This document shows positions 1 to 64,000 of a stretch of 64,000 nucleotides of DNA, in pieces. Source of the stretch: Spirosoma luteum DSM 19990. GTDB taxonomy: Bacteria > Bacteroidota > Bacteroidia > Cytophagales > Spirosomataceae. The DNA is taken from the NCBI RefSeq assembly GCF_000374065.1, contig NZ_KB893301.1, forward strand, positions 899 through 64,898, given 5' to 3'. The position numbers and the translations under genes are program-made. Each line of letters begins with the position of its first letter. The stretch's first letter is position 1. The notes under the pieces were generated by a model. The model was not told the origin of the DNA and did no database searches. It saw only the letters and a list, made by a program, of their open reading frames with translations.

Positions 1-438
1 TTCTCGGTGGTCAACGAGCTGCTGCCCACCACCAATCCAGGGCCGTACAGTCTGACGCTCTACACGGACAATCCGGTCATTAGGCTTCAGGCAAGGCAAA
101 GTGGTGTATCGAGCAGTTTCAGCTACGGGTGGCTGGCGGCCTGCAATCCGGGCGCACGGCTGGGCGTCAGTCCCGAAGTACCGCTGAAGGTAGTGGTGCT
201 GGGCAACCCGGTGGTGGGTGAAACGGTGGCCGTGGAGGTACGGGGCGCCGAGGGTCAATCGCTGCGCCTGCAACTGAGGGACGAACGGGGTCACCTGGTG
301 AGTGAAGAGTCAGTTGGAAAGGCCGGGGAAGTGGAGCGGCAGACGCTCCACCTGGGCCAGGTTCCAGCGGGCGTGCTGCTGCTACGGGTCAGTACGTCCA
401 CCCAAAGCCAAACGGTTAAGCTTCTCAAAGCGGAGTAG
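1..438 (+). CDS. C-terminal part of a secreted T9SS-sorted protein (5' truncated)
   Basis: The reading frame is open from base 1, so the gene begins outside the window. The last ~90 residues form a beta-rich tail with the pattern VVLGNPVVGETVAVEVRG, then LRLQLRDERGHLVSEE, then PAGVLLLRVST and a basic end TVKLLKAE. This is the usual shape of Bacteroidota type IX secretion system type-A sorting domains, which direct a protein across the outer membrane and are cleaved there. The catalytic or adhesive part lies upstream, so the enzyme class is unknown. A strong terminator follows at 461-508. The sorting-tail call is by pattern recognition. Confidence 0.75.
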   Translation, partial: FSVVNELLPTTNPGPYSLTLYTDNPVIRLQARQSGVSSSFSYGWLAACNPGARLGVSPEVPLKVVVLGNPVVGETVAVEVRGAEGQSLRLQLRDERGHLVSEESVGKAGEVERQTLHLGQVPAGVLLLRVSTSTQSQTVKLLKAE

Positions 439-460
439 TCCTTATCTTCGACAGACTGGT

Positions 461-508
461 TCACCAAAGAAGCCGCGTTCCTGCCAGGGAGCGCGGCTTC
501 TTTGGTGA
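461..508 (+). terminator. intrinsic terminator after the T9SS protein
   Basis: A perfect 17-bp inverted repeat (461-477 with 492-508, 14-nt loop) starts 22 nt after the stop codon. The stem contains the GC-rich core AGCCGCG. The following bases are only moderately T-rich, so it may work in both directions. Confidence 0.75.
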
Positions 509-852
509 TTCGGAGGTTTTTCTGAACGGTGGTTGGGTAGGAGGGAGGGAGCCGCAAAAAGGCCCTTCTGCGTTCAGAAAACCATGTAGTTTAATGGTTC
601 ACGATTTTAGCGCGAGTTGAGACTTTTCTGAACTCTTATGACTGGATGAAACACAACATCCTGGATTTGTTACCTTTTACAAGGCATTTATCTAAAGGCG
701 ACCTTGTAGAGTGTCCGGCAAAAGGTAGTGAGTCCACTCAGCGATGACACAGTTCAGCGAGCAGTTCCAGCCATAAAGAAATAAGAAGAAGCCATCAGAC
801 AGGCGGCTTACATGTCGTATCGAATTAAGCCGCAAAAAAAACGGATTACGGC
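509..852. other. intergenic region without a recognised gene
   Basis: About 340 bp separate the terminator from the next gene, which reads on the minus strand. Short open stretches exist (for example a plus-strand frame from about 644 ending near 747), but none has a family pattern I recognise. A decayed gene is possible. No RNA gene is seen. Confidence 0.4.
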
Positions 853-1104
853 CTAAATCTCACTGTTGGGTGGTGTGTTGGGCAACCTGTCACCCGCTAA
901 TATAGCCGCTTCGTGCAATAATTCGGTGGCTACCAACTCGTCTGTTATCGTTTCTATCCGCTCATCCAGTTCCGTCAGCGCATCGTTATCAACCAGGGTT
1001 TTAGCGTTCATACCCAGCAACAGTCGCCCTACATAAAGCAGGTTGAGCGAGAAGCGCAGTTCGGGCAGTACGCGGCTGTGGCGGGTTTGGGGTTCGGGTT
1101 GCAT
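853..1104 (-). CDS. small hypothetical protein (83 aa)
   Basis: The 83-residue product is rich in Leu, Glu, Asp and Ala and looks mostly helical: a basic N-terminus, then LRFSLNLLYVGRLLLGMN and an acidic helix with DELVATELLHEAA. I do not recognise a family. It may be a cytoplasmic helical adaptor, or the surviving end of a longer protein. The start codon sits at the edge of a GGTTT-word repeat at 1108-1142, so the true start is uncertain and the upstream DNA may have been remodelled. Coding status is plausible but unproven. Confidence 0.4.
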   Translation of the reverse strand: MQPEPQTRHSRVLPELRFSLNLLYVGRLLLGMNAKTLVDNDALTELDERIETITDELVATELLHEAAILAGDRLPNTPPNSEI

Positions 1105-1107
1105 TCG

Positions 1108-1233
1108 GTTTGCGGTTTACTGTTTCTGGTTCGCGGTTGCGCGGATTGATTTTATAGCAATGGGCTGGTTTGATAGACTACACTACTGTAACGACGAACC
1201 GCCGTAAACGGAAGACCGAATACCATAAACCAA
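1108..1233. repeat. degenerate GGTTT-word inverted repeat
   Basis: The left side (1108-1142) is built of words such as GGTTTGC GGTTTAC TGTTTCT GGTTCGC. The right side (about 1193-1233) carries the complementary words CCGTAAAC, ACCGAATACC and CATAAACC. The composition and layout match the clearer hairpin at 55528-55632, so this looks like an older, eroded copy. It fills most of the gap between two minus-strand genes. Confidence 0.5.
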
Positions 1234-1237
1234 CCAG

Positions 1238-1963
1238 CTACAACGCTTTTATTTTTAGATTTCGGAAGTAAATGGGTGCTCCCGCGTGCTTGCCCTGTAA
1301 GCCGATGTAACCTTTGATGGGAAGGTCGGCAGGTGGTTTGTTAAGCCATTCGGGCACCGTTGAGCCATCGGGGTTCGTTTTTGCCGAGGTAAACTGATCC
1401 AGATTGATGGTGTTTATAAGCTGATTGTTCAGCACGACGTAAATCATCTTCCCCTGACTGGTAATGGTGTACCGATTCCACTCGTCGGGCTTCTTCACGA
1501 TTCCCTGTTTGGTTGGAGCCTGATGGCCGAAAAAGGCTCCGCACTGCCAGTTCTTCGGGGATTCGGCCCACTGTTTGGCGTAGTCGTCGGCAATTTGAAT
1601 CTCTACCGAGTTCGGTATCCAGTTGGCCGTATCACTCGCGTGAATAACCACCCCACTGTTTGTCCCTTCGGCCGTTTTGAAAAACAAATCCAGCACAAAA
1701 TCTTCGTACGGCATGGCTGTCCAGATGGTTTTATCGGCCGTGGCGGTTATTACGCCACCATCATCCATACTCCAGACCCCAGCCGGGAAATGAGCATTGG
1801 ACAGATCACTCGCGAAAAGAGGATTCCAGCCCGGACCACTGGGGTTTGGATGCCCTTTGGGTGCTGTACTACCAGAGGGTGCCGCACCGGACGGTACTGT
1901 TTGAGCCAAAAGTTGACTACTGATAAAAATAGAAAGGCAAAGAGAGAGGACGTATTTTTTCAT
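1238..1963 (-). CDS. secreted DUF1080 (3-keto-disaccharide hydrolase-like) protein
   Basis: The 241-residue product has an N-terminal signal peptide (MKKYVLSLCLSIFISSQLLA, cleavage near AQT), so it is exported. After a Pro/Gly/Ser-rich linker, the rest follows the DUF1080 concanavalin-like jelly-roll pattern: WNPLFASDLSNAHFPAG, WSMDDGGVITA, EDFVLDLFFKT, NSGVVIHASD, EIQIADDYA and the closing GYIGLQGKHAGAPIYFRNLKIK. Members bind or hydrolyse plant-type sugars, and some are 3-keto-glycoside hydrolases. Length is normal for a single-domain member. It appears monocistronic. The substrate cannot be read from sequence. Confidence 0.85.
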   Translation of the reverse strand: MKKYVLSLCLSIFISSQLLAQTVPSGAAPSGSTAPKGHPNPSGPGWNPLFASDLSNAHFPAGVWSMDDGGVITATADKTIWTAMPYEDFVLDLFFKTAEGTNSGVVIHASDTANWIPNSVEIQIADDYAKQWAESPKNWQCGAFFGHQAPTKQGIVKKPDEWNRYTITSQGKMIYVVLNNQLINTINLDQFTSAKTNPDGSTVPEWLNKPPADLPIKGYIGLQGKHAGAPIYFRNLKIKAL

Positions 1964-2049
1964 GCAGGTTTTGTTGGAATAGTCTGTAAATAAAAGATTT
2001 TACCGCTACGGACCTAACAGATAACGTGAAAAAGTGAGCTTTTGCTACC

Positions 2050-2820
2050 TCACCGAAACAGGGTACGTTTTACTTTTTGCCAGAGTGAAGGCGGCTGAAC
2101 AATACAAATGCCCCCTCCGGTGAGGTCTCGCCGAGCCGAAACGTGACTGAGAACAATGTCACTCAGCGAAACAGAGGTAGTGGTTGGCGTAACCTCAAAT
2201 GCCGCTTCCCCACGGCGACCATCTTTTGTAATTACCAGCAGAGTTAGTCGGGTAGCCAGCGTTTGGGTTGGAACAGATAAGCTAAAGGTCCCCATGTTGT
2301 CCGTTTGGGTATAGTGTAGTTTACCCGGCAGACCCCTGATGAGTACATGAGCCATTGAAACAGACGAAACAGTACCGACCGAATCCATACTCACCACTTT
2401 GCCCGAAACAATCCATTCTGTGTCGGCAGGGCTAGCGTTGTGAAGGGGTAGTCTGTCAACCTCGAAACGGACACGTTCTGCCGGTTCCTGTACTAATACA
2501 GACGCAGTTTGTTTTTGCTGCGCCTGTACCGTCTGCCAGCTAAAGAAACTCATAAACAGCATGCCAACCCATCGATACCAGGTCGGAGCGATATCCGGCT
2601 TAGGCGTGGCCAATGGTCGATTAAGTTGATCGTTGCGAAACCATCCACAACTTGCTTCGGGAACTTTGCGGAGCCGCTTTACCAATTCCTGGTCAGAAAA
2701 AGCGGTATAGTCGATTACCGTTTTCCGGCAACTATCGCAAAACCGGCCCTTCTCTGCCGGTTGCATATCGTCCCAGCGTTCATGACAGGCCTTTGGTATA
2801 TGAACGGTCAAACTCCTCAT
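2050..2820 (-). CDS. membrane-anchored protein with CxxC N-terminus and carboxypeptidase-regulatory-like domain
   Basis: The 256-residue product starts with a short cytoplasmic domain of a kind common in Bacteroidota (CHERWDDMQPAEKGRFCDSC, residues ~13-32), whose cysteines could bind a metal. It is followed by TAFSDQELVKRL, one membrane segment near residues 81-98 (WYRWVGMLFMSFFSW) and a periplasmic part resembling the CarboxypepD_reg beta sandwich (VSGKVVSMDSVG, TDNMGTFSLSVP). Such proteins are usually annotated as hypothetical. The stop of mnmA lies only 2 bp upstream of this start, so the two are probably co-transcribed, although no functional link to tRNA thiolation is evident. Confidence 0.6.
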   Translation of the reverse strand: MRSLTVHIPKACHERWDDMQPAEKGRFCDSCRKTVIDYTAFSDQELVKRLRKVPEASCGWFRNDQLNRPLATPKPDIAPTWYRWVGMLFMSFFSWQTVQAQQKQTASVLVQEPAERVRFEVDRLPLHNASPADTEWIVSGKVVSMDSVGTVSSVSMAHVLIRGLPGKLHYTQTDNMGTFSLSVPTQTLATRLTLLVITKDGRRGEAAFEVTPTTTSVSLSDIVLSHVSARRDLTGGGICIVQPPSLWQKVKRTLFR

Positions 2821-2822
2821 GG

Positions 2823-3998
2823 TTAGCGAACTACGTGTACGCCATCAGCCGATACTTGCTCCCTCTGCCACGTATCCGACTGGCGGAAACTTTTCATAAT
2901 CCAGCCACCGCCAATCACATCATCGCCCTCGTAAAAAACGGCGGCCTGTCCGGGTGCAATGGCCGATACCCCTTCCTCGAACAACACCTCGATTCTGTCG
3001 TCGGCAACCTGCGAAATCGTGGCCCGGGTGCCGGGGTCTTTATACCGTACTTTGGTAACCGTTTCCAGTGGCCCGGTGATGTGCGGTCCGTCGATACGGT
3101 CGTATTTTTGCAGGTTCAGTTTGCTGACCACCATGCCATCGCGATACAAATCTTTGTCTACGCCCAGCACTACTTCGTTTGTGTCTTTACGAATCTCGGT
3201 TACGAACATGGGTTGCCCGAACGCCATCCCCAGCCCTTTGCGCTGGCCGATGGTGTAAAACGGATAGCCCTGATGCTGGCCCATTACTTTACCGGTGCCT
3301 TCCATAATGAAATTACCCCCGGCTACCTCGGCTTCCAGCGTTGGCAGTCGTCGTTTCAGGAAACCCCGATAATCATTGTCGGGCACGAAACAGATTTCGT
3401 ACGACTCGGACTTAGTGACCAGTTCCATAAAGCCGCGCTCTGTAGCCATGTCGCGGATGTCGGATTTGCGTAGATGCCCCAGGGGTAATTTTGTACGGCT
3501 TAAACTCGCCTGCGACACGCCCCAGAGTACATACGACTGGTCTTTCAGCGTATCGACCCCTTTCGAGAGAACGTACCGGCTATCCTCTTTCCTGATATGG
3601 GCGTAGTGACCCGTAGCGATGGATTCGCAATCCAGCCGGTCGGCCCGACGCAGGAGGGCATCCCATTTGATGTGCGTATTGCACATAACGCAGGGGTTGG
3701 GCGTGCGCCCTTCTACGTACTCCCCCGTGAAGTAGTCGATAACAGAATCGCCAAACTCTTCGCGGATATCCAGAATATAGTGCGGGAAGCCGAGGTTAAC
3801 GGCTATGTTTCGGGCATCATTGATGCTGTCGAGGGAACAGCAGCCCGTTTCTTTTTTGGTCCCGCCCGATGAGGCATAGTCCCAGGTTTTCATGGTCATG
3901 CCAATGACCTCGTACCCTTCTTCGTGCAGCATCACCGCTGCCAGCGAAGAATCGATGCCGCCACTCATGGCGACCAGAATGCGTCCGTGTTTGCTCAT
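2823..3998 (-). CDS. mnmA: tRNA-specific 2-thiouridylase MnmA
   Basis: MnmA uses ATP and relayed sulfur to make 2-thiouridine at the wobble position (U34) of tRNAs for Lys, Glu and Gln. The 391-residue product has the PP-loop AMSGGIDSS (residues 10-18), the first catalytic cysteine in NPCVMCN (C103) and the second in SYEICFVPD (C203), plus the family motifs TGHYA and YTIGQRKGLG. Length is typical. Sulfur donors of the Tus type are not in the window, as is usual for this gene. A promoter-like site lies about 40 nt upstream (4037-4066). Confidence 0.96.
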   Translation of the reverse strand: MSKHGRILVAMSGGIDSSLAAVMLHEEGYEVIGMTMKTWDYASSGGTKKETGCCSLDSINDARNIAVNLGFPHYILDIREEFGDSVIDYFTGEYVEGRTPNPCVMCNTHIKWDALLRRADRLDCESIATGHYAHIRKEDSRYVLSKGVDTLKDQSYVLWGVSQASLSRTKLPLGHLRKSDIRDMATERGFMELVTKSESYEICFVPDNDYRGFLKRRLPTLEAEVAGGNFIMEGTGKVMGQHQGYPFYTIGQRKGLGMAFGQPMFVTEIRKDTNEVVLGVDKDLYRDGMVVSKLNLQKYDRIDGPHITGPLETVTKVRYKDPGTRATISQVADDRIEVLFEEGVSAIAPGQAAVFYEGDDVIGGGWIMKSFRQSDTWQREQVSADGVHVVR

Positions 3999-4036
3999 AT
4001 CTGCCGGGGTTCAAAGCCCCGCGATTTAATTAGTGG

Positions 4037-4066
4037 GCAAATTTACCCAATAATCAGCCAACAACC
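4037..4066 (-). promoter_or_regulatory. candidate housekeeping promoter of mnmA
   Basis: On the minus strand TAAATTTGC (4037-4045) fits the Bacteroidota -7 element TAnnTTTG, with TTG elements 13-16 nt further upstream (4059-4064). The spacing is slightly shorter than ideal. The site ends 38 bp before the mnmA start. Confidence 0.45.
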
Positions 4067-4187
4067 AGGTGGGGGAATTTGGTTTCCTGTTGCCCGTATC
4101 GTACCTACCAATGGTTCAGTTCAGCCAGAAGGGCAGACGACTAGTTTAAGTAGTGACCCGGTAAACCAATCTGCCACGCTCATTTTA

Positions 4188-6839
4188 TCATTCATTCCGC
4201 AAACTCTTCACCGGATTCATCAGGGCGGCTTTTACACTCTGAAAACTTACCGTCAGCAGGGCAATGGCAACAACGCCCAAACCCGCCACGGCAAATACCC
4301 ACCACGAAATGGTAATCTTGTAAGCAAAATCCTGAAGCCACTTATTCATGGCCCACCAGGCCAGGGGAGAAGCAATCAGAATAGCCAGCAAAATCAGTTT
4401 CAGGAAGTCTTTCGAGAGTAATGTTATAATGCTGGATACCGATGCGCCCAGCACTTTTCGCACCCCAATTTCTTTCGTGCGTTGTTCCGCCGTAAAGACG
4501 GCCAGACCGAACAAGCCCAAACAGGCGATAAAAAGCGCAAAAGCCGTAAACAGGCTGAATAAAGTAGCTAACCGGGCTTCTGATTTATACAGGTTGTTGA
4601 ACGTGTCATCAAGGAAAAAATAGTCAAATGGCTTTTCGGCTCCCAATGTTCCGTATTCTTTCTCAATACGGGCAACGGTTTGTCGAATGTCAGCACCGGG
4701 TTCAATACGGATGTACAGACTGCCGCCCTGGGTAGCCATGATGCTGGCCGTGTCTTTGGCTACGAACAGAGCCAGCGGGTCGTTTGAGTCGTTGATGTTG
4801 GTGAAGTAAAAGTTTTTCATCACTCCCACAACTTCCGTTTTCCAAGCGCCAAAAGATAGATTCTGGCCCAGCGGATTGCCATTAAATCCTAATTTTCGCA
4901 CGGCTGTTTCATTAACGACCACCGTGTTCGGAGCCGCAAGCCGCGTTGGGGTTGGTTTAATTTTCCAGGGGATTTCGAGCGTCTCAGCAAATTGATCGTC
5001 CACGGACAAAACATGAATGCTAACGTCTTTTTTCGTTACCGGCGATTGTGTGAAGTAAATGCTGCCTCCTTCCTTGTAGAGTGCCAGCGATGCGGCTGCC
5101 ACTCGTTCCACACCCGGTATTTGCCGCAAATTGTGCTTGAAGCTGTTGTATTGCTGAGTCAGCGATGCCGCCAGCGGTACTACTAACACACGGTCTTTGT
5201 AAAGGCCTAATTGACGATTCTGTAAATGTTGCACCTGTTGGTAAATCAATATACTGCATCCAATCAGGCCAACGGATACGGCGAACTGTAATACGATGAA
5301 ACCCTGCCTGATTGTGATGCCGCCCTTACCCGGAATTAATACGCCTTGCAGAACCCGGACGGGAGTAAAGGATGACAGCAGCAAGGCCGGGTAACTCCCC
5401 GAAATTAAAACACAACCCACGAATAAAGCCAGAGCAACTAACCCGGACCTGAGGCTGTACACGAATGACGAGTCAATGTCGAGTTGCATCAATTGATAAA
5501 AGAAAGGTTGTAGTCCCAAAACCAATACGATAGCCAACCCAAAGGCTACACCCGTTACAAGAACCGATTCGCCGTAAAACTGCCCCGCCAGAGACCGGCG
5601 GGCTGCCCCAATTACTTTGCGGATGCCTACTTCGCGGGCACGCTGCGTAGCTCGCGAGGTGGTCAGACTCATGTAGTTGATGAGTGCCAGTAACAACGTA
5701 AATGCCGCGATAATACTAAAAATAGTCAGATAACGGGCGTTGGCCGTATCGCCGAAGTTAGTGCCCAGATGGACGCTGGTAAGTGGGTCAAACCGGTAGA
5801 TGGTCCCTTCTCCTTTTGCCCCCGATGCTGTTATCAGTGCGGGCAGGGTACGAAGGATGTTGGCGGTGTCTGCTGGCGAACGCAGCCGGAAAAACGTTTG
5901 GTAAGCTCCCCCCTGAATATACTGGCTGTTTAGCGATACGTCGTCATCGTTGATAAAGCCCTCCCGAAGACGTTCTACTGCCGGGTCGCTTTTGAGAGAG
6001 GCAACAAAGTCGAACTGAATGGTGGAGTTCGACGGTGGATTTTTCAGTATCCCCGTTACTTCAAAACGGAGTTTGTTATTGAACGTAATGGTTTTCCCGA
6101 TGGGGTCTTCCCGACCAAAGTACCGCTTTGCTGTGCGCTCGGTCAGCAGCACCGTCAATGGTCGGGTCAGGGCTGTTTTGGCCGAGCCTGTTAGGAGGGG
6201 AAAGGAAAAGACGGTAAGAAATGACGGGTCGGCCATAATGAACTTGTCTTCAAAAAACAGGCGTTCAGGGGTGGTTTTGATAACGACCCGACTGCGGGGG
6301 GTACCAATACGTACTACGTTGAGTACGCCTGCATTGGCTTCCTGAATTGCCGGACCAAACCGAGCCGACATCCGGTCTGACTGCATGGTCTGTTCACCAA
6401 AATGAAACAGGGAGTGGACCCGGAAAAGCTGTTCGGGGTGGGTGTGAAAACGGTCGTAGGTTCGCTCATGAACCACGAACAGCAGAATCATCAGGCTGGC
6501 GGCAATACCAATTCCCAGCCCGCCAATGTTGAGGAGGCTATACAGGCGATTGCGTAACAACTGGCGGAAAGCTATTTTGAGGTAGTTGCGTAGCATGTCA
6601 GGACTCAGAAAAAAGGGAGAAGAATAGGCTAACGGTAGTTTTGGTTTGGCCAATGGCCGCAGGAGTTTGAGGGCACTCAGGCAGTATCGCCAGTTGGCCC
6701 GCCGTTCGCCGACCGTTTCCAGCCAGTGAGCGTATAGTTCGAGCAGGTCGCCCTGTACTTCCTCCTGCGTATCGGGGTGGCCCCACCAGCGGAGGAGGGT
6801 CTGTACCCATTGGGGCGGGGTTCGTTGGTTCGTGTCCAT
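4188..6839 (-). CDS. FtsX/MacB-type ABC transporter permease with N-terminal prefix domain
   Basis: The 883-residue inner-membrane protein opens with an ~80-residue cytoplasmic prefix domain (WVQTLLRWW, EEVQGDLLELYAHWLE) that in this phylum marks permeases paired with PadR regulators. Two MacB-like halves follow: LKIAFRQLLRNRLYSLLN before the first membrane helix, a large periplasmic region, an FtsX three-helix block around REVGIRKVIGA, then a second block with EIGVRKVLGA near the C-terminus. The matching ATPase is not encoded beside it. The start at 6839 was chosen because it lies 2 bp after the padR stop, while a longer frame would overlap padR. Substrate is unknown; exported lipids, peptides or mechanotransmission are all possible. 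Confidence 0.88.
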   Translation of the reverse strand: MDTNQRTPPQWVQTLLRWWGHPDTQEEVQGDLLELYAHWLETVGERRANWRYCLSALKLLRPLAKPKLPLAYSSPFFLSPDMLRNYLKIAFRQLLRNRLYSLLNIGGLGIGIAASLMILLFVVHERTYDRFHTHPEQLFRVHSLFHFGEQTMQSDRMSARFGPAIQEANAGVLNVVRIGTPRSRVVIKTTPERLFFEDKFIMADPSFLTVFSFPLLTGSAKTALTRPLTVLLTERTAKRYFGREDPIGKTITFNNKLRFEVTGILKNPPSNSTIQFDFVASLKSDPAVERLREGFINDDDVSLNSQYIQGGAYQTFFRLRSPADTANILRTLPALITASGAKGEGTIYRFDPLTSVHLGTNFGDTANARYLTIFSIIAAFTLLLALINYMSLTTSRATQRAREVGIRKVIGAARRSLAGQFYGESVLVTGVAFGLAIVLVLGLQPFFYQLMQLDIDSSFVYSLRSGLVALALFVGCVLISGSYPALLLSSFTPVRVLQGVLIPGKGGITIRQGFIVLQFAVSVGLIGCSILIYQQVQHLQNRQLGLYKDRVLVVPLAASLTQQYNSFKHNLRQIPGVERVAAASLALYKEGGSIYFTQSPVTKKDVSIHVLSVDDQFAETLEIPWKIKPTPTRLAAPNTVVVNETAVRKLGFNGNPLGQNLSFGAWKTEVVGVMKNFYFTNINDSNDPLALFVAKDTASIMATQGGSLYIRIEPGADIRQTVARIEKEYGTLGAEKPFDYFFLDDTFNNLYKSEARLATLFSLFTAFALFIACLGLFGLAVFTAEQRTKEIGVRKVLGASVSSIITLLSKDFLKLILLAILIASPLAWWAMNKWLQDFAYKITISWWVFAVAGLGVVAIALLTVSFQSVKAALMNPVKSLRNE

Positions 6840-6841
6840 AG

Positions 6842-7180
6842 TCAGCCTCCCATGAGTTGTAGTGTTTGAGGAGGTAGTGCGCTCCATAACTCTTCACGCA
6901 CCTGTTTCACTTCCTGCAAGGCTCTCCGGCCAGCCGACGTGATGGTGAAAAAACGTTTTCTACGGCCGCCCCGCTCGGCTGTTGCCCCGCCCATTGCCGA
7001 TATCAGATACCCTTTTTCGGCCAGTCGCTGTAACGTTGTATGCACGGTACTAAAGCCGACGGCGCGCCCCGTTTTCTGCTCGATTTCCTGTGTGACAGAG
7101 ACGCCATAAGCGGCATCGCTGAGGATGGCTACCGTGAGCAAAACCACTTCCTCAAATTCTCCCAAAAACGCCCGTCTCAT
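6842..7180 (-). CDS. PadR-family transcriptional regulator
   Basis: The 112-residue winged-helix protein has the PadR layout: LGEFEEVVLLTVAILSDAAYG, then the recognition segment GRAVGFSTVHTTLQRLAEKG and a wing with GGRRKRFFTITSAGR. PadR proteins usually repress a neighbouring transporter and respond to small molecules. Here padR is the first gene of an operon with the permease (2-bp spacing), a standard pairing in Bacteroidota. A sigma-54-like promoter and paired dyads lie directly upstream (7209-7324), which suggests the operon is activated by an enhancer-binding protein as well as controlled by PadR. Confidence 0.9.
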   Translation of the reverse strand: MRRAFLGEFEEVVLLTVAILSDAAYGVSVTQEIEQKTGRAVGFSTVHTTLQRLAEKGYLISAMGGATAERGGRRKRFFTITSAGRRALQEVKQVREELWSALPPQTLQLMGG

Positions 7181-7208
7181 CGCTGGATTATTTTATACGA
7201 TAATGTCG

Positions 7209-7225
7209 AACAAATGCAGTGCCAA
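7209..7225 (-). promoter_or_regulatory. sigma-54-type (-24/-12) promoter of padR-permease
   Basis: Read on the minus strand the site is TTGGCAC TGCAT TTGTT, matching TGGCAC-N5-TTGC except for the last base. The GG and the -12 G have the required spacing. A transcript would begin near 7199, about 20 nt before the padR start. Two symmetric TGTCC/GGACA sites lie 75-115 bp upstream. Confidence 0.6.
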
Positions 7226-7286
7226 CTAAGGTAATGGCCCCTGGTTGGATGGGAAAGCGGTTTTATTGACGACGAGGTGCCGGAGT

Positions 7287-7324
7287 TGTCCGAAACTGGA
7301 CAGTAAATGTCCGCTTTGGGGACA
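7287..7324. promoter_or_regulatory. paired TGTCC/GGACA dyads, candidate enhancer-binding sites
   Basis: Dyad 1 is TGTCC-N6-GGACA (7287-7302) and dyad 2 is TGTCC-N7-GGACA (7308-7324). Their starts are 21 bp apart, two helical turns. Their position relative to the -24/-12 element is the usual one for an NtrC-type activator. The activator itself is not in the window. Confidence 0.5.
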
Positions 7325-7357
7325 CGAAAAAAATGGAAATGGATGAGCTTTATTAAA

Positions 7358-7459
7358 AAAAGCGGACCGATAGAATCAGTCCGCTTTTCGCAAGAAGCTT
7401 TATCCAATAAATACTACTTACTAACCCAATCAACCAGTGCACAAAGGAAGATGCACTGG
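7358..7459. other. tandem hairpins in an AT-rich intergenic region (possible terminator or small RNA)
   Basis: Hairpin 1 pairs AAAAGCGGAC (7358-7367) with GTCCGCTTTT (7379-7388). Hairpin 2 pairs CCAGTGCA (7434-7441) with TGCACTGG (7452-7459). The rest of 7460-7647 is very AT-rich and probably holds the promoter of the acidic-protein genes. No gene ends nearby that would need a terminator: padR begins at 7180 and reads away. Confidence 0.35.
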
Positions 7460-7647
7460 CTTTATAGTCTACATTAGACTTTAAAGTAAATAAAAATTAC
7501 CCAAAAATTACCATAAACCAATTTAAAAATAAATATTAACGTATCAAAAAAATATTTTCGGTATCTTATTGGGGTAGGCTCGGTTCATTACAGCTCAAAC
7601 TTTTTGTTGCACACACAGTTATTTTACAAAGCAACAGACCTAACAAC

Positions 7648-8166
7648 ATGAAAGACGACGAACAGGAGGGTGTAGAAAAAGAGGACGCCCAGATAACGGG
7701 CCGGACAGATGGTCCTTATGGTTCCGATGATACGGACGTTGACCGCCCGGCCGAAGATAATAAGCACCGGTACGAGCAGGAAAACTCCGCCAATGGAACG
7801 GATAGCCTGCAGATTCGTGGTGGACAGGATGGCCGGAACATCCGCGGCATCGGCAGCACCGACATGGACAGTGAAGAAGGTCTGCTTCGTCGGGGAGATA
7901 TGGCTAATAGCACGATGGAGGTTACGGAAGAAGGTATGAATAGTGCCGTTGCCGACTCCGCAAAAACGGACACGGCCATGGTATCCGTAACAACGCACGG
8001 CCCTGACGATTACGCATCGGCCGATAAAGTGCCGGTTCCTAAAGCCCAGGAAGCCGCTAAAGAACAGAATGATTCAGCAGAGGAAGGATCGGAAAAGACT
8101 GAAGAGGAACGCGATGAGGAAATCGCCGAAACCGGTACGGACCTGAACAACAAACCTTCGTATTAA
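7648..8166 (+). CDS. acidic, probably disordered protein (172 aa)
   Basis: The 172-residue product is dominated by Asp, Glu, Gly, Ser, Asn and Lys and has almost no hydrophobic clusters, no signal peptide and no membrane segment. It starts MKDDEQEGVEKEDAQ and ends with an acidic stretch (EKTEEERDEEIAETG). It is likely intrinsically disordered and cytoplasmic. A centre segment (RGIGSTDMDSEEGLLRRGDM) is the only part with local order. It sits 39 bp before a second acidic gene, so they are probably one transcript, ended by the terminator at 8535-8592. I recognise no family; a stress or desiccation role is only a guess. Confidence 0.6.
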   Translation: MKDDEQEGVEKEDAQITGRTDGPYGSDDTDVDRPAEDNKHRYEQENSANGTDSLQIRGGQDGRNIRGIGSTDMDSEEGLLRRGDMANSTMEVTEEGMNSAVADSAKTDTAMVSVTTHGPDDYASADKVPVPKAQEAAKEQNDSAEEGSEKTEEERDEEIAETGTDLNNKPSY

Positions 8167-8205
8167 TAGTTAATCAATTCACTAAACACTTAAACACATA
8201 ACGTT

Positions 8206-8511
8206 ATGAGCGTAAGTAGCAATTCCCGCAAAGAAAGCACTGAGTCCAATGCGGCTCAGCAGATGCATAATACGATGGGTATTCACCCCGCCCTGGGCCA
8301 GTTAAATGACCAAACCCTGGTTAATGATTTGCCATCCAATGTAGCCGACAGTAACGATACGGATGTACCAGGCGATGTGGTTGAGGCAGAAGCAGAAGCC
8401 GCCGTTGGAGACGATGAAGGGGCTGTAGCTGACACAGACGCGAGTGTCAGCGATGAGAGCGTACCGGCAACCCGTGCCAACGAACCCGTTCGTACGCTGG
8501 GCAATGCCTGA
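8206..8511 (+). CDS. small acidic hypothetical protein (101 aa)
   Basis: This 101-residue protein resembles its upstream neighbour in composition, with many Asp, Glu, Ala, Ser and Asn. It has a middle part NDLPSNVADSNDTDVPGD, an acidic Ala/Glu tract (EAEAEAAVGDDEGAV) and a short neutral end (EPVRTLGNA). There is no signal peptide or membrane helix. The pair could be paralogues or two parts of one functional unit. Upstream spacing and the shared terminator support co-expression. Function unknown. Confidence 0.55.
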   Translation: MSVSSNSRKESTESNAAQQMHNTMGIHPALGQLNDQTLVNDLPSNVADSNDTDVPGDVVEAEAEAAVGDDEGAVADTDASVSDESVPATRANEPVRTLGNA

Positions 8512-8534
8512 GTTTTAGCGAAATATCTACGCTG

Positions 8535-8592
8535 AGAGGCTGTCCGGATTTTGTGGAGGTGCTGACACACCTGCAAAATCCGGACAGCCTCT
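8535..8592 (+). terminator. strong intrinsic terminator after the acidic genes
   Basis: A perfect 19-bp stem (8535-8553 with 8574-8592) encloses a 20-nt loop that can itself form AGGTG/CACCT, and it is followed by TTTTATT. It starts 24 nt after the stop of the 101-aa gene. Confidence 0.88.
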
Positions 8593-8722
8593 TTTTATTG
8601 GTTTATCAGCCGGTTCAGAGCGTAGCAAATGAGGAGGTTCAGTAATTTTCTGCCCGTTATTGGCTGAAAAAAGAAAGGATCAGTACGCGTAACCGGAGCA
8701 TAACGCAGAAAAAAGTAGCCCA

Positions 8723-9727
8723 CTATTGGCGGGTCGTTGCCGGGCCGAACAACTGGTCAACGGCGGGTGCGGGCAGGAGTGTTCCGGCCAGCACCTGTTC
8801 ATCAAGAGTCGCCAACTGGTTGTATATACCTGGCTGGGCGTAAAACTGGCTTTCGAGTCGCTGCTGCACCAATGCCCTGAACCAGGTCAACTGCTGCTGC
8901 TGCCGCCGGTAATTTCGGTAGCCGTTCTGGGTCGTTAGCTGCTGATGTTCCTCAATGAGTTGCCAGACCTCCATTATGCCAATGGGTTGCCCGTTGGTAC
9001 CGGGCAGTGCCGAACACGTCAGCACGGGCGTAAACCAGCCCGTTCCGGCAGGTGGAAACAGGTGGAGTGCATTCTGGTACTCCATCCGGGCGCGGTTGGC
9101 AGTAGCCAGATTATCGCCATCGGCTTTGGTAATAACCAGCGCGTCGGCCAGCTCCATAATGCCCCGTTTCATCCCCTGCAATTCATCCCCGGCACCGGCC
9201 AGCATCAGTAGCAGAAAGAAATCGACCATGCCATGCACCACCGTCTCCGACTGCCCGACACCCACCGTTTCTACCAGAATAATGTCGAATCCGGCGGCTT
9301 CGCAGAGGAGAATCGACTCGCGGGTACGCTGCGCCACCCCCCCCAGCGAATCGCCCGCGGGCGAGGGACGAATGTAGGCGTCAGGATTCATGGAGAGCGT
9401 GTCCATCCTGGTTTTGTCGCCCAGCAAGCTGCCCCCCGACCGCTGGCTGGTCGGGTCAATGGTCAGCACCGCCAGCCGGTGGCCCCGTTGCGTCAGGTAC
9501 GTGCCGAACGCTTCGATGAACGTACTTTTTCCCACCCCCGGCACGCCGGTAATACCGATTCGGACGGATTGCCCCGTTTTGGGTAAGACCGCGTTCAGCA
9601 CCTGCCTGGCAATCGCCTGATCGTCGGCCCGGCGACTTTCCACCAGCGTAATGGCCTGACTGAGCAGCAGTCGGTCGCCGGTAAGGATACCGTTGGCGTA
9701 GGCGTGGGCAGGGAGACGTGGGCGCAT
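8723..9727 (-). CDS. meaB: methylmalonyl-CoA mutase-associated GTPase MeaB
   Basis: MeaB is a G3E GTPase that loads and protects adenosylcobalamin in methylmalonyl-CoA mutase. The protein has the P-loop GVPGVGKST, the following LAVLTIDPTSQRSGGSLLGDKTRM switch region (read in two parts), the ETVGVGQSE motif and the base-recognition motif ITKADGDN. The start at 9727 (MRPRLPAHAYANG) is preferred; a further in-frame Met 42 nt upstream would add an unrelated hydrophobic leader. The mutase genes are not adjacent. Together with ethanolamine ammonia-lyase at 38-40 kb it shows that the organism depends on cobalamin. Confidence 0.93.
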   Translation of the reverse strand: MRPRLPAHAYANGILTGDRLLLSQAITLVESRRADDQAIARQVLNAVLPKTGQSVRIGITGVPGVGKSTFIEAFGTYLTQRGHRLAVLTIDPTSQRSGGSLLGDKTRMDTLSMNPDAYIRPSPAGDSLGGVAQRTRESILLCEAAGFDIILVETVGVGQSETVVHGMVDFFLLLMLAGAGDELQGMKRGIMELADALVITKADGDNLATANRARMEYQNALHLFPPAGTGWFTPVLTCSALPGTNGQPIGIMEVWQLIEEHQQLTTQNGYRNYRRQQQQLTWFRALVQQRLESQFYAQPGIYNQLATLDEQVLAGTLLPAPAVDQLFGPATTRQ

Positions 9728-10053
9728 TCCGTATAAAATTGGGTCAGGTAGCAGGAGACAAAGTAACATCGGCAGCCTGATGGTTTGTATTCTGGCTGCT
9801 AAACTAATTTTTTAACGATAGCCGTACAACCTCCCCGTTTATCATACTGGGTAATAGCCAGACAAAACTGGCAATCAGGCTCACTCACAGATGAAGTTCG
9901 CCTGCTTCACCTATTGGTTATTCAGGCAGGAAAACCACGGGTGGGGCGATGGGCAAAAATCAGTAAAATTACGCATATGAAAAGAGGGGAAATGCGCTGT
10001 TTCAGTTGATTAGCAGGTATTTACTTTGCATAAATAATTAGCTTCTAAGCCTT
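9728..10053. other. divergent intergenic region
   Basis: About 326 bp between meaB (minus) and a lipoprotein gene (plus). No open frame of interest is seen. A -7-like word TACTTTGC near 10023-10030 is close to TAnnTTTG, lacks one spacer base, and could serve the lipoprotein gene. Confidence 0.35.
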
Positions 10054-10803
10054 ATGAAACGTATTATGTATGGGCTGATGCTATCGGGTATCAGCTTGCT
10101 ACCTGCCTGCCGGTCAACAGCCTTGTTGACGGCCACCTTCGAAGCCGATGCCCTTGGCGCTTTGCCCAGTAAAGTGCTACCCGGTCCGCCCACGGGCGAT
10201 TCAGTATCGTACAATGCCGCAATCCATCCCCGGCTTCGGGTACAGCCATCTACGGTTTCGCCCGGTCAAAAAGCCCTGGTGCTCTCACAGGCGACGCTGG
10301 GTAGCGATGCCACAGCGCATAACCAATGGCTTTTATTTAAGGGTATTCGATCTGATTACACCCAAACTAACTGGTATTACTGGACGGCTACCCTGGGGTC
10401 AGTAGGCGGGAATATGGTGATCGATGTCAACGGAATTCAGTCGCTCTGGGTGACCCGACTTAAAATCAATACGGCAGGCCGGATTTCTCTGGTGCAGGAT
10501 CCAGGAAGTGTGAACGGGGATTTAGCGCTGGGCACGCTGAATCGACAAAGGCCCCACAGTGTCATTATTACCCTAAATGCCCTGGCCCGTACCTTCAATC
10601 TGCTGATTTTGGGTACGAATGAGGGAACAGGACGGGTTGAACGATTAAATATACCGGTTTTGGCGGGCACTGACCTGGATCGGGACTTCGATTTTCAGCG
10701 GCATTCTATTGCCTTCGAGTACGCTGTAGATGACAGCTCACCTAACCCTGCGGCAACGTACGGGATTGAAAGTGTAAATATTAACCGTCGGCAACCGGAC
10801 TAA
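10054..10803 (+). CDS. hypothetical lipoprotein (249 aa)
   Basis: The product has a lipoprotein signal peptide with lipobox LLPAC at residues ~15-19, so it is exported and lipid-anchored. The rest is beta-rich with repeated aromatic/hydrophobic strands (WLLFKGIRSDYTQTNWYYWTATLGS, read as two parts) and resembles a concanavalin-like sandwich of the sort found in carbohydrate-binding or surface proteins. I do not recognise a named family. It is transcribed alone, upstream of a decarboxylase in the same direction but 109 bp away. Confidence 0.6.
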   Translation: MKRIMYGLMLSGISLLPACRSTALLTATFEADALGALPSKVLPGPPTGDSVSYNAAIHPRLRVQPSTVSPGQKALVLSQATLGSDATAHNQWLLFKGIRSDYTQTNWYYWTATLGSVGGNMVIDVNGIQSLWVTRLKINTAGRISLVQDPGSVNGDLALGTLNRQRPHSVIITLNALARTFNLLILGTNEGTGRVERLNIPVLAGTDLDRDFDFQRHSIAFEYAVDDSSPNPAATYGIESVNINRRQPD

Positions 10804-10912
10804 CGGGCAGGGCTAATCGAATTCCGTTTTGCAGGCATAAAACCGACTATTGTCCGGAGTTTTGACCTATTTTGCCTGGCTAAACGGAATTTTTACCTAC
10901 TGCTCAACACGT

Positions 10913-12379
10913 ATGAACCCGCTCTTGACGGAAGCCTATTCGGCTGATGCCTTTCGCCAGCAGGGCCACGCCCTGATTGATCTACTGGCCGACCATCTGG
11001 CTACTGCCCAAACGGGTACCGGGTCGGTACTGAACTACCAGTTGCCGGACCAGCAACTGGCCTACTGGCAGGCTGATTTTGCCCAGCCGACCAGTGCCGA
11101 TCCGATTCCTTTGCTGGCTACCATACTACAGCGGTCCATTCACCTGCATCATCCGCAGTGCATGGGCCACCAGGTTAGTCCGCCCTTGCCTCTGGCGGCA
11201 CTAACCGGCCTGATGACAGGTATGCTCAACCAGGGAATGGCCGTTTACGAGATGGGCATGACCGCCAACGCACTGGAGCGTATCGTGACCCAGTGGCTAG
11301 CCCAGCAACTGGCCCTGGGCGATACCGCGGGCGGACTGCTCACCTCCGGCGGAACGCTGGCCAACCTGACGGCCCTGCTCACCGCCCGCGCCGTTCTGGC
11401 TCGGGCCGACGTCTGGGAAGAGGGCACGACCAGTCAGCTGGCTATTATGGTATCTGAAGAAGCGCATTACTGCGTGGACCGGGCGGCCCGGATCATGGGG
11501 CTGGGCACGGAGGGTATCATCAAGATTCCGACCAATGACCGTTTCCAGATGCGGACCGGTTTGTTGGAAACGCATTACGAATGGGCCAGGAAAAAAGGCC
11601 TGGTTGTTTTTGCCGTTGTGGGCAGTTGCTGCTCAACATCGACGGGTTCTTACGATGACCTGACCGCCATTGCCGACTTTTGCGAAAAACACACGCTCTG
11701 GTTCCACGCCGATGGTGCCCACGGTGCCGTAGCGGCTCTGTCTGACACCTACCGGCATCTGGTCCGGGGTATCGAGCGGGCCGATTCGGTGGTGGTCGAC
11801 TTTCATAAAATGATGCTGACACCGGCACTAGTGACGGCGGTGCTCTATCGGCGCGACGTTGATTCGTACCGGACCTTCCAGCAGAAAGCGCAGTACTTAT
11901 GGGCCGATGCCGAAGCAAAAGACTGGTTCAACTCCGGCAAACGGGCGTTCGAGTGTACTAAACTCATGATGAGTGCGAACGTGTATACTCTCCTGCGTAC
12001 GTACGGCCTCCAGCTTTTCACGGCCAACGTCGAAACGTTGTATGGGCTAGCCGAAAATCTGGTAGCACAGCTACGTGGCCGCCCGGATTTCTGCTTAGCT
12101 GTTGAACCGGAGGCTAATATCGTTTGCTTCCGGTATGTAGGAACGGAAGTGGATGAGCAGCAACTGGATAGGTTAAACGCACAGATAAGAGCACGACTGG
12201 TGGCAGACGGATCGTTTTACATTGTGCAGACTACCATACGGGGACGGGTGTACCTGCGGGTTTCACTCATGAATCCACTCACCACCCCGGAACACCTTAC
12301 CCGCCTGCTGGATGAACTGGTGCGTTGTGCCAGGGCCGAACGAACCGGACTGGTTACCGCAGATCATCCGGCGTCGTAA
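10913..12379 (+). CDS. PLP-dependent group II decarboxylase
   Basis: The 488-residue cytoplasmic enzyme belongs to the pyridoxal-phosphate group II decarboxylases (aromatic amino acid, glutamate, diaminobutyrate type). Seen are HHPQCMGHQVSPPLPLAAL in the substrate region, LTSGGTLANLTALL for phosphate binding, HADGAHGA with the Asp that pairs with the PLP ring nitrogen, and VDFHKMM with the Schiff-base lysine. The start at 10913 fits the family better than a longer frame from 10850. The substrate is undecided; L-2,4-diaminobutyrate or an aromatic amino acid are candidates. Its 3' end overlaps ispD by 26 bp tail-to-tail. Confidence 0.85.
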   Translation: MNPLLTEAYSADAFRQQGHALIDLLADHLATAQTGTGSVLNYQLPDQQLAYWQADFAQPTSADPIPLLATILQRSIHLHHPQCMGHQVSPPLPLAALTGLMTGMLNQGMAVYEMGMTANALERIVTQWLAQQLALGDTAGGLLTSGGTLANLTALLTARAVLARADVWEEGTTSQLAIMVSEEAHYCVDRAARIMGLGTEGIIKIPTNDRFQMRTGLLETHYEWARKKGLVVFAVVGSCCSTSTGSYDDLTAIADFCEKHTLWFHADGAHGAVAALSDTYRHLVRGIERADSVVVDFHKMMLTPALVTAVLYRRDVDSYRTFQQKAQYLWADAEAKDWFNSGKRAFECTKLMMSANVYTLLRTYGLQLFTANVETLYGLAENLVAQLRGRPDFCLAVEPEANIVCFRYVGTEVDEQQLDRLNAQIRARLVADGSFYIVQTTIRGRVYLRVSLMNPLTTPEHLTRLLDELVRCARAERTGLVTADHPAS

Positions 12380-13031
12380 TCTTGATGTTCTCGTAGTCAC
12401 CCTCGATGAGTGTAATCGGGAAACCGGCGTACTCCATCACACTGGCACAATCGGTAAAAAATGGCTGCTCCTCTACCTGAAAAGCCTGGCGGAAGTCGTT
12501 GAGCGCAAACGTTTGGGGGGTTTGTACCAGACGGTACTGACTACGGTCCACCGCCTGACTGACACCATTAGGGCCAATAACCCGCACCGAATCCTTCACC
12601 GGTACGCAGGTTACGGCTGATCCCGTCCGGGCGGCCACGTCAAAACCAGTCCGTATAATGGCTGGCGTTACGAAAGGCCGCACACCATCGTGTACAGCTA
12701 CGATACTGGCGGCAGCCTGAATAGCCTGTAAGCCATTACGCACCGACTGGAAGCGCGTAGCACCCCCATCGACAAGCTGAATGGGTGGATGGAACGCGTG
12801 CTGTTCACAAAGAACAGACCAGGTGAACTGTTCGGCAGCAGGAAGGACCAGAATAAGTTGCTGAGCGGGCAAAACAGCCAGAAACTGTTCGATGGTATGC
12901 TGAAGAATGGGTTTATCCTTAAGCAGCAGAAATTGCTTCGGTACGCTGGATTGCATCCGGCTGCCGCTTCCCCCCGCCACAATGATGGCAAATAGTTGGT
13001 CCGTCGGTCCGTCGGCTAGTGAATCAGTCAT
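12354..13031 (-). CDS. ispD: 2-C-methyl-D-erythritol 4-phosphate cytidylyltransferase IspD
   Basis: IspD makes CDP-methylerythritol in the non-mevalonate isoprenoid pathway. The product has the nucleotide-binding start AIIVAGGSGSRM with PKQF (Lys of the active site), LVDGGATRFQSVRNGL, VAVHDGVRPFV and the end GDYENIKITTPDDL. The start at 13031 gives 225 residues; an upstream in-frame Met at 13073 adds an unlikely leader. Its last 26 bp overlap the decarboxylase gene on the other strand. Downstream of queA (67 bp), it may be expressed from the queA promoter. Confidence 0.94.
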   Translation of the reverse strand: MTDSLADGPTDQLFAIIVAGGSGSRMQSSVPKQFLLLKDKPILQHTIEQFLAVLPAQQLILVLPAAEQFTWSVLCEQHAFHPPIQLVDGGATRFQSVRNGLQAIQAAASIVAVHDGVRPFVTPAIIRTGFDVAARTGSAVTCVPVKDSVRVIGPNGVSQAVDRSQYRLVQTPQTFALNDFRQAFQVEEQPFFTDCASVMEYAGFPITLIEGDYENIKITTPDDLR

Positions 13032-13098
13032 AAAAAAAGAGGAGCTGTAAAGCCCCTCAAAAGTACTAATCAACGAACAGACCGACCAACTGACTGCT

Positions 13099-14142
13099 TT
13101 AAATAATCAGCATGGCGTCGCCGTAGCTGAAGAACCGGTATTTTTCTTTAATGGCAACCTGATAGGCTTCCTTAATGAGTTCATGACCACCAAAAGCGGA
13201 GGTCATCATAATCAGAATCGACTCAGGCAGGTGCAAGCTCGTGAGGAGCGAATTGGCAATTTTAAATTCGTAAGGCGGGAAAATAAACCGGTCTGTCCAG
13301 CCGTCAATTGGCTTCAGGCGGCTGTTAGCAGACACCGACGACTCGATGGCTTTTAGTGAGGTGGTACCAATGGCACACACCCGCCTACCGGCGTCGAGTG
13401 CTTTATTGACGGTTTGGGCCGATTCCGGCAAAATCTGGAAGTTCTCGGAATCTGTTTTATGCTTGGTGAGGTCTTCTACATCCACCTGGCGGAACGTACC
13501 TAAGCCGACGTGCAGCGTAATAGGAGCAAAATGAACGCCTTTAATCTCCATCCGCTTCATCATGGCTTTGGTGAAGTGCAACCCGGCCGTAGGGGCGGCT
13601 ACCGCTCCAACGTGCTGGGCAAAAACGGTCTGATAATCATCCCGGTCGGCTTCTTCGGCTTCGCGGTTCATGGCGCGGGGAATGGGGGTTTCGCCCAGTT
13701 CATCCACTGCTTTCATAAACTCGTCATGGTTACCGTCAAACAGGAATCGGATGGTCCGGCCCCGCGATGTGGTGTTGTCGATAACCTCGGCTACCAGATC
13801 ACTATCCCCAAAATAAAGCTTGTTACCAACCCGGATTTTACGGGCGGGGTCAACCAGAACATCCCACAGTTTCATCTCGCGATTCAGCTCGCGCAGGAGA
13901 AATACTTCAATCTTGGCCCCTGTCTTTTCTTTATTACCGTACAGGCGTGCCGGAAAAACCTTGGTATTATTAATGATCATTACATCGCCATCGTCGAAGT
14001 AACTCAGGATATCCGAAAACTTCTTGTGTTCAATCGTTTTGGCTTTACGGTCAACAACCATCAGCCGTGATTCACCCCGTTCAACCGGGTATTTAGCAAT
14101 TAGGCTTTCGGGCAAATCAAATTTAAACTCGGATAACTTCAT
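13099..14142 (-). CDS. queA: S-adenosylmethionine:tRNA ribosyltransferase-isomerase QueA
   Basis: QueA transfers the ribosyl part of SAM to preQ1 in tRNA, forming epoxyqueuosine. The 347-residue product starts at [19 protein letters not shown], the canonical N-terminus, and shows DRSRL-type [27 protein letters not shown] and [10 protein letters not shown] longer frame from 14241 would run through the promoter, so the 14142 start is chosen. A well-formed promoter lies at 14188-14220. No queC/D/E/F genes are adjacent. Confidence 0.96.
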
Positions 14143-14187
14143 GATATAGTAGCACAGAAAAAAAACGCTGCGTTTTTTGTAAAGGGC

Positions 14188-14220
14188 GCAAAGATAACAA
14201 AAAACCCGGAATTTGTCAAA
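14188..14220 (-). promoter_or_regulatory. Bacteroidota housekeeping promoter of queA
   Basis: On the minus strand TTTG (14217-14220) is followed 20 nt later by TATCTTTGC (14188-14196), an exact fit to TTTG-N19-21-TAnnTTTG. The -33 element lies in the loop of the terminator of the preceding gene, so the two signals are interleaved. The -7 element is 46 bp from the queA start. Confidence 0.7.
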
Positions 14221-14234
14221 TTTTCCGGGTTTTT
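14200..14234 (-). terminator. intrinsic terminator after the 116-aa gene
   Basis: A perfect 12-bp stem (14200-14211 with 14223-14234) with an 11-nt loop lies 36 nt after the 116-aa gene. On the minus strand the CCCGGAA stem is followed by a T-run. Confidence 0.8.
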
Positions 14235-14269
14235 CTTGCAAATATCAGCGAAAAGACTATTACAGCACA

Positions 14270-14620
14270 TTACTGGCTATTCAGTGGCTGAACGGCTCCA
14301 TCGGTGTTAACATTCTTGCGGTCACTCACATCCAGTTTAGCCATCAGTTCGGGCGATACTTCATTGGCGTACGTACCCTGAGCCGCTACAAAAACCCCTT
14401 TCATACCATTGGAGGCCGTAATGGCATACAGTGTCATCTCATCGCCCGGATCAGATTCTCCCTCGAAACGGTAGAACTTATCGACCGTAAACTCATCACT
14501 TTTCAACTTGGTATCGGTACTTTGTTCTTCCAGATAGTCTTTCTTAGGGCCGAACTCGTGGGTATATCCCTTCTCGCGGAGTTCTTCCATTACTTTAGTC
14601 AGGGGGGTCATGTGTTCCAT
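14270..14620 (-). CDS. conserved hypothetical protein (116 aa)
   Basis: A soluble 116-residue protein without signal peptide. It starts with a helix (PLTKVMEELREKGYTHEFG), then a charged segment with YLEEQSTDTKLKSDEFTVDK (20-residue excerpt) and a beta part with FYRFEGESDPGDEMTLYAI and KGVFVAAQGTYAN. I recall similar short proteins across Bacteroidota but know no function. It is flanked by strong terminators on both sides and so is a single-gene transcript. Confidence 0.65.
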   Translation of the reverse strand: MEHMTPLTKVMEELREKGYTHEFGPKKDYLEEQSTDTKLKSDEFTVDKFYRFEGESDPGDEMTLYAITASNGMKGVFVAAQGTYANEVSPELMAKLDVSDRKNVNTDGAVQPLNSQ

Positions 14621-14792
14621 CGTCTCTATTGATAAGGTCAGAATAATGTAATAGGAACTACCGCTATCCGAAATAGTTTGTTAGTCCGAACCGATAAGGA
14701 AGCTGCCTTACCACTGTTTACGTAAAACGGGGTAGCGATTTAGCCGGTATTGCCGTGAAAAACCGGAGCGAATAAACTACTTTGTTTTCTAC

Positions 14793-14840
14793 AACGGATT
14801 CGGCCCGTTCGTCAATTTTGACGAACGGGCCGAATCCGTT
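14793..14840 (-). terminator. very strong hairpin after the HIT gene
   Basis: A perfect 23-bp inverted repeat (14793-14815 with 14818-14840) with a 2-nt centre lies 25 nt after the HIT gene stop. Only a weak T-run follows. It may terminate in both directions. Confidence 0.8.
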
Positions 14841-14864
14841 ACAATCTTTCTCGGAAAATATACC

Positions 14865-15254
14865 CTACAAAAACGCTCGGATTTTCTCTGCCGTTTGCGC
14901 CAGTTCTTCGGGCGTTGGCTTCAGCTTATGGCTGAAATCCATGTCAGCCATTGAGTTGAGCGGTATCAGGTGGATGTGCACGTGGGGCACTTCCAAGCCT
15001 ACTACCGCCACGCCGATGCGCTGACACGGAATGGCCTTCTCGATGGCGGGGGCTACCTTTTTGGCAAACGTCATTAGGCCCAGGTACAGGTCATCGTCCA
15101 GGTCGAAGAGGTAGTCGACTTCTTTTTTCGGAATCACCAGCGTATGGCCTACGGCTGTGGGCATCACGTCCAGAAACGCCAGATAGTCGTCAGTTTCGGC
15201 AATCTTATGGGCGGGTATTTCACCGGCCACAATGCGGGAGAAGATGGAAGGCAT
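14865..15254 (-). CDS. HIT-family nucleotide-binding protein
   Basis: The 129-residue protein is a histidine-triad hydrolase of the Hint branch. It has the opening IFSRIVAGEIPAHKIAETD and the triad region HVHIHLIPL (H-phi-H-phi-H), whose central His is the nucleophile on adenosine phosphoramidates. Length is typical. It is followed upstream by greA, both on the minus strand, but a 20-bp AT-rich inverted repeat lies between them, so they may be separate transcripts. Confidence 0.93.
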   Translation of the reverse strand: MPSIFSRIVAGEIPAHKIAETDDYLAFLDVMPTAVGHTLVIPKKEVDYLFDLDDDLYLGLMTFAKKVAPAIEKAIPCQRIGVAVVGLEVPHVHIHLIPLNSMADMDFSHKLKPTPEELAQTAEKIRAFL

Positions 15255-15260
15255 AAAGAG

Positions 15261-15334
15261 AATGATAAATTATGAATGATAAATGCGAATTAGATGGTCC
15301 TGCACACAGTAGTCATCATTCATAATTTATCATT
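15261..15334. repeat. AT-rich hairpin made of 7-nt words
   Basis: A perfect 20-bp inverted repeat (15261-15280 with 15315-15334, 34-nt loop) between greA and the HIT gene. Each arm is a string of words such as AATGATA AATTATG AATGATA. The architecture resembles the GAGYGAAA and GGTTTAC hairpins elsewhere in the window. Confidence 0.8.
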
Positions 15335-15343
15335 CATAATTGG

Positions 15344-15817
15344 TTACCGGCTTATTTCTAGTACGTCGAATTCCAGCACCCCGGCGGGCACTTTAATTTC
15401 GGCGGTGTCGCCCACGTGTTTTCCCAACAGCCCTTTGCCAATGGGTGAATTCACCGAGATACGACCCGTTTTCAGGTCGGCTTCTTCTTCCGAAACCAGC
15501 ATGTAGGTCATTTGAGTCCCGTTTTTCCTGTTCTTGATCGTTACTTTCGACAGCACCGATACCTGTGAGGCATCAATCGTCGACTCGTCCAGAATTCGGG
15601 CTGTAGACAGGACTTCCTCCAGCTTCGATATTTTCAGTTCATGGAGTCCCTGCGCATCTTTAGCCGCATCGTATTCGGCATTCTCGCTCAAGTCGCCTTT
15701 GTCGCGGGCTTCGGCAATCTGGTGGGCAATGGCCGTCCGGCCTTTCGTTTTCAACTCGTTCAGTTCTGCTTTGAGCCGGTTGAGTCCTTCTTCGGTGTAA
15801 TAAGAAATCTTTCCCAT
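15344..15817 (-). CDS. greA: transcription elongation factor GreA
   Basis: GreA rescues backtracked RNA polymerase by stimulating transcript cleavage. The 157-residue product shows the N-terminal coiled coil with the family start YYTEEGLNRLKAELNELKT, the acidic tip motif EARDKGDLSENAEYDAAKD (the D and E that coordinate Mg in the polymerase channel), then the FKBP-like C-terminal domain ending SPIGKGLLGKHVGD. Length is normal. It reads toward the HIT gene across a hairpin repeat. Confidence 0.96.
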   Translation of the reverse strand: MGKISYYTEEGLNRLKAELNELKTKGRTAIAHQIAEARDKGDLSENAEYDAAKDAQGLHELKISKLEEVLSTARILDESTIDASQVSVLSKVTIKNRKNGTQMTYMLVSEEEADLKTGRISVNSPIGKGLLGKHVGDTAEIKVPAGVLEFDVLEISR

Positions 15818-16132
15818 AATCGTATGCTTACTCGTTATTCTAAATTCGTACTGTTGTTGGTGTATGGCTAAAAAACAAAAAAACGGTACACCGACCGTTC
15901 TGCAACCAAATTGGTTTTCTTTGCAGATGCGTCAGGGATACCATCGGCTTCCCGAAACGAGCGGTTTTGGTGTACAGAAAAATGATTGTTGCATCAGGAC
16001 ACTAATTACTGGTAAACAATTGCAGGATGTGCTGCCTGTGTCAGCAGTGCATCGTCGACACAAAAATAGACATACTTCCCGGCTATATCAATACAAAGCC
16101 GACGGGCCGGGTAAAAACTGATTAAACGATCC
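15818..16132. other. divergent intergenic region greA / fmt
   Basis: 315 bp with no convincing gene. An 85-codon frame (15864-16121) has no family pattern and I treat it as chance. The region must hold the promoters of greA and fmt. A TTTTCTTTGC word near 15915 weakly resembles a -7 element but is far from fmt. Confidence 0.4.
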
Positions 16133-17071
16133 ATGACAAATTCCCTTCGCATCATATTCATGGGTACGCCCGATTTCGCCGTTGCCAGTCTGCACCGGCT
16201 GCTGGGCGCGGGCTGCCAGGTTGTGGCCGTAGTCACCGCCCCTGACCGGCCGTCTGGCCGGGGATTACACCTCACCCCATCACCGGTAAAAAAAGCCGCT
16301 GAAGCCGCTAATCTACCCGTTTTGCAACCCGAAAAGCTTCGGGATCCGGCATTCCTGGACCAGCTGGCCAGTTTTCAGGCCGACCTTCAGGTAGTAGTAG
16401 CCTTTCGGATGCTGCCCGAAGTGGTCTGGGCCATGCCCACCATTGGTACGTTCAATCTGCACGGGTCGTTACTGCCGCAGTATCGGGGAGCCGCGCCCAT
16501 CAACTGGGCCATTATCAATGGGGAAACTGAAACGGGGGTTACCACTTTCTTTATCGAAAAAGAGATTGATACGGGTCAGATGATTTTTCAGGATACCGAA
16601 CCCATTTACCCCGATGACACCGCCGGAACGCTGCACGACCGCCTGATGGAACGCGGGGCTAATCTGGTGGTCAAAACGGTGCAGGCTATTGAAGCGGGCG
16701 ATTACCCACGCACGCCCCAGCCCACCCCTGAGGCCATGAAGCCCGCGCCTAAACTCAATCGGGAAACCACCGAAATCAACTGGAATCAGCCTGCCCTTAC
16801 CATCCGCAATTTCGTTCGGGGCCTGTCGCCTTACCCAACCGCCTGGACGCTGATGAACGGAAAAGTGTTCAAAATTTATGAGGTGTCCATCGCCAATTTC
16901 TCCCCCTTTGCCGCCGAACCCGGCTGGTTGGCCGTTGCCGATACGCATACGGACAATAAAAAGACGATTCTTGTCCGGGCTGCCGATGGCTGGCTGCAGA
17001 TTGATTCCCTACAGGCCGAGGGCAAACGACGCATGAGCACTGAGGAGTTTTTGCGGGGGAATACCCTTTAG
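16133..17071 (+). CDS. fmt: methionyl-tRNA formyltransferase
   Basis: Fmt formylates initiator Met-tRNA with 10-formyl-tetrahydrofolate. The 312-residue product has RIIFMGTPDFAVASL at the start, the folate and catalytic loop FNLHGSLLPQYRGAAPINW with the Asn and His of the active site, the conserved TGQMIFQ region, and a C-terminal tRNA-binding domain (VRGLSPYPTAWT). Length is typical. The next gene starts 6 bp downstream and may be translationally coupled, without an obvious functional link. Confidence 0.96.
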   Translation: MTNSLRIIFMGTPDFAVASLHRLLGAGCQVVAVVTAPDRPSGRGLHLTPSPVKKAAEAANLPVLQPEKLRDPAFLDQLASFQADLQVVVAFRMLPEVVWAMPTIGTFNLHGSLLPQYRGAAPINWAIINGETETGVTTFFIEKEIDTGQMIFQDTEPIYPDDTAGTLHDRLMERGANLVVKTVQAIEAGDYPRTPQPTPEAMKPAPKLNRETTEINWNQPALTIRNFVRGLSPYPTAWTLMNGKVFKIYEVSIANFSPFAAEPGWLAVADTHTDNKKTILVRAADGWLQIDSLQAEGKRRMSTEEFLRGNTL

Positions 17072-17077
17072 GTAGGT

Positions 17078-18076
17078 ATGAACCGATTCCTGACCTGTCT
17101 TCTACTAACCACGATTGCCTGCACGGTTGCCAGGGCGCAAACCGGCGAAACCTACGCCGAGAAACTGGGGTTTCCGAAAGGTAAAAAAGTCATTATTCTG
17201 CACGTCGATGATGCGGGGATGAGCTACGAGTCGAACGCGGGGATGATAAACGCGCTGGACAAAGGCATTGCCAATTCCACCAGCGTCATGATGCCCTGCG
17301 GCTGGGTACCCCAGTTTTTCGACTACCTCAAAAAGAAACCCGATACCGATGCGGGCATTCACCTGGCCCTCACCTCGGAGTGGGATAATTACCGGTGGGG
17401 GCCACTGGTGGGCTGTAAGACAGCACCGGGCCTGTGCGATAGTCAGGGGGCTTTATGGCATTCCGTTGCGCAGGTGGTAGAACACGCATCTGCCGATGAG
17501 GTAGAAGCCGAAATTCGGGCGCAACTGGCGCGATACCGGGCATTTGGTATGGAACCCACTCACCTCGATTCGCACATGGGTACCCTCTTCGACCCCAAAT
17601 TCATTATGCGGTACGCCAAAGTGGGCATGGACGAACACATCCCGATTCTGTTTCCGGGCGGACACGCTACGCTGATTTTCAAGGCGAATAACGTACCGGC
17701 CACGATGCAGCAACTGGCACATCAGGTAGGTCAGCAACTGTGGGCAGCCGGACTGCCCGTTTTTGACGACCTCGATGGCACCAGCTACGGCTGGAACCTC
17801 CCCGCCGGAACACCCGTGACGGATGCGAATTTGCAGCAGTATAAAACGAAGAAATACATCGAACTTCTTAATTCTGCCAAACCGGGCCTGACCTACATCA
17901 TTATGCACTGCACGGCCTCCACACCCACCTTCGACCAGATTAGCACGTCTGGTCAGTCGCGCAAAGGGGATATGCTCGCTATGATGGATCCGGCCCTGAA
18001 AGCGTTTATCGAAAAAGAAGGCATCATCGTCACAAACTGGAAGGAGTTGCTGGAACGGCGTAAAAAAGCTAAGTAA
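17078..18076 (+). CDS. secreted ChbG/YdjC-type polysaccharide deacetylase
   Basis: The 332-residue product has a signal peptide (MNRFLTCLLLTTIACTVARA) and the YdjC metal-binding pattern: ILHVDDAGMS at the start of the fold (two Asp), GIHLALTSEW and THLDSHMGTLF (His ligands). The family removes N-acetyl groups from chito-oligosaccharides such as diacetylchitobiose. Secretion suggests a periplasmic carbohydrate. The stop overlaps the LysR gene tail by 8 bp on the opposite strand. Confidence 0.88.
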   Translation: MNRFLTCLLLTTIACTVARAQTGETYAEKLGFPKGKKVIILHVDDAGMSYESNAGMINALDKGIANSTSVMMPCGWVPQFFDYLKKKPDTDAGIHLALTSEWDNYRWGPLVGCKTAPGLCDSQGALWHSVAQVVEHASADEVEAEIRAQLARYRAFGMEPTHLDSHMGTLFDPKFIMRYAKVGMDEHIPILFPGGHATLIFKANNVPATMQQLAHQVGQQLWAAGLPVFDDLDGTSYGWNLPAGTPVTDANLQQYKTKKYIELLNSAKPGLTYIIMHCTASTPTFDQISTSGQSRKGDMLAMMDPALKAFIEKEGIIVTNWKELLERRKKAK

Positions 18077-18995
18077 ATGCCTGGTTTTGGACACTCACTG
18101 GCAATGCGGCCAACTCCCGGACGAGTGGATTGGGTTGGTCGATTCGATGAATGAGGACGTGTTCGATGATTAGCTGTTTGAACGGGGTATCGTCTTCGTT
18201 GATAATCGGCATCGACAGCAGGGCAGGTTCCTGACTCAAATCCAGCGAAGCCGGAATGAAAGCAATCCCTTTGCCCATCCGAACCATACTTTTCAGCAGA
18301 TCGAAGGAAGGCACAACCTGCACAATGTTGCTTTCCCGGTCGACATTGGCCTGCCGGCAAATCTCCTCGATCTGACCGAAAAAAAGCCCGGCTTCCCGCC
18401 CGTGATCAATCCATTTTTCCTGCCGCAACTGCGCCAGTTTAACCGCTGGTTGCGCAGCCAGTGGGTGATTTCGGCTCATCAGGATACTATAGTCAGTTTC
18501 GGCGTACTTGGTGGCCCGTAGCCCTTTCTGCACCAGCGGCAGCACGGTCATACCCAAATCAACCTGCTCCATCGCTACTTTCTCCTGCACCTGCGTGATA
18601 TTGGCCAACTCCACAAGCTGAATTTCCACCGTTGGGAAGTGGGTCGAGAATAAATCGAGCATAGCCATAATTCGTTCCGGCAGAATCAGTTTGAACACGC
18701 CCAGCGTAACCACCTGTTTCTTTGTACCCGTCTGGCGCGCATTCCGAATCGCCTTCTCGCTCAATTGCAGAATCCGCCGTGCTTCGGTCAGGAACCCACT
18801 ACCGGCTTCGGTCAGCTCTACCCGGTGCATCCGGGTCCGCTTGACACCAACAAATAGTTCGACGCCAATTTCGGCCTCCAGTAATTTAATCTGCTGGCTC
18901 AGTGCGGGTTGCGAAATAAATAGTTTCCGGGCGGCCTGACTGAAGTGTAATTCTTCTGCCGCGCCCACAAAGTATCTCAGTTGTCGTAATTCCAT
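18069..18995 (-). CDS. LysR-family regulator, divergent from the hydroxycinnamate operon
   Basis: The 308-residue protein starts MELRQLRYFVGAAEELHFSQ with the LysR helix-turn-helix (AARKLFISQPALSQQIKLLE) and has a periplasmic-binding-like effector domain with LGVFKLILPERI and a MGKGIAFIPASL segment. The CatR/BenM-like start is typical of regulators of aromatic catabolism. It is divergent from the DUF3237-MFS operon, and a T-N11-A dyad sits in the gap at 19039-19053. The inducer is probably a hydroxycinnamoyl-CoA or a hydroxycinnamate; this is inferred from context. Confidence 0.85.
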   Translation of the reverse strand: MELRQLRYFVGAAEELHFSQAARKLFISQPALSQQIKLLEAEIGVELFVGVKRTRMHRVELTEAGSGFLTEARRILQLSEKAIRNARQTGTKKQVVTLGVFKLILPERIMAMLDLFSTHFPTVEIQLVELANITQVQEKVAMEQVDLGMTVLPLVQKGLRATKYAETDYSILMSRNHPLAAQPAVKLAQLRQEKWIDHGREAGLFFGQIEEICRQANVDRESNIVQVVPSFDLLKSMVRMGKGIAFIPASLDLSQEPALLSMPIINEDDTPFKQLIIEHVLIHRIDQPNPLVRELAALPVSVQNQAFT

Positions 18996-19038
18996 GTTTT
19001 GTTGCGCAGTCCTGTGTTCAGTGCGATGTGATGCTTTA

Positions 19039-19053
19039 ATAAGTTTTACTTAT
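19039..19053. promoter_or_regulatory. candidate LysR operator
   Basis: ATAAG-N5-CTTAT is a perfect dyad with T and A separated by 11 nt, the LysR-family signature. It lies in the 136-bp gap between the LysR gene and the divergent operon. Confidence 0.5.
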
Positions 19054-19131
19054 GACAAGGTAAGAAATAAAGATTAGACTTTACCCGTAAATTTTTGTCT
19101 TTTTGATGGCTAATTCTCCGTACCTACCGCC

Positions 19132-19692
19132 ATGAAGAAGACTATACCCCTTATAATTGGGTTACTGATTTGCGTACTCACTCTCTGCTCATCGGGCGGG
19201 GCATGGGCGCAACAGACTAATTCATCCGATTCACCCGTTGCTCCTCAACTGGAATTTGTTTGTTCCCTGCTCGTAAAAATTGCCCCGGCCCTCGTCGTGG
19301 GTGAAACGCCCCACGGTACCCGGCGCATCATTCCCATTACGGGCGGCACGTTCAGCGGCCCTAACATGAAGGGGGAAGTGCTGAACGGTGGGGCCGACTG
19401 GCAGGTTGTCCGGGCCGACGGGGTTGCCGAGCTGGAAGCGCATTATCAGATAAAAACCAACGACGGCATTATCATCTACGTCAAAAATACCGGGTTGCGG
19501 GTAGCCACTCCGTACGTAGCGGCCCGGATTGGCCGGGGAGAGCCGGTGGGCGAAAATGAATACTACTTTCGGGCGGCTCCCAAGTTTGAGGCCCCACCCG
19601 GTAAATACGCCTGGATGAACAACGCGCTCTTCGTCTGCAAAGGCATCCGCAATCCCGATGGCGTAGTCATTCAGGTCTGGAAAGTACTGTAA
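19132..19692 (+). CDS. exported DUF3237 (lipocalin-like barrel) protein
   Basis: The 186-residue product has a signal peptide ending near GAWAQQ. The mature part follows DUF3237: APQLEFVCSLLVKIAPALVVG, TPHGTRRIIPITGGTFSGP, LNGGADWQVVRADGVAELEAHY (read in parts) and TNDGIIIYVKNTGLR, ending in YAWMNNALFVCKG. The fold is a small beta barrel and no reaction is established to my knowledge. As first gene of the hydroxycinnamate operon it may bind the substrate in the periplasm or act on an aromatic ester; both are inference. Confidence 0.8.
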   Translation: MKKTIPLIIGLLICVLTLCSSGGAWAQQTNSSDSPVAPQLEFVCSLLVKIAPALVVGETPHGTRRIIPITGGTFSGPNMKGEVLNGGADWQVVRADGVAELEAHYQIKTNDGIIIYVKNTGLRVATPYVAARIGRGEPVGENEYYFRAAPKFEAPPGKYAWMNNALFVCKGIRNPDGVVIQVWKVL

Positions 19693-19713
19693 TCGCTTCC
19701 TGCTGACAACTAA

Positions 19714-21066
19714 ATGACTATCAATGACCATAAAATGACGACAAATCCCTCCCTCCGCTACGCCTGGTACGTGGTCTTTCTGCTCACGCTGGCCAACATT
19801 TCGTCGTTCATCGACCGGCAGATTCTGAGTCTTCTGGTCAAACCCATCAAGCACGACCTGCACCTGTCTGATACGCAGATGAGTCTGCTGCTGGGGCTGA
19901 GTTTCGCTCTTTTCTACACGCTCTTCGGGGTTATTATCGGGCGGGCCGCCGACCGGTATAGTCGACGGAACATCATTATCGGTGGTATTGCGGTGTGGAG
20001 TCTGATGACCACATTGTGCGGAGGTATCCGCAGTTACGGACAGTTTTTTCTGGCCCGAATGGGCGTTGGAGTGGGTGAAGCAACCCTGTCGCCCTCGGCG
20101 TTTTCTATCCTGGCCGACCTGTTTCCCAAAAACCGGCTGGCTACGGCCCTGAGCCTGTTTTCTATGGGCGTGTTTTTAGGTTCGGGGCTGGCTACGCTGA
20201 TTGGGTCGGGTATTGTGGCCAGCCTGCCTACCGAGGGGCTGGTAACGGTGCCGGTTTTCGGGCAGGTGTTTCCCTGGCAACTGATTTTTCTATACATCGG
20301 CATACCCGGCCTGGTCATTGCCCTGCTGCTGTTTACCGTCAAAGAACCAGCCCGAAAAAATACGCTTCAGGTAGATGGGCAACCGGTTAAACTATCGCTG
20401 GCTGAGTCTTTCGCCATCATTTTCAGCTACCGAAAAGCCTATCTGCTTATCTGTTTCGCTACGGCCTGCCAGGCACTCATCAACTATGGCTGCAACGCCT
20501 GGGTGCCTACGTTTATCAACCGCACTTACGGGTGGGAAGTCCCCCGCGCCGGGGCCTTTTACGGGGGCGTGGTGGTCGTTTCGTCCATTCTGGGCGTGCT
20601 GTTTGGGGGCTGGTACGCCGACAAACTCACCCGCGAAGGCAAAACCGACGGCCGTTTACGGGTGGGCGTACTGGGTATTGCGCTGGCGTTCGCGGCTTTC
20701 TTTACTCCGCTGCTACCCCGCGCCGAATGGGCCTTGCTGGCCATGTCGGTACCCGTGTTTGGTCTGGCCTGTCCGTTCGGGGCCGCTACGGCGGCCATTC
20801 AGGACATCATGCCTAATCAGGTGCGGGCGCTGGCCTCGTCCATTTTCCTGTTCATCCTGAACCTGATTGGCATTGGGCTGGGGCCAACGTCGGTGGCTTT
20901 GTTTACGGATTTCGTTTTTAAAGACGAAAGCCAGATTCGGTACTCGCTGGTACTGCTCTATCTGGTTGGGGGTGGTATGGGTTTGTTGCTCAGTTACCTG
21001 GCCCTGAAACCATACCGGGAAGCGATTGCCAGTCGGGACCGTTTAACCCAGCTGACGGGTGCCTGA
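19714..21066 (+). CDS. MFS transporter, probable hydroxycinnamate or aromatic acid importer
   Basis: The 450-residue protein has 12 predicted membrane segments with the MFS A-like motif GRAADRYSRRNIIIGG between helices 2 and 3 and FIDRQILSLLVKPIKHDL after helix 1, typical of spinster/AAHS-like transporters. A second start at 19735 is equally possible. It begins 22 bp after the DUF3237 gene and is in the same operon. A role in uptake of hydroxycinnamates matches the CouT/PhdT position in other bacteria but is inferred from context. Confidence 0.82.
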   Translation: MTINDHKMTTNPSLRYAWYVVFLLTLANISSFIDRQILSLLVKPIKHDLHLSDTQMSLLLGLSFALFYTLFGVIIGRAADRYSRRNIIIGGIAVWSLMTTLCGGIRSYGQFFLARMGVGVGEATLSPSAFSILADLFPKNRLATALSLFSMGVFLGSGLATLIGSGIVASLPTEGLVTVPVFGQVFPWQLIFLYIGIPGLVIALLLFTVKEPARKNTLQVDGQPVKLSLAESFAIIFSYRKAYLLICFATACQALINYGCNAWVPTFINRTYGWEVPRAGAFYGGVVVVSSILGVLFGGWYADKLTREGKTDGRLRVGVLGIALAFAAFFTPLLPRAEWALLAMSVPVFGLACPFGAATAAIQDIMPNQVRALASSIFLFILNLIGIGLGPTSVALFTDFVFKDESQIRYSLVLLYLVGGGMGLLLSYLALKPYREAIASRDRLTQLTGA

Positions 21067-21131
21067 CGACCCGAATGACCCGGTTGGAAACAGATGCCGG
21101 GCGGTTTCGTCCACGTTTATTCTACATTCCT

Positions 21132-21908
21132 ATGCTTTCATTACCCGATACCATACAAACCACCATTCAGGACAACATTCTGCTCGTTAAACTTAACCGG
21201 CCCGAAAAGCGTAACGCCTTCAATGACGAGTTGGTATTGGCCATAGAGCAGGTTTTTGCCAATGTACCGGCGGGTATTGGCTGTGCCATTATTTACGGCG
21301 AGGGCAAGCATTTCAGTGCCGGGCTGGACCTGTCGGCCCTCACCGAGCGCGACGCTGTGCAGGGATTACACCACTCCCGTATGTGGCACCGCGCCCTCGA
21401 CCGGGTGCAGTTTGGTACGGTGCCGGTCATTGCCGTGTTGAACGGTGCCTGCGTGGGTGGTGGGCTGGAACTGGCCAGTGCCTGCCACATTCGCATAGCC
21501 GAGACATCAACATTCTACGCTCTGCCCGAAGGCCAACGGGGTATTTTTGTGGGTGGTGGCGCGTCCGTACGGGTACCTAAACTCATCGGGCTGGCCCGCA
21601 TGACCGACATGATGCTGACCGGTCGCGTGTACCAGGCCGATGAGGGAATGGCGATTGGCCTGTCGCAGTACGTGACCGACGAGGGAAAAGGGGTGGAGAT
21701 GGCGATGGAACTGGCAAAAAAAGTAGCGTCGAACGCGGGAATGACAAATTACGCGCTCATGCACATCCTGCCCCGCATTGTCGATTCGGCACAGGAGCAG
21801 GGGCTGATGATGGAATCGCTTACGGCAGCTATCGCCCAAAACGCCCCCGAAGCCAAAGCCCGGTTGCAGGAATTTCTGGACGGAAAAGCTAAAAAAGTAG
21901 GCCAATGA
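21132..21908 (+). CDS. crotonase-family hydratase/lyase for hydroxycinnamoyl-CoA
   Basis: The 258-residue enzyme (start at 21132; a longer frame begins at 21075) shows the crotonase fold: LNRPEKRNAFNDEL, oxyanion-hole segments GKHFSAGLDLSAL and GACVGGGLELASACH, and ALPEGQRGIFVGGGASVRV. The last motif is typical of crotonases encoded beside feruloyl-CoA synthases. These hydrate hydroxycinnamoyl-CoA and either cleave it to an aldehyde plus acetyl-CoA or leave the 3-hydroxyacyl-CoA. Which applies here cannot be told from sequence. Its stop overlaps the next start by 4 bp. Confidence 0.85.
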   Translation: MLSLPDTIQTTIQDNILLVKLNRPEKRNAFNDELVLAIEQVFANVPAGIGCAIIYGEGKHFSAGLDLSALTERDAVQGLHHSRMWHRALDRVQFGTVPVIAVLNGACVGGGLELASACHIRIAETSTFYALPEGQRGIFVGGGASVRVPKLIGLARMTDMMLTGRVYQADEGMAIGLSQYVTDEGKGVEMAMELAKKVASNAGMTNYALMHILPRIVDSAQEQGLMMESLTAAIAQNAPEAKARLQEFLDGKAKKVGQ

Positions 21909-23773
21909 ACACGCTGACTGACCTGAAAAACGCCCCCTTCCGGCCCGTTGATACCACCACTGCCGAGGTGCAACAAACCGTTCGCGCCGACGGGACCATC
22001 CTGATTCGGTCGACCGAACCGCTGGCGGCTCATCCGTTTCGCCTGACGGAGCGGCTGTTGCGCTGGGCCACGCACACCTCCAACCGGATTTTTATCGCGC
22101 AGCGACTGCCAACACCCCAGGATGCTCCGTTGGGCGACTGGCGAACGCTTACTTACGCCGAAACCCTGGAGCGGGTACTGCGCCTGGCCCGCTGGCTCCT
22201 GACCACCAACGCTTCGCCCGAACGCCCCATCGCTATCCTGTCCGAAAATAGCATCGAGAATGGGTTACTGAGTCTGGCGGCTTTGCACGTTGGATTACCT
22301 TTATCGATTATTGCCCCCGCCTATTCGCTGCGTTCGGTCGATTTTGACAAACTGCGGCATACGCTGGGGTTGCTTACCCCCGGCCTGATTTTCGTTCAGG
22401 ATGGGCAGACGTACGAGAAAGCCTTACGGGCCACGGCGGGGAATACGGCAATTCTGGTCGTGACCAACCCACCCGTTGGCCTATCCGTTACCCTGTTCGA
22501 TGCTATACTGGATGCCGATGTTGGCGCGTCCACGGATTCTGCCGTTGCGGATGCGTTTGCCCGGATTCGCCCCGAAACGGTGGCGAAGATTCTATTTACA
22601 TCCGGCTCCACGGGTCTGCCGAAAGGCGTTATCAACACCCACGAAAACATTGCCACCAACTGGCAGCAGATCACCCAGACGTTTCCCTTTATGGCCAATG
22701 GCGGGCTGACGCTCATCGACTGGCTTCCCTGGAACCACACGTTTGGCGGTAATCACAACTTCGGACTGACGGTGTACAACGGCGGCACGCTCTACATCGA
22801 CGAGGGCAATCCGACACCGGCGGGCATCGAGACCACCGTTGCCAACCTGCGTCACTGCCAGCCGACTATGTACTGCAATGTGCCCAAAGGGTTTGCCGAC
22901 CTCATCCCATACCTGCGCCGGGACCGGGCTTTACGAGAGAATTTCTTCAGTCAACTGAAACTGCTTTTCTACGCCGGAGCCGGGATGCCGCAGCACACCT
23001 GGGATGCTCTGGAAGAACTGGCGGTCGATACGCTGGGCGAGCGTATTGTTATAGCAACTGGATTGGGTTGTACCGAATCGAGTCCGTCAGCCCTGTTTGC
23101 CTCAAAGGCGGGGGGCTTTGCGGGCTTGCTGGGCGTTCCCGTTCCTAATTTTGACCTCAAATTAGTACCGAACGGAGGAAAGCTGGAAGCCCGGTACCGG
23201 GGCAAAAATGTGATGCCTGGCTACTGGCGTAACCCCGAAGCAACGGCCAGCGCCTTTGATGAAGACGGCTTTTACTGCACCGGTGACGCCCTCCGGTTCG
23301 TTGACCCCCAAGACCCCAACGCGGGCATGGTCTTTGACGGGCGTATTGCCGAAGATTTTAAACTCAGTTCCGGTACCTGGGTGAGCGTGGGTACGTTGCG
23401 GGCCAAGCTGATCGAAGCCGGGCAGGGGCTGTTTACGGATGCCGTCATTACGGGCCACGACCGGGAATTTATCGGTGCTATCGTCTTCCCCGATTTGGTC
23501 CACTGTCGGCAACTTTGCGGACTGGAAGCCCTGACGCTGGCCGACGTGATACAACAGGAAAAGGTGCTGGACGCTCTACAACAGGTACTCGTTGTACTCC
23601 GTAAAGCCAACACGGGCGGCAGTGCCAGCCAGGTGAAAAAGGTTGTTTTTGCGGATTTTCTGCCTTCGATGGACCGGGGCGAAATCACCGACAAAGGCTC
23701 TATCAACCAGCGGGCCGTGCTGGACAATCATCCCGAACTTGTTAACGAACTTTACTGCAACCCGATATTTTGA
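21905..23773 (+). CDS. feruloyl-CoA synthase-like acyl-CoA ligase
   Basis: The 622-residue AMP-forming ligase has the P-loop ILFTSGSTGLPKGV, the motif MPGYWRNPEAT, YCTGDALRF and a C-terminal SGTWVSVGTL segment. The stretches LRSVDFDKLRHTLGLLTP and LPWNHTFGGNHNFGLTVYNG match the feruloyl-CoA synthase branch, which activates ferulate, p-coumarate and caffeate. It is cytoplasmic, sits between the crotonase and a secreted hydrolase with overlapping ends, and starts the degradation route. The ordinary A10 lysine loop near the C-terminus is shortened or altered (DRGEITDKGSINQR contains the Lys). Confidence 0.9.
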   Translation: MNTLTDLKNAPFRPVDTTTAEVQQTVRADGTILIRSTEPLAAHPFRLTERLLRWATHTSNRIFIAQRLPTPQDAPLGDWRTLTYAETLERVLRLARWLLTTNASPERPIAILSENSIENGLLSLAALHVGLPLSIIAPAYSLRSVDFDKLRHTLGLLTPGLIFVQDGQTYEKALRATAGNTAILVVTNPPVGLSVTLFDAILDADVGASTDSAVADAFARIRPETVAKILFTSGSTGLPKGVINTHENIATNWQQITQTFPFMANGGLTLIDWLPWNHTFGGNHNFGLTVYNGGTLYIDEGNPTPAGIETTVANLRHCQPTMYCNVPKGFADLIPYLRRDRALRENFFSQLKLLFYAGAGMPQHTWDALEELAVDTLGERIVIATGLGCTESSPSALFASKAGGFAGLLGVPVPNFDLKLVPNGGKLEARYRGKNVMPGYWRNPEATASAFDEDGFYCTGDALRFVDPQDPNAGMVFDGRIAEDFKLSSGTWVSVGTLRAKLIEAGQGLFTDAVITGHDREFIGAIVFPDLVHCRQLCGLEALTLADVIQQEKVLDALQQVLVVLRKANTGGSASQVKKVVFADFLPSMDRGEITDKGSINQRAVLDNHPELVNELYCNPIF

Positions 23774-24915
23774 TGAAAACGATCAACTTTATAATTCTTT
23801 CCCTCTGGCTATTGACCGGCCTTTCGGCGCTGGCCCAGTCGCCCGCCGTGCGCATCGATTCGGGACGCATTGCCGGGACGAAATACCAGCTAGCGTTCCC
23901 CAAAAACTGGGAAACGGCCAAAACTAAAAAGCTGGTCATGTTTGCGCACGGCTACGAGTTTATGGGGTCGCCCCGGCAGAGCAGTAGTCCGCGCTGGCTT
24001 TTGGTGGTGCAGCCCTTTCTGGATCGGGGATTTGCCGTGGCCGCTTCCGACTATCAGTATCAGGGGTTTGCCCTGCCACAGGGCGTGGACGATACCGAAG
24101 CCTTGCGCCAGCATGTGGTTAAAACCCTGGGCCAGCTCGACACCACCATCATGGTGGGGCAGTCGATGGGCGGTGGCGTGGCGCTGGCTACCCTCGAAAA
24201 CTTCGGGCAGTACTATCAGGGGGCGCTGCCGATGTGCCCGTTTTCGAGCCGCCCTTACCTGCAATGCCGAAAAGAGTTCGACATCTACGCTACCTTCAAC
24301 GGCCTGTTTCCGGGCGTAGCCACACCCCTGACTGAGATTTTCGACCTGTCGAAACCATATCAGGCGCAACCGTTTTCGGCCATGCAGGAAAAAGCTACGG
24401 CAATAAAGAAGGCTATTTTCGCCAAAGATTCTGCCCTGGCCATTGCCTTCGCCAAACGCTACGACCTGAAAATAGACGACCTCCCGCTGTCGCTTTTTTT
24501 CAATGAAAACGTGCTGCGCGACATTGCGCAAAAGGCGAAAGGCAACCCCTTCGATAATACAAACACACTTTACAGCGGCTTTCCTGATGACCTGTTGGTA
24601 AATCAGAAAGCTGAACGGCTGGCAGCAACGGTTAGCCCCGATGTTATTTTTGGGAAGTATGACCGCACGGGTAACATCAGTAAGCCGGTTGTACTGCTCC
24701 ATACCGTGTACGACCAGTTGATTCCTCCTACCTATGGCGTGGTGAACTTCGAAAATATGATCCATCAGCAGGGGAAAGACGCGCTTTTTGTGGTGAAGTA
24801 CACCAATGGGCAAGGTCACTGCCAGTTTAAACCCAAGCAGGTGGGTAGTGCTTTCGATGCCCTGCGGCAATGGCTGGCTACCGGTCAGAAAGCAAAACCA
24901 GGATTTATAGACTGA
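23773..24915 (+). CDS. secreted alpha/beta hydrolase (possible hydroxycinnamate ester hydrolase)
   Basis: The 380-residue product has a signal peptide (MKTINFIILSLWLLTGLSALAQ). It is an alpha/beta hydrolase with the oxyanion HGYEFMGSP region, the nucleophile elbow VGQSMGGGVAL and a C-terminal catalytic His in NGQGHCQF. The first base of its ATG is the last base of the ligase stop, so it is tightly coupled. Context suggests release of hydroxycinnamates from esters such as chlorogenate or feruloylated sugars. It has no clear similarity I can name to characterised feruloyl esterases, so this is inference. A repeat hairpin begins at its stop codon. Confidence 0.72.
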   Translation: MKTINFIILSLWLLTGLSALAQSPAVRIDSGRIAGTKYQLAFPKNWETAKTKKLVMFAHGYEFMGSPRQSSSPRWLLVVQPFLDRGFAVAASDYQYQGFALPQGVDDTEALRQHVVKTLGQLDTTIMVGQSMGGGVALATLENFGQYYQGALPMCPFSSRPYLQCRKEFDIYATFNGLFPGVATPLTEIFDLSKPYQAQPFSAMQEKATAIKKAIFAKDSALAIAFAKRYDLKIDDLPLSLFFNENVLRDIAQKAKGNPFDNTNTLYSGFPDDLLVNQKAERLAATVSPDVIFGKYDRTGNISKPVVLLHTVYDQLIPPTYGVVNFENMIHQQGKDALFVVKYTNGQGHCQFKPKQVGSAFDALRQWLATGQKAKPGFID

Positions 24916-25021
24916 GTGAAAGAGCGAAAGAGTGAAAGCCATCCGGCGGTTTTTGCTTCGACAGTCGAGTTGATTTCTTTCTGCATTGGTGGCACTCATT
25001 CACTCTATCGCTCTTTCACTC
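24914..25021. repeat. GAGYGAAA-word hairpin, copy 1
   Basis: The left arm (24914-24938) is three degenerate octamers, GAGTGAAA GAGCGAAA GAGTGAAA. The right arm (24997-25021) is its complement with 2 mismatches in 25. The left arm starts within the stop codon of the hydrolase. Additional complementary words continue to 25038. A related copy lies at 28360-28440. Confidence 0.8.
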
Positions 25022-25047
25022 ATTAACTCTTTCACTCTTTATTACTT

Positions 25048-26157
25048 ATGAAATTAAATCCCGCTTTCCGTGCCGACCACGTCGGCAGTTTATTACGTCC
25101 TGATGCTGTTCGGGAAAACCGGCTTCGCTGGAAAAAAGGAGAAATCTCCGCCGATGAACTTCGCGTTATCGAAGACGCGGCCATTGCCGACACCGTTAAA
25201 AAAGTGGAGTCGCTGGGTATGCAATCCATCACCGATGGCGAATTCCGCCGGGACTATTTTCACCTCGATTTCCTGAAGCAGCTCGACGGCGTTACCGTAA
25301 CGGGCGGCATCGGGGCCAATCCGAACGCTAAAGTCGCGGAAGATGGCTTTACCCCGCCCCAGCTATCCGTGACGGGCAAACTCCGCCACACCCGCGACAT
25401 TCAGGTGGCCGACTATGACTACCTCGAATCCGTTACGTCCCAGACTCCGAAGGTGAGCATTCCGTCGCCCACGATGGTGCATTTTCGGGGTGGCCGCAAA
25501 TCTATCGACATTGAGGCATACCCGGACATGGACGAATTTTTCCAAGATTTGTCAGTAGCGTACCGGCAGGAAATCGACCATCTGTATAAGGCTGGACTGC
25601 GCTACCTGCAACTGGATGATACGAACCTGGCTTACCTCTGCGACCCCAAAATGCGGGCTGCGGCTGTTGAGCGGGGCGAAGACCCCAACGAGTTACCGAA
25701 AACTTACGCAGCCCTTATCAATTCAGTCATCGACGGTCGGCCAGACGACCTCACCGTGGGCATTCACCTCTGCCGGGGCAATTACCGGAGTACTTGGTTT
25801 GCCGAAGGCGGCTACGAACCCGTGGCTGAGGTATTATTCAGCGAGATCAACGTAGATGCTTATTTTCTGGAATACGACGACGAACGGTCGGGGGATTTTG
25901 CCCCGCTGCGCTTTGTGCCGGACAACAAAATGGTGATTCTGGGTATCGTATCGTCGAAAGTACCGACGCTGGAGACAAAAGCCGATTTGATTACGCGCAT
26001 CGAAGAAGCCGCTCAGTATATGCCGTTGGCTAACATGGGCGTGAGTCCGCAGTGTGGTTTTTCGAGCACGCACCACGGCAACGCTATGACGATGGATGAC
26101 CAGTGGCGCAAACTCGAACTCGTTGTCGACACCGCCCGGACCGTCTGGGGCGATTAG
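25048..26157 (+). CDS. MetE C-terminal-like (cobalamin-independent methionine synthase II) protein
   Basis: The 369-residue protein corresponds to the zinc-binding catalytic barrel of MetE, without the N-terminal half, as in the YxjG/YxjH type. Visible are RADHVGSLLRP, SITDGEFRRDYFHLDF, the zinc-ligand segments GIHLCRGN (His, Cys) and SPQCGFSS (Cys), and LQLDDTNLAY. It transfers a methyl group to a thiol such as homocysteine. In this operon it might recycle methyl groups from methoxylated aromatics (ferulate), which is speculative. It lies after a hairpin repeat and may be transcribed with or without the upstream genes. Confidence 0.85.
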   Translation: MKLNPAFRADHVGSLLRPDAVRENRLRWKKGEISADELRVIEDAAIADTVKKVESLGMQSITDGEFRRDYFHLDFLKQLDGVTVTGGIGANPNAKVAEDGFTPPQLSVTGKLRHTRDIQVADYDYLESVTSQTPKVSIPSPTMVHFRGGRKSIDIEAYPDMDEFFQDLSVAYRQEIDHLYKAGLRYLQLDDTNLAYLCDPKMRAAAVERGEDPNELPKTYAALINSVIDGRPDDLTVGIHLCRGNYRSTWFAEGGYEPVAEVLFSEINVDAYFLEYDDERSGDFAPLRFVPDNKMVILGIVSSKVPTLETKADLITRIEEAAQYMPLANMGVSPQCGFSSTHHGNAMTMDDQWRKLELVVDTARTVWGD

Positions 26158-26170
26158 CAACCATATTATT

Positions 26171-26220
26171 CAACCTTTTTTTGTCATTCCGACCGTAGGA
26201 GGAACGACAAAAAAAGGTTG
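26171..26220 (+). terminator. hairpin between the MetE-like and amidohydrolase genes
   Basis: A perfect 15-bp inverted repeat (26171-26185 with 26206-26220) flanks GTCATTCC...GGAACGAC, a word known from dispersed repeats in many genomes. The right arm ends in GGTTG without a T-run on the plus strand. It may act as an attenuator inside the operon or as a repeat element. Confidence 0.55.
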
Positions 26221-26240
26221 TTACTCAATAACTGGAAATT

Positions 26241-27134
26241 ATGAACACCGCAACCCCGGCCAAATCCGGCCTGAACCTTGATGCGCTGGTGGCCATCGAC
26301 GTACATACCCACGCCGAAGTATCGTGTCGGCAACCCCACGACGATTATCGACCGGAGTTCGATGCCGCTTTTGCGAAGTATTTTAAGTCGAGTCACCGGC
26401 CCACCATTGAGGAAACAATTGCGTATTACCGGGAGCAGCGTATGGCCTTCGTTATGTTCTGCATCGACTCCGAACACGAAACGGGTCGGCGACGGATTCC
26501 AAACGAAGAAGTGGCCGAAGCCGCCCTAGCCAACCCCGATGTGATGATTGCTTTCGCAAGCATCGACCCGCACAAGGGCCGGATGGGTGCCCGAGAAGCC
26601 AGGCGGCTCATTGATGATTTTGGCGTGAAGGGGTTCAAATTCCACCCGACCGTGCAGGGCTTTTACCCCAACGACCGCATGGCCTATCACCTCTACGAAG
26701 TGATTGCCGAAGCCGGACTGCCGATGCTGTTTCATTCGGGGCATTCGGGCTTCGGGTCGGGGGTGCGGGGTGGGGGAGGATTACGGCTGGAGTACTCCAA
26801 CCCCATTCACCTCGACGATGTGGCCATCGACTTCCCGGATTCACCCATCATCATTGCCCATCCGTCGTGGCCGTGGCAGGACGAAGCGTTATCGGTGTGT
26901 ATGCACAAACCCAACGTATACATCGACCTGAGCGGCTGGTCGCCGAAGTATTTTCCACCCCAGTTAGTGCAGTACGCTAACACCCAGTTGAAGCACAAAA
27001 TGCTCTTCGGCACCGACTTTCCACTCATCACCCCCGAACGCTGGATGAAGGATTTCGAGGTAGCCGGTTTTAAAGACGAGGTAAAACCGCTGATTCTGAA
27101 AGAAAACGCGATTACCATGCTGGGGTTGCGATGA
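26241..27134 (+). CDS. amidohydrolase-2 family metal-dependent hydrolase (CouO/PhdC-like)
   Basis: The 297-residue protein has a metal-dependent TIM barrel of the ACMSD/amidohydrolase-2 type: AIDVHTHAEV (HxH metal ligands), FKFHPTVQGF, MLFHSGHSGFG, IIAHPSWPWQDEAL and KMLFGTDFPLITPERW (Asp ligand). In Rhodococcus and Corynebacterium p-coumarate clusters an amidohydrolase of this family (CouO, PhdC) removes CoA from the beta-ketoacyl intermediate. The same role is plausible here but not certain; a decarboxylase or retro-aldolase role is also possible. Its stop lies 15 bp from the oppositely oriented pcaF stop. Confidence 0.78.
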   Translation: MNTATPAKSGLNLDALVAIDVHTHAEVSCRQPHDDYRPEFDAAFAKYFKSSHRPTIEETIAYYREQRMAFVMFCIDSEHETGRRRIPNEEVAEAALANPDVMIAFASIDPHKGRMGAREARRLIDDFGVKGFKFHPTVQGFYPNDRMAYHLYEVIAEAGLPMLFHSGHSGFGSGVRGGGGLRLEYSNPIHLDDVAIDFPDSPIIIAHPSWPWQDEALSVCMHKPNVYIDLSGWSPKYFPPQLVQYANTQLKHKMLFGTDFPLITPERWMKDFEVAGFKDEVKPLILKENAITMLGLR

Positions 27135-27149
27135 GTGCCCTACCCGGTT

Positions 27150-28355
27150 TTAGACCCGTTCGATAATGACCGCGTAGCCCATGCCAACGCCGACGCACAT
27201 GGTAGCCAGCGCATAGCGTTTTTGTTGCTGTTGGAGTTCGAGCATGGCCGTCTGAATCAACCGCGTTCCCGACATACCCAGCGGGTGCCCCAGCGCAATA
27301 GCTCCCCCGTTTGGGTTGATGCGTGAATCGTCGTCGGCTAGTCCCAATGCCCGGGTGCAGGCCAGCGACTGGGCAGCAAAGGCTTCATTGAGTTCAATAA
27401 CGTCCATATCGTCCAGCGTTAAGCCCGCTTTCTTCAACGCTTTCTGCGTGGCCGAAACGGGGCCAATGCCCATGATGCGCGGCTCCACACCCACCACCGC
27501 CGAGGTAACAATACGCGCTTTGGGCGTTAGCTGATACCGGTTGGCGGCATCCTGCGTGGCAATCAGTATGGCCGCGGCCCCGTCATTCAGGCCAGCCGCG
27601 TTACCCGCCGTAACGCTGCCCCCTTTTTTGAAAGCCGGTTTGAGGGTTGCCAGTACCTCCAGACTCGTATTCGGCTTCACAAACTCATCCGTGGTAAACA
27701 GCGTTGGTGGCCCTTTTCGAGCCGGAATCTCGACCGGCATGATTTCCATTGCCAGCCGGCCCGACTGCTGGGCGCGGGCGGCTTTCTGCTGGGAATTGTA
27801 CGCAAATAAATCCTGGTCTTCACGGCTAACGTGGTAGATATCAACCAGGTTTTCGGCGGTCACGCCCATCGCTTCGGTCCCGTACATGTCCTGCATTTTG
27901 GGATTAACGAACCGCCAGCCGAAACTGGAATCGAAGAGTTGCGCGTCGTTGCCAAAGGGCTTCGATGATTTAGACATCACCCAGGGCCCACGGGTCATGT
28001 GCTCCATACCACCGGCAATGAATACCTCTCCATCACCCGCCCGGATAGCCCGGTTGGCATGGATTGCCGCCGACATCCCAGATGAACACAACCGGTTGAC
28101 GGTTTCGCCCGGCACGGTGTACGGCAGGCCCGCCAGCAGCAGCGCCATGCGGGCCACGTTCCGGTTATCTTCCCCCGCCTGATTGTGGCATCCCAGTATC
28201 ACATCCTCAATCATATCAGGCGGAAGGCTGGGATTCCGGTTGAGCAATTCCCTGATGGGCATAGCCGCCAGGTCATCGGCCCGAACGGTCGACAGGCTCC
28301 CGCCAAAACTCCCAATCGGGGTGCGGATGGCGTCAATAATATAAGCGTCGGTCAT
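27150..28355 (-). CDS. pcaF: beta-ketoadipyl-CoA thiolase
   Basis: The thiolase splits beta-ketoadipyl-CoA to succinyl-CoA and acetyl-CoA, the last step of the protocatechuate branch. The 401-residue product starts MTDAYIIDAIRTPIGSFGG (the 28355 start is chosen over a leader from 28421), and has the acyl-accepting Cys in VNRLCSSGMSA, the His in GGAIALGHPLGMSG and the second Cys in ATMCVGVG. It is the last gene of the pca operon. Substrate assignment rests on the operon; a degradative acetoacetyl thiolase looks similar. Confidence 0.88.
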   Translation of the reverse strand: MTDAYIIDAIRTPIGSFGGSLSTVRADDLAAMPIRELLNRNPSLPPDMIEDVILGCHNQAGEDNRNVARMALLLAGLPYTVPGETVNRLCSSGMSAAIHANRAIRAGDGEVFIAGGMEHMTRGPWVMSKSSKPFGNDAQLFDSSFGWRFVNPKMQDMYGTEAMGVTAENLVDIYHVSREDQDLFAYNSQQKAARAQQSGRLAMEIMPVEIPARKGPPTLFTTDEFVKPNTSLEVLATLKPAFKKGGSVTAGNAAGLNDGAAAILIATQDAANRYQLTPKARIVTSAVVGVEPRIMGIGPVSATQKALKKAGLTLDDMDVIELNEAFAAQSLACTRALGLADDDSRINPNGGAIALGHPLGMSGTRLIQTAMLELQQQQKRYALATMCVGVGMGYAVIIERV

Positions 28356-28359
28356 AGGA

Positions 28360-28440
28360 TGAAAGAGCGAAAGAGTAAATGAGCGAAAGAGTGAAAGAAT
28401 TGCTGACGCATTACTAATCATTCACTCATTCGTTCTTTCA
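28360..28440. repeat. GAGYGAAA-word hairpin, copy 2
   Basis: The left arm (28360-28381) reads TGAAAGAGCGAAAGAGTAAA and the right arm (28419-28440) is its complement with 3 mismatches. A further direct copy (GAGCGAAAGAGTGAAAG) lies between. The right arm ends in the stop codon of the CoA-transferase gene. The element fills the whole gap before pcaF. Confidence 0.8.
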
Positions 28441-29775
28441 CTCGTTGAACATTGCTGTTGTTTTGGCGCGTACATCGTCCAGCGTAGCGCCGGGCATTAA
28501 CTCCATCAAGGTTAATTTACCATCTGGATAGGCGAATACGGCTAAGTCTGTGATAATCATACTCACTACGCCCGTTGCCGTGAGGGGTAGCGTACAATAA
28601 GGAACAATCTTGGACGACCCATCGGGATTGGTGTGGGTCATAGTAATAATAAGGCGTTTCGCTCCTATGGCCAGGTCCATTGCTCCACCCACCCCCAGCA
28701 GGGGTTTACCCGGAACGGCCCAGTTAGCCAGATTGGCCGCTTCGTCTACTTCCAGCCCGCCCATAATGGCTACGTCGATATGGCCTCCCCGAATCATGGC
28801 GAAGGATTCAGCACTGTCAAAATAGCTGCTTCCTTTCAGGGCTGTCACCGGAATTTTTCCGGCGTTTACCGGATAATGCATCGCCCCTCCGCCATCGGCT
28901 GGGACGGGACCAACACCCAGCATCCCGTTTTCGGTGTGCAGCAAAATACTGTGTTCGTCGGTAATCAGGTCGGCCACCAGCGTTGGAATACCGATGCCCA
29001 GGTTGACCACATCGCCTTTTTTGAGTTCGGCCAGTGCCCGTCGGGCCATGTTCATCCGGAGTTCGTCCACTTTTTTGGATGTCGAAACCGACGCCGAACT
29101 ACCCAGATCGGCCAGCGTCAGAGTTGCCTGTACCAGATAATCGACAAAGCAGCCGGGCGTGTGGACATTTTCCGGCGCAATCTGCCCAACGGGAACAATT
29201 TCCTCTACTTCAACGATAACGGTATCGGCGGCTGTCGCCATTGCCTTGTTGAAGTTATTTTCGGTCATGCGGTACTGAAGATTACCCGCTGTATCGGCCC
29301 GCCAGGCCCGGATAAAGGCGACGTTGGCCCGGATACTTTTGACAAATACCTGCTCCACCCCGTCGATAACCTTCGTCTCGCGTCCATCGGCCAGCGGGGT
29401 TCCCGCCGAGGTAGGGGTGTAAAACCCACCGATGCCCGCTCCACCCGCCCGGATGGCTTCGGCCAGGGTTCCCTGCGGCAGTAGTTCATACGCCACCTGA
29501 CCACTCTGGGCGGCTTTCACGGCGTCGGGGTTAGAGGTGAAAAACGACCCAATCATCCGGCGTATCTGCCCATTCCGTAGCAAACGCCCGCCCCCCATGC
29601 CTACTTCGCCCACATTATTACCGACGAACGTGAGGTTTTTTGTGCCGATTTCGGCCAGTGCGTGCATCAAGTGAACCGGGTTGCCCGTCATGCCAAATCC
29701 GCCCTGTAGGAGTGTATCGCCGTCTTTTACCAGTGCAGCCGCCTGTTCCAGCGTTACTATGGGTACTGTTTTCAT
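28438..29775 (-). CDS. pcaIJ: fused 3-oxoadipate CoA-transferase (PcaI-PcaJ)
   Basis: The enzyme moves CoA from succinyl-CoA to beta-ketoadipate. The 445-residue product joins both subunits: an alpha part with [19 protein letters not shown] and [14 protein letters not shown], then a beta part from about residue 230 with [20 protein letters not shown] and the catalytic glutamate in [12 protein letters not shown]. Separate PcaI and PcaJ are more common. The family also includes succinyl-CoA:3-ketoacid transferases, so the substrate comes from context. It overlaps pobA by 4 bp. Confidence 0.87.
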
Positions 29776-31007
29776 GCGTGAAATGTTGTTGATTGTCCGT
29801 GCTCACTACCCGTTACCCCTGTCGCCCAGCTGGCTGCAAGACCCACGTAGTTTTCGGCTATAACCGTTGAAGCGGCTTCACTATTGACTAATTGATTGAA
29901 TCGGGATGCCTGCAAATGCGCATCGAAGGATGATTTGGTTGAATCACGGTGCAGCATATCCGTCATGAAGTTGGAGAATTCCTGCACCCGCCACACCCGA
30001 CGCATGCAGCCCGCCGTGTAGGCATCCAACTCCAACGAACTTCCGGCCTGATACCAGCGCATGAGTGCATCGAACAGGTAGCCCGTGTCGGCAACGGCCA
30101 TGTTCAGTCCTTTGGCACCCGTTGGGGGGACGATATGGGCCGAATCGCCCGCCAGAAAAAGCCGGCCGAACTGCATGGGTTCGCTCACGAAGCTACGCAT
30201 GGGGGTAATGGTTTTTTCCAGAATCGGCCCTTCTGCTAATGTCCACCCGGCGGTTCCCAGCCGAAGCTGGAGTTCAGCCCAGATCCGCTCGTCGGGCCAG
30301 TCGTCCAGCGTATCCGTCACGTCGCACTGCACGTAGAGCCGGGATATTTCGGGCGAACGCATGCTGTGCAGGGCAAAGCCCCGGTCGTGATAGGCATAGA
30401 TTAATTCATCGGTGGAGGGTGGAACTTTGGCCAGGATACCCAGCCAGCAGTACGGGTAAACTTTATCATAAGTAGTGGTCAAATGAGCCGGAATCGCCTG
30501 CCGGGCAATGCCGTGAAACCCGTCGCAGCCCGCTACAAAATCGCAGATGAGCGTGTGGTTTTCGCCCTGATGCGTGTAATGGATGGCGGGCGCGTACCCG
30601 TCCAGCCCATCGATGGCGGTGGCTTCGGCTTCAAACAAAATAGACTGCTCATCCTCATGCAGGCGTAGTTGAATCAGGTCTTTGACTACCTCCGTTTGGG
30701 CGTAAATCGTAACGCGGGAGCCGCCGGTCAGGTGGGCCAGGTCAATGCGGTGCCGGTGGCCATTGTAGCTCAGGATAACCCCATCGTGCACGAGTCCTTC
30801 GCGGTCGAGCCGGTCGGTGGCACCTGCCTGCCGGAGCCGGTCGACGGTGTTTTGTTCGAGTAACCCCGCCCGCTGTCGGCTTTCGACCCGTTGACGCGGT
30901 CTGTTTTCCAGCACCACCGAGTTGATGCCCTGTGTATGCAGCAGTTGCGCGAGCAACAGACCCGACGGCCCGGCTCCGATGATACCTACCTGCGTGTGAT
31001 GGTTCAT
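29772..31007 (-). CDS. pobA: 4-hydroxybenzoate 3-monooxygenase
   Basis: PobA is an FAD enzyme that uses NAD(P)H and oxygen to hydroxylate 4-hydroxybenzoate to protocatechuate. The 411-residue product shows the FAD site [37 protein letters not shown], the GCDGFHG segment and [18 protein letters not shown]-type [18 protein letters not shown]. Its length exceeds the usual ~394 by a C-terminal tail ([21 protein letters not shown], 20-residue class). It lies inside the pca operon with 4-bp overlaps on both sides, so its product feeds the next enzymes directly. Confidence 0.94.
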
Positions 31008-32170
31008 TCGTCGGTATTGTTAAGGACTTCGCTGGCCGCGTGAAAAGCCGCATTAGCGGCTGGTAAACCACAATATAGAGCCGAGTGCATAATTACCTCC
31101 TTTATTTCGTCCGGTGTAACCCCATTGTTAAGGGCGGCCCGAACGTGCATTTTGAATTCGGTTTCGCGGTTCAGCGCAATGAGCATACCCAGCGTGATCA
31201 GACTGCGTTGATGCCGGGATAAACCGGGGCGCGTCCAGATTTCCCCCCACGCGTAGCGGGTAATGAAATCCTGGAAATCAGCCGTAAAGTCGGTGATGCC
31301 CGCGTTGGCCCGGTCTACGTGCGCATCGCCCAGTACGGCCCGGCGCACGGCCATACCAGCTTCGTACGCAGGCTGATTTGGAGAGAGTTCGGAATCGGCC
31401 AAAAACGTGTTCAGGGTACGGGCAAAAGCGTCGGCCACTTCAACCGCCGACAGGTGAGCAGCGGGTAGTTCAACCAGCCGGGCATTGGGAATAGCATCCT
31501 GCATAAATTGCCCATCAGATACGGTCGTTACCGGGTCTTGCGTTCCCGTTATCACGAGAGTTGGCGCGTTGATACGCCGGATAGTCTCCCGGAAATCGGC
31601 ATCCCGGATGGCCATGCAGCAGGCCACATACCCCGTCTTTGTGGTGGCCTTGAACTGATTGAGCAGGCGGGTGCGCACATCGGGATTGTTTCGGCTATAT
31701 TCGGGGGTAAGCCAGCGGTCCAGGGCGGCATCGGCAATGGCCGAAACTCCGTGTTGGCTAACGGTTTCTATGCGTTCATTCCAACTATCCAGCGTACCGA
31801 TTTTAGCGGCTGTATTGCTGAGAATCAGCTTGTCGATGCGTTCCGGGTGATGAATGGCCAGCCATTGGCCGATTAAACCGCCCATCGATAGTCCGCAAAA
31901 AATTACCCGTGGAATGGATAGTGCATCCAGCAAAGCAACGACATCCGTTCCCAAATCGGTTATGGTAACGGGTCCGACCGAAGCGGGCGTCTGGCCGTGC
32001 CCCCTTGTATCGTACCGCAGTACCCGGAGCGAAGGAGTTAACTGGTTCACCACGGCATCCCACATGGTTAGGTCAGCCCCCAGGGAATTGGAAAATACCA
32101 GTACTGGTCCCTGTGCCGGGCCGTCGAGCTGGTAATGCATCCGGTTTCCGTTGATTTTTCTTTCAGGCAT
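31004..32170 (-). CDS. pcaL: fused beta-ketoadipate enol-lactone hydrolase / 4-carboxymuconolactone decarboxylase
   Basis: The protein does two adjacent steps: residues 1-~260 are an alpha/beta hydrolase (PcaD) with FCGLSMGGLIGQW as nucleophile elbow and PAAHLSAVE with the His, and residues ~265-388 are the carboxymuconolactone decarboxylase (PcaC) with TRPGLSRHQRSLITLGML and HVRAALNNGVTPDEIKEV. This D-C order is known as PcaL in actinobacteria. The chemistry converts 4-carboxymuconolactone to beta-ketoadipate. It overlaps pobA by 4 bp and is 4 bp after pcaB. Confidence 0.92.
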   Translation of the reverse strand: MPERKINGNRMHYQLDGPAQGPVLVFSNSLGADLTMWDAVVNQLTPSLRVLRYDTRGHGQTPASVGPVTITDLGTDVVALLDALSIPRVIFCGLSMGGLIGQWLAIHHPERIDKLILSNTAAKIGTLDSWNERIETVSQHGVSAIADAALDRWLTPEYSRNNPDVRTRLLNQFKATTKTGYVACCMAIRDADFRETIRRINAPTLVITGTQDPVTTVSDGQFMQDAIPNARLVELPAAHLSAVEVADAFARTLNTFLADSELSPNQPAYEAGMAVRRAVLGDAHVDRANAGITDFTADFQDFITRYAWGEIWTRPGLSRHQRSLITLGMLIALNRETEFKMHVRAALNNGVTPDEIKEVIMHSALYCGLPAANAAFHAASEVLNNTDE

Positions 32171-32174
32171 GGGG

Positions 32175-33257
32175 TCAGTCAGGTACGGTACTATTTTGCT
32201 TCATTCGTTCTGTATCCACCTCAAGGGTACGGATTAATTCGTTGGCATGGGACAGGTTAGCCGCTGTTAGCCGAACCAGGTCGCGCATAACGGGCCACTC
32301 GCTATGCCAGGCACCGGCCGCCCGCTCGTGCGGTTGTACCATAGCGCCCAGCATACTCGCCACCAGGCCGGGCGTGCGGTGCGCAATGGCAACCATAAAC
32401 GTACTGCTAACGGGGTTGCGCTTGTGCGGCATGGACGACGACCCGCCTTTACCGTCGGCGGCACCCTCCCGAACTTCCCCCACTTCGGTTTGCATGAGCA
32501 GGATAATGTCGTTGCCCAGTTTTCCCAGTGACCCGTTCAGGATGCCGAGCGTTGCGGCTATGTCGGCCAGCCGGTCGCGCTGGGTGTGCCAGGCATAGGG
32601 CGTATTGCCTACTCCCAGTAGTTCGGCCATCCGCGCCCGAATGGCGGAACCGCGTTCACCGAGCGAAACGCTATTGCCTACCGGACCACCCAACTGAATC
32701 TCGATACACTCGTTTTCAACACGCTTTACCCGTTCAGCCGTCCGTAGTAATCCATCCAGCCAGCCCGTTACTTTGTCGCCAAAGGTGATGGGCAGTGCCT
32801 GCTGGAGCAGCGTTCGCCCCATCATGGGTGTATGTTCATGGGCTTTAGCCAGAATCGCCAACTGGTTGGTTAGCTGGTTAAGATCAGCCTGACATTGCAC
32901 CAATCCCTGCTTCAACTGCATCATCAGCACCGTATCGATAACATCCTGACTGGTAGCTCCCTGATGAACATAGTGAACAGCTTCGGGATGTTCCTGACGT
33001 ACCCGCTCTTTCAGTGCCGAAACAAACGGGATAGCCGGGTTACCCGCCAGCAGCGTCTGTTGTCGTATGGATTCCGTGTCCCAGTTGGTTTGCCGACAAA
33101 TGTCGGCGATAGTCGCTGCCGCTTCTGCGGGGATAACGCCCGCTATCCCCTGAGCCGTGGCCAGTGCAGATTCAAAAGCCAGCATAAGCCGTAGTTCCGT
33201 TGCGTCCGAAAAAACAGTCTCAATCGGTGGGGTAGAGAAAATCAGGTCAGCGAGCAT
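32175..33257 (-). CDS. pcaB: 3-carboxy-cis,cis-muconate cycloisomerase
   Basis: PcaB turns 3-carboxymuconate into 4-carboxymuconolactone. The 360-residue product is a fumarase/aspartase-superfamily enzyme with the signature GGSSSMPHKRNPVSS, HQGATSQDVIDT and PGLVASMLG. The start MLADLIFSTPPIETVFSD (33257) matches the family; a longer frame reaching 33371 would overlap pcaG. It is shorter than many PcaB proteins, lacking the usual C-terminal extension. Confidence 0.92.
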   Translation of the reverse strand: MLADLIFSTPPIETVFSDATELRLMLAFESALATAQGIAGVIPAEAAATIADICRQTNWDTESIRQQTLLAGNPAIPFVSALKERVRQEHPEAVHYVHQGATSQDVIDTVLMMQLKQGLVQCQADLNQLTNQLAILAKAHEHTPMMGRTLLQQALPITFGDKVTGWLDGLLRTAERVKRVENECIEIQLGGPVGNSVSLGERGSAIRARMAELLGVGNTPYAWHTQRDRLADIAATLGILNGSLGKLGNDIILLMQTEVGEVREGAADGKGGSSSMPHKRNPVSSTFMVAIAHRTPGLVASMLGAMVQPHERAAGAWHSEWPVMRDLVRLTAANLSHANELIRTLEVDTERMKQNSTVPD

Positions 33258-33300
33258 CGTCTGGATACTAAGTGAAGGGCAAGGTACGAATCCGCTCCGG

Positions 33301-33906
33301 TTAGAGTTCGAAAAATACGGTTTCGTCCGACCCCTGCATATGAATATCGAAGATGTAGCGAATTTCGCCATTCACCTCTTTCCGGTGAGCCAGCAGTGTG
33401 GCCCGCCGTTCGGCCGGAACGGCGTTTAACAGGATGTCCTGGGCATTGGCTTCCGGTTCATCGGCAAAGTACAGACGGGTGTACAGATTCCGTAATGAGC
33501 CGCGCATCATCAGCATAACGTTTATGTGGGGGGCCGACCCTTCGCCTGTGGCACCGGGCTTGAGGGTTGTAAACTGGTACCGATGGCCGGGCAGCGTACC
33601 CGTTCCCACCCGACCAAAACCCAGAAAGCCCCGGTCGGTATGGGTAGCGGTATTACCTTCAATGGGTGCCGTGCGGTAATGACCCTGCGCGTCGGCCTGC
33701 CAGAGTTCAACCACGGCATCGGAAATGGTTGCTCCCGCACCGTCCCATACCTGCCCCGTCACAACAATTCGCTGTCCGGGTGTATCGAGGCTAACCAGTG
33801 TATGATTCATCAAACTATCGTAGGGATAGCCATACTGCTCGGCGGTCAGGGCATAAGCAAAAAAAGGTCCGACTGTTTGGGACGGTGTTTGTCGTAGCTG
33901 TTCCAT
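33301..33906 (-). CDS. pcaG: protocatechuate 3,4-dioxygenase alpha subunit
   Basis: The 201-residue subunit pairs with PcaH to open the protocatechuate ring between the hydroxyls. The pattern LRQTPSQTVGPFFAYAL, VTGQVWDGAGATISDAVVELWQ and HINVMLMMRGSLRNLYTRLYF is that of PcaG, which lacks the iron ligands of the beta subunit. Its ATG overlaps the pcaH stop by one base (TAATG), a typical coupling for a 1:1 complex. Confidence 0.94.
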   Translation of the reverse strand: MEQLRQTPSQTVGPFFAYALTAEQYGYPYDSLMNHTLVSLDTPGQRIVVTGQVWDGAGATISDAVVELWQADAQGHYRTAPIEGNTATHTDRGFLGFGRVGTGTLPGHRYQFTTLKPGATGEGSAPHINVMLMMRGSLRNLYTRLYFADEPEANAQDILLNAVPAERRATLLAHRKEVNGEIRYIFDIHMQGSDETVFFEL

Positions 33907-34631
33907 TACTCAAAGGGGGTCTTGTGGCGGCCATTCAGAACGATATCGAACTGGTAGGCCAGGGCAAATTCGGCCTCGGTCCAGTCCATCCGGAATTTGG
34001 CAATCAACAGCTCGCGGGCGTGCTGCGGAACCGATTGGAAAATCGGGTCGTAGTCAAACAGCGGGTCGCCGGGGAAGTACATCTGGGTAACCAGTCGATG
34101 TTCGAACTGATGCCCAATTACGGAAAAATGGATGTGATTCGGCCGCCAGGCGTTGTAATGATTTCCCCAGGGATAAGCACCCGGCTTGATCGTATGAAAG
34201 GCGTAGTTGCCATCGGCATCCGTCAGCACGCGTCCTCCGCCCAGGAAATTAGGGTCCAGGGGGGCGTCGTGAATTTCGGCTTTGTGAACGTACCGACCCG
34301 CCGAATTGGCCTGCCATAGTTCGATGAGCACATTGGACAGGGGACGCCCCGTTTCATCCAGCACCCGACCGGCTACTTTGATACGCTCGCCGATTGGTTC
34401 GCCGTTGATGCGGGCGTTTTTGGTCAGGTCGTTATCAAATTCGCGCAGCACCGACTGACCAAAAACTGGCATACTCAAATCGCGAATCAACTCCCGTACC
34501 GGCATGAGCGGTTGGGTCGGGCTACGCAGAATGGTCGATTTATAAGCGGGCGACAGGTGCGGTGGATGAACGTCGGCGCTGGATACCGGTGCTGCTAACG
34601 GGGGCAGGGATGTTTTATTCAAGGCTTCCAT
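33906..34631 (-). CDS. pcaH: protocatechuate 3,4-dioxygenase beta subunit (iron-binding)
   Basis: The 241-residue subunit carries the non-heme Fe(III) site: GAYPWGNHYNAWRPNHIHFS contains the tyrosine and histidine ligands (Tyr, Tyr, HIH), followed by RLVTQMYFPGDPLFDYDP. Upstream are IKVAGRVLDETGRPLSNVLIELWQ (read in parts) and the N-terminal basic linker. It is the first gene of the pca operon. The long N-terminal segment of ~45 residues is typical of the beta subunit. Confidence 0.95.
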   Translation of the reverse strand: MEALNKTSLPPLAAPVSSADVHPPHLSPAYKSTILRSPTQPLMPVRELIRDLSMPVFGQSVLREFDNDLTKNARINGEPIGERIKVAGRVLDETGRPLSNVLIELWQANSAGRYVHKAEIHDAPLDPNFLGGGRVLTDADGNYAFHTIKPGAYPWGNHYNAWRPNHIHFSVIGHQFEHRLVTQMYFPGDPLFDYDPIFQSVPQHARELLIAKFRMDWTEAEFALAYQFDIVLNGRHKTPFE

Positions 34632-34959
34632 ACGGGTAATTATTCTCCGAAAGGTAGGTTTAGCAGGGCGACGTAGTTGCTTAAAAGAAAGCGCCTGCTT
34701 GTGTTTTGTAAATGTATTGGTTTGGGTGCGGCATTACTTGGCAAATCGGACAAAAGACTAGCACAAAACAAACATAACTAAAAACAGATAAAATTTACTT
34801 ATTTTTAATTTGGGCGGCAGATTGAACTCGTTCATCGTAAGTGGCTGATTATTATCAGTTTTAAATGATAAATTTTGGGTGAGTAACCTGCTGCCGTAAT
34901 CCGGTTGATCGCTATTTTGTCTAATACAAACATGGTAAAGAAGAGAAAGTAGTGATACG
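34632..34959. promoter_or_regulatory. divergent control region pcaH / AraC regulator
   Basis: 328 bp, AT-rich in the centre. The dyad CTGAT-N4-ATCAG (34845-34858) is a candidate regulator site. On the minus strand TATGTTTG (34769-34776) fits the -7 element for the pca operon, but I see no good -33 element for it. No gene is present. Confidence 0.45.
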
Positions 34960-35895
34960 ATGGATAAATTGCCCGCCCTTATGGATACTACATTAGCTGC
35001 TTACGGCCTTTACGGGGAGAAATACGAACCGCGTCTGCCAGATTTTGTGCATAGTGAACTACACGAAACCCGGTGCAAACAGTACGGCTGGGTAATCAGT
35101 CCGCACATCCATACCAACTTAGTTCAAATCGTACTGATCGAAGCCGGGGAGGCTGCGTTTACGGCAGGTTCGCAAACTATCACGCTGAAAGAACCCTGCC
35201 TGATTACCATGCCGGTGGACGTTTTGCACGGGTACGTATTTAGTCCGGATGTGAAAGGGGTTGTCATTTCGCTGGCCGATTCCTATCCGGAAGCCCTGTT
35301 TCGCAACTCGCCAGCTGTGCTGCTGGAACTGGGTCGGATGCAGTTGATTCGGGCCAGTCAGGACCCGGAGACTTTCAGGCAACTAGCCGCTCTGGCCTGG
35401 CAGGTGCACACGGAATTGTATGCCAATTTACCCGAGCGTATGGTCTCGCTACAAGCCTGTTTGAGTTTACTGCTGGTTAACGTGTATCGGGTGGTTCACC
35501 GGCAGGCGGCTGATGCACTGGCCGTTGACAACCGGAGTCTTCAGTATTTCCGGCAATTCCAGCAGCTTCTGAAAGAAAACCTACTGCATCGGCTGACCAT
35601 AACTGATTACGCCCGCCTGATGGGCATTACCGCGGTTCACCTGAATCGGGTATGCCGGTCGGTAGTGGGTAAATCGACGTTGCAGACGATTCAGGAAGCC
35701 ATCCTGCTGGAAGCGAAGCGGTATCTGCACCATTCTTCCTATTCTATTTCTGAGATTTCGTACCTGCTGAACTTCGATGATATTAGTTATTTCTCCCGCC
35801 TGTTCAAAAAGCAACTGGGCGTATCGCCCCGGCAGTTCAGAGAGCAGGCTACCCGGTTGAGCGTAATGGGCAAACAGGAGCCAGGGTCAGTCTGA
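34960..35895 (+). CDS. AraC-family regulator, divergent from the pca operon
   Basis: The 311-residue protein has a cupin-like sensor domain (YGWVISPHIHTNLVQIVLIE, then GYVFSPDVKG) and a C-terminal double helix-turn-helix (RLTITDYARLMGITAVHLN and SISEISYLLNFDDISYFSRL, ending KQLGVSPRQFRE). AraC proteins of this type (PobC, PcaQ-like position) activate 4-hydroxybenzoate and protocatechuate operons. Orientation and spacing support control of pcaH-F; the effector is not known. Confidence 0.83.
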   Translation: MDKLPALMDTTLAAYGLYGEKYEPRLPDFVHSELHETRCKQYGWVISPHIHTNLVQIVLIEAGEAAFTAGSQTITLKEPCLITMPVDVLHGYVFSPDVKGVVISLADSYPEALFRNSPAVLLELGRMQLIRASQDPETFRQLAALAWQVHTELYANLPERMVSLQACLSLLLVNVYRVVHRQAADALAVDNRSLQYFRQFQQLLKENLLHRLTITDYARLMGITAVHLNRVCRSVVGKSTLQTIQEAILLEAKRYLHHSSYSISEISYLLNFDDISYFSRLFKKQLGVSPRQFREQATRLSVMGKQEPGSV

Positions 35896-36116
35896 ATAAG
35901 TTTTGGGCAAAATCAGGCTTGATTATTCCCTGAAATTGCTGGTACGGGATGCATTTATACTCTTTCCCGGGCTAATTCTGTAACGCCGGTATGGCTTTGA
36001 TAGGCGACTACTCTGAATAATCGTCATTTTGTTTTACTGACAGCATAGGATAAATGACCTGCTAATGAATCATTTCGCCGATTCGCTGTTTTTCTGGTAC
36101 ATAACCTTACGTACTC

Positions 36117-38012
36117 ATGATTGAAAGACCCCTTACCGACTGGTTGCCGCTCACGATGAAAGAAGTTGAGAAACGTGGCTGGGACGAAGTTGATATCGTT
36201 CTCGTTTCGGGCGATGCTTACGTCGACCATCCTGCTTTTGGCACCGCTGTAATTGGTCGTATCATGGAGAGTGAGGGGTTTCGGGTGGCCATTATTGCCC
36301 AGCCCAACTGGAAAGATGACCTTCGGGATTTCAAGAAATTTGGTAAGCCAAAGTACTTTTTCGGTGTTACGGCAGGTTGTATGGACTCGATGGTCAACCA
36401 TTACACGGCCAACAAACGCCTGCGCTCCAACGACTCCTACACGCCCGGTGGCGAAGCGGGTTTCCGGCCCGATTACGCGACAATAGTCTACACTAAAATC
36501 CTGAAAGAACTGTATCCCGATGTGCCGGTGCTACTGGGTGGTATCGAGGCTTCCCTACGCCGGGTTACGCACTATGATTACTGGCAGGACCGGTTAATGC
36601 CGTCCATCCTGGTCGATGCCGGGGCCGATATGCTGGTGTACGGTATGGGTGAGCAACCCCTGCGCGAAATCCTGAAACTGGCGCGCAAGGGGGTTCCATT
36701 TTCGTCCATGCAAAACATCAATCAGGTGGCTTTCATGCACGATGCCCACACCCCGTTACGTGATTATAACAACTGGGATTCGGTTGAACTGGCGAGCCAC
36801 GAGGTTTGTCTGGCCGACAAAATTAAATACGCGGCTAATTTTAAAATTGTTGAAGTCGAGTCGAATAAGTGGCAGGCGAACCGGATTCTCCAGAAAGTAG
36901 GGGAGCAGGTGCTGGTGATTAACCCGCCGTTCAAGACGATGGAGGAGGCCGAAATTGATAAGTCGTTCGACCTGCCCTATACGCGTTTACCCCACCCGAA
37001 GTACAAAAAACGGGGACCCATTCCAGCCTACGACATGATTAAGTTCTCGGTCAATATGCACCGGGGGTGTTTTGGCGGCTGTAGTTTCTGCACCATATCG
37101 GCCCACCAGGGTAAATTTGTGGCCTCGCGGAGCGAAGCGTCGGTGCTGAAAGAGGTGGATGAGATTACGAAGCACCCGGAGTTTAAAGGGTACATCTCGG
37201 ACCTGGGCGGCCCATCGGCCAATATGTACAAGATGAAGGGCAAAGACGAGTCCATTTGTGCCCGTTGCCAGAGCCCAAGCTGCATTCACCCGGTTATCTG
37301 TTCCAACCTCGACACCTCGCACAAGCCCATGACGGAGTTGTACAAGAAGGTCGATGCGAATCCCGCTATCAAAAAAGCGTTCGTTGGCTCCGGCGTTCGG
37401 TACGACTTGCTGGTCGATGATTTTAACAAGAACAACGCCGACGGTAACCACGACAAGTACATGGAGCAACTGGTTACGCGCCACGTATCGGGCCGCTTGA
37501 AAGTAGCCCCCGAACATACGTCGGATGATACATTGCGGGTAATGCGGAAACCGTCGTTCAAGTATTTCAAGCTGTTCAAGCAGAAGTATGACAAGATTCA
37601 GGAGAAACACAATCTGAAGCAGCCGCTGATTCCCTACTTCATTTCGTCGCACCCCGGCTGCGAGGAGCAGGACATGGCTAATCTGGCTGCCGAAACCAAA
37701 GACCTGGGTTTTGAGCTGGAGCAGGTACAGGACTTCACGCCCACACCCATGACGGTAGCCGAAGTTATTTATTACTCCGGTGTTCACCCTTATACGCTGA
37801 AACCAGTCAAAACGGCCAAGACACGGGAAGAGAAGCAGACCCAGAACAACTACTTTTTCTGGTACAAACCCGAGTACAAAAACTGGATTCGAAACCGGCT
37901 GGCCAAACTCAACCGGCCCGATCTGGCCGAGCGATTGCTGGGTGCCCCGAAACCGGAAAACCCTGATAGGGCAAATAAATCAAGGCATTATTCTGGCCGG
38001 AAGAAGCGGTAG
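36117..38012 (+). CDS. YgiQ-family radical SAM protein
   Basis: The 631-residue protein has the N-terminal YgiQ domain (MIERPLTDWLPLTMKEVEKR) and a B12-like/radical SAM core with the iron-sulfur motif HRGCFGGCSFCTISAHQG (CxxxCxxC), plus a further cysteine set CARCQSPSCIHPVIC. The family is widespread and its reaction is not established. It is a single-gene transcript, 221 bp after the AraC gene. A short basic C-terminal tail follows (NPDRANKSRHYSGRKKR). Confidence 0.88.
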   Translation: MIERPLTDWLPLTMKEVEKRGWDEVDIVLVSGDAYVDHPAFGTAVIGRIMESEGFRVAIIAQPNWKDDLRDFKKFGKPKYFFGVTAGCMDSMVNHYTANKRLRSNDSYTPGGEAGFRPDYATIVYTKILKELYPDVPVLLGGIEASLRRVTHYDYWQDRLMPSILVDAGADMLVYGMGEQPLREILKLARKGVPFSSMQNINQVAFMHDAHTPLRDYNNWDSVELASHEVCLADKIKYAANFKIVEVESNKWQANRILQKVGEQVLVINPPFKTMEEAEIDKSFDLPYTRLPHPKYKKRGPIPAYDMIKFSVNMHRGCFGGCSFCTISAHQGKFVASRSEASVLKEVDEITKHPEFKGYISDLGGPSANMYKMKGKDESICARCQSPSCIHPVICSNLDTSHKPMTELYKKVDANPAIKKAFVGSGVRYDLLVDDFNKNNADGNHDKYMEQLVTRHVSGRLKVAPEHTSDDTLRVMRKPSFKYFKLFKQKYDKIQEKHNLKQPLIPYFISSHPGCEEQDMANLAAETKDLGFELEQVQDFTPTPMTVAEVIYYSGVHPYTLKPVKTAKTREEKQTQNNYFFWYKPEYKNWIRNRLAKLNRPDLAERLLGAPKPENPDRANKSRHYSGRKKR

Positions 38013-38057
38013 GTTTTGCCACTATTCGAGTGCGAAGAATACTTTAGTCATTCTATC

Positions 38058-38082
38058 ATACGCCGGTCTCCGACCGGCGTAT
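38058..38082 (+). terminator. hairpin in the convergent gap YgiQ / eutC
   Basis: An 11-bp stem ATACGCCGGTC/GACCGGCGTAT with a 3-nt loop (38058-38082). A related inverted word CCGGTTGGAGACCGG lies at about 38126-38140. Both resemble a dispersed repeat seen in many genomes. It can terminate transcription in both directions. Confidence 0.6.
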
Positions 38083-38155
38083 AACATATACATTAAAGTG
38101 TTAGTAATGTAGCATTTATTCTTCCGGTTGGAGACCGGGCTGGCAACAAAGCTAC

Positions 38156-38917
38156 CTATTCCAACAGCCCACCGTTGTCTTTCAACGCTACCCCCGTTAG
38201 CTGCAATCGGAAGGCGGACTGGATAATATACATGAGCTTATTGACTGCCATAATGTGTGTTAAGCCCTGCTCCCGAATGTTGGACAGGCAGTTCCGGCGC
38301 TCGTCGGTCAGGCCTGGTTGGGGGGCGTAGGTAATGTACGCCCCCATGCTGTCGAAGGAACTCAGGCCCGGCCGCTCGCCGACCAGCATAATAGCCAGCC
38401 GGGGCCGCAATAACTCGCCGATGGCGTCGGTAATGGCGACCCGCCCCTGCTCGACCAGCACGATAGGAGCTAGTGAATACCCGGCTTTTCGAACCTGCTC
38501 AACCAGCAACGTAACTACCGGCCCCGCGTTTTTGTGAATAGCCGTAGCCGATAAACCGTCGGCCACGATAAGACAAATATCAGCGGGTGCGCTGTTGATG
38601 TCCTGCAACCGTTTCGTCGATAATTCATCCAATAGCCGACCTAAATCGGGTCGTTGAAGGTATATATCCCGGTTTTCGGCCTGACTATGAACGGAATACA
38701 TTGGCAAACCCGTTGACGCTAGGTCTGCCTCCAACCGGGCTATGTTTAACCGGGAGTAAACGGCGTCTTTGGCGTGGGCGTGGGCTAACCGGAACAGTAG
38801 CGACTCCCGAAGCGGAATGGAAACACCCGTTTTCCCCAGTGCAATCCGGGCGTCGGTATAGGCTTTCAGCGCGTCCCACTCATCGGATTCCAGCCCCGTC
38901 TTTTTTTGCTCGCTCAT
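38156..38917 (-). CDS. eutC: ethanolamine ammonia-lyase small subunit
   Basis: EutC pairs with EutB to convert ethanolamine to acetaldehyde and ammonia using adenosylcobalamin. The 253-residue product has the conserved RIALGKTGVSIP, DICLIVADGLSATAIHKNA, VLVEQGRVAITDAIGE and VGERPGLSS. Its start overlaps the eutB stop by 4 bp, consistent with a stoichiometric complex. No acetaldehyde dehydrogenase or microcompartment shell gene is nearby. Confidence 0.94.
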   Translation of the reverse strand: MSEQKKTGLESDEWDALKAYTDARIALGKTGVSIPLRESLLFRLAHAHAKDAVYSRLNIARLEADLASTGLPMYSVHSQAENRDIYLQRPDLGRLLDELSTKRLQDINSAPADICLIVADGLSATAIHKNAGPVVTLLVEQVRKAGYSLAPIVLVEQGRVAITDAIGELLRPRLAIMLVGERPGLSSFDSMGAYITYAPQPGLTDERRNCLSNIREQGLTHIMAVNKLMYIIQSAFRLQLTGVALKDNGGLLE

Positions 38918-40296
38918 GGTGGGAGAAGGGCTGCGTAAAGTTGTTTCTGAAGGCCGCCGGATAGCCGATTTCCCTGATTATCGATAATTCGCTGTCGCAG
39001 CAGCCACTCCTCAAATTCGGGAGCCGGACGAAGACCCAGTACCCGACGCAGATACAACGCATCATGAAACGACGTAGACTGGTAGTGAAGCATAATATCG
39101 TCGGCACCGGGAACGCCCATAATGAAATTGACACCGGCCACGCCCAGGAGCGTCAATAGCGTATCCATATCGTCCTGGTCGGCCTGGGCGTGGTTGGTGT
39201 AGCAAACGTCCATCCCCATCGGAAGGCCCATCAGTTTGCCGCAGAAGTGGTCTTCCAGTCCCGCCCGGATAATCTGCTTTCCATCGAACAGGTACTCGGG
39301 GCCAATGAACCCAACCACCGAGTTGACCAAAAAGGGATTGTAATGCCGGGCCACGGCGTAGGCCCGCACCTCGTAGGTTTGCTGGTCGACCCCATGATGC
39401 CCGCCCGATGAAAGCGCACTGCCCTGCCCCGTTTCGAAATACATCAGGTTGTTGCCCAGCGTACCCCGATTTAGGGAAAGCCCTGCTTCGTAGGCTTCCT
39501 GCAATAAGGGCAAGGTAACGCCAAAACTGGCATTGGCCTGCTGCGTACCAGCGATGGATTGAAAAATCAGGTCGACCGGTACCTGGTGGTTGATGAGTTC
39601 CAGCGTGGTAGTGATGTGGCTGAGCACGCAGTTTTGGGTGGGGATGGCGAAACGTTCCCGAACTTCATCCAGCATGTGCAACAAACGCGCAGTTGTGGCC
39701 GGACTATCGGTGGCGGGGTTGATGCCAATCATGGCGTCGCCACTGCCGTAGAGTAATCCGTCGATAATGCTGGCGGCTATTCCTTTGGCATCGTCGGTGG
39801 GATGATTGGGCTGTAACCGAACAGACAGGTGCCCCGGTAAACCCACCGTATTGCGGAATCGGGTTACTACCTGAATCTTTTTCGCGACCAGAATCAACTC
39901 CTGATTCCGCATCAGCTTAGACACGGCAGCCACCATTTCGGGCGTCAGTCCGGGCGATAGTGCCCGTAATGTGTCGGTATCGGCATTGTCGCTCAGCAGC
40001 CAGTCGCGCAGTTCGCCCACGGTGAAGTGGCTGATGGGAGCCAGCGCAGCGGCATCGTGCGTATCGATAATCAGGCGGGTAACGTCGTCGGTTTCGTAGG
40101 GGATGATGGCCTCATTCAGAAACTGGGTGAGTGGTACATCGGCCAGGGCAGTTTGGGCCGCCACGCGCTCTTCATAACTCTCCGCCAGCAGCCCCGCCAG
40201 ACCATCGCCCGACCGCAATGGACTGGCCTTTGCCAGCACCGTTTTCAGGTCGGCAAAGCGATAGGTAAAGTGGCCGATGGTACAGGAATACCCCAT
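38914..40296 (-). CDS. eutB: ethanolamine ammonia-lyase large subunit
   Basis: The 460-residue catalytic subunit starts at MGYSCTIGHFTYRFADLK (40296; the longer frame from 40350 adds an unlikely leader). Family motifs visible are NPATDSP, LGNNLMYFETGQGSALSS, HHGVDQQTYEVRAYAVARHY (20-residue class) and YLFDGKQIIRAGLEDHFCGKL. It binds ethanolamine and the adenosylcobalamin cofactor. No reactivating factor (EutA) is encoded in the window. Confidence 0.95.
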   Translation of the reverse strand: MGYSCTIGHFTYRFADLKTVLAKASPLRSGDGLAGLLAESYEERVAAQTALADVPLTQFLNEAIIPYETDDVTRLIIDTHDAAALAPISHFTVGELRDWLLSDNADTDTLRALSPGLTPEMVAAVSKLMRNQELILVAKKIQVVTRFRNTVGLPGHLSVRLQPNHPTDDAKGIAASIIDGLLYGSGDAMIGINPATDSPATTARLLHMLDEVRERFAIPTQNCVLSHITTTLELINHQVPVDLIFQSIAGTQQANASFGVTLPLLQEAYEAGLSLNRGTLGNNLMYFETGQGSALSSGGHHGVDQQTYEVRAYAVARHYNPFLVNSVVGFIGPEYLFDGKQIIRAGLEDHFCGKLMGLPMGMDVCYTNHAQADQDDMDTLLTLLGVAGVNFIMGVPGADDIMLHYQSTSFHDALYLRRVLGLRPAPEFEEWLLRQRIIDNQGNRLSGGLQKQLYAALLPP

Positions 40297-40388
40297 TGTC
40301 AGGTGGTTACAATGAATTAAGTAACTGGTTTTACCCCATCTCATACCCAATAGGGAGGAACTTACTGGCGTATAACAACGCTACGCGT

Positions 40389-41714
40389 TTAAAGTACGTC
40401 CGTTTGCTGCCCCTGCCGTTGCTTTCGGTAGCGAACCGAGGCATAAAACAGACCGGCAATCACGCCGAAGCCAGCAATAAATAACCCGCTTAACTCGCTA
40501 TAAAAATAACCCATCGCTACCAGCGTCACAACCGCCATGCCCAGCGCAATAGCCGGAAATACGGGGTAAAAAGGAGCTTTGAACGAGCGGGGCAGGTTAG
40601 GCTGGGTTTGCCGGAGCCGAAACAACGATAACATACTGATGATATAAACCACTACGGCCCCAATGGTTGACAGGATAACCAATTTGCTGGTATCCAGACT
40701 CACAAGAGCCAGCATGCCAAAAATGGCCCCGGCCAGCAACGCCCGGTACGGTACCTGCCGCTTGGGGCTTACGGTTGATAAGCCATGCGGCAGATACCCC
40801 GCACGGGCCAGGGCGAAAATCTGCCGGGAATAGCTGATGATAATGCCGTGGAACGACGCAATCAATCCAAAGAGCCCTACACTGGTGAAGAATTTGGTGA
40901 GTGGATTTTGCCGTCCCAGTACGATAGCGACGGCCTCGGGCATGGGGTAATCGAGGTGGTCGAGGTTTTCCCAGTTGGTGACGCCACCCACGCTAATCAT
41001 GACGGTAAGAGCCAGAAAAGCCAGTGTCAGCACTGCTGAGATGTAGCCTTTGGCAATGACATTTTTACCTTCTTTTACTTCCTCCGCCACCATGGCAATA
41101 CCTTCCAGACAAACGAACAGCCAGATAGCAAAGGGCAGTGCCGCAAACACCCCCGACCAGCCAAAGGGCATGGGGTTATGCATAAAGGTGTCGAAACGGG
41201 TGTGCGGATACACGACGCCGACGAAAACCAGCAGTTCGGCAATGGCGATGAGGGTGATAATCAGCGAAAACCAGGCCACTTCTTTGATACCCAATAGATT
41301 GATTGCCGTAAAGACCACAAACGACCCCACCGAACACCACACCACGGGTACGGCCGGGTACAGAAAATGGACATAACTACCCAGCGCCAGCGCAATGGCG
41401 GGGGTGGCAAACAGAAACTCAATCAGGGTGGCGTACCCGGCCACCAGCGCGCCAAATGGGCCGAACGCCTGCAACGCGTACGAAAACGGCCCGCCCGCAT
41501 TCGGGATGGCCGTTGTGAGTTCAGTAAAACTGAAAATAAAGGTGATGTACAGGATAATGATGAAGAGTGTGGCAATCAGCAGTCCCACCGTTCCAGCCAC
41601 TTCCCATCCATAATTCCAGCCGAAATATTCGCCTGATATCACCAGACCTACACCAATGGCCCACAGGTGAACGGGTGTCAATACTTTTTTGAGTGACGGG
41701 TTTTCGCTGGGCAT
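40389..41714 (-). CDS. eat: APC-family ethanolamine permease
   Basis: The 441-residue membrane protein has 12 predicted helices, starting with the amino acid-permease helix (IGVGLVISGEYFGWNYGWEV), and the substrate-region LNLLGIKEV-type INLLGIKEVAWFSL and TNWENLDHLDYPMPEAVA. The last motif is typical of the ethanolamine permease branch. It is upstream of eutB and EutC on the same strand, with a 92-bp gap, so one operon is likely. The name depends on the neighbours. Confidence 0.87.
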   Translation of the reverse strand: MPSENPSLKKVLTPVHLWAIGVGLVISGEYFGWNYGWEVAGTVGLLIATLFIIILYITFIFSFTELTTAIPNAGGPFSYALQAFGPFGALVAGYATLIEFLFATPAIALALGSYVHFLYPAVPVVWCSVGSFVVFTAINLLGIKEVAWFSLIITLIAIAELLVFVGVVYPHTRFDTFMHNPMPFGWSGVFAALPFAIWLFVCLEGIAMVAEEVKEGKNVIAKGYISAVLTLAFLALTVMISVGGVTNWENLDHLDYPMPEAVAIVLGRQNPLTKFFTSVGLFGLIASFHGIIISYSRQIFALARAGYLPHGLSTVSPKRQVPYRALLAGAIFGMLALVSLDTSKLVILSTIGAVVVYIISMLSLFRLRQTQPNLPRSFKAPFYPVFPAIALGMAVVTLVAMGYFYSELSGLFIAGFGVIAGLFYASVRYRKQRQGQQTDVL

Positions 41715-42008
41715 GAGCAGTACATTACGGCACCCAATATAAGAAGTTACGCACAGAAGTCAGGCTTTAAAGCGTCCAACTCATCCTGAAAAACCGGTTT
41801 CTGGTTGCAATAATGGCCAAACCGAATTGAAGCACGCAAATACAATCACTCCTGTATGATTGATTCCAATACAGCTACGGCCATGAAACGAATAAACAGA
41901 GTATTTCCCAACATCGGCGTTTTGCCGGGTTTCCTCCACCAACCTGGTTACTGTTCTCATGCCTGTATTCATTAACTTCGACCCCGGCAACTCATTGTTT
42001 CGTACCTC

Positions 42009-42878
42009 ATGTCATTTTCGGTTCCCGTCTATAAAATTCAGTCGTTTCCCCGTCATGAGCCGGATGCGTTCTTCTACATGACCCGGCTGGAAAAACTAGT
42101 GCAGGAGTTTAAGGGAATCGATAAATCACATTCACACACGTTCTATCTGGTTATGTGGCTGGCCCAGGGGAGTGGTACGCATACGATTGATTTTCGGACC
42201 TACACCATAGCGTCAAATCAGCTTTATTTTCTGACGCCCGGTCAGGTGCATAGTTGGGCCTTATCGCCTGATAGCCGGGGTTATAATCTGTTCATCGATG
42301 CTAATTTTTTTCGGGGACGTTTTGGTAATCGACTCCAGCAGTACCCGTTTTTTCACTCCCATCAGCACCAACCGTTACTGGAGGTAAGCGATCAGCAGAC
42401 CTTTTTCAGCGATTTGTTTACGTATGCCTACGAGGAGTACGAACAGCGACAGGCAAACCGAGCCGACGTATTTCTGTCGTTTGTGCATATCCTGCTTGAA
42501 ACGGCTAATCGACTCTACAATCAGCAATTACCGGGTACCGATACGCACCTTTACGACCGAATTCGCCACTATGAGCATCTGATTGAAAATCAGTTTCTGA
42601 CCGTCCAGGCAGTTCGTACGTACGCAGAACAGATGAATATGACACCTAATCACCTGAACCACATCTGCAAAAAAATTCTGGGCAAAACGGCCAGTCAACT
42701 CCTGCACGAACGTATCATCATTGAAGCCCAGCGCCTGTTAACGCACACGGCCCAGTCCGTTAAGGAAATTGGCTTTCACCTTGGTTTCGGGGATTCCTCT
42801 TATTTTGTTCGTTTTTTCAGAAAACATACCGGACAGACACCTGCCTCGTTTCGGCAGGCATTGATGACAAATCGTTGA
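42009..42878 (+). CDS. AraC-family regulator, divergent from the ethanolamine permease
   Basis: The 289-residue protein has an AraC sensor domain (HTFYLVMWLAQGSGTHTIDF, LTPGQVHSWALSPDSRGYN) and a C-terminal double helix-turn-helix (FLTVQAVRTYAEQMNMTPNH, SVKEIGFHLGFGDSSYFVRF, ending KHTGQTPASFRQ). It lies 294 bp from the eat start in opposite orientation and probably controls the ethanolamine genes. The effector is unknown. Confidence 0.8.
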   Translation: MSFSVPVYKIQSFPRHEPDAFFYMTRLEKLVQEFKGIDKSHSHTFYLVMWLAQGSGTHTIDFRTYTIASNQLYFLTPGQVHSWALSPDSRGYNLFIDANFFRGRFGNRLQQYPFFHSHQHQPLLEVSDQQTFFSDLFTYAYEEYEQRQANRADVFLSFVHILLETANRLYNQQLPGTDTHLYDRIRHYEHLIENQFLTVQAVRTYAEQMNMTPNHLNHICKKILGKTASQLLHERIIIEAQRLLTHTAQSVKEIGFHLGFGDSSYFVRFFRKHTGQTPASFRQALMTNR

Positions 42879-43005
42879 TTTGTACCATACACAACTTGAT
42901 CTGTTACGTTATAAAATTCATTGGCTACCTACCTTTGTTAGGTAAAAACTGCCTGAGCAACAGTCGATAAGGGGTCAAAATTGCCTCGGTAAATGCTCAA
43001 GAGCC

Positions 43006-43380
43006 ATGTCAGCCAATAGTCGATTATACAGCATTGTTGTCAACAAATGTCCACGTTGTCATCAGGGTGATTTCTTTATCAAAAAGAGCGCATTCAGTAA
43101 GGACTTCGATAAAATGCACGAGCATTGCCCGCATTGTGGCGAAAATTTTATGCCCGAACCTGGCTTCTACTGGGCATCCATGTTCGTGAGCTACGGTTTT
43201 TACACCCTTTATTCATTGCTTACCTTTTTTATTTTCGTGCAGTGGTTACAGGTTGATCTGGACTACTACCTGATTGGGTTGATCCCGACGCTTATACTCC
43301 TGACCCCGTATTTCTTTCGAATGGCCCGCCGTACCTGGTTGACATTGTTTATTGCGCCCCGGCCACAGATGAAAGCCTAA
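43006..43380 (+). CDS. DUF983 membrane protein with zinc-ribbon-like N-terminus
   Basis: The 124-residue protein has a zinc-ribbon-like start (NKCPRCHQGDFF, then HCPHCGENF) followed by two membrane helices (ASMFVSYGFYTLYSLLTFFI and YYLIGLIPTLILLTPYFF), the layout of DUF983. Function is not established. A -7-like word TACCTTTG (42930-42937) lies 69 bp upstream. Monocistronic, convergent with the DUF1593 gene. Confidence 0.88.
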   Translation: MSANSRLYSIVVNKCPRCHQGDFFIKKSAFSKDFDKMHEHCPHCGENFMPEPGFYWASMFVSYGFYTLYSLLTFFIFVQWLQVDLDYYLIGLIPTLILLTPYFFRMARRTWLTLFIAPRPQMKA

Positions 43381-43468
43381 ACCCTTTTCCTGTTCGATAC
43401 AGCGCGGCTGAGGTTCGGAAGCGATACGCAGATCATACTCTCCCCTGATTACAGGCGGTTGCCGGTAG

Positions 43469-44884
43469 TCAGGGGAAAACTGTTAATATAACCCGTTGAT
43501 ACCGTGTCAAAGCAGGCTTTCCATTGTCGGTCACAACCAGAATAAAATGCATCGTTTCCGGCTTATCGACCCGCGGTGCCACAAGGGAGGCCACCAGCTG
43601 CTTCCGGTTCGATATAACGGGTAATCGGGATCCTGTATAAGTGCCGACTTCGGGGTAAAAGAGCCATTCATACGACAGCTTATCACCATCAGGGTCAGTA
43701 GTGCCTTCTCCGCTCAACAGAACTTTTTCGCCACTTTTAGCGCGCAGCTCATTCGGATGGGCTAGTTTGACTACGGGAGGATGGTTGGCTTCTTTGAACG
43801 GTTTAACAGTCCAGTCGATACGGGCGGCAAAATCATTCTGATACGCCTGACGCCACCGCCAGATGGTTGCTTTGTTACTCTCGTACCAGCCACCATCAAT
43901 TCCCTGCACCTGGTCCTCCACATCGGTCCAGATGGGGCGGGTTTCGGGTTCTAAAAACCAGTTACGCGTTCTGGGGGTATATAGTTCGTAGCGCCCACCC
44001 CAGCTGCCATAATTTGGATGCTCAGGATCACTTAACCCGTTATTGATTAAGCCAAAAAAACTAGGCGTATCACCTTCCATAATATACTCAGTATGGGGGT
44101 GTTGTGCGCCAAGTGGCCCATGGTTTTTCCGAATATTGGCATCCAGCCAGGCATTGTTGACAAGGCTGGAATCGGGTCCGGCGAAGCCTGGTGCGAATGG
44201 AAACACGTCTCCGCTGATCCCCCGCCAGGTTGAATGTTCGTACCCGCCCCGGTCATGAAAACCAGGACTAACAATGTAAAACAGGTTGGGGAATGTCCGG
44301 CGAAGCCAGGGGCCGGTATCGTCCTGGTCCGATATGGTATAAACCCTGAGTTTAGCAACAAACTTGTCAACCGCTTCAGGCGTTCGGGTCTGGCGGACCT
44401 TCCAGAGCGCTTGTGCCAGGCAGTTGGCCCCTCCCCAAACGGGTAGCCAAACGGGTCGGTTATCGGACTTATCGACAACCGTGATGATGTGTTCTGACCC
44501 TTCAGAATCATTCCCGGGACCAACTGCATTCATCCCGTACCTGGGAACGGCTGATTTGATTTTACTCAGCAGGTAAGCTGTTTCAGGATAGCCCTTTTCA
44601 TGCAGAAGCAGGTTGTCCCGAACGTTGCCATACGCTTCCACAATCCGCCGGATTCGTTCGGGCGCGACCCGGTTTTGCTGATGAACCGACGTTGTTGCTA
44701 CTAATCCTTCTACATCCCATTGATTCACGTAGGTCAGAAAACGAACCAGAGATTGAGCATCGTCCGGTTCATTTTCAATATCGGTCAATACCAGTATCCG
44801 TATTTTTTGGTTAGTTTGTTGCGCAATCCCGTTAACTGGAAACAGCGTTAGCAGTAGCAATGAGGTAACGAATAGAAATGATTT
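43469..44884 (-). CDS. secreted DUF1593 (nucleoside hydrolase-like) protein
   Basis: The 471-residue product has a signal peptide ([22 protein letters not shown]; start 44884 chosen over 44902). The main domain follows DUF1593: [20 protein letters not shown] with the Asp cluster typical of nucleoside-hydrolase folds, [17 protein letters not shown], and [20 protein letters not shown]-terminal beta domain ([20 protein letters not shown]) is Ig/cadherin-like and may bind sugar. The family is linked to polysaccharide use in Bacteroidota. No polysaccharide utilisation neighbours are seen. Confidence 0.85.
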
Positions 44885-45134
44885 CATTTGGCCAGTGGTC
44901 AATTGATTAAGTAAATTCAGGTATCAGCGCTGACTCCTGCGTACCAGTTCACTAATGCCCAATGGCAAGATATTGAAAAAGCAATTAATGCAGGTATCAA
45001 ACGCCAAACCTGCTGACGGTAGCTAACGCAAAGGGGTAGAAATGGCGTATACTAATCAATCGCTGGCAGCTACTTATATACCCCTCTATTACAGGTTTTC
45101 GCCACTATTGTCGAGTGAGTTGTTATCGAAACGT

Positions 45135-45142
45135 TATGTTTG
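45135..45142 (+). promoter_or_regulatory. candidate -7 element of the histidine kinase operon
   Basis: TATGTTTG matches TAnnTTTG exactly and lies 34 bp before the kinase start. The TTG at 45108-45110 is 24 nt upstream, slightly long for a -33 element. Confidence 0.4.
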
Positions 45143-45175
45143 TCAACAGACCTTCTGTTGGTTTGACGCCGAACG

Positions 45176-46318
45176 ATGAAAAAATGGATAAACCACTACC
45201 GCTTACCCCTGCTGGTCGGCATCGCCTTATTGATCCTGCCGTTTCTATACCTTGCTAGCGAATCCATTGCCTTCAGCCCCCTTGACCCCCGTCAACACCT
45301 CATTCAGAACCTGCTGACCTACTTTTTATTATTACTCTTTGCCTATACCAATCATACGGTGTTGGTGCCCCGCTGGTATTTGGAAAAGCAGTACGCACGA
45401 TACGGCGTGGTAACGCTGACCTGTCTGGTGGGTATAGTGTGGCTATCGCACCGTGTTGAGCAGTGGGCGTTTCTGAAACCACCCAAAGAACCAACCCTGC
45501 TGGGGTGGGCAGGCCAGGTATTCTGGAAAGAAAATTTGTTCGCCCCCATGCCCTATCCCGGACAGTCGTCTCCTTCCCGGCCGTCGGCGCTCCCAAACCC
45601 ACCGCCCGGGCTGCCATACGGACCTCTGGCCCCGCTCCCCTTGGGGGCTAAACTCGCGATTTTCTTTCTGCTGGGCAGCGTTAGTACCCTAGCCTCGGTC
45701 TCTATGCAGACCGCCAATCGGCTTAAACAGGTTGAATCCGAGAAACTGCTGGCTGAGTTAAACCAATTAAAGGCGCAGATTAGTCCCCATTTTCTATTTA
45801 ACACGCTCAATAGTATCTATGCCTTAGCCCTTCGCCAGGATGACCGCACGGCTGAGACCATTGTCAAGCTGTCCGAATTTCTGCGGTATACAATCCGTGA
45901 CGCCCACCAGGACAAAGTAGCCCTGGCCCTCGAAACCAATTACATCCGCAACTACATTGACCTGCAGCGGGCTCGGCTGCGAGATTCGGTTACGATCGAC
46001 TATACCATCGTGGGGCCCGTTGACCATCAGTCCATCGTTCCTCTATTGTTGATATCCTTTATCGAAAATGCCTTTAAACACGGCGTCAATCCCGACCAGG
46101 AGTCAATCATTCGCATTAAGCTGACCGTGGCCGGGGATCAGCTGCATTTGCGTGTATTTAACAGGAAAGTACCCATCAGCCAGCTCGAACCGGCAACGGG
46201 TATCGGCTTGTCCAATGCCCGGGAGCGACTGCGGTTGCGGTATCCGAACGCTCACCAACTAGCCATTCAGGATACGCCGACCGATTTTACCGTTGATTTA
46301 CGAGTTACCTTATGCTAA
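45176..46318 (+). CDS. LytS-type membrane sensor histidine kinase
   Basis: The 380-residue kinase has at least four N-terminal membrane segments, a Pro-rich stretch (around residues 122-150, PYPGQSSPSRPSALPNPPPG) and the His_kinase domain with LKAQISPHFLFNTLNSIYAL (phosphoacceptor His), then SFIENAFKHGVN (N box) and ATGIGLSNARERLRL (G box). It overlaps the response regulator by 7 bp. The signal is unknown. The Pro-rich insertion is unusual for the family. Confidence 0.92.
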   Translation: MKKWINHYRLPLLVGIALLILPFLYLASESIAFSPLDPRQHLIQNLLTYFLLLLFAYTNHTVLVPRWYLEKQYARYGVVTLTCLVGIVWLSHRVEQWAFLKPPKEPTLLGWAGQVFWKENLFAPMPYPGQSSPSRPSALPNPPPGLPYGPLAPLPLGAKLAIFFLLGSVSTLASVSMQTANRLKQVESEKLLAELNQLKAQISPHFLFNTLNSIYALALRQDDRTAETIVKLSEFLRYTIRDAHQDKVALALETNYIRNYIDLQRARLRDSVTIDYTIVGPVDHQSIVPLLLISFIENAFKHGVNPDQESIIRIKLTVAGDQLHLRVFNRKVPISQLEPATGIGLSNARERLRLRYPNAHQLAIQDTPTDFTVDLRVTLC

Positions 46319-47061
46319 TACAAGCCATTGCTTTGGACGATGAGTTACCGGCCCTGGAGATCATTGAGGCTTTCTGCAACCGGATTGAATTCGTCCATTT
46401 ACAGAAGACATTTACGCGCACCCTGGAGGCTCACCGGTACCTAACGGAGCATCCGGTTGATCTGCTGTTTTTGGATATTAACATGCCAGCCCAGTCCGGT
46501 ATGGACTTTTACCGGGCCGCGATAGGCCGGGCCACGCCGGTTGAAGCCACTCCAGACCAGGAGCGCGCACCGGCACCCCTGGTTATTTTCACGACCGCCT
46601 ATAGCGCATATGCCGTTGAGAGTTACGAACTACAGGCGGTCGATTACTTACTAAAACCCTTCACGTTTGAACGATTTTTGCAGGCCGTACAACGGGTCGC
46701 TGACCAGCGGAAACTACTTCAGCCAACCGATCAGCCCAGACCGCTACTTTTTCTGCTGTTTCGGGTTGATTATGGATTAGTCAAGGTGATGGTGGACGAT
46801 ATTTTGTTCATTGAGGGCCTGGACAACTACCTGAAAATTCACCTGGAAAACCAGAAGCCCGTCGTTGTACGGCTGACGATGAAGGCTATGATGGAAAAAC
46901 TGCCGCCATCGGACTTTGTGCGGGTGCATCGCTCCTATATTGTTGCCCTTCGCCGAATTGAATTTTTCCGCAACAAGCTCATTGCCATTGGGGGCGAAGA
47001 GATACCCCTGGGCAGCAGTTATGAGGAAAGTTTCTTTGCACTTTTTGGGAGTAAGGCCTAA
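46312..47061 (+). CDS. LytTR-family response regulator
   Basis: The 249-residue regulator has a receiver domain (AIALDDELPALEIIEAFCNR, phospho-Asp in VDLLFLDINMPAQSG, and VDYLLKPF with the Lys) and a C-terminal LytTR DNA-binding domain (DDILFIEGLDNYLKIHLENQ, DFVRVHRSYIVALRRIEFF, EEIPLGSSYEESF). There is a 15-residue insertion (GRATPVEATPDQERA) before the beta-4 strand. The targets are likely nearby (DUF3500 and HupE-like genes are candidates). Confidence 0.92.
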   Translation: MLIQAIALDDELPALEIIEAFCNRIEFVHLQKTFTRTLEAHRYLTEHPVDLLFLDINMPAQSGMDFYRAAIGRATPVEATPDQERAPAPLVIFTTAYSAYAVESYELQAVDYLLKPFTFERFLQAVQRVADQRKLLQPTDQPRPLLFLLFRVDYGLVKVMVDDILFIEGLDNYLKIHLENQKPVVVRLTMKAMMEKLPPSDFVRVHRSYIVALRRIEFFRNKLIAIGGEEIPLGSSYEESFFALFGSKA

Positions 47062-47286
47062 GCCGATTGACAACTACTGGTCAATACGGTAGCCAGCGGC
47101 TCATTTTGCCGAAGGAGTCTCGCTGTACAGCAGCCTTATTCACCCGTAAGCCACCAACCCCAACCCCGGCGACAAGCCCTATCCGTTCACCTTCACCCCA
47201 GCATTTGGCGTATTCATCACTAAGTCGGTCGCCTGCGCAACGAAGCCTCCGGGTGGGACGTATTACCCATAACTAACCGGTACTGC
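47062..47286 (+). pseudogene. remnant of a small helix-turn-helix gene (copy A)
   Basis: In the frame ending at 47287 the segment reads SIWRIHH, a stop (47221-47223), then VGRLRNEASGWDVLP ITNRYCMA, running directly into the next open frame. Together with the fuller decayed copy B (47715-47766) this looks like the conserved end of a DNA-binding domain. A 69-codon frame at 47067-47276 crosses it out of phase and is probably chance. Confidence 0.4.
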
Positions 47287-47730
47287 ATGGCCAAACCGGT
47301 ACCCAACGTAACCCAATCTACCATGACTAGTGTTGAATCCCCCGCTGTGCGCACGCCTGAATTGACTTTATCTAAACAGGCGGTTCATAGTCCATCGATT
47401 GCCTCACTGACGGACCACTTCGAAAACGCCGACCGACTAAAAGAATACTGTATTTCCGTAAACTCGTATTTTCCGACGTCAGCTATCATGGTCAGTCTGT
47501 ACAAGAAGCTGCCCTACACTTTAACGTATTACCCCAGTTTCAACGCCCGGACTGCGGGTATCGCTGACCCGGATTCGGTGACTGTCGATAACGGCTCAAC
47601 GGAGCTGATTGCCTGGCTGAACAACGTGTTTGTGCAGGAGGATATTCTGGAACCTGTCTCCTCCGCGATGCGCTGCGGGACCACCTGTTGGTTAACCACC
47701 GATTCAACCCGCGTTTCACCCCAACATTAG
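47287..47730 (+). pseudogene. fragment of a PLP aminotransferase (class I/II) N-terminus
   Basis: The open frame of 147 codons is not a whole gene. Its middle (residues ~55-115) reads KEYCISVNSYFPTSA, YTLTYYPSFNARTAG and SVTVDNGSTELIAWL, close to the N-terminal part of class I/II aminotransferases (YP, then GNGSTELI). The PLP lysine domain is absent. The tail after residue ~120 does not fit, and another frame gives LRDALRDHLLVNHRFNPRF joined to remnant copy B. I read it as a broken gene. Confidence 0.5.
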
Positions 47731-47766
47731 TGGCATTCGTCACTTAAGCGGGTCCAGGAACGACTG
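47651..47766 (+). pseudogene. remnant of the same small gene (copy B)
   Basis: Frame 47651-47737 gives LRDALRDHLLVNHRFNPRFT; in a shifted frame NISGIRHL SGSRND matches SIWRIHH-VGRLRNE of copy A. At the DNA level TTCACCCCA-CATT (47715 and 47192) and the following ~40 nt agree with indels. The two copies lie 523 bp apart, suggesting a duplicated small gene that has decayed. Confidence 0.4.
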
Positions 47767-47809
47767 GTGTGCAATGAGTACTGTATCTTCATATAAAAGA
47801 ACCAAACGA

Positions 47810-49213
47810 ATGAACAAGACGAAGACAATTTTTAGTAGTTTGCTGGCTATGGTGTGCCTAACCGGTCTGGCAACCATTGAATCGTGCAAAAAAGATACCG
47901 ATACGGTCGTTACCCCGAGTACGGCCACCCTAACGGCGCTTACCTGCGCTTCTGCCACGTTTTCCGCTTCTGCCGTGAGCGGCACCGCCTACACCGGAAC
48001 GGTCACGGTACCGTATACGGGCGGTAACGGAGTAGCCTACGCGGCCGGAACCGGCCTGGCTTCCACCGGCGTCACCGGTCTTAATGCCACCTTACAGGCG
48101 GGTACGCTGACCACCGGGACGGGTACTCTAACTTACGCCATCAGCGGGACCCCCTCCGGTAGCGGTACGGCCGGCTTCGCCCTGAGTTTCGGTGGGCAGA
48201 CCTGTACACTCTCCCTACCCGTATCGGCCTCAACCACCACACCCGGCAGCAACACCAGCCTGACCGGTACGGGGAGTATAACGGCGATTGTTGCGGCCGC
48301 GAACGCCTTTCTGGCAACCTTGTCTACGGCTCAGCAAACCACCGTACAATTAGCCCTTACCAAAGCAAACGCCATTAGGTGGTCCAACTTACCCGGGGGT
48401 GTATCCATACGCAATGGTATAGAATTCAGTACCTTAAGTGCCACGCAGTTAGCGGCTGCCAAAGTCGTTATTCAGGCAGCATCGGGTACTATGGCTAATG
48501 AGGGGTATGCCGAGTTCACTCAAATCAATGCCGCCGATGATGTGCTGGCCACGACTTACTCGGGGGGCAGTGGGTACTCATCGGGCAAATACATTATTGC
48601 GTTTCTGGGTACGCCCAGCAACACGGGGACCTGGATGTTGCAGTTCGGAGGGCACCACTACGCCCAGAATATCACCTTCAGTAACGGAGTGGTGGTAAGC
48701 GGTACGCCGTCCCACCAGGGCATAGAGCCTAAAGAGTGGACGTCGGGAACAACCACCTTTGCCCCCCTCAATCAGGAACGGGATGCCATGGTGGCCATGC
48801 TGGCCTCCCTGTCCGCAGCACAACTGGCTTCGGCTAAGCTAAGTACTACGTTTAGCGATGTGCTGCTGGGTCCCAACAAAGACGGACAGTTTCCGGCTAC
48901 TAAACAGGGGCTGGCCGTTGGTGGATTGACGGCCGCCCAAAAGGCGCTGGTGCTGGCGGCCATTCAACCCTGGGTATATGACCTCGACGACGTCACGGCG
49001 AAGGCCCTGCTCACCATTTATCAGCAGGAACTGGATCAGACATACATTGCCTACTCCAACAACCCCACCATGACCGTCAATGCCGATTATGCGCGGATTG
49101 ATGGGCCCAGCGTGTGGATTGAGTTTGTTTGCCAGTCTGGGGCAGTCATTCGCAATCAGATTCACTATCATACGATCTTCCGCGATCACACGCGTGATTA
49201 CAACGGGTTGTAA
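47810..49213 (+). CDS. DUF3500 lipoprotein with Thr/Gly-rich N-terminal region
   Basis: The 467-residue product (start 47810, MNKTKTIFSSLLAMVCLTGL) has a lipoprotein-like signal near TIESCKKD and a low-complexity Thr/Gly/Ser region (residues ~30-150), then the DUF3500 domain: ANAIRWSNLPGGVSIRNGIE, YSSGKYIIAFLGTPSNTGTW, LQFGGHHYAQNITF and HQGIEPKEW, with the closing DQTYIAYSNNPTM. The function is not established. It lies upstream of the HupE-like gene on the same strand, a pairing I recall in Bacteroidota. Confidence 0.85.
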   Translation: MNKTKTIFSSLLAMVCLTGLATIESCKKDTDTVVTPSTATLTALTCASATFSASAVSGTAYTGTVTVPYTGGNGVAYAAGTGLASTGVTGLNATLQAGTLTTGTGTLTYAISGTPSGSGTAGFALSFGGQTCTLSLPVSASTTTPGSNTSLTGTGSITAIVAAANAFLATLSTAQQTTVQLALTKANAIRWSNLPGGVSIRNGIEFSTLSATQLAAAKVVIQAASGTMANEGYAEFTQINAADDVLATTYSGGSGYSSGKYIIAFLGTPSNTGTWMLQFGGHHYAQNITFSNGVVVSGTPSHQGIEPKEWTSGTTTFAPLNQERDAMVAMLASLSAAQLASAKLSTTFSDVLLGPNKDGQFPATKQGLAVGGLTAAQKALVLAAIQPWVYDLDDVTAKALLTIYQQELDQTYIAYSNNPTMTVNADYARIDGPSVWIEFVCQSGAVIRNQIHYHTIFRDHTRDYNGL

Positions 49214-49246
49214 GGTGACTGAAACCGGTTGAATTAAGTAGTCAAT

Positions 49247-49265
49247 CCAGGCGTAAAAAGCCTGG
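49247..49265 (+). terminator. weak hairpin after the DUF3500 gene
   Basis: CCAGGC (49247-49252) pairs with GCCTGG (49260-49265) over a 7-nt AT-rich loop, 33 nt after the stop. There is no clear T-run. Confidence 0.3.
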
Positions 49266-49327
49266 TCAATACCACAAATGCGCTTACCAGCGAGCCTGGT
49301 ACTACGTTACATAAACATCTTCGCCTG

Positions 49328-50653
49328 GTGAAGTATCTGTTTGCCCTCATCAGCCATCCGGCCGGATGGCTGATGATTTTTCTCTTATCCCTGCAGCCAG
49401 CCGTATCCTGGTCGCACCCCATGCCTAATACGGTCGTGCTGCTCAACGTTCACGCCACCCGTATTGATGCCGAGGTGCAAATTCCGCTCAACGAGCTACA
49501 GGCTGCCTTTGGTCATGCTGTCAACGATTCATCTGCCCAGTTAGTAGCTCGTCTTGGCTCTCCACTGCGGACCTACCTGCTCCAACACCTTCGGGCTCAA
49601 ACCGCCGGTGGCCAAAACTGGGCTGTGTCGGTGGATACCTTAGCCGTACAGGAAACGCAGAACCCCATTAACGGTACGTATCGTGAGCTAAGGGCGATAG
49701 TTCGACTCGTGCCTCCGGTTGGCGCGGACGTTCGGCGGTTCGTCCTCCACTACGATGCCGTTCTGCATCAGGTCGTGACGCATAAAATCCTAGTGTCTAT
49801 TCGGCAGGACTGGGCAAACGGGCAATTGACTGAAGAAACTATGGTTCAGGTGGGCGTTATTGAGCTGGATATTGTCAACAACCGCATACCGCCCCTTACC
49901 GTTAACCTGGAAAAGGGCAGCGTCTGGACGGGCTTTCGGGCGATGGTCGAACTGGGGATACGCCACATTGCCGGGGGCACCGATCATCTGCTTTTTTTGC
50001 TGGTACTCCTGTTACCGGCTCCGCTATTGGTTAATGGTGGCCGTTGGAGTCGGTTTGGTGGTGCGCGCTATAGCCTGAAGCGACTGCTATTGATTATCAG
50101 CGCGTTTACCATCGGTCACTCCCTTACTTTGCTCATGGGTGCCCTGAGCCTGGTTCGACTGCCTGGACAACCCATTGAGGTACTAATTGCCGTATCCATT
50201 CTGGTATCGGCGGTGCACGCCGTGCGGCCCATATTCCCAGGCCGTGAGGGATGGGTTGCTGTCGGCTTCGGCTTAATTCATGGTTTAGCGTTTGCCGATA
50301 CGCTGACCAACCTGCGCCTGGATGCTGGTCCGATGGCCGTTAGCATTCTGGGCTTTAATCTGGGTATCGAACTCATGCAGCTACTGGTCATTACCCTAAC
50401 CATTCCCTGGCTTATGTTGCTGAGTCGGACACCCGCTTACCGGGGGGTGCGTTTGACGGGTGCTTTATTGGCCGCTGTGGCCGCCGTCGCCTGGGTGGTT
50501 GAACGGGTCACTGGCCAGGGCAATGGAGTGTCGAAGGGTGTGGAACAAGTGACTTATTATGCGCCGTATGGGCTAGGCGTAATGGCCGTAATAGCCCTAC
50601 TACTTACCTGGCGTATGAAGCGGAAGGTTAACTTCCTCTTCTCCAGTCGCTAA
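49328..50653 (+). CDS. HupE/UreJ-like membrane protein
   Basis: The 441-residue protein starts with GTG (MKYLFALISHPAGWLMIFLL) and a signal-like segment ending at SWS. Residues ~30-200 are a soluble beta-rich domain (NVHATRIDAEVQIPLNELQ), then seven membrane helices with IRHIAGGTDHLLFLLVLLLP and GLIHGLAFADTLTNL, the HupE/UreJ_2 pattern. The His-Asp motifs could bind a metal ion such as nickel or cobalt. The function of this long form is not established. An ATG at 49373 is an alternative start; a perfect 28-bp palindrome covers codons 7-16. Confidence 0.85.
   Translation: MKYLFALISHPAGWLMIFLLSLQPAVSWSHPMPNTVVLLNVHATRIDAEVQIPLNELQAAFGHAVNDSSAQLVARLGSPLRTYLLQHLRAQTAGGQNWAVSVDTLAVQETQNPINGTYRELRAIVRLVPPVGADVRRFVLHYDAVLHQVVTHKILVSIRQDWANGQLTEETMVQVGVIELDIVNNRIPPLTVNLEKGSVWTGFRAMVELGIRHIAGGTDHLLFLLVLLLPAPLLVNGGRWSRFGGARYSLKRLLLIISAFTIGHSLTLLMGALSLVRLPGQPIEVLIAVSILVSAVHAVRPIFPGREGWVAVGFGLIHGLAFADTLTNLRLDAGPMAVSILGFNLGIELMQLLVITLTIPWLMLLSRTPAYRGVRLTGALLAAVAAVAWVVERVTGQGNGVSKGVEQVTYYAPYGLGVMAVIALLLTWRMKRKVNFLFSSR
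49348..49375 (+). promoter_or_regulatory. perfect 28-bp palindrome at the 5' end of the HupE-like gene
   Basis: Each half is CATCAGCCATCCGG or its complement. It is followed by ATTTTTCTCTT. It lies 20 nt inside the GTG-initiated frame, so it may be a transcription attenuator or a dyad operator. Confidence 0.55.
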
Positions 50654-50819
50654 TAAAGTTAAAAAACACACTCGTTACATTGGCCGTAGGACTAATAACC
50701 GTTCAGGTTACGTTTGCCCATTAGGCAAATAGCGGCTATTGTCTACAATCAATCAACGCATTTTTAAATCATTTCTCTTCACTTTTTACTTTATAGGCTG
50801 TACGTACTTCTTCAGCCTT

Positions 50820-51245
50820 ATGTGGATTGTGTTTGCTTTACTAGCCGCCATAACTGCCGGTGCCGTTGTCACTTTGTCGAAAGCAGGAATTAAAAACGTC
50901 GATTCGAGTCTGGCGTTTGCCATTCAGTCAGTGTTGATTTTGGCCGTATCGTGGGGCGTCGTCATTTTTCAGGGCAACCTGCCCGACGTTTCCCGTATCG
51001 ACCGCCGGGTGTGGATTTATTTAACCAGTGCGGGTGTACTAACCTGTCTCTCTTCACTCTTTTCCTTCTACGCCTTAAAAATAGGCAATGCCTCGCAGGT
51101 ATCCCCTCTAACCAATTTCTCCCTCGTGTTCGCCGTGATTATGGCGGCTGTTTTTCTGAAAGAAAAGCTCAACTGGCAGGTCATTGCCGGGGCTGTGCTC
51201 ATGGCGGCTGGTGCGGTACTAATCGCTATTGCAAAAAAAGAGTAG
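50820..51245 (+). CDS. half-size EamA/DMT-family membrane protein
   Basis: The 141-residue product has four or five membrane segments and one EamA repeat: ALLAAITAGAVVTLSKAGIK, LAFAIQSVLILAVSWGVVIF, YLTSAGVLTCLSSLFSFYAL and LTNFSLVFAVIMAAVFLKEK. Full EamA proteins have two such repeats, so this acts as a dimer or is an SMR-like form. The start at 50820 (MWIVFALLAAI) is preferred; the frame from 50739 starts with TTG. Substrate unknown. Confidence 0.8.
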   Translation: MWIVFALLAAITAGAVVTLSKAGIKNVDSSLAFAIQSVLILAVSWGVVIFQGNLPDVSRIDRRVWIYLTSAGVLTCLSSLFSFYALKIGNASQVSPLTNFSLVFAVIMAAVFLKEKLNWQVIAGAVLMAAGAVLIAIAKKE

Positions 51246-51263
51246 GGTAATGCGAACCATTAC

Positions 51264-53036
51264 TTACGCGGGCATCAGCTCTTTGCGTTCCCCGATTTGC
51301 TGCCGCCACATGGCGTAATACAGTCCTTTCCGGCTTACCAGTTCCTCATGGCGACCCTCTTCTACGACACTGCCCTGCTCCAGCACAAAAATCCGGTCGG
51401 CATGCAGGATGGTGCTTAAGCGGTGGGCAATCAGAATGGTAATGTGCTGACGCGAACCGGATAAGTCGCGCACGGTACGGCCAATTTCTTCTTCGGTCAG
51501 TGAATCCAGGGCGGAGGTAGCTTCATCGAATACCAGTAGCGCGGGTTTGCGCAGCAGGGCGCGGGCAATACTCAGCCGCTGTTTCTCACCACCCGATACT
51601 TTCACACCCCCTTCGCCAATGACGGTGTCGAGTCCCTGCGGGGCGCGGGCCAGCAGGGTGTTGGCGGCTGCCTGATGCAGTGCCATGAGGCATTCCGCAT
51701 CGGTAGCGTGGGGAGCCACAAAGAGTAGATTCTCGCGGATGGTACCGGCAAAAAGTTGCGTATCCTGCGTCACAAAGCCGATCTGCTCCCGCAGTTCGTC
51801 CAGGTTAACCTCCGAACCGGGAATGTCGTTGTACCGAATCTGCCCGCTCAATGGCTTATATAAACCCACCAGTAGTTTCACCAGCGTCGTTTTGCCGGAA
51901 CCACTAGGGCCGACAAACGCCACTGTTTCGCCCACCCGCGCATCGAACGAAATACCAGCCAGTGCCGGTTTGTCGGCGGTGAGGTGTTTGAAGTGAACAT
52001 CGTCGAAGGCCAGCGTTTTAAGGGCTTCGACGGGCTGCGGACGGAGGGGTTGCACATCGCGGGGGGTATCCAGTATCTGCTGAAAATTGGCCAGCGACGC
52101 TTCCGTTTCGCGGTACACGTTTATGATGTTGCCCAGTTCCTGCAACGGTCCGAAGATGGCAAACGAGTAGATGAACAGCGAGAAGAACTCACCCACGGTA
52201 ATTTTTTCCTGCACGACTAAAAATAGCATCAGCAGCATAATCGCGTTGCGCAGCAGGTTGACAAACGTGCCCTGCACGAACGACAGCGACCGGATATACC
52301 GTACTTTTTTGAGTTCGAGTTTCAGGATTTTCTCGGTGGTGGCGTTCAGGCGTTCGGTTTCCTGATTGGCAAGCCCGAGACTTTTTACCAGTTCAATATT
52401 CCGCAGGCTCTCCGTAGTGGACCCGGCCAGGGCGGTGGTTTCGGCCACGATGGTTTTTTGAACGGTCTTGATTTTTTTGCTCAGCAATGAACTCACAAAC
52501 CCCAATAGCGGGATGGTCAGAAAGTAAGCCGGGGCAATGGGCCAGTACACCGTAGCGGCATACCACATAACAAACACAATGCCTACCACCGAGGTGAACA
52601 GCACGTTCACGAATGACTGAATCAGTTTTTCTACATCGGATCGCACCTTCTGAAGCTTGCCCAGCGTCTCACCCGACCGCTGGTCTTCAAATACCTGATA
52701 GGGGAGGTCCAGCGAATGGCGCAACCCATCGGTATAGAGTTTGGCACCCAGCCGCTGGGTAATCACGTTGACGTAGTAATCCTGAAAGTTCTTGGCAATC
52801 CGGCTCACCATTGCCACACCCAGTGCTTGCAAAATCAGCAGACCCGCTCCGTTTTGCAGGAAGCTCCAGAATCCCAGTGGTCGCAGGGCACCACCCGGTT
52901 TAACCACGTACTGGTCGATAATTTTTCGAAAAATGTAGGGGTCCAGCAGGGAGAAGACCTGATTGATAGTGGCCAGCAGCAGCGCTAGTGCCAGCAGGCC
53001 CCAGTAACGCCGTAAATAACTGTAGAGTAATTGCAT
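51264..53036 (-). CDS. ABC exporter (fused permease and ATPase)
   Basis: The 590-residue protein starts at MQLLYSYLRRYWGLLALALL (53036; the longer frame from 53117 is less likely). It has the type I exporter membrane domain (residues 1-~320), then the ATPase with Walker A VGPSGSGKTT, Q-loop GFVTQDTQLF, signature VSGGEKQRLSIARAL, Walker B LLVFDEATSALD and IAHRLSTI. It probably exports a lipid or drug as a homodimer. It is divergent from the lipoprotein gene at 53183. Confidence 0.92.
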   Translation of the reverse strand: MQLLYSYLRRYWGLLALALLLATINQVFSLLDPYIFRKIIDQYVVKPGGALRPLGFWSFLQNGAGLLILQALGVAMVSRIAKNFQDYYVNVITQRLGAKLYTDGLRHSLDLPYQVFEDQRSGETLGKLQKVRSDVEKLIQSFVNVLFTSVVGIVFVMWYAATVYWPIAPAYFLTIPLLGFVSSLLSKKIKTVQKTIVAETTALAGSTTESLRNIELVKSLGLANQETERLNATTEKILKLELKKVRYIRSLSFVQGTFVNLLRNAIMLLMLFLVVQEKITVGEFFSLFIYSFAIFGPLQELGNIINVYRETEASLANFQQILDTPRDVQPLRPQPVEALKTLAFDDVHFKHLTADKPALAGISFDARVGETVAFVGPSGSGKTTLVKLLVGLYKPLSGQIRYNDIPGSEVNLDELREQIGFVTQDTQLFAGTIRENLLFVAPHATDAECLMALHQAAANTLLARAPQGLDTVIGEGGVKVSGGEKQRLSIARALLRKPALLVFDEATSALDSLTEEEIGRTVRDLSGSRQHITILIAHRLSTILHADRIFVLEQGSVVEEGRHEELVSRKGLYYAMWRQQIGERKELMPA

Positions 53037-53182
53037 AAATGAGTGATGGTAGGACAGGTCGGGGTGTTTGGTGAAGAGAACCCTGAACAAATGCCGGTTA
53101 TTTCGGAGAGGTAACAAAAAAAGTAGCGATTTAGGTCAACATCCGGCGTGTTCTGCTACCGGATAAATGCGAAATTTGCCGC

Positions 53183-53722
53183 ATGAAAAACAAACTCTTA
53201 CTCTTTTCTATAGCCAGTTTACTCTTCGCCTGCGGGCCTGCCGAAAAAACATCGGATACGACCGGGGAGACGGCTGCTACCGCCACTGATTCGGCCACAA
53301 CTGTCGCCCCACCAGCGCCGAAAAACTGCCAGTCGGTTGTTAAAGCCAATAAACTGGGGAAGGCCGATGTGTATCAGGAATCAGCCAAATCCATCAGCGT
53401 ATCTATCACGATGGACCAGGATGCCAGCACGACGCCCACCGCCGATGGTTGTTATTTCAACAACAAGGCTACGGTGCTGGCTACCAAAAAATCGGGCAGT
53501 CAGGTTTTTAAGCGGACTCTTGAGAAAGATGATCTGGCGTTGTTCACCAAAGATGACGCAGACATTGAAAAGGCGGTGCTGCAACAGGTGACGTACAAAC
53601 CCACCTTTAACGGGCAGCGATACGTTACTTTGACTATGCGCCTGCTCCAGCCCGATACCAAAAAGACGATGACGTACACCGTTTTTATGAATTACTTCGG
53701 CGAGATGGTTAAAGTCAACTAG
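53183..53722 (+). CDS. hypothetical lipoprotein (179 aa)
   Basis: The signal peptide has a lipobox (LLFACG at residues ~13-18) followed by a Thr/Ala-rich linker. The mature part contains CQSVVKANKLGKADVYQESA, ISVSITMDQDASTTP and PTFNGQRYVTLTMRLL, and looks like a small beta domain with two Cys (CQSV and GCYFNN). I recognise no family. It is followed by the YihY gene 31 bp downstream, so they may be co-transcribed. Confidence 0.6.
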   Translation: MKNKLLLFSIASLLFACGPAEKTSDTTGETAATATDSATTVAPPAPKNCQSVVKANKLGKADVYQESAKSISVSITMDQDASTTPTADGCYFNNKATVLATKKSGSQVFKRTLEKDDLALFTKDDADIEKAVLQQVTYKPTFNGQRYVTLTMRLLQPDTKKTMTYTVFMNYFGEMVKVN

Positions 53723-53753
53723 GGTGGCCCGAATACCGATAAGCCGCTAAACT

Positions 53754-54710
53754 ATGTTGGCTGACAGCGCGTTAGTCCAGTTCACTTACTGCCTTCCAAT
53801 TGTGCCAAAAGACGTTCCTGTTTTGCGAATAGCTGGCCAGGCGTTCGATAACCTGAAAGCGAACGCTCCGATTCAGATGGCGGCTGCTACGGCTTTTTTC
53901 GCTTTTTTCGCCCTGCCGCCCATCATCATTATCCTGAGTCAGTTATTTGGGGGCTTACTAAATGTGCAGGATAAACAGGTTAGTCGGCAGCTTTTTCATG
54001 AACTGGCTCAACTGTTTGGTTATCAGGGTGCCCGCCAGTTACGGGATATTTCGGACAACCTGAGTCAGCGCCGGTCTGGTCTGGCCTTTACGGCATTAAA
54101 TATCTTTCTGCTGTTGCTGGCTTCCACTACGCTGTTTGCTATCATCAAGCGTTCGCTCAATCAGCTTTGGATGGTGAAGTCGATTGCCCATCGACCCTGG
54201 GCCGATACGTTGGTGGAGCGGCTGGTTTCCCTGGGGATTATTATTTTTTCGGGCGTTTTGGTTACGCTGTCGCTGGTTATTCAACAATCGCTGCTGACTG
54301 TATTTCCTGATGCTATCTATTACGACTGGTTAATAACGGTCGGAAAGCATCTGCTTTCCATTTTGCTGCTAACGGTTTGGTTTTCGGTCGTTTTTAAATA
54401 CCTGCCCGATATCCAGATACGCTGGCGGGGCGTTTGGGTAGGTGCGCTGGTAACGGCCCTGATGATTGAGGCAGGAGAGAAGATTCTGGATCGCCTGTTA
54501 ATCAATAGTGAGGTGAGTTCTTTGTATGGAAAATCAGGGCCTATTATTCTGATGCTGCTGTTTGTTTTTTATTCGTCGCTAATCTTCTACTACGGCGCGA
54601 GTTTCACCCGCCATTACGCCCAGTGGAACAATCAGGAGGCCAGGCCCACGGCCCATGCCACTTCTTTTGAAATTAACGATGTAGATGATGTGGCTACCGG
54701 GGAGGAGTAG
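53754..54710 (+). CDS. YihY/BrkB-family membrane protein
   Basis: The 318-residue protein has about six membrane helices and the family pattern: NAPIQMAAATAFFAFFALPP at the first helix, LFHELAQLFG, RPWADTLVERLVSLG, VFKYLPDIQIRWRGVWVGA and YGKSGPIILMLLFVFYSSLI, ending in FYYGASFTR. YihY was once called ribonuclease BN, which is not supported. The function is unknown, perhaps in envelope homeostasis. The C-terminus is acidic. Confidence 0.9.
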   Translation: MLADSALVQFTYCLPIVPKDVPVLRIAGQAFDNLKANAPIQMAAATAFFAFFALPPIIIILSQLFGGLLNVQDKQVSRQLFHELAQLFGYQGARQLRDISDNLSQRRSGLAFTALNIFLLLLASTTLFAIIKRSLNQLWMVKSIAHRPWADTLVERLVSLGIIIFSGVLVTLSLVIQQSLLTVFPDAIYYDWLITVGKHLLSILLLTVWFSVVFKYLPDIQIRWRGVWVGALVTALMIEAGEKILDRLLINSEVSSLYGKSGPIILMLLFVFYSSLIFYYGASFTRHYAQWNNQEARPTAHATSFEINDVDDVATGEE

Positions 54711-54719
54711 CTCTTCACA

Positions 54720-54758
54720 AACGAAACGCGACCTGTGCTGCACAGGTCGCGTTTCGTT
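54720..54758. terminator. strong bidirectional terminator YihY / Usp
   Basis: A perfect 18-bp stem (54720-54737 with 54741-54758) with a 3-nt loop lies between the convergent YihY and universal stress genes. Confidence 0.85.
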
Positions 54759-54790
54759 CCGGCTCTTACCGGTTTCAATTCTGTAGGAAA

Positions 54791-55522
54791 TCAATCCTCT
54801 TTCTTATGATAGACCAACACGGGCACCTCCGATTTTTCAATTAGCGCGTTGGTGTAGTTGGGATGCAGCAGGCCATCCAGGAAACCGGCCTTTGGGTGTA
54901 ATTCCATCACAATCATGTCGGGGTGAGCATTATCGAACTGATCTTCTGTGAGCACCTCGAGTTTGGCTTTGAACACATCCACGAGTGATTCAGTCTGGAA
55001 TGTTACCTGCGCACGCGTCGTTTCGGCCTGCATGGCATAGGCAATGGTATTCACCTGGGCGGGTTGGATCGCTTTCCCCTCGTCATCAACGGGCACGATT
55101 AGCACGGGACAAAGGGCTTCATCGGTTACATCGCTCACGGCACTACCCGCCAGCCGATCAAAAAAGGTGCTCAGGTCGCTGCGGCCCATCACAATCAGAT
55201 CCGCCGAATGAACGCGGGCGGCATCCAGAATGGTGTCTTCTACCGAACCAATGCGCCAGTCGATCACGATTTGTAACCCTTCGGCCTCCAGTCTGCTGGC
55301 TAGTTCACCCAGCCGCTGACGGCTAATGTCTTCAATTTCCTGCGAGGCCATCATGCCCATGCCTGAATCGCCAATGCTGGGGAATGTACTGTCGGGCAGC
55401 ATAGGTTGAAAAACGTGCAGCAACGTAACGGTTGCCCCCGTCTTTTGGGCGAAAAGTCGCACCCAATCCAGGGCGACGTCATTACTGGTCGAGAAGTCGG
55501 TAGGGAAAAGCAGATTAGTCAT
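54791..55522 (-). CDS. universal stress protein with two Usp-like halves
   Basis: The 243-residue protein has a full N-terminal Usp domain: LLFPTDFSTSNDVALDWVRL, TLLHVFQP, LIVMGRSD and ALCPVLIVPVDD, with a second, shorter half (residues ~145-243) ending MIVMELHPKAGFLDGLLHPN and SEVPVLVYHK. The ATP-binding G-2x-G-9x-G-(S/T) motif is incomplete (MGRSDLSTFFDRLAGSAV, 18 residues). It is a cytoplasmic stress protein. It is probably transcribed alone, after a repeat hairpin. Confidence 0.88.
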   Translation of the reverse strand: MTNLLFPTDFSTSNDVALDWVRLFAQKTGATVTLLHVFQPMLPDSTFPSIGDSGMGMMASQEIEDISRQRLGELASRLEAEGLQIVIDWRIGSVEDTILDAARVHSADLIVMGRSDLSTFFDRLAGSAVSDVTDEALCPVLIVPVDDEGKAIQPAQVNTIAYAMQAETTRAQVTFQTESLVDVFKAKLEVLTEDQFDNAHPDMIVMELHPKAGFLDGLLHPNYTNALIEKSEVPVLVYHKKED

Positions 55523-55527
55523 AAACA

Positions 55528-55632
55528 GGTTTACGGTTTTGGTTTATAGTCTACGGTTGCGCAGAGCAACTTTTGGATACGTAAAAGCGTGGCTTCGCGC
55601 AACTAAAAACCATAAACTGTAAACCGTAAACC
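55528..55632. repeat. GGTTTAC-word hairpin
   Basis: The left arm (55528-55562) and right arm (55597-55632) are complementary over ~35 nt with several mismatches. Both are strings of words like GGTTTAC GGTTTAC AGTTTAT GGTTTTT. It fills the gap between the Usp and SPFH genes. A worn copy is at 1108-1233. Confidence 0.75.
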
Positions 55633-55643
55633 ACATACTATGT

Positions 55644-56570
55644 TTACTGCCCGTTGGTACGGTTCATTTTTTCAACCGCCAGCAACTGGTTCATCGTCTT
55701 CTGCATTCCTTCGGTCGAGCCATCCAGGAAAATAACGTTGCCCTTGCCATTTTCGGCAAAATGCTTGATGGCTTCGGTCCAGATGGAGAATAAAATCAGG
55801 GATGCATCCAGATTGGCTTCGTTCATCACCTTGGCCGATTCGGCCATACCCCTGGCCACCTCTTCGCGGAACAGGGCCACGCCCTGCCCTCTTAGCTGTG
55901 AAGCCGTTTTCTCGGCTTCGGCCGAAATCTGAATGGCATTACCGTCGGCCTGGGCCGCTTTGGTTTTAGTAATCAGCAGGGCCTGCCCTTCGTTTTCAGC
56001 AGCTGCTTTCAGGTTGGAAGAGGCCACTACCTGCGCCATCGACCGCATAATCACTTCGTCGAAGGCGATGTCATTCAGTTGCAGATCGGTAAGGTGATAG
56101 CCCCAGGTTTCAAGCAGCACATCAAGCTGTGATTTAACGTGTTCAATGATTTCGGAACGGAGCGATAGGATTTCGGCTTGCCGTTTGGTGGCGACAAAAC
56201 TACGGATGGACCCTTCAATAGTTCGAATCAAAGCCTGCATGAACGAGGCCTCGTCGATGAATTTGAAGGCTACGTTTTTAATCGTTTCCTCCGCCTGGTT
56301 CAGTACCGAATATACCAGCATGGCTTTGAAGTTAACATTGGCCTGATCAGCCGTGATGGCCTGAAACGCCAGCTCGACGGAGCGATTCTGAATGGAAATA
56401 CGCCGGTAGATGAACTCAATAAAGGGGATTTTGAAATTTAAACCCGGCGTCATGACCCGGGAGTATTTTCCGAAAACGGTAATGACGGCCACCGTGCCCT
56501 GCTGCACAATAACAACCGACAGGTATATGACAACGATTACTAACAGAAACAGTACAAGAAGGAAATTCAT
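55644..56570 (-). CDS. SPFH/band 7 membrane-associated protein
   Basis: The 308-residue protein has an N-terminal membrane segment (NFLLVLFLLVIVVIYLSVVI), the band 7 domain (TVAVITVFGKYSRVMTPGLN, RISIQNRSVELAFQAIT, RTIEGSIRSFVATKRQAEIL) and a long helical coiled-coil region (KLAAAENEGQALL-type LKAAAENEGQALLITKTKA). SPFH proteins build membrane scaffolds and control proteases. No NfeD or FtsH partner is adjacent. It is monocistronic, flanked by the repeat hairpin and by the MFS terminator. Confidence 0.9.
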   Translation of the reverse strand: MNFLLVLFLLVIVVIYLSVVIVQQGTVAVITVFGKYSRVMTPGLNFKIPFIEFIYRRISIQNRSVELAFQAITADQANVNFKAMLVYSVLNQAEETIKNVAFKFIDEASFMQALIRTIEGSIRSFVATKRQAEILSLRSEIIEHVKSQLDVLLETWGYHLTDLQLNDIAFDEVIMRSMAQVVASSNLKAAAENEGQALLITKTKAAQADGNAIQISAEAEKTASQLRGQGVALFREEVARGMAESAKVMNEANLDASLILFSIWTEAIKHFAENGKGNVIFLDGSTEGMQKTMNQLLAVEKMNRTNGQ

Positions 56571-56598
56571 TAGCGTAAATGGTTTTAGCGAAACAAAA

Positions 56599-56631
56599 AA
56601 CGGATTCCGCTTTTAAGGTACGGAATCCGTT
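56599..56631 (-). terminator. intrinsic terminator after the MFS gene
   Basis: An 11-bp stem AACGGATTCCG/CGGAATCCGTT (56599-56609 with 56621-56631) lies 38 nt after the MFS stop. On the minus strand a T-run (56595-56600) follows. Confidence 0.8.
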
Positions 56632-56668
56632 GGTAGTACAGGTGAGATTTTACGTAATCGGTCGCTGT

Positions 56669-57835
56669 TTAGTGGCCGGTTGATAATTCGTACCTCGGCG
56701 CTTCTTTTTGCCGGAAATACATCATCATCGCCATCAGAAAACCCGTAAACGCCAGCATGGCTCCCACCAGGTTGGGAGCGGCATAGCCCAGGCCGGCAGC
56801 AATTGGTAAACCACCCAGATAGGCCCCCAATGCATTCCCCATGTTGAATCCTGCCTGGCTCACCGAAGAGGCCAGCATTTCGGACCCCTTAGCCGCCCGA
56901 ATCATTAATATCTGAATCGGTGCACCCAGCGAGAAGGCAATGGCCCCCGTAACAAAGGTCATACCGAGAAGGGGTATCTGAATGGACGAGACGTAATACA
57001 CGACGATCAGACAAATGCTCATCAGCAGCAGAAACAACGCGGTCGCCTTGATGGGGGAGATGCTGTCGGCCGTACGCCCGGAAATCAGGTTACCAACGGC
57101 CATCCCGAAACCCGCCAGCACGAGAATCCAGGTAAGCTGGTCGCTGCCGAAGTGCGCCACCTCAGTCAATAAGGGAGCTATATAACTGAACCAGGCAAAC
57201 AACCCACCTGTACCAATGGCCGTAATACCCAGAATAAGCCAGGGTTCCACGTGCGTGAACAATTTAAGATCTTTACGCAGATTGGACTGACTCACCACCG
57301 GCATTAGCTTCTGAATGCAAAACAGAGTGACCAGGCCAACGGCGGCAATGATGACGAAGGTTATCCGCCAGCTCAAGTTATGACCGATGAACGTGCCTAA
57401 AGGGACTCCAATGATGTTGGCTACGGTAAGGCCGGCAAACATCATGGAAATGGCCTGCGCTTCTTTGCCCTTACCCGCCAACCGGCTGGCTACTACGGCC
57501 CCTACGCCGAAGAATGCACCATGTGGCAACCCCGATAGCAGGCGGGTTATCAGCATGGTTTCGTAATTGGGAGCAAAGGAGGAGAGTAAATTGCAAAAGG
57601 TGAACAGGACCATCAGACCGAGCAAAATTTTCTTGGGCGGATAGTTTCCGGCAATCCCAACCAGTAGGGGAGCACCCAGAACAACGCCAAGTGCATAGGC
57701 CGAAATCAAGTGACCGGCGGCCGGAATTGTGATGTTCAGTGTGGTTGCAATATCGGGTAGAATACCCATCATGACGAATTCTGTCATGCCAATACCGAAG
57801 CCTCCGATGGCGAGGGGAATTAGTTGCTTTTTCAT
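56669..57835 (-). CDS. MFS transporter (AraJ/DHA1-like efflux)
   Basis: The 388-residue protein has 12 membrane segments. It starts at MKKQLIPLAIGGFGIGMTEF (57835; the longer frame from 57904 is less likely). MFS motifs are LPDIATTLNITIPAAGHLIS, AYALGVVLGAPLLVGIAGNY and LLSGLPHGAFFGVGAVVASR, typical of the AraJ/chloramphenicol-efflux branch. It likely exports a small molecule, but the substrate is unknown. Convergent with nothing; the terminator at 56599-56631 ends it. Confidence 0.87.
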   Translation of the reverse strand: MKKQLIPLAIGGFGIGMTEFVMMGILPDIATTLNITIPAAGHLISAYALGVVLGAPLLVGIAGNYPPKKILLGLMVLFTFCNLLSSFAPNYETMLITRLLSGLPHGAFFGVGAVVASRLAGKGKEAQAISMMFAGLTVANIIGVPLGTFIGHNLSWRITFVIIAAVGLVTLFCIQKLMPVVSQSNLRKDLKLFTHVEPWLILGITAIGTGGLFAWFSYIAPLLTEVAHFGSDQLTWILVLAGFGMAVGNLISGRTADSISPIKATALFLLLMSICLIVVYYVSSIQIPLLGMTFVTGAIAFSLGAPIQILMIRAAKGSEMLASSVSQAGFNMGNALGAYLGGLPIAAGLGYAAPNLVGAMLAFTGFLMAMMMYFRQKEAPRYELSTGH

Positions 57836-58002
57836 GCTGCAGCTTTCTATTTTTCTGACCGCTCGTGCGTTTTCCCAACTTGGAAAACTCACAATAAACT
57901 CCACTTGACGAAGCTCATTTAGTCAGAAAAATAGAAAAAGTGCAAAATTGTTCCCCGTTCTGGGAATGTTATAACTTTATAATTGGCTGGTGCAACTACC
58001 GG

Positions 58003-59739
58003 TTATTGGACGCGCTTACCGGGCATATCCTGACCGTTCTGGTGCAGAATCAGTTGCGTCACATCGCCTTTGTCATTTTTAACGAACGTTACCTGCGCAT
58101 CGACTACGTTGAGGTAAAACTTGGTGTTGGAGGTTGGGAAAAGCTCAAACGGGGGTTGGCCGGTAGCCTGCCCGAACAATTTGTTATCCTGCCGGGTGAT
58201 AGTAATAGAAAAGGTGGGGGCCAGTTGGTACGTACCCACGTAGGATTGCAGGGTAGCTGCATCCACCACCGCATCGACAGGCGTTTCCACGGGTTCGCCC
58301 AGTTGCTTCAGCATAGTTGTCCCGTTGGTGTTGCGCGGATTGAGTTCCAGCGATTTTTTATAGTCCCTGATGGCGGCCGTTTTGTCCCCCGCTTTCATGT
58401 AGGCTTCCCCCCGGCTATCGTACACGTTGTAGGAGTTGGGAAAAGCTTCGGCATTGAGGGTGAAAACGGCCAGGGCTTCCGGTAGTTTTCCATCGCTCAT
58501 CAGTTCGTAGCCCAGGGCGTTTATCTCGCCTTCATTCATGTTATAGGCCTTATCCGCTTTCCAGGCGTTGAATCGCTCGCGCGTTTTAGCAACTGGTTCT
58601 GTGCGAACCGACTGACGGACCAAATCTGTGATGGGCTTCTTGGGTGCTTCTACTGGTTGGTCGTACAGGATGCGCAGGATATTCTGCTTCATGGCATCAA
58701 GCGGGGCACTGCCGGTATTATTAAGCAACACAACCAGTTGTTTATCCATCGGAACCCGGCTGATTATTGTGTTGAAGCCATTTATGCCGCCACTATGTTC
58801 AATAAGTTGCAGACTATCTTTTTGATTTCCGACTTTTGTTTTACCCACGCCCCAGCCGTAGGCATAGTGATTTAGAAAAGGGGTAAGCATCGTTGCTTTT
58901 CCACTGGCCGACACCAGTTTGTCTGTGTACAGTGCCTGATCCCATTTGTACAAATCTTCGACGGTGGAATAAAGTGAACCGGCTGCGTAGGGTATCGACA
59001 TATCCAGATAAGGCGCGTTTACGTAGCCTGCTCCCTGCTTTTCGTACCCTGCTGCCCGCCTGGATACTAGCGGACCGGATAAATCGTAGCCGGTGTCTTT
59101 GAGCTGAAGGGGTGCCAGAATGTTTTCATTCAGCACATCGGCGTACGATTTGCCCGTTACCTTCTCGATGAGTACACCCAACAGGAAATAGCCGGAGTTA
59201 CTGTACGAAAATTTTGAGCCCGGCTCAAAATCGAGCGGCATATCGGCGAAGGTTTTCAGAAATGCATCCGGTTTGTAGGGGTCGCGACTTTTGGTCTGGA
59301 AAAAACCGGGAAAGCTGGTATAGTTTGGAATGCCCGATGTGTGGGTAAGCAGGTGATGAATGGTGATTTTATCGCCGGTTGCTTTGGGGTAATCGGGCAG
59401 GTAGTCCGTGACGTGTCCCGCCAGTTTCAGCGTGCCTTTTTCGACCAGTTGCATAACCAGCATGGCCGTAAACTGCTTGGTTATGGAACCAAGCCGGAAC
59501 CTGGTATCCGGCGTATTGTGTATGAGCCACTCCATGTTGGCCATACCGTACCCTTTTTTGAAAATGACCTGTCCTTTCTCGGCTACCAGCACCGAGCCGT
59601 TGAACTGTTTATTAGCAACATACTGCTGTATGAGTGCATCAATTTTGGCGGCTTTGTTCTGGGCAAAACTTACCGGGAGGGTAAGCCAGATGAGGAGTGC
59701 CGTCAGGGCGAACGGGGGGTAAGTAATCGTCTTTTTCAT
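58003..59739 (-). CDS. secreted class C beta-lactamase-like serine hydrolase with TPR
   Basis: The 578-residue protein has a signal peptide (MKKTITYPPFALTALLIWLT; start 59739 preferred over 59793). It is a serine hydrolase of the beta-lactamase class C fold: SxxK in RLGSITKQFTAM, YxN in FSYSNSGYFLLG, and HSGGINGF near the third motif. A C-terminal part has a TPR-like unit (YDSRGEAYMKAGDKTAAIRD, YKKSLELNP) and a DUF3471-like beta end (YVGTYQLAPTFSITIT). It probably acts on peptidoglycan peptides or esters rather than on antibiotics. Confidence 0.9.
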   Translation of the reverse strand: MKKTITYPPFALTALLIWLTLPVSFAQNKAAKIDALIQQYVANKQFNGSVLVAEKGQVIFKKGYGMANMEWLIHNTPDTRFRLGSITKQFTAMLVMQLVEKGTLKLAGHVTDYLPDYPKATGDKITIHHLLTHTSGIPNYTSFPGFFQTKSRDPYKPDAFLKTFADMPLDFEPGSKFSYSNSGYFLLGVLIEKVTGKSYADVLNENILAPLQLKDTGYDLSGPLVSRRAAGYEKQGAGYVNAPYLDMSIPYAAGSLYSTVEDLYKWDQALYTDKLVSASGKATMLTPFLNHYAYGWGVGKTKVGNQKDSLQLIEHSGGINGFNTIISRVPMDKQLVVLLNNTGSAPLDAMKQNILRILYDQPVEAPKKPITDLVRQSVRTEPVAKTRERFNAWKADKAYNMNEGEINALGYELMSDGKLPEALAVFTLNAEAFPNSYNVYDSRGEAYMKAGDKTAAIRDYKKSLELNPRNTNGTTMLKQLGEPVETPVDAVVDAATLQSYVGTYQLAPTFSITITRQDNKLFGQATGQPPFELFPTSNTKFYLNVVDAQVTFVKNDKGDVTQLILHQNGQDMPGKRVQ

Positions 59740-60041
59740 GCTATAGGGAGTAAAACAGCAAACGTATAGCTCGCTGACGATCAAGATTAGCACTTTCTGA
59801 TGGTAGCTTCCGGCATAAATTTAGCAGGCGGTCAGACAACTGGATGAAAGGTAGGAAACTACTCCCGCGAGCGCAGCAGTGGGTGCCGCATAGTGTTTTG
59901 TACGGACCTGCTTTTCTGAAGCACGTTCTGAACTCAGTACTTACTTTTTAAGTTTCTTACCCAAATTGGCATCCGTCGATTTTCTATTTTCCGATTACTA
60001 GATTTACAAGGTAGATTTTATCAATTAAAACCCCATTAATC
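59740..60041. other. divergent intergenic region serine hydrolase / peroxiredoxin
   Basis: 302 bp without a gene. It must carry the promoters of both genes. No convincing -33/-7 pair or regulator dyad was found. Confidence 0.4.
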
Positions 60042-60677
60042 ATGTCACTGCGTTTAGGAGATATTGCCCCCGATTTTGATGCCGACACTACTCAGGGTCC
60101 CATTCATTTTCACGAATGGCTGGGGAACTCATGGGGAATGTTATTCTCGCACCCCGCCGATTTTACCCCCGTTTGTACCACCGAACTGGGAAGAACGGCT
60201 CTGTTGAAAGATGAATTCGGCAAGCGGAATGTAAAAGTGATTGCTGTGTCGGTCGACAACCTGGAGTCGCATAACCGCTGGACCCCGGATATTAAGGACG
60301 TTACGGGCTCGGAGGTGAACTTCCCAATCATTGCGGATGCGGACCGGAAGGTGGCGGAATTGTACGATATGATTCATCCCAACGCCAGCGAGAAAACAAC
60401 CGTGCGTTCGGTATTTATTATTGGACCCGATAAGAAAATCAAGCTAACGCTAACGTACCCTGCTTCCACGGGACGCAACTTCAACGAATTGATCCGGGTA
60501 ATCGATTCGCTACAGCTAACGGCTGACTATCAGGTAGCTACCCCCGCCGACTGGGAGCAGGGAGATGACGTAATCGTGACGCCTGCCGTGACCAATGATC
60601 AACTGGAAGCCAAGTTTCCCAAAGGCGTAACCTTTGTGAAACCCTATTTGCGCACTACACCACAGCCTAATAAATAG
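60042..60677 (+). CDS. 1-Cys peroxiredoxin (Prx6 type)
   Basis: The 211-residue enzyme reduces hydrogen peroxide and organic hydroperoxides. It has APDFDADTTQGPIHFHEWLG, the peroxidatic Cys in HPADFTPVCTTELGR, and the Prx6-type C-terminal domain with VSVDNLESHNRW, PIIADADRKVAELYDMIHPN and TYPASTGRNFNELIRVIDSL. No second Cys that would make a typical 2-Cys enzyme is seen. Length is typical. It is followed at 93 bp by the 80-aa gene. Confidence 0.94.
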   Translation: MSLRLGDIAPDFDADTTQGPIHFHEWLGNSWGMLFSHPADFTPVCTTELGRTALLKDEFGKRNVKVIAVSVDNLESHNRWTPDIKDVTGSEVNFPIIADADRKVAELYDMIHPNASEKTTVRSVFIIGPDKKIKLTLTYPASTGRNFNELIRVIDSLQLTADYQVATPADWEQGDDVIVTPAVTNDQLEAKFPKGVTFVKPYLRTTPQPNK

Positions 60678-60770
60678 TAATTAATATTCTGCTATTCTGC
60701 GCGATTTTAAAACCTTATAACTTCTTAAGGGGTTACAAGCTTCATTACAAACCAAAATAATCTCAACATT

Positions 60771-61013
60771 ATGGCGAAGCAAAATAACAATCCAGAGCAT
60801 TCAGAAGGGCCAGTGGCCAAAGCCATCGAAGAGCAGACTGCCAAATTACCATCTGACATTTTTTTGTGGTCCGCGCTAGGATCAATGGCGGTTTCATTAT
60901 ACCTACAGACTCAGGGCGACCGGGACCGTAGTTTATTTGTTGGTCAGTGGGCCGCTCCTTTTCTGCTGTTAGGCCTGTATAACAAGATAGTTAAACTGGA
61001 AGGTCACGATTAA
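60771..61013 (+). CDS. small membrane protein (80 aa)
   Basis: The 80-residue product has a polar N-terminus (AKQNNNPEHSEGPVAKAIEE) and two short hydrophobic segments (IFLWSALGSMAVSLYL and WAAPFLLLGLYNKIV), so it is likely membrane-associated. I recall similar short proteins in Cytophagales but no function. It is followed by a terminator at 61039-61069. Confidence 0.65.
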   Translation: MAKQNNNPEHSEGPVAKAIEEQTAKLPSDIFLWSALGSMAVSLYLQTQGDRDRSLFVGQWAAPFLLLGLYNKIVKLEGHD

Positions 61014-61038
61014 CCGGAATTCAACAGGTTAATACAAG

Positions 61039-61069
61039 AAAAGCCCTTTGTATACACGAAGGGCTTTTT
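61039..61069 (+). terminator. intrinsic terminator after the 80-aa gene
   Basis: A 10-bp stem AAAAGCCCTT/AAGGGCTTTT (61039-61048 with 61059-61068) with a 10-nt loop and a T-run, 26 nt after the stop. Confidence 0.9.
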
Positions 61070-61125
61070 CGTGTTTAGTGGCTGTGCTACAAAGCTGTAA
61101 TTTTGACCCATATTGCATTAGCTGG

Positions 61126-61899
61126 ATGAAATTTCGTGTTTTAGTGAAGCTTGCTCTCCGCCGATATGGTCTACCGATTGTAGCTGTATTACTGATAATG
61201 GCAGGGATATGGGTTGTTCGGTCAAAGCGACCCGATAAAATGAACTGGCGTTTCGTGAAGGCGTTCAGTATTCGCTTACCGATGCGGTATAGTATCCACG
61301 GCATTGACGTGTCGCGACACAATGACCGCATTGACTGGTCGCGTGTTCAGCGTACAGAATCAGAGGGGGTTCGCGTACAGTTTGTGTTTATCAAAGCCAC
61401 AGAAGGAGCCACAATGGCTGATAAAAATTTTGGTAAAAACTGGAAAGAATCCCAGCGGGTAGCCCTACATCGGGGTGCTTACCATTTCTACCATCCCACG
61501 CGTGATCCGCTAAAACAGGCCAGAAACTTTATTCGTCATGTAACGCTCAGGCCGGGTGACTTTGCACCAGTGGTTGACTTTGAAGTGGTAAACGGACAGT
61601 CTGACAAAACCATTGTGGAGGGTTTGCGCCTGTGGCTGGAAACGATAGAGGCTCATTACCAGATTCGTCCCATTATTTACACAAACGGGAACCTGTATCG
61701 GCGGTACATCAGGGGCAATCTGGACAACTACCCCCTGTGGATAGCTGATTACTCAACCAGTCATCCCGGGCGTTATGATGCGGACAAACTTTATTTCTGG
61801 CAACATAACCAGCGTGGTCGGATACAGGGCATCAGAGGCCAGGTTGACTTCAATGTGTTTGTTGGGGATGAATCCCGGATGCGTGAAGTCTGCCTGTAA
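61126..61899 (+). CDS. GH25 lysozyme-like protein with membrane anchor
   Basis: The 257-residue product begins with a basic stretch and one hydrophobic segment (residues ~10-28, RYGLPIVAVLLIMAGIWVV) that anchors it or serves as signal. The GH25 domain follows: IHGIDVSRHNDRIDW, FVFIKATEGATMAD, RGAYHFYHPTRDP and the catalytic APVVDFEVVNG (DxE), then LWIADYSTSHPGRY. It cleaves the muramyl glycan backbone. The start at 61126 was chosen because the longer frame from 61048 starts inside the terminator. Confidence 0.9.
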   Translation: MKFRVLVKLALRRYGLPIVAVLLIMAGIWVVRSKRPDKMNWRFVKAFSIRLPMRYSIHGIDVSRHNDRIDWSRVQRTESEGVRVQFVFIKATEGATMADKNFGKNWKESQRVALHRGAYHFYHPTRDPLKQARNFIRHVTLRPGDFAPVVDFEVVNGQSDKTIVEGLRLWLETIEAHYQIRPIIYTNGNLYRRYIRGNLDNYPLWIADYSTSHPGRYDADKLYFWQHNQRGRIQGIRGQVDFNVFVGDESRMREVCL

Positions 61900-61915
61900 G
61901 TGCGGTGCTTCGTCC

Positions 61916-62200
61916 TTATAGATTAACCTTCGTTAAGGCGGGTGGGCTGGCCAGCCACTCGCTCGCTTTTGCGCCGAAAGCCTTCATGTGTGGCATTTGA
62001 CTGTGTGCCAGAAGCCCGGCTTCATCCTGCCACATTTCGTGCATGATAAACTGGCCCGGATGCTCCGTACTTTTATATAATTCGTAGAACTGGCAGGCCG
62101 CTTCTGTACGTACCTGAGTAACCAGTTCCTGTAAGCCGGCTTTCAAAGCGGTTTCGGCACCGGGCCGGGCCGTAATGGTTGCAAAAACCAGGAGTGGCAT
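61916..62200 (-). CDS. ABM-domain (quinol monooxygenase-like) protein
   Basis: The 94-residue protein has the antibiotic-biosynthesis-monooxygenase ferredoxin-like fold: FATITARPGAETALKAGLQE, ACQFYELYKSTEHPGQFIMH, EMWQDEAGLLAHSQMPHMKA and a Leu-rich tail. YgiN is the best-known relative and oxidises menadiol. Members of this size dimerise. It is 16 bp from the GH25 stop, tail to tail. Confidence 0.88.
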   Translation of the reverse strand: MPLLVFATITARPGAETALKAGLQELVTQVRTEAACQFYELYKSTEHPGQFIMHEMWQDEAGLLAHSQMPHMKAFGAKASEWLASPPALTKVNL

Positions 62201-62242
62201 GTCAGTAATCGGTATGTTTGGCTGAAATGTAGCCTTTTTTGG

Positions 62243-62986
62243 TCATTTCTGCCAGATTTCCCAGGCCTTTTCGGCCTGTAACTCCAGCATTCGCAGGCCA
62301 TTGTGTACCGATGCTCCACGCTCCCTGGCTAATTTCATGCCCTTCGTTTCGGCAGGATTATAAACCAAATCGTATAAAAGATGCTGGGCTGTCAACAGTG
62401 GGTAGGGCAGGGCTGGGGCTTCATCACTACGCGGGAATGTACCAACCGGCGAGGCATTGATAAGTAAGTGATAGTCCGCAATAACCGTGTCCAGCTCAGC
62501 GTACGTGAGGGTACCGTCTGTTTTTGTACGGGAAACAAATTTATAGGAAATGCCCAGGTCTGTGAGGGCAACCGTAACCGCTTTGGAAGCCCCTCCTGTG
62601 CCAAGTACCAGTGCCTGTAACGTGGCAGGTACTCGATTGAGGGTAGTCAGCCAGTCGGTCAATGACTGTCGGAAGCCGTAATAATCGGAATTATAGCCCG
62701 TTCGTGAACCATCTGATTCCAGTTTGATAACGTTTACTGCACCGATTTTTTCGGCCGATGGATCCAGCCGGTGTATATACGGTAATACTGCCTGCTTATG
62801 CGGAATGGTTACGTTCAAACCCCGTAATCCACTGAGGTCAAACAGAGTTGGTAAAGCCGAAATGTCCGGCATGTCGAACAAGTCGTACCGGGTATCGGGG
62901 ATACCTTCCCGTGCGAATTTATCGGTGAAATACCGTTGTGAGAACGAATGCGTAAGGGGAAAGCCGATGAGGCCGTAACGGGTCAT
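62243..62986 (-). CDS. aroE: shikimate dehydrogenase
   Basis: AroE reduces 3-dehydroshikimate with NADPH. The 247-residue product starts at MTRYGLIGFPLTHSFSQRYF (62986; the longer frame from 63043 is unlikely) and has the substrate motif LTHSFS, LNVTIPHKQAVLPYIHRLD with the catalytic Lys, the nucleotide-binding VLGTGGASKAVTVAL, and LLINASPVGTFP. It is a short form. It follows dedA after 81 bp and is on the same strand. Confidence 0.94.
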   Translation of the reverse strand: MTRYGLIGFPLTHSFSQRYFTDKFAREGIPDTRYDLFDMPDISALPTLFDLSGLRGLNVTIPHKQAVLPYIHRLDPSAEKIGAVNVIKLESDGSRTGYNSDYYGFRQSLTDWLTTLNRVPATLQALVLGTGGASKAVTVALTDLGISYKFVSRTKTDGTLTYAELDTVIADYHLLINASPVGTFPRSDEAPALPYPLLTAQHLLYDLVYNPAETKGMKLARERGASVHNGLRMLELQAEKAWEIWQK

Positions 62987-63067
62987 AATTAGTAGCTTAA
63001 AACAGGATGCCACCGCTTGTGTGCAGTGGCATAGGTGATTCAACGAAAAGAGATATGTTCCTGTTTT

Positions 63068-63706
63068 CTAGGTTCGCTTCTTAAAAAACTGATAGACAAT
63101 TGGCAACACAGACAACCCTACGATGCCAAATACAACCAGTTCAAAGTTTTTCTGTACCATCGGGAAATTACCGAAGAAATAGCCCAGCAATGAGATGCTC
63201 GTCACCCAGAGTATGGCTCCTATAATACAGAACTTTATATATGTGCCATATTGCATGCTACCGGCTCCTGCCACAAACGGAGCAATCGTCCTGATAATGG
63301 GGATAAAACGGGCTATGATAACCGTTCGCCCACCGTATTTTTCATAGAACTTTTCGGTTTCAGCGATGTATTCCCGCTTGAAAAACAAGATTCTCTCCCG
63401 CGATTTGATTCGCGTACCCAGAAAGCGACCAACGAAATAGTTGACGTTATCACCCAGCAGGGCAGCTACAATCAGCAGCGGAATAATAACCCATACACTC
63501 AAGTCATTCGTTGGGCGGGCTGCCAGTGCACCAGCTGCAAACAAAAGAGAATCGCCGGGTAGTAGCGGCATCACAATCAAGCCCGTTTCCGTGAAAACAA
63601 TCAGAAAGAGGATGGCGTATAGCAGCACCCCGTATTCATTCGCCCACAGATCGAGGTAGCGATCAAGGTGCAACAGAAAATCAAGTAACGATTTGATAAG
63701 GTCCAT
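63068..63706 (-). CDS. DedA-family membrane protein
   Basis: The 212-residue protein has about five membrane segments and the DedA signature: TGLIVMPLLPGDSLLFAAGA, GDNVNYFVGRFLG and the conserved FEKYGGRTVIIARFIPIIRT-type EKYGGRTVIIARFIPIIRTI followed by PFVAGAGSMQYGTYIKFCI. DedA proteins act in lipid-carrier flipping and membrane homeostasis. It follows the phosphosulfolactate synthase gene on the same strand by 33 bp. Confidence 0.93.
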   Translation of the reverse strand: MDLIKSLLDFLLHLDRYLDLWANEYGVLLYAILFLIVFTETGLIVMPLLPGDSLLFAAGALAARPTNDLSVWVIIPLLIVAALLGDNVNYFVGRFLGTRIKSRERILFFKREYIAETEKFYEKYGGRTVIIARFIPIIRTIAPFVAGAGSMQYGTYIKFCIIGAILWVTSISLLGYFFGNFPMVQKNFELVVFGIVGLSVLPIVYQFFKKRT

Positions 63707-63715
63707 AGTTGGTTT

Positions 63716-63743
63716 GTAAAGACGTACTAATCGACGTCTCTAC
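63716..63743. repeat. GTAGAGACG-type palindromic repeat
   Basis: GTAAAGACGT (63716-63725) pairs with ACGTCTCTAC (63734-63743) with one mismatch and an 8-nt loop. The right arm includes the stop codon of the phosphosulfolactate synthase gene. The sequence resembles GTAGAGACG repeats found widely in cyanobacteria and Bacteroidota. Confidence 0.6.
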
Positions 63744-64000
63744 AGTTTATCTAAAAAGTGAGTGAATGTATCTCCCCGGAGGCCTAACCGAATGGTTTCG
63801 AGCGGGATAACTTCCTGTGGAGCAATATTCCCCAGGTTTACATTAGCACCCAGCAGTTTGACAAACCAAACCTGTTGTTCTTTTTGCGGAGCTTCCCATA
63901 GGATACTCTCGAACGGAATCTGGGTCAGAATTTCTTCAACAAGTCCCTGCCGTACCTCACCACTGGAGCGAAACAGGCCGACGGTACCGCCTTCGCGGGC
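63740..64000 (-). CDS. phosphosulfolactate synthase, C-terminal part (5' truncated)
   Basis: The last 86 codons are open to the right edge and end with TAG at 63740-63742. The segment GLFRSSGEVRQGLVEEIL, ESILWEAPQKEQQVWFVKLL, GANVNLGNIAPQEVIPLE and LGLRGDTFTHFL matches the C-terminal part of ComA-type phosphosulfolactate synthases, which add sulfite to phosphoenolpyruvate. In this phylum the product may feed sulfonolipid or sulfolactate formation, which is inferred. The next genes on this strand are DedA and aroE. Confidence 0.8.
   Translation of the reverse strand, partial: AREGGTVGLFRSSGEVRQGLVEEILTQIPFESILWEAPQKEQQVWFVKLLGANVNLGNIAPQEVIPLETIRLGLRGDTFTHFLDKL

Follow-up and report, generated by a model that had tools for sequence, protein, structure and literature searches.

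A predicted hydroxycinnamate and protocatechuate catabolic island in Spirosoma luteum containing a putative MetE-type zinc methyltransferase

The window analysed here, the whole 64,000-nucleotide stretch of Spirosoma luteum DSM 19990 DNA, contains an island that we read, at a probability of about two in three, as a pathway from hydroxycinnamates to central metabolism combined with some methoxyl-linked role for a MetE-type protein, MetE2; we infer all of its reactions and substrates. An exported esterase would probably cut an ester to set the hydroxycinnamate free, and an MFS carrier would import it; a CoA ligase would then activate the acid and a crotonase would hydrate its side chain. A short-chain dehydrogenase (SDR), encoded off the island, would oxidize the hydrated side chain, and an amidohydrolase would split off acetyl-CoA. 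The remaining aromatic acid would be 4-hydroxybenzoate, protocatechuate or vanillate, and the first two would reach acetyl-CoA and succinyl-CoA through PobA and the Pca enzymes. MetE2 would act on the methoxyl group of ferulate or vanillate, most likely passing the methyl group of vanillate to homocysteine to give protocatechuate and methionine. This hydroxycinnamate/protocatechuate pathway is known mainly from Proteobacteria and Actinobacteria, and the island is otherwise a well-preserved Bacteroidota version of it.

The initial annotation described two operons with a divergent regulator each, and the ORF coordinates agree: the operons meet tail-to-tail at 27134/27150, with an intergenic gap of 15 bp. 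A LysR-type regulator (18069-18995, minus strand; PF03466 and PF00126) is divergent from the forward operon, and an AraC-type regulator (34960-35895, plus strand; HTH_18), for which HpaA is the best named relative at a score under the cut-off, is divergent from the pca operon. The 1-4 bp overlaps pointed out earlier were verified at ech/fcs, fcs/abh, pcaIJ/pobA, pobA/pcaDC and pcaG/pcaH, while spacing in the forward operon is looser at abh-metE2 (132 bp) and metE2-amh (83 bp). Both the 71-bp overlap of the pcaB and pcaG ORFs and the long N-terminus of PcaF reflect upstream start codons in the ORF calls; in the pcaB ORF the main family models set in at residue 37 or 41 and in the pcaF ORF at residue 23 or 25, and the true PcaB start is probably near 33266. 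The nearest named locus to the island is from Spirosoma.

The reverse operon consists of seven ORFs running from 34631 down to 27150 on the minus strand (scores are given against the cut-off of each model): PcaH, protocatechuate 3,4-dioxygenase beta (33906-34631; TIGR02422, 334.1 versus 296.4); PcaG, the alpha counterpart (33301-33906; TIGR02423, 213.8 versus 126.25); PcaB, carboxymuconate cycloisomerase (32175-33371; TIGR02426, 392.8 versus 355.75); PcaDC, a fusion of enol-lactonase and carboxymuconolactone decarboxylase (31004-32170; NF051488, 514.5 versus 390); PobA, 4-hydroxybenzoate 3-monooxygenase (29772-31007; PRK08243, 578.6 versus 351); a PcaI-PcaJ fusion, 3-oxoadipate CoA-transferase (28438-29775; TIGR02429 and TIGR02428 both above cut-off in a single ORF); and PcaF, 3-oxoadipyl-CoA thiolase (27150-28421; TIGR02430, 625.2 versus 597). 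PcaHG, PcaB, PcaC, PcaD, PcaIJ and PcaF are thus complete in one operon, each above a curated family-model cut-off; PobA is over its subfamily cut-off and under that of the narrower equivalog (TIGR02360, 509.7 versus 538.7). Gene content therefore bears out the earlier proposals that this operon specifies the conversion of 4-hydroxybenzoate, by way of protocatechuate, into acetyl-CoA and succinyl-CoA, and that hydroxycinnamate activation is here joined to the full protocatechuate branch in a member of the Bacteroidota.

The forward operon, on the plus strand throughout, opens with a DUF3237 protein (19132-19692; PF11578), probably exported as judged by eye, with a solved relative, 3c5o, that is named RPA1785; its family is frequent in hydroxycinnamate clusters and is present in 28 of 41 ligase loci (40 relatives' stretches and the window). 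Next are an MFS transporter (19714-21066; PF07690, with TIGR00893 and TIGR00895 matches under their cut-offs) that is likely to serve uptake, a crotonase-fold enoyl-CoA hydratase (ECH; ech, 21075-21908; PRK08150, 387.9 versus 232), which we take to be CouA-like, and a hydroxycinnamate (feruloyl/coumaroyl) CoA ligase (fcs, 21905-23773) whose best match, PRK12582, is at 701.7 bits, below the cut-off of 777. Twenty-nine plasmid records hold places that match the ligase at 33-48% identity, nine of them annotated as feruloyl-CoA synthase. An alpha/beta hydrolase (abh, 23770-24915) has family members in 37 of the 41 ligase loci; all of its alpha/beta-hydrolase matches are under cut-off, its solved relatives are no better than E ~0.008, and it is probably an exported (by eye) candidate hydroxycinnamoyl esterase. 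MetE2 (25048-26157) is followed by an Amidohydrolase_2 protein (amh, 26241-27134; PF04909), a candidate 4-hydroxyphenyl-beta-ketoacyl-CoA hydrolase of the CouO type: it is 65% identical to a Rhizobium gene with that annotation, located near feruloyl-CoA synthase, SDR and ECH genes, and up to 76% identical to an amidohydrolase without a functional name. On plasmids of Rhizobium, Paracoccus and Terrarubrum, relatives of amh lie near a feruloyl-CoA-synthase-type ligase and an ECH, the ligase and ECH counterparts carrying matching annotation, and the Rhizobium and Paracoccus clusters hold an SDR too.

That this operon is a hydroxycinnamate cluster, as proposed initially, stands, but the side-chain chemistry credited to it does not stand in full: the beta-oxidative route is the likelier one, and its dehydrogenase is absent from the island. 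From the sequence comparisons, the side chain is most likely removed by beta-oxidative deacetylation with an amidohydrolase-type beta-keto hydrolase acting last; deacetylation of the Rhodococcus Cou type fits better than a vanillin route because of the identity of the last gene to the annotated hydrolase. No 3-hydroxyacyl-CoA dehydrogenase of the SDR type lies within the island, while in 24 of the 41 family loci an SDR gene comes right after the ligase gene or one ORF further on. A candidate SDR encoded elsewhere in the genome, on contig 3, is 64% identical to the clustered SDR (next best, 32%), with neighbours that, by eye, are not of the hydroxycinnamate pathway, and the island is consequently not self-sufficient.

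The aldehyde (vanillin) route, considered first, was demoted on account of the recurrent amidohydrolase and SDR genes. Here the crotonase, as in CouAB or Fcs-Ech systems, would cleave the hydrated CoA ester non-beta-oxidatively to 4-hydroxybenzaldehyde or vanillin, for oxidation by an unlinked aldehyde dehydrogenase. It draws support from the best solved relative of the crotonase, 3hin (E 1.8e-88), and from RPA1785, both of which we take to belong to the couA/couB region of Rhodopseudomonas; the couAB cluster of Rhodopseudomonas palustris, taken to include both, shares a related crotonase and a related DUF3237 protein with the island. Published work presents that cluster as non-beta-oxidative, with the MarR regulator CouR and other transporters (PMC3610893). 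With an amidohydrolase partner in 38 of 41 loci, the SDR pattern noted above and no aldehyde dehydrogenase evident by eye within the operon, we consider this route improbable.

Beta-oxidative deacetylation finds precedents elsewhere. The cou genes of Rhodococcus jostii RHA1 similarly combine CoA activation, beta-oxidative deacetylation with an amidohydrolase last, and the beta-ketoadipate pathway; CouO is the amidohydrolase that makes the aromatic acid at the last deacetylation step (PMC4737184). The island, in a different phylum, differs in its unlinked SDR, the presence of MetE2 and a LysR regulator rather than the MarR-type CouR, the comparison with CouO being by description. In the SpG8-1b region of Agrobacterium fabrum (Atu1415-1422), feruloyl-CoA synthase, enoyl-CoA hydratase, dehydrogenase, a beta-keto step, demethylation and pca functions are likewise described together, although there the last deacetylation enzyme is termed a beta-keto-thiolase (Atu1421) instead of an amidohydrolase, the regulators are of the MarR and GntR types, and the demethylase is the folate-dependent Atu1420 (PMC7797058), from a family limited here to gcvT.

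Linkage is conserved in relatives, in agreement with the initial expectation: within ~20 kb of the ligase gene, the crotonase is present in 39 of 41 loci and the amidohydrolase in 38, so that the association is beyond chance (relatives' genes were called greedily by length, with small genes possibly missed). Genes for pca or pobA functions are also present in 16 of the 40 relatives' stretches by hand count. The suggestion of a compact transferable unit holds only in part: genera differ in the order of the genes, and the forward operon may disappear while the reverse one stays. In Spirosoma spitsbergense the genes from lysR to abh, and amh, are gone from this locus, with abh debris remaining, while metE2 is intact, adjoins pca and has the lowest dN/dS (0.032) among nine genes compared. 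Within a sample of 395 genomes of the phylum, fcs and MetE2 were each found in three, the same three and all Spirosomataceae; this sample understates the spread, since named MetE2 loci exist in Saprospiraceae, Chitinophagaceae, Sphingobacteriaceae and Lewinellaceae.

MetE2 is the most unusual gene of the island and was not singled out by the initial annotation. It scores 447.8 against PRK06520 (cut-off 313), and its matches over 369 aa cover the catalytic part of MetE alone, the N-terminal half of the canonical folate-dependent MetE being absent. It retains the HxC...C zinc motif as well as the residues that align with the homocysteine site, with H240, C242, C336, S14, E65 and D190 conserved in at least 97% of 79 MetE2 rows and in 10 of 10 outgroups (two of 81 rows, L191 and L215, were dropped because greedy gene calling yielded no MetE2 ORF in them). 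F71, H114, Q119 and N193, by contrast, are confined to the MetE2 rows. By fold MetE2 is nearest to the MetE core (1ypx, E 1.8e-25), and we regard it as a predicted MetE-type zinc methyltransferase. The structure model has a mean pLDDT of 81.9, and an acidic zinc ligand is not placeable because values fall below 50 at 87-101, 278-280 and 339-342. In the tree, members labelled as other phyla, except L190, fall outside a well-supported Bacteroidota group, and nine of ten outgroup rows join Salinisphaera (99/95), so that MetE2 as sampled is not one demonstrated clade; the tool flags possible false joins, and a number of the outgroup branches are of great length.

The retained motif, homocysteine-site positions and fold would also suit a standard methionine synthase, or a helper that recycles folate and serves C1 balance only, in which case the true demethylase would be an unknown or unlinked enzyme. 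The Agrobacterium ferulate cluster offers a parallel, in that Atu1418, a proposed methyl-tetrahydrofolate recycler, goes together with the folate-dependent demethylase (PMC7797058). We think this rather unlikely given the missing N-terminal half and a second MetE-core protein already in the genome. Moreover, Phe146 of MetE2 aligns with Trp561 of Escherichia coli MetE, a residue with a folate role.

The distribution of metE2 bears on the same question. Among 150 Spirosomataceae genomes, 41 have both fcs and metE2, two fcs only, four metE2 only and 103 neither (Fisher p ~1e-29, uncorrected for relatedness); fcs is variable within 10 genera and metE2 covaries with it in eight of these, three of which also have metE2-only genomes. 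Of the named MetE2 loci, 80 in all, 60 include pca/pobA or fcs/ech/amh genes nearby, 17 of them pca/pobA only, and in the other 20 there is no such gene in the stretch examined (neighbours at 40% identity or more, or at least 33% for pcaDC, pcaB, pcaG and pcaH, up to 10 kb on each side and less at contig ends); three of the 17 (L190, L214 and L215) depend on a single distant or partial match. Four Chloroflexota loci have metE2 immediately after pcaG, and it can stand between pcaG and pcaB. For a plain methionine synthase, neither co-occurrence with fcs nor such a position would be required.

Searches for VanA, LigM/DesA or P450 enzymes as the missing demethylase gave no support for any of them in the genome of S. 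luteum. It has no VanA_C (PF19112) match, and of its five Rieske matches (frames of 556, 136, 158, 184 and 176 aa) the longest is ferredoxin-reductase-like by eye. Its single GCV_T protein is gcvT by sequence; no second full GcvT-family protein of the LigM type occurs in any of the 150 family genomes, two of which have none at all, leaving the ordinary-synthase explanation without a LigM-type source of methyl-folate. No P450 is linked to the island, the one in this genome being on another contig; each of the 18 genomes of the genus encodes one or more, whether or not it has fcs, and 15 of the 41 genomes with both fcs and metE2 have none. VanA_C matches occur in 10 of the 150 genomes, one of them strong, in the fcs-only genome G019, where the VanA-like gene, given no VanA name by NCBIfam, lies ~3 kb from the pca operon. 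The other fcs-only genome, G044, has no VanA_C match, and a pattern of VanA replacing MetE2 thus depends on G019 alone. One Chloroflexota locus has vanA-like, vanB-like and metE2 genes close together, and six of the 41 genomes with both fcs and metE2 encode a Rieske protein that is weakly VanA-like (four at E ~1e-15, two at ~1e-4). Genetic evidence supports an O-demethylase function for DmtS, which shares only ~27% identity with VanA (PMC8091115).

The natural substrates may instead be unmethoxylated (p-coumarate, caffeate or chlorogenate), with MetE2 working elsewhere, perhaps on a different methyl compound from plants. The exported esterase-like gene suits ester substrates, and two genomes that lack fcs (G002 and G038) have metE2 in the neighbourhood of malonate genes, a regulator and a P450. 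We judge this unlikely, as it leaves unexplained both the retention of MetE2 next to pca where the CoA pathway has been lost and the VanA-like gene in G019, which lacks metE2.

A more specific form of the methoxyl-linked role, which we advance tentatively, is that MetE2 founds a new class of aromatic O-demethylase, in which zinc on a MetE core fold would let the homocysteine thiolate demethylate vanillate, and perhaps 3-O-methylgallate or syringate, without oxygen, heme, a Rieske centre, folate or corrinoid. MetE2 would then have accompanied the protocatechuate pathway in its spread across Bacteroidota, Chloroflexota and Salinisphaera, with a more distant relative closing a gallate operon in Pantoea. 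We found no report of a MetE-type vanillate demethylase in the open-licence literature. VanAB, LigM/DesA and P450 O-demethylases do the job proposed for MetE2, vanillate to protocatechuate, but with Rieske, folate/GcvT and heme chemistry rather than a MetE fold and zinc motif. MesA-MesD and the Dehalococcoides core-MetE resemble MetE2 in having the catalytic MetE half only and the HxC...C motif, and the main text of these two reports makes no mention of aromatic catabolism (PMC7857596, PMC7005905). MetE2 differs from them in its PRK06520 assignment, its nearest solved structure (1ypx) and its linkage to aromatic catabolism, MesA-MesD being set apart by description.

Aryl O-demethylation is often a bottleneck for lignin bioconversion (PMC6021390). 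If the demethylase proposal is true, a zinc-thiolate enzyme would turn a waste methyl group straight into methionine, independently of oxygen and with no electron-transfer partner, and this would account for how Spirosomataceae, and other groups without detected VanAB or LigM, could use ferulate and vanillate. Genes labelled as methionine synthase II may accordingly include misnamed catabolic enzymes.

The island that the initial annotation described is real. Both operons, their orientation, their divergent regulators and their tail-to-tail junction lie where it had placed them, and the protocatechuate branch it assigned to the reverse operon (34631-27150) holds: PcaH, PcaG, PcaB, a PcaD-PcaC fusion, a PcaI-PcaJ fusion and PcaF pass curated model cut-offs, and PobA is over its subfamily cut-off and slightly under a stricter one. 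By family models, the forward operon (19132-27134) of this 6.6 Mb genome encodes a DUF3237 protein, an MFS carrier, a crotonase (21075-21908), an acyl-CoA synthetase (21905-23773), an alpha/beta hydrolase (23770-24915), a MetE-like protein (MetE2, 25048-26157) and an amidohydrolase (26241-27134). The DUF3237 protein (19132-19692) is a recurrent companion of such clusters in more than one phylum, at times adjoining an FAD monooxygenase. Beyond the island, genes for both ethanolamine ammonia-lyase subunits (small and large), a permease and an AraC regulator were recognized by eye at 38156-42878, possibly an ethanolamine-use unit.

A Pseudomonas putida plasmid encodes a protein with 75.7% identity to the amidohydrolase, and plasmid proteins of Rhizobium, Paraburkholderia, Terrarubrum, Streptomyces and Paracoccus reach about 63-66%. 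The counterpart in Rhizobium sp. Q54 (64.9%) is annotated as a 4-hydroxyphenyl-beta-ketoacyl-CoA hydrolase and neighbours feruloyl-CoA synthase, enoyl-CoA hydratase, 3-hydroxy-2-methylbutyryl-CoA dehydrogenase and acyl-CoA dehydrogenase genes. Amidohydrolase, crotonase and feruloyl-CoA synthase genes are consecutive on the Terrarubrum plasmid, and the Paracoccus plasmid cluster encodes an AMP-binding protein, a crotonase, an amidohydrolase, an acyl-CoA dehydrogenase and a short-chain dehydrogenase (SDR). In Rhodococcus RHA1 the last step of beta-oxidative deacetylation is performed by CouO, likewise an amidohydrolase (PMC4737184). Given these annotated counterparts, plasmid clusters and precedent, the best reading of the forward operon is a beta-oxidative order in which ligase would be followed by hydratase, dehydrogenase and hydrolase. 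There is no SDR in the island; one on contig 3 of the genome is 64% identical to a clustered SDR, the next best in the genome being 32% identical. The P. putida plasmid locus with a 76% identical amidohydrolase (L081, 1280-9870) also carries biotin carboxylase, HAD-like and acetoacetate-CoA ligase genes, and presumably resembles an aryl-ketone degradation cluster.

The linkage that the initial annotation proposed to seek in relatives is conserved. Within stretches of about 20 kb around 41 Spirosomataceae ligase genes (40 relatives and the window), the crotonase recurs in 39, the amidohydrolase in 38, the esterase-like alpha/beta hydrolase in 37, MetE2 in 34, DUF3237 in 28 and an SDR in 24. Among 150 family genomes, this one included, the ligase (E up to 1e-60) is present in 43 and MetE2 in 45; 41 have both and 103 neither. 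Two have the ligase without MetE2 (G019 and G044) and four the converse (G002, G038, G117 and G089, where MetE2 is split in two frames). The ligase varies within ten genera; MetE2 covaries in eight, including three that have MetE2-only genomes as well. The two remaining genera each have a ligase-bearing genome (G019 or G044) that lacks MetE2. When 395 genomes were drawn from across the phylum, ligase and MetE2 were each found in the same three, all Spirosomataceae. The two-frame MetE2 of G089, from the same genus (L145, C1:283338-284434), has a ligase match (47%) as well as amidohydrolase, esterase and matB/madM genes next to it; the cluster may be decaying there. Around MetE2 and the ligase cluster, genes for a malonyl-CoA synthetase-like protein and for the malonate transporter MadL/MadM turn up repeatedly (L032, L033, L138 and L141).

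Use of ferulate as a substrate would require a demethylation that turns vanillate into protocatechuate. The VanA family PF19112 has no match in this genome and matches in 10 of the 150 family genomes, strongly (1.6e-47) only in G019, where genes for a VanA-like (360 aa) and a VanB-like (323 aa) protein are some 3 kb away from the pca operon; these labels follow from PF19112 and the gene pairing, since NCBIfam names neither protein VanA or VanB. G044, the other ligase-only genome, has no PF19112 match. For LigM/DesA, GCV_T matches 148 of the 150 genomes and a second full-length GCV_T protein was found in none, with partial matches in G097 (two fragments on separate contigs) and G025 (a single fragment); a LigM, if present, would probably have been caught by the family model, since this genome's own GcvT as a plain query already reaches a solved LigM (E about 2e-12). 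The genome has one P450, at least one occurs in all 18 genomes of the genus, ligase present or absent, and the 41 genomes that have both ligase and MetE2 include 15 without any P450. The VanA, LigM/DesA and P450 searches thus leave no canonical candidate in this genome, and the only methyl-group enzyme in the forward operon is MetE2. It is chemically plausible that a homocysteine thiolate on MetE2 would attack an aryl methyl ether and take off the methyl group, because thiolates demethylate aryl methyl ethers in the laboratory. Against such a role counts a possible, weakly related Rieske demethylase in six of the 41 genomes, which are among the nine with weak PF19112 matches (E values of roughly 1e-16 to 1e-4, with some 25-31% identity to a portion of the G019 protein).

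MetE2 accompanies pca genes and not the CoA-step genes alone. Among the best 80 of 291 named MetE2 loci, 60 have pca/pobA or ligase/hydratase/amidohydrolase genes alongside (47 of 56 in Bacteroidota, 13 of 24 elsewhere), and 17 have pca/pobA without the ligase set, three of these (L190, L214 and L215) on a single distant or partial match each. MetE2 directly follows pcaG in four Chloroflexota loci (L206, L208, L209 and L211), sandwiched between pcaG and pcaB in L206 and L211, and directly follows a pobA-like ORF in Salinisphaera hydrothermalis (L212). Other neighbourhoods count against a demethylase: 20 of these best 80 loci have neither gene set, L209 also has vanA-like and vanB-like genes nearby, and G002 and G038, which lack the ligase, have MetE2 near malonate genes and genes for an MFS carrier, a regulator and a P450. 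MetE2 may instead be a helper in C1 balance. In three family genomes (L138, L139 and L142) it lies near a P450 and, by eye, SARP-like regulator and PEP-dikinase-like genes.

The cleanest natural experiment for the tie between MetE2 and pca, at the locus alone, is Spirosoma spitsbergense, the closest of those best 80 of 291 loci by MetE2 (about 96% identical). The order there is ydjC, MetE2, pca operon, AraC and ygiQ; the locus no longer has the amidohydrolase or any of the genes from LysR to the ligase. The stretch of about 0.3 kb ahead of MetE2 still holds two in-order esterase gene fragments (E 2e-9 and 4e-4), so the forward-operon genes were lost here, not ancestrally absent. MetE2 itself is intact (95.7% identical to that of the window), and its dN/dS of 0.032 is the lowest among the nine genes compared.

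At 369 aa, MetE2 corresponds to only the catalytic half of MetE. The zinc motif (H240, C242 and C336) and residues S14, E65 and D190, which fall where MetE structures have their homocysteine site, are conserved in at least 97% of the 79 MetE2 rows and throughout the ten outgroups. Phe146 aligns with E. coli MetE Trp561, presumably the folate-stacking residue. F71, H114, Q119 and N193 are invariant in all 79 rows and found in none of the outgroups, where positions 71, 114 and 119 are mostly occupied by large hydrophobic residues, a pattern that would fit a changed donor pocket. The closest structural match of the predicted model (pLDDT 81.9) is 1ypx; MetE structures containing zinc, homocysteine or methyl-folate come next, and UroD and a Methanosarcina methyltransferase are among the weaker matches. 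The tree does not resolve MetE2 as a single clade, nine of the ten outgroups joining Salinisphaera on long branches, which also counts against the demethylase role. The MetE2 of loci labelled Gammaproteobacteria (L190), Spirosoma fluviale MAG (L203), Cellulophaga (L179) and Flavobacterium (L151) branches inside other Bacteroidota groups, possibly through mislabelled bins or transfers.

Not every member of the wider PRK06520 family is catabolic, since Klebsiella relatives lie before urea-transport genes and five more have nothing aromatic among their annotated neighbours; two further loci carry no annotation. On a Pantoea piersonii plasmid, a 46% identical MetE-like gene (L231, 4986-6101) follows galB, an aldolase, a 4-oxalomesaconate tautomerase and an oxidoreductase, an arrangement which hints that 3-O-methylgallate or syringate may be demethylated there. 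The island pathway is of a known kind, and its novelty is the presence of MetE2 where known demethylases were not found; if MetE2 itself demethylates, it would be a categorically new enzyme.
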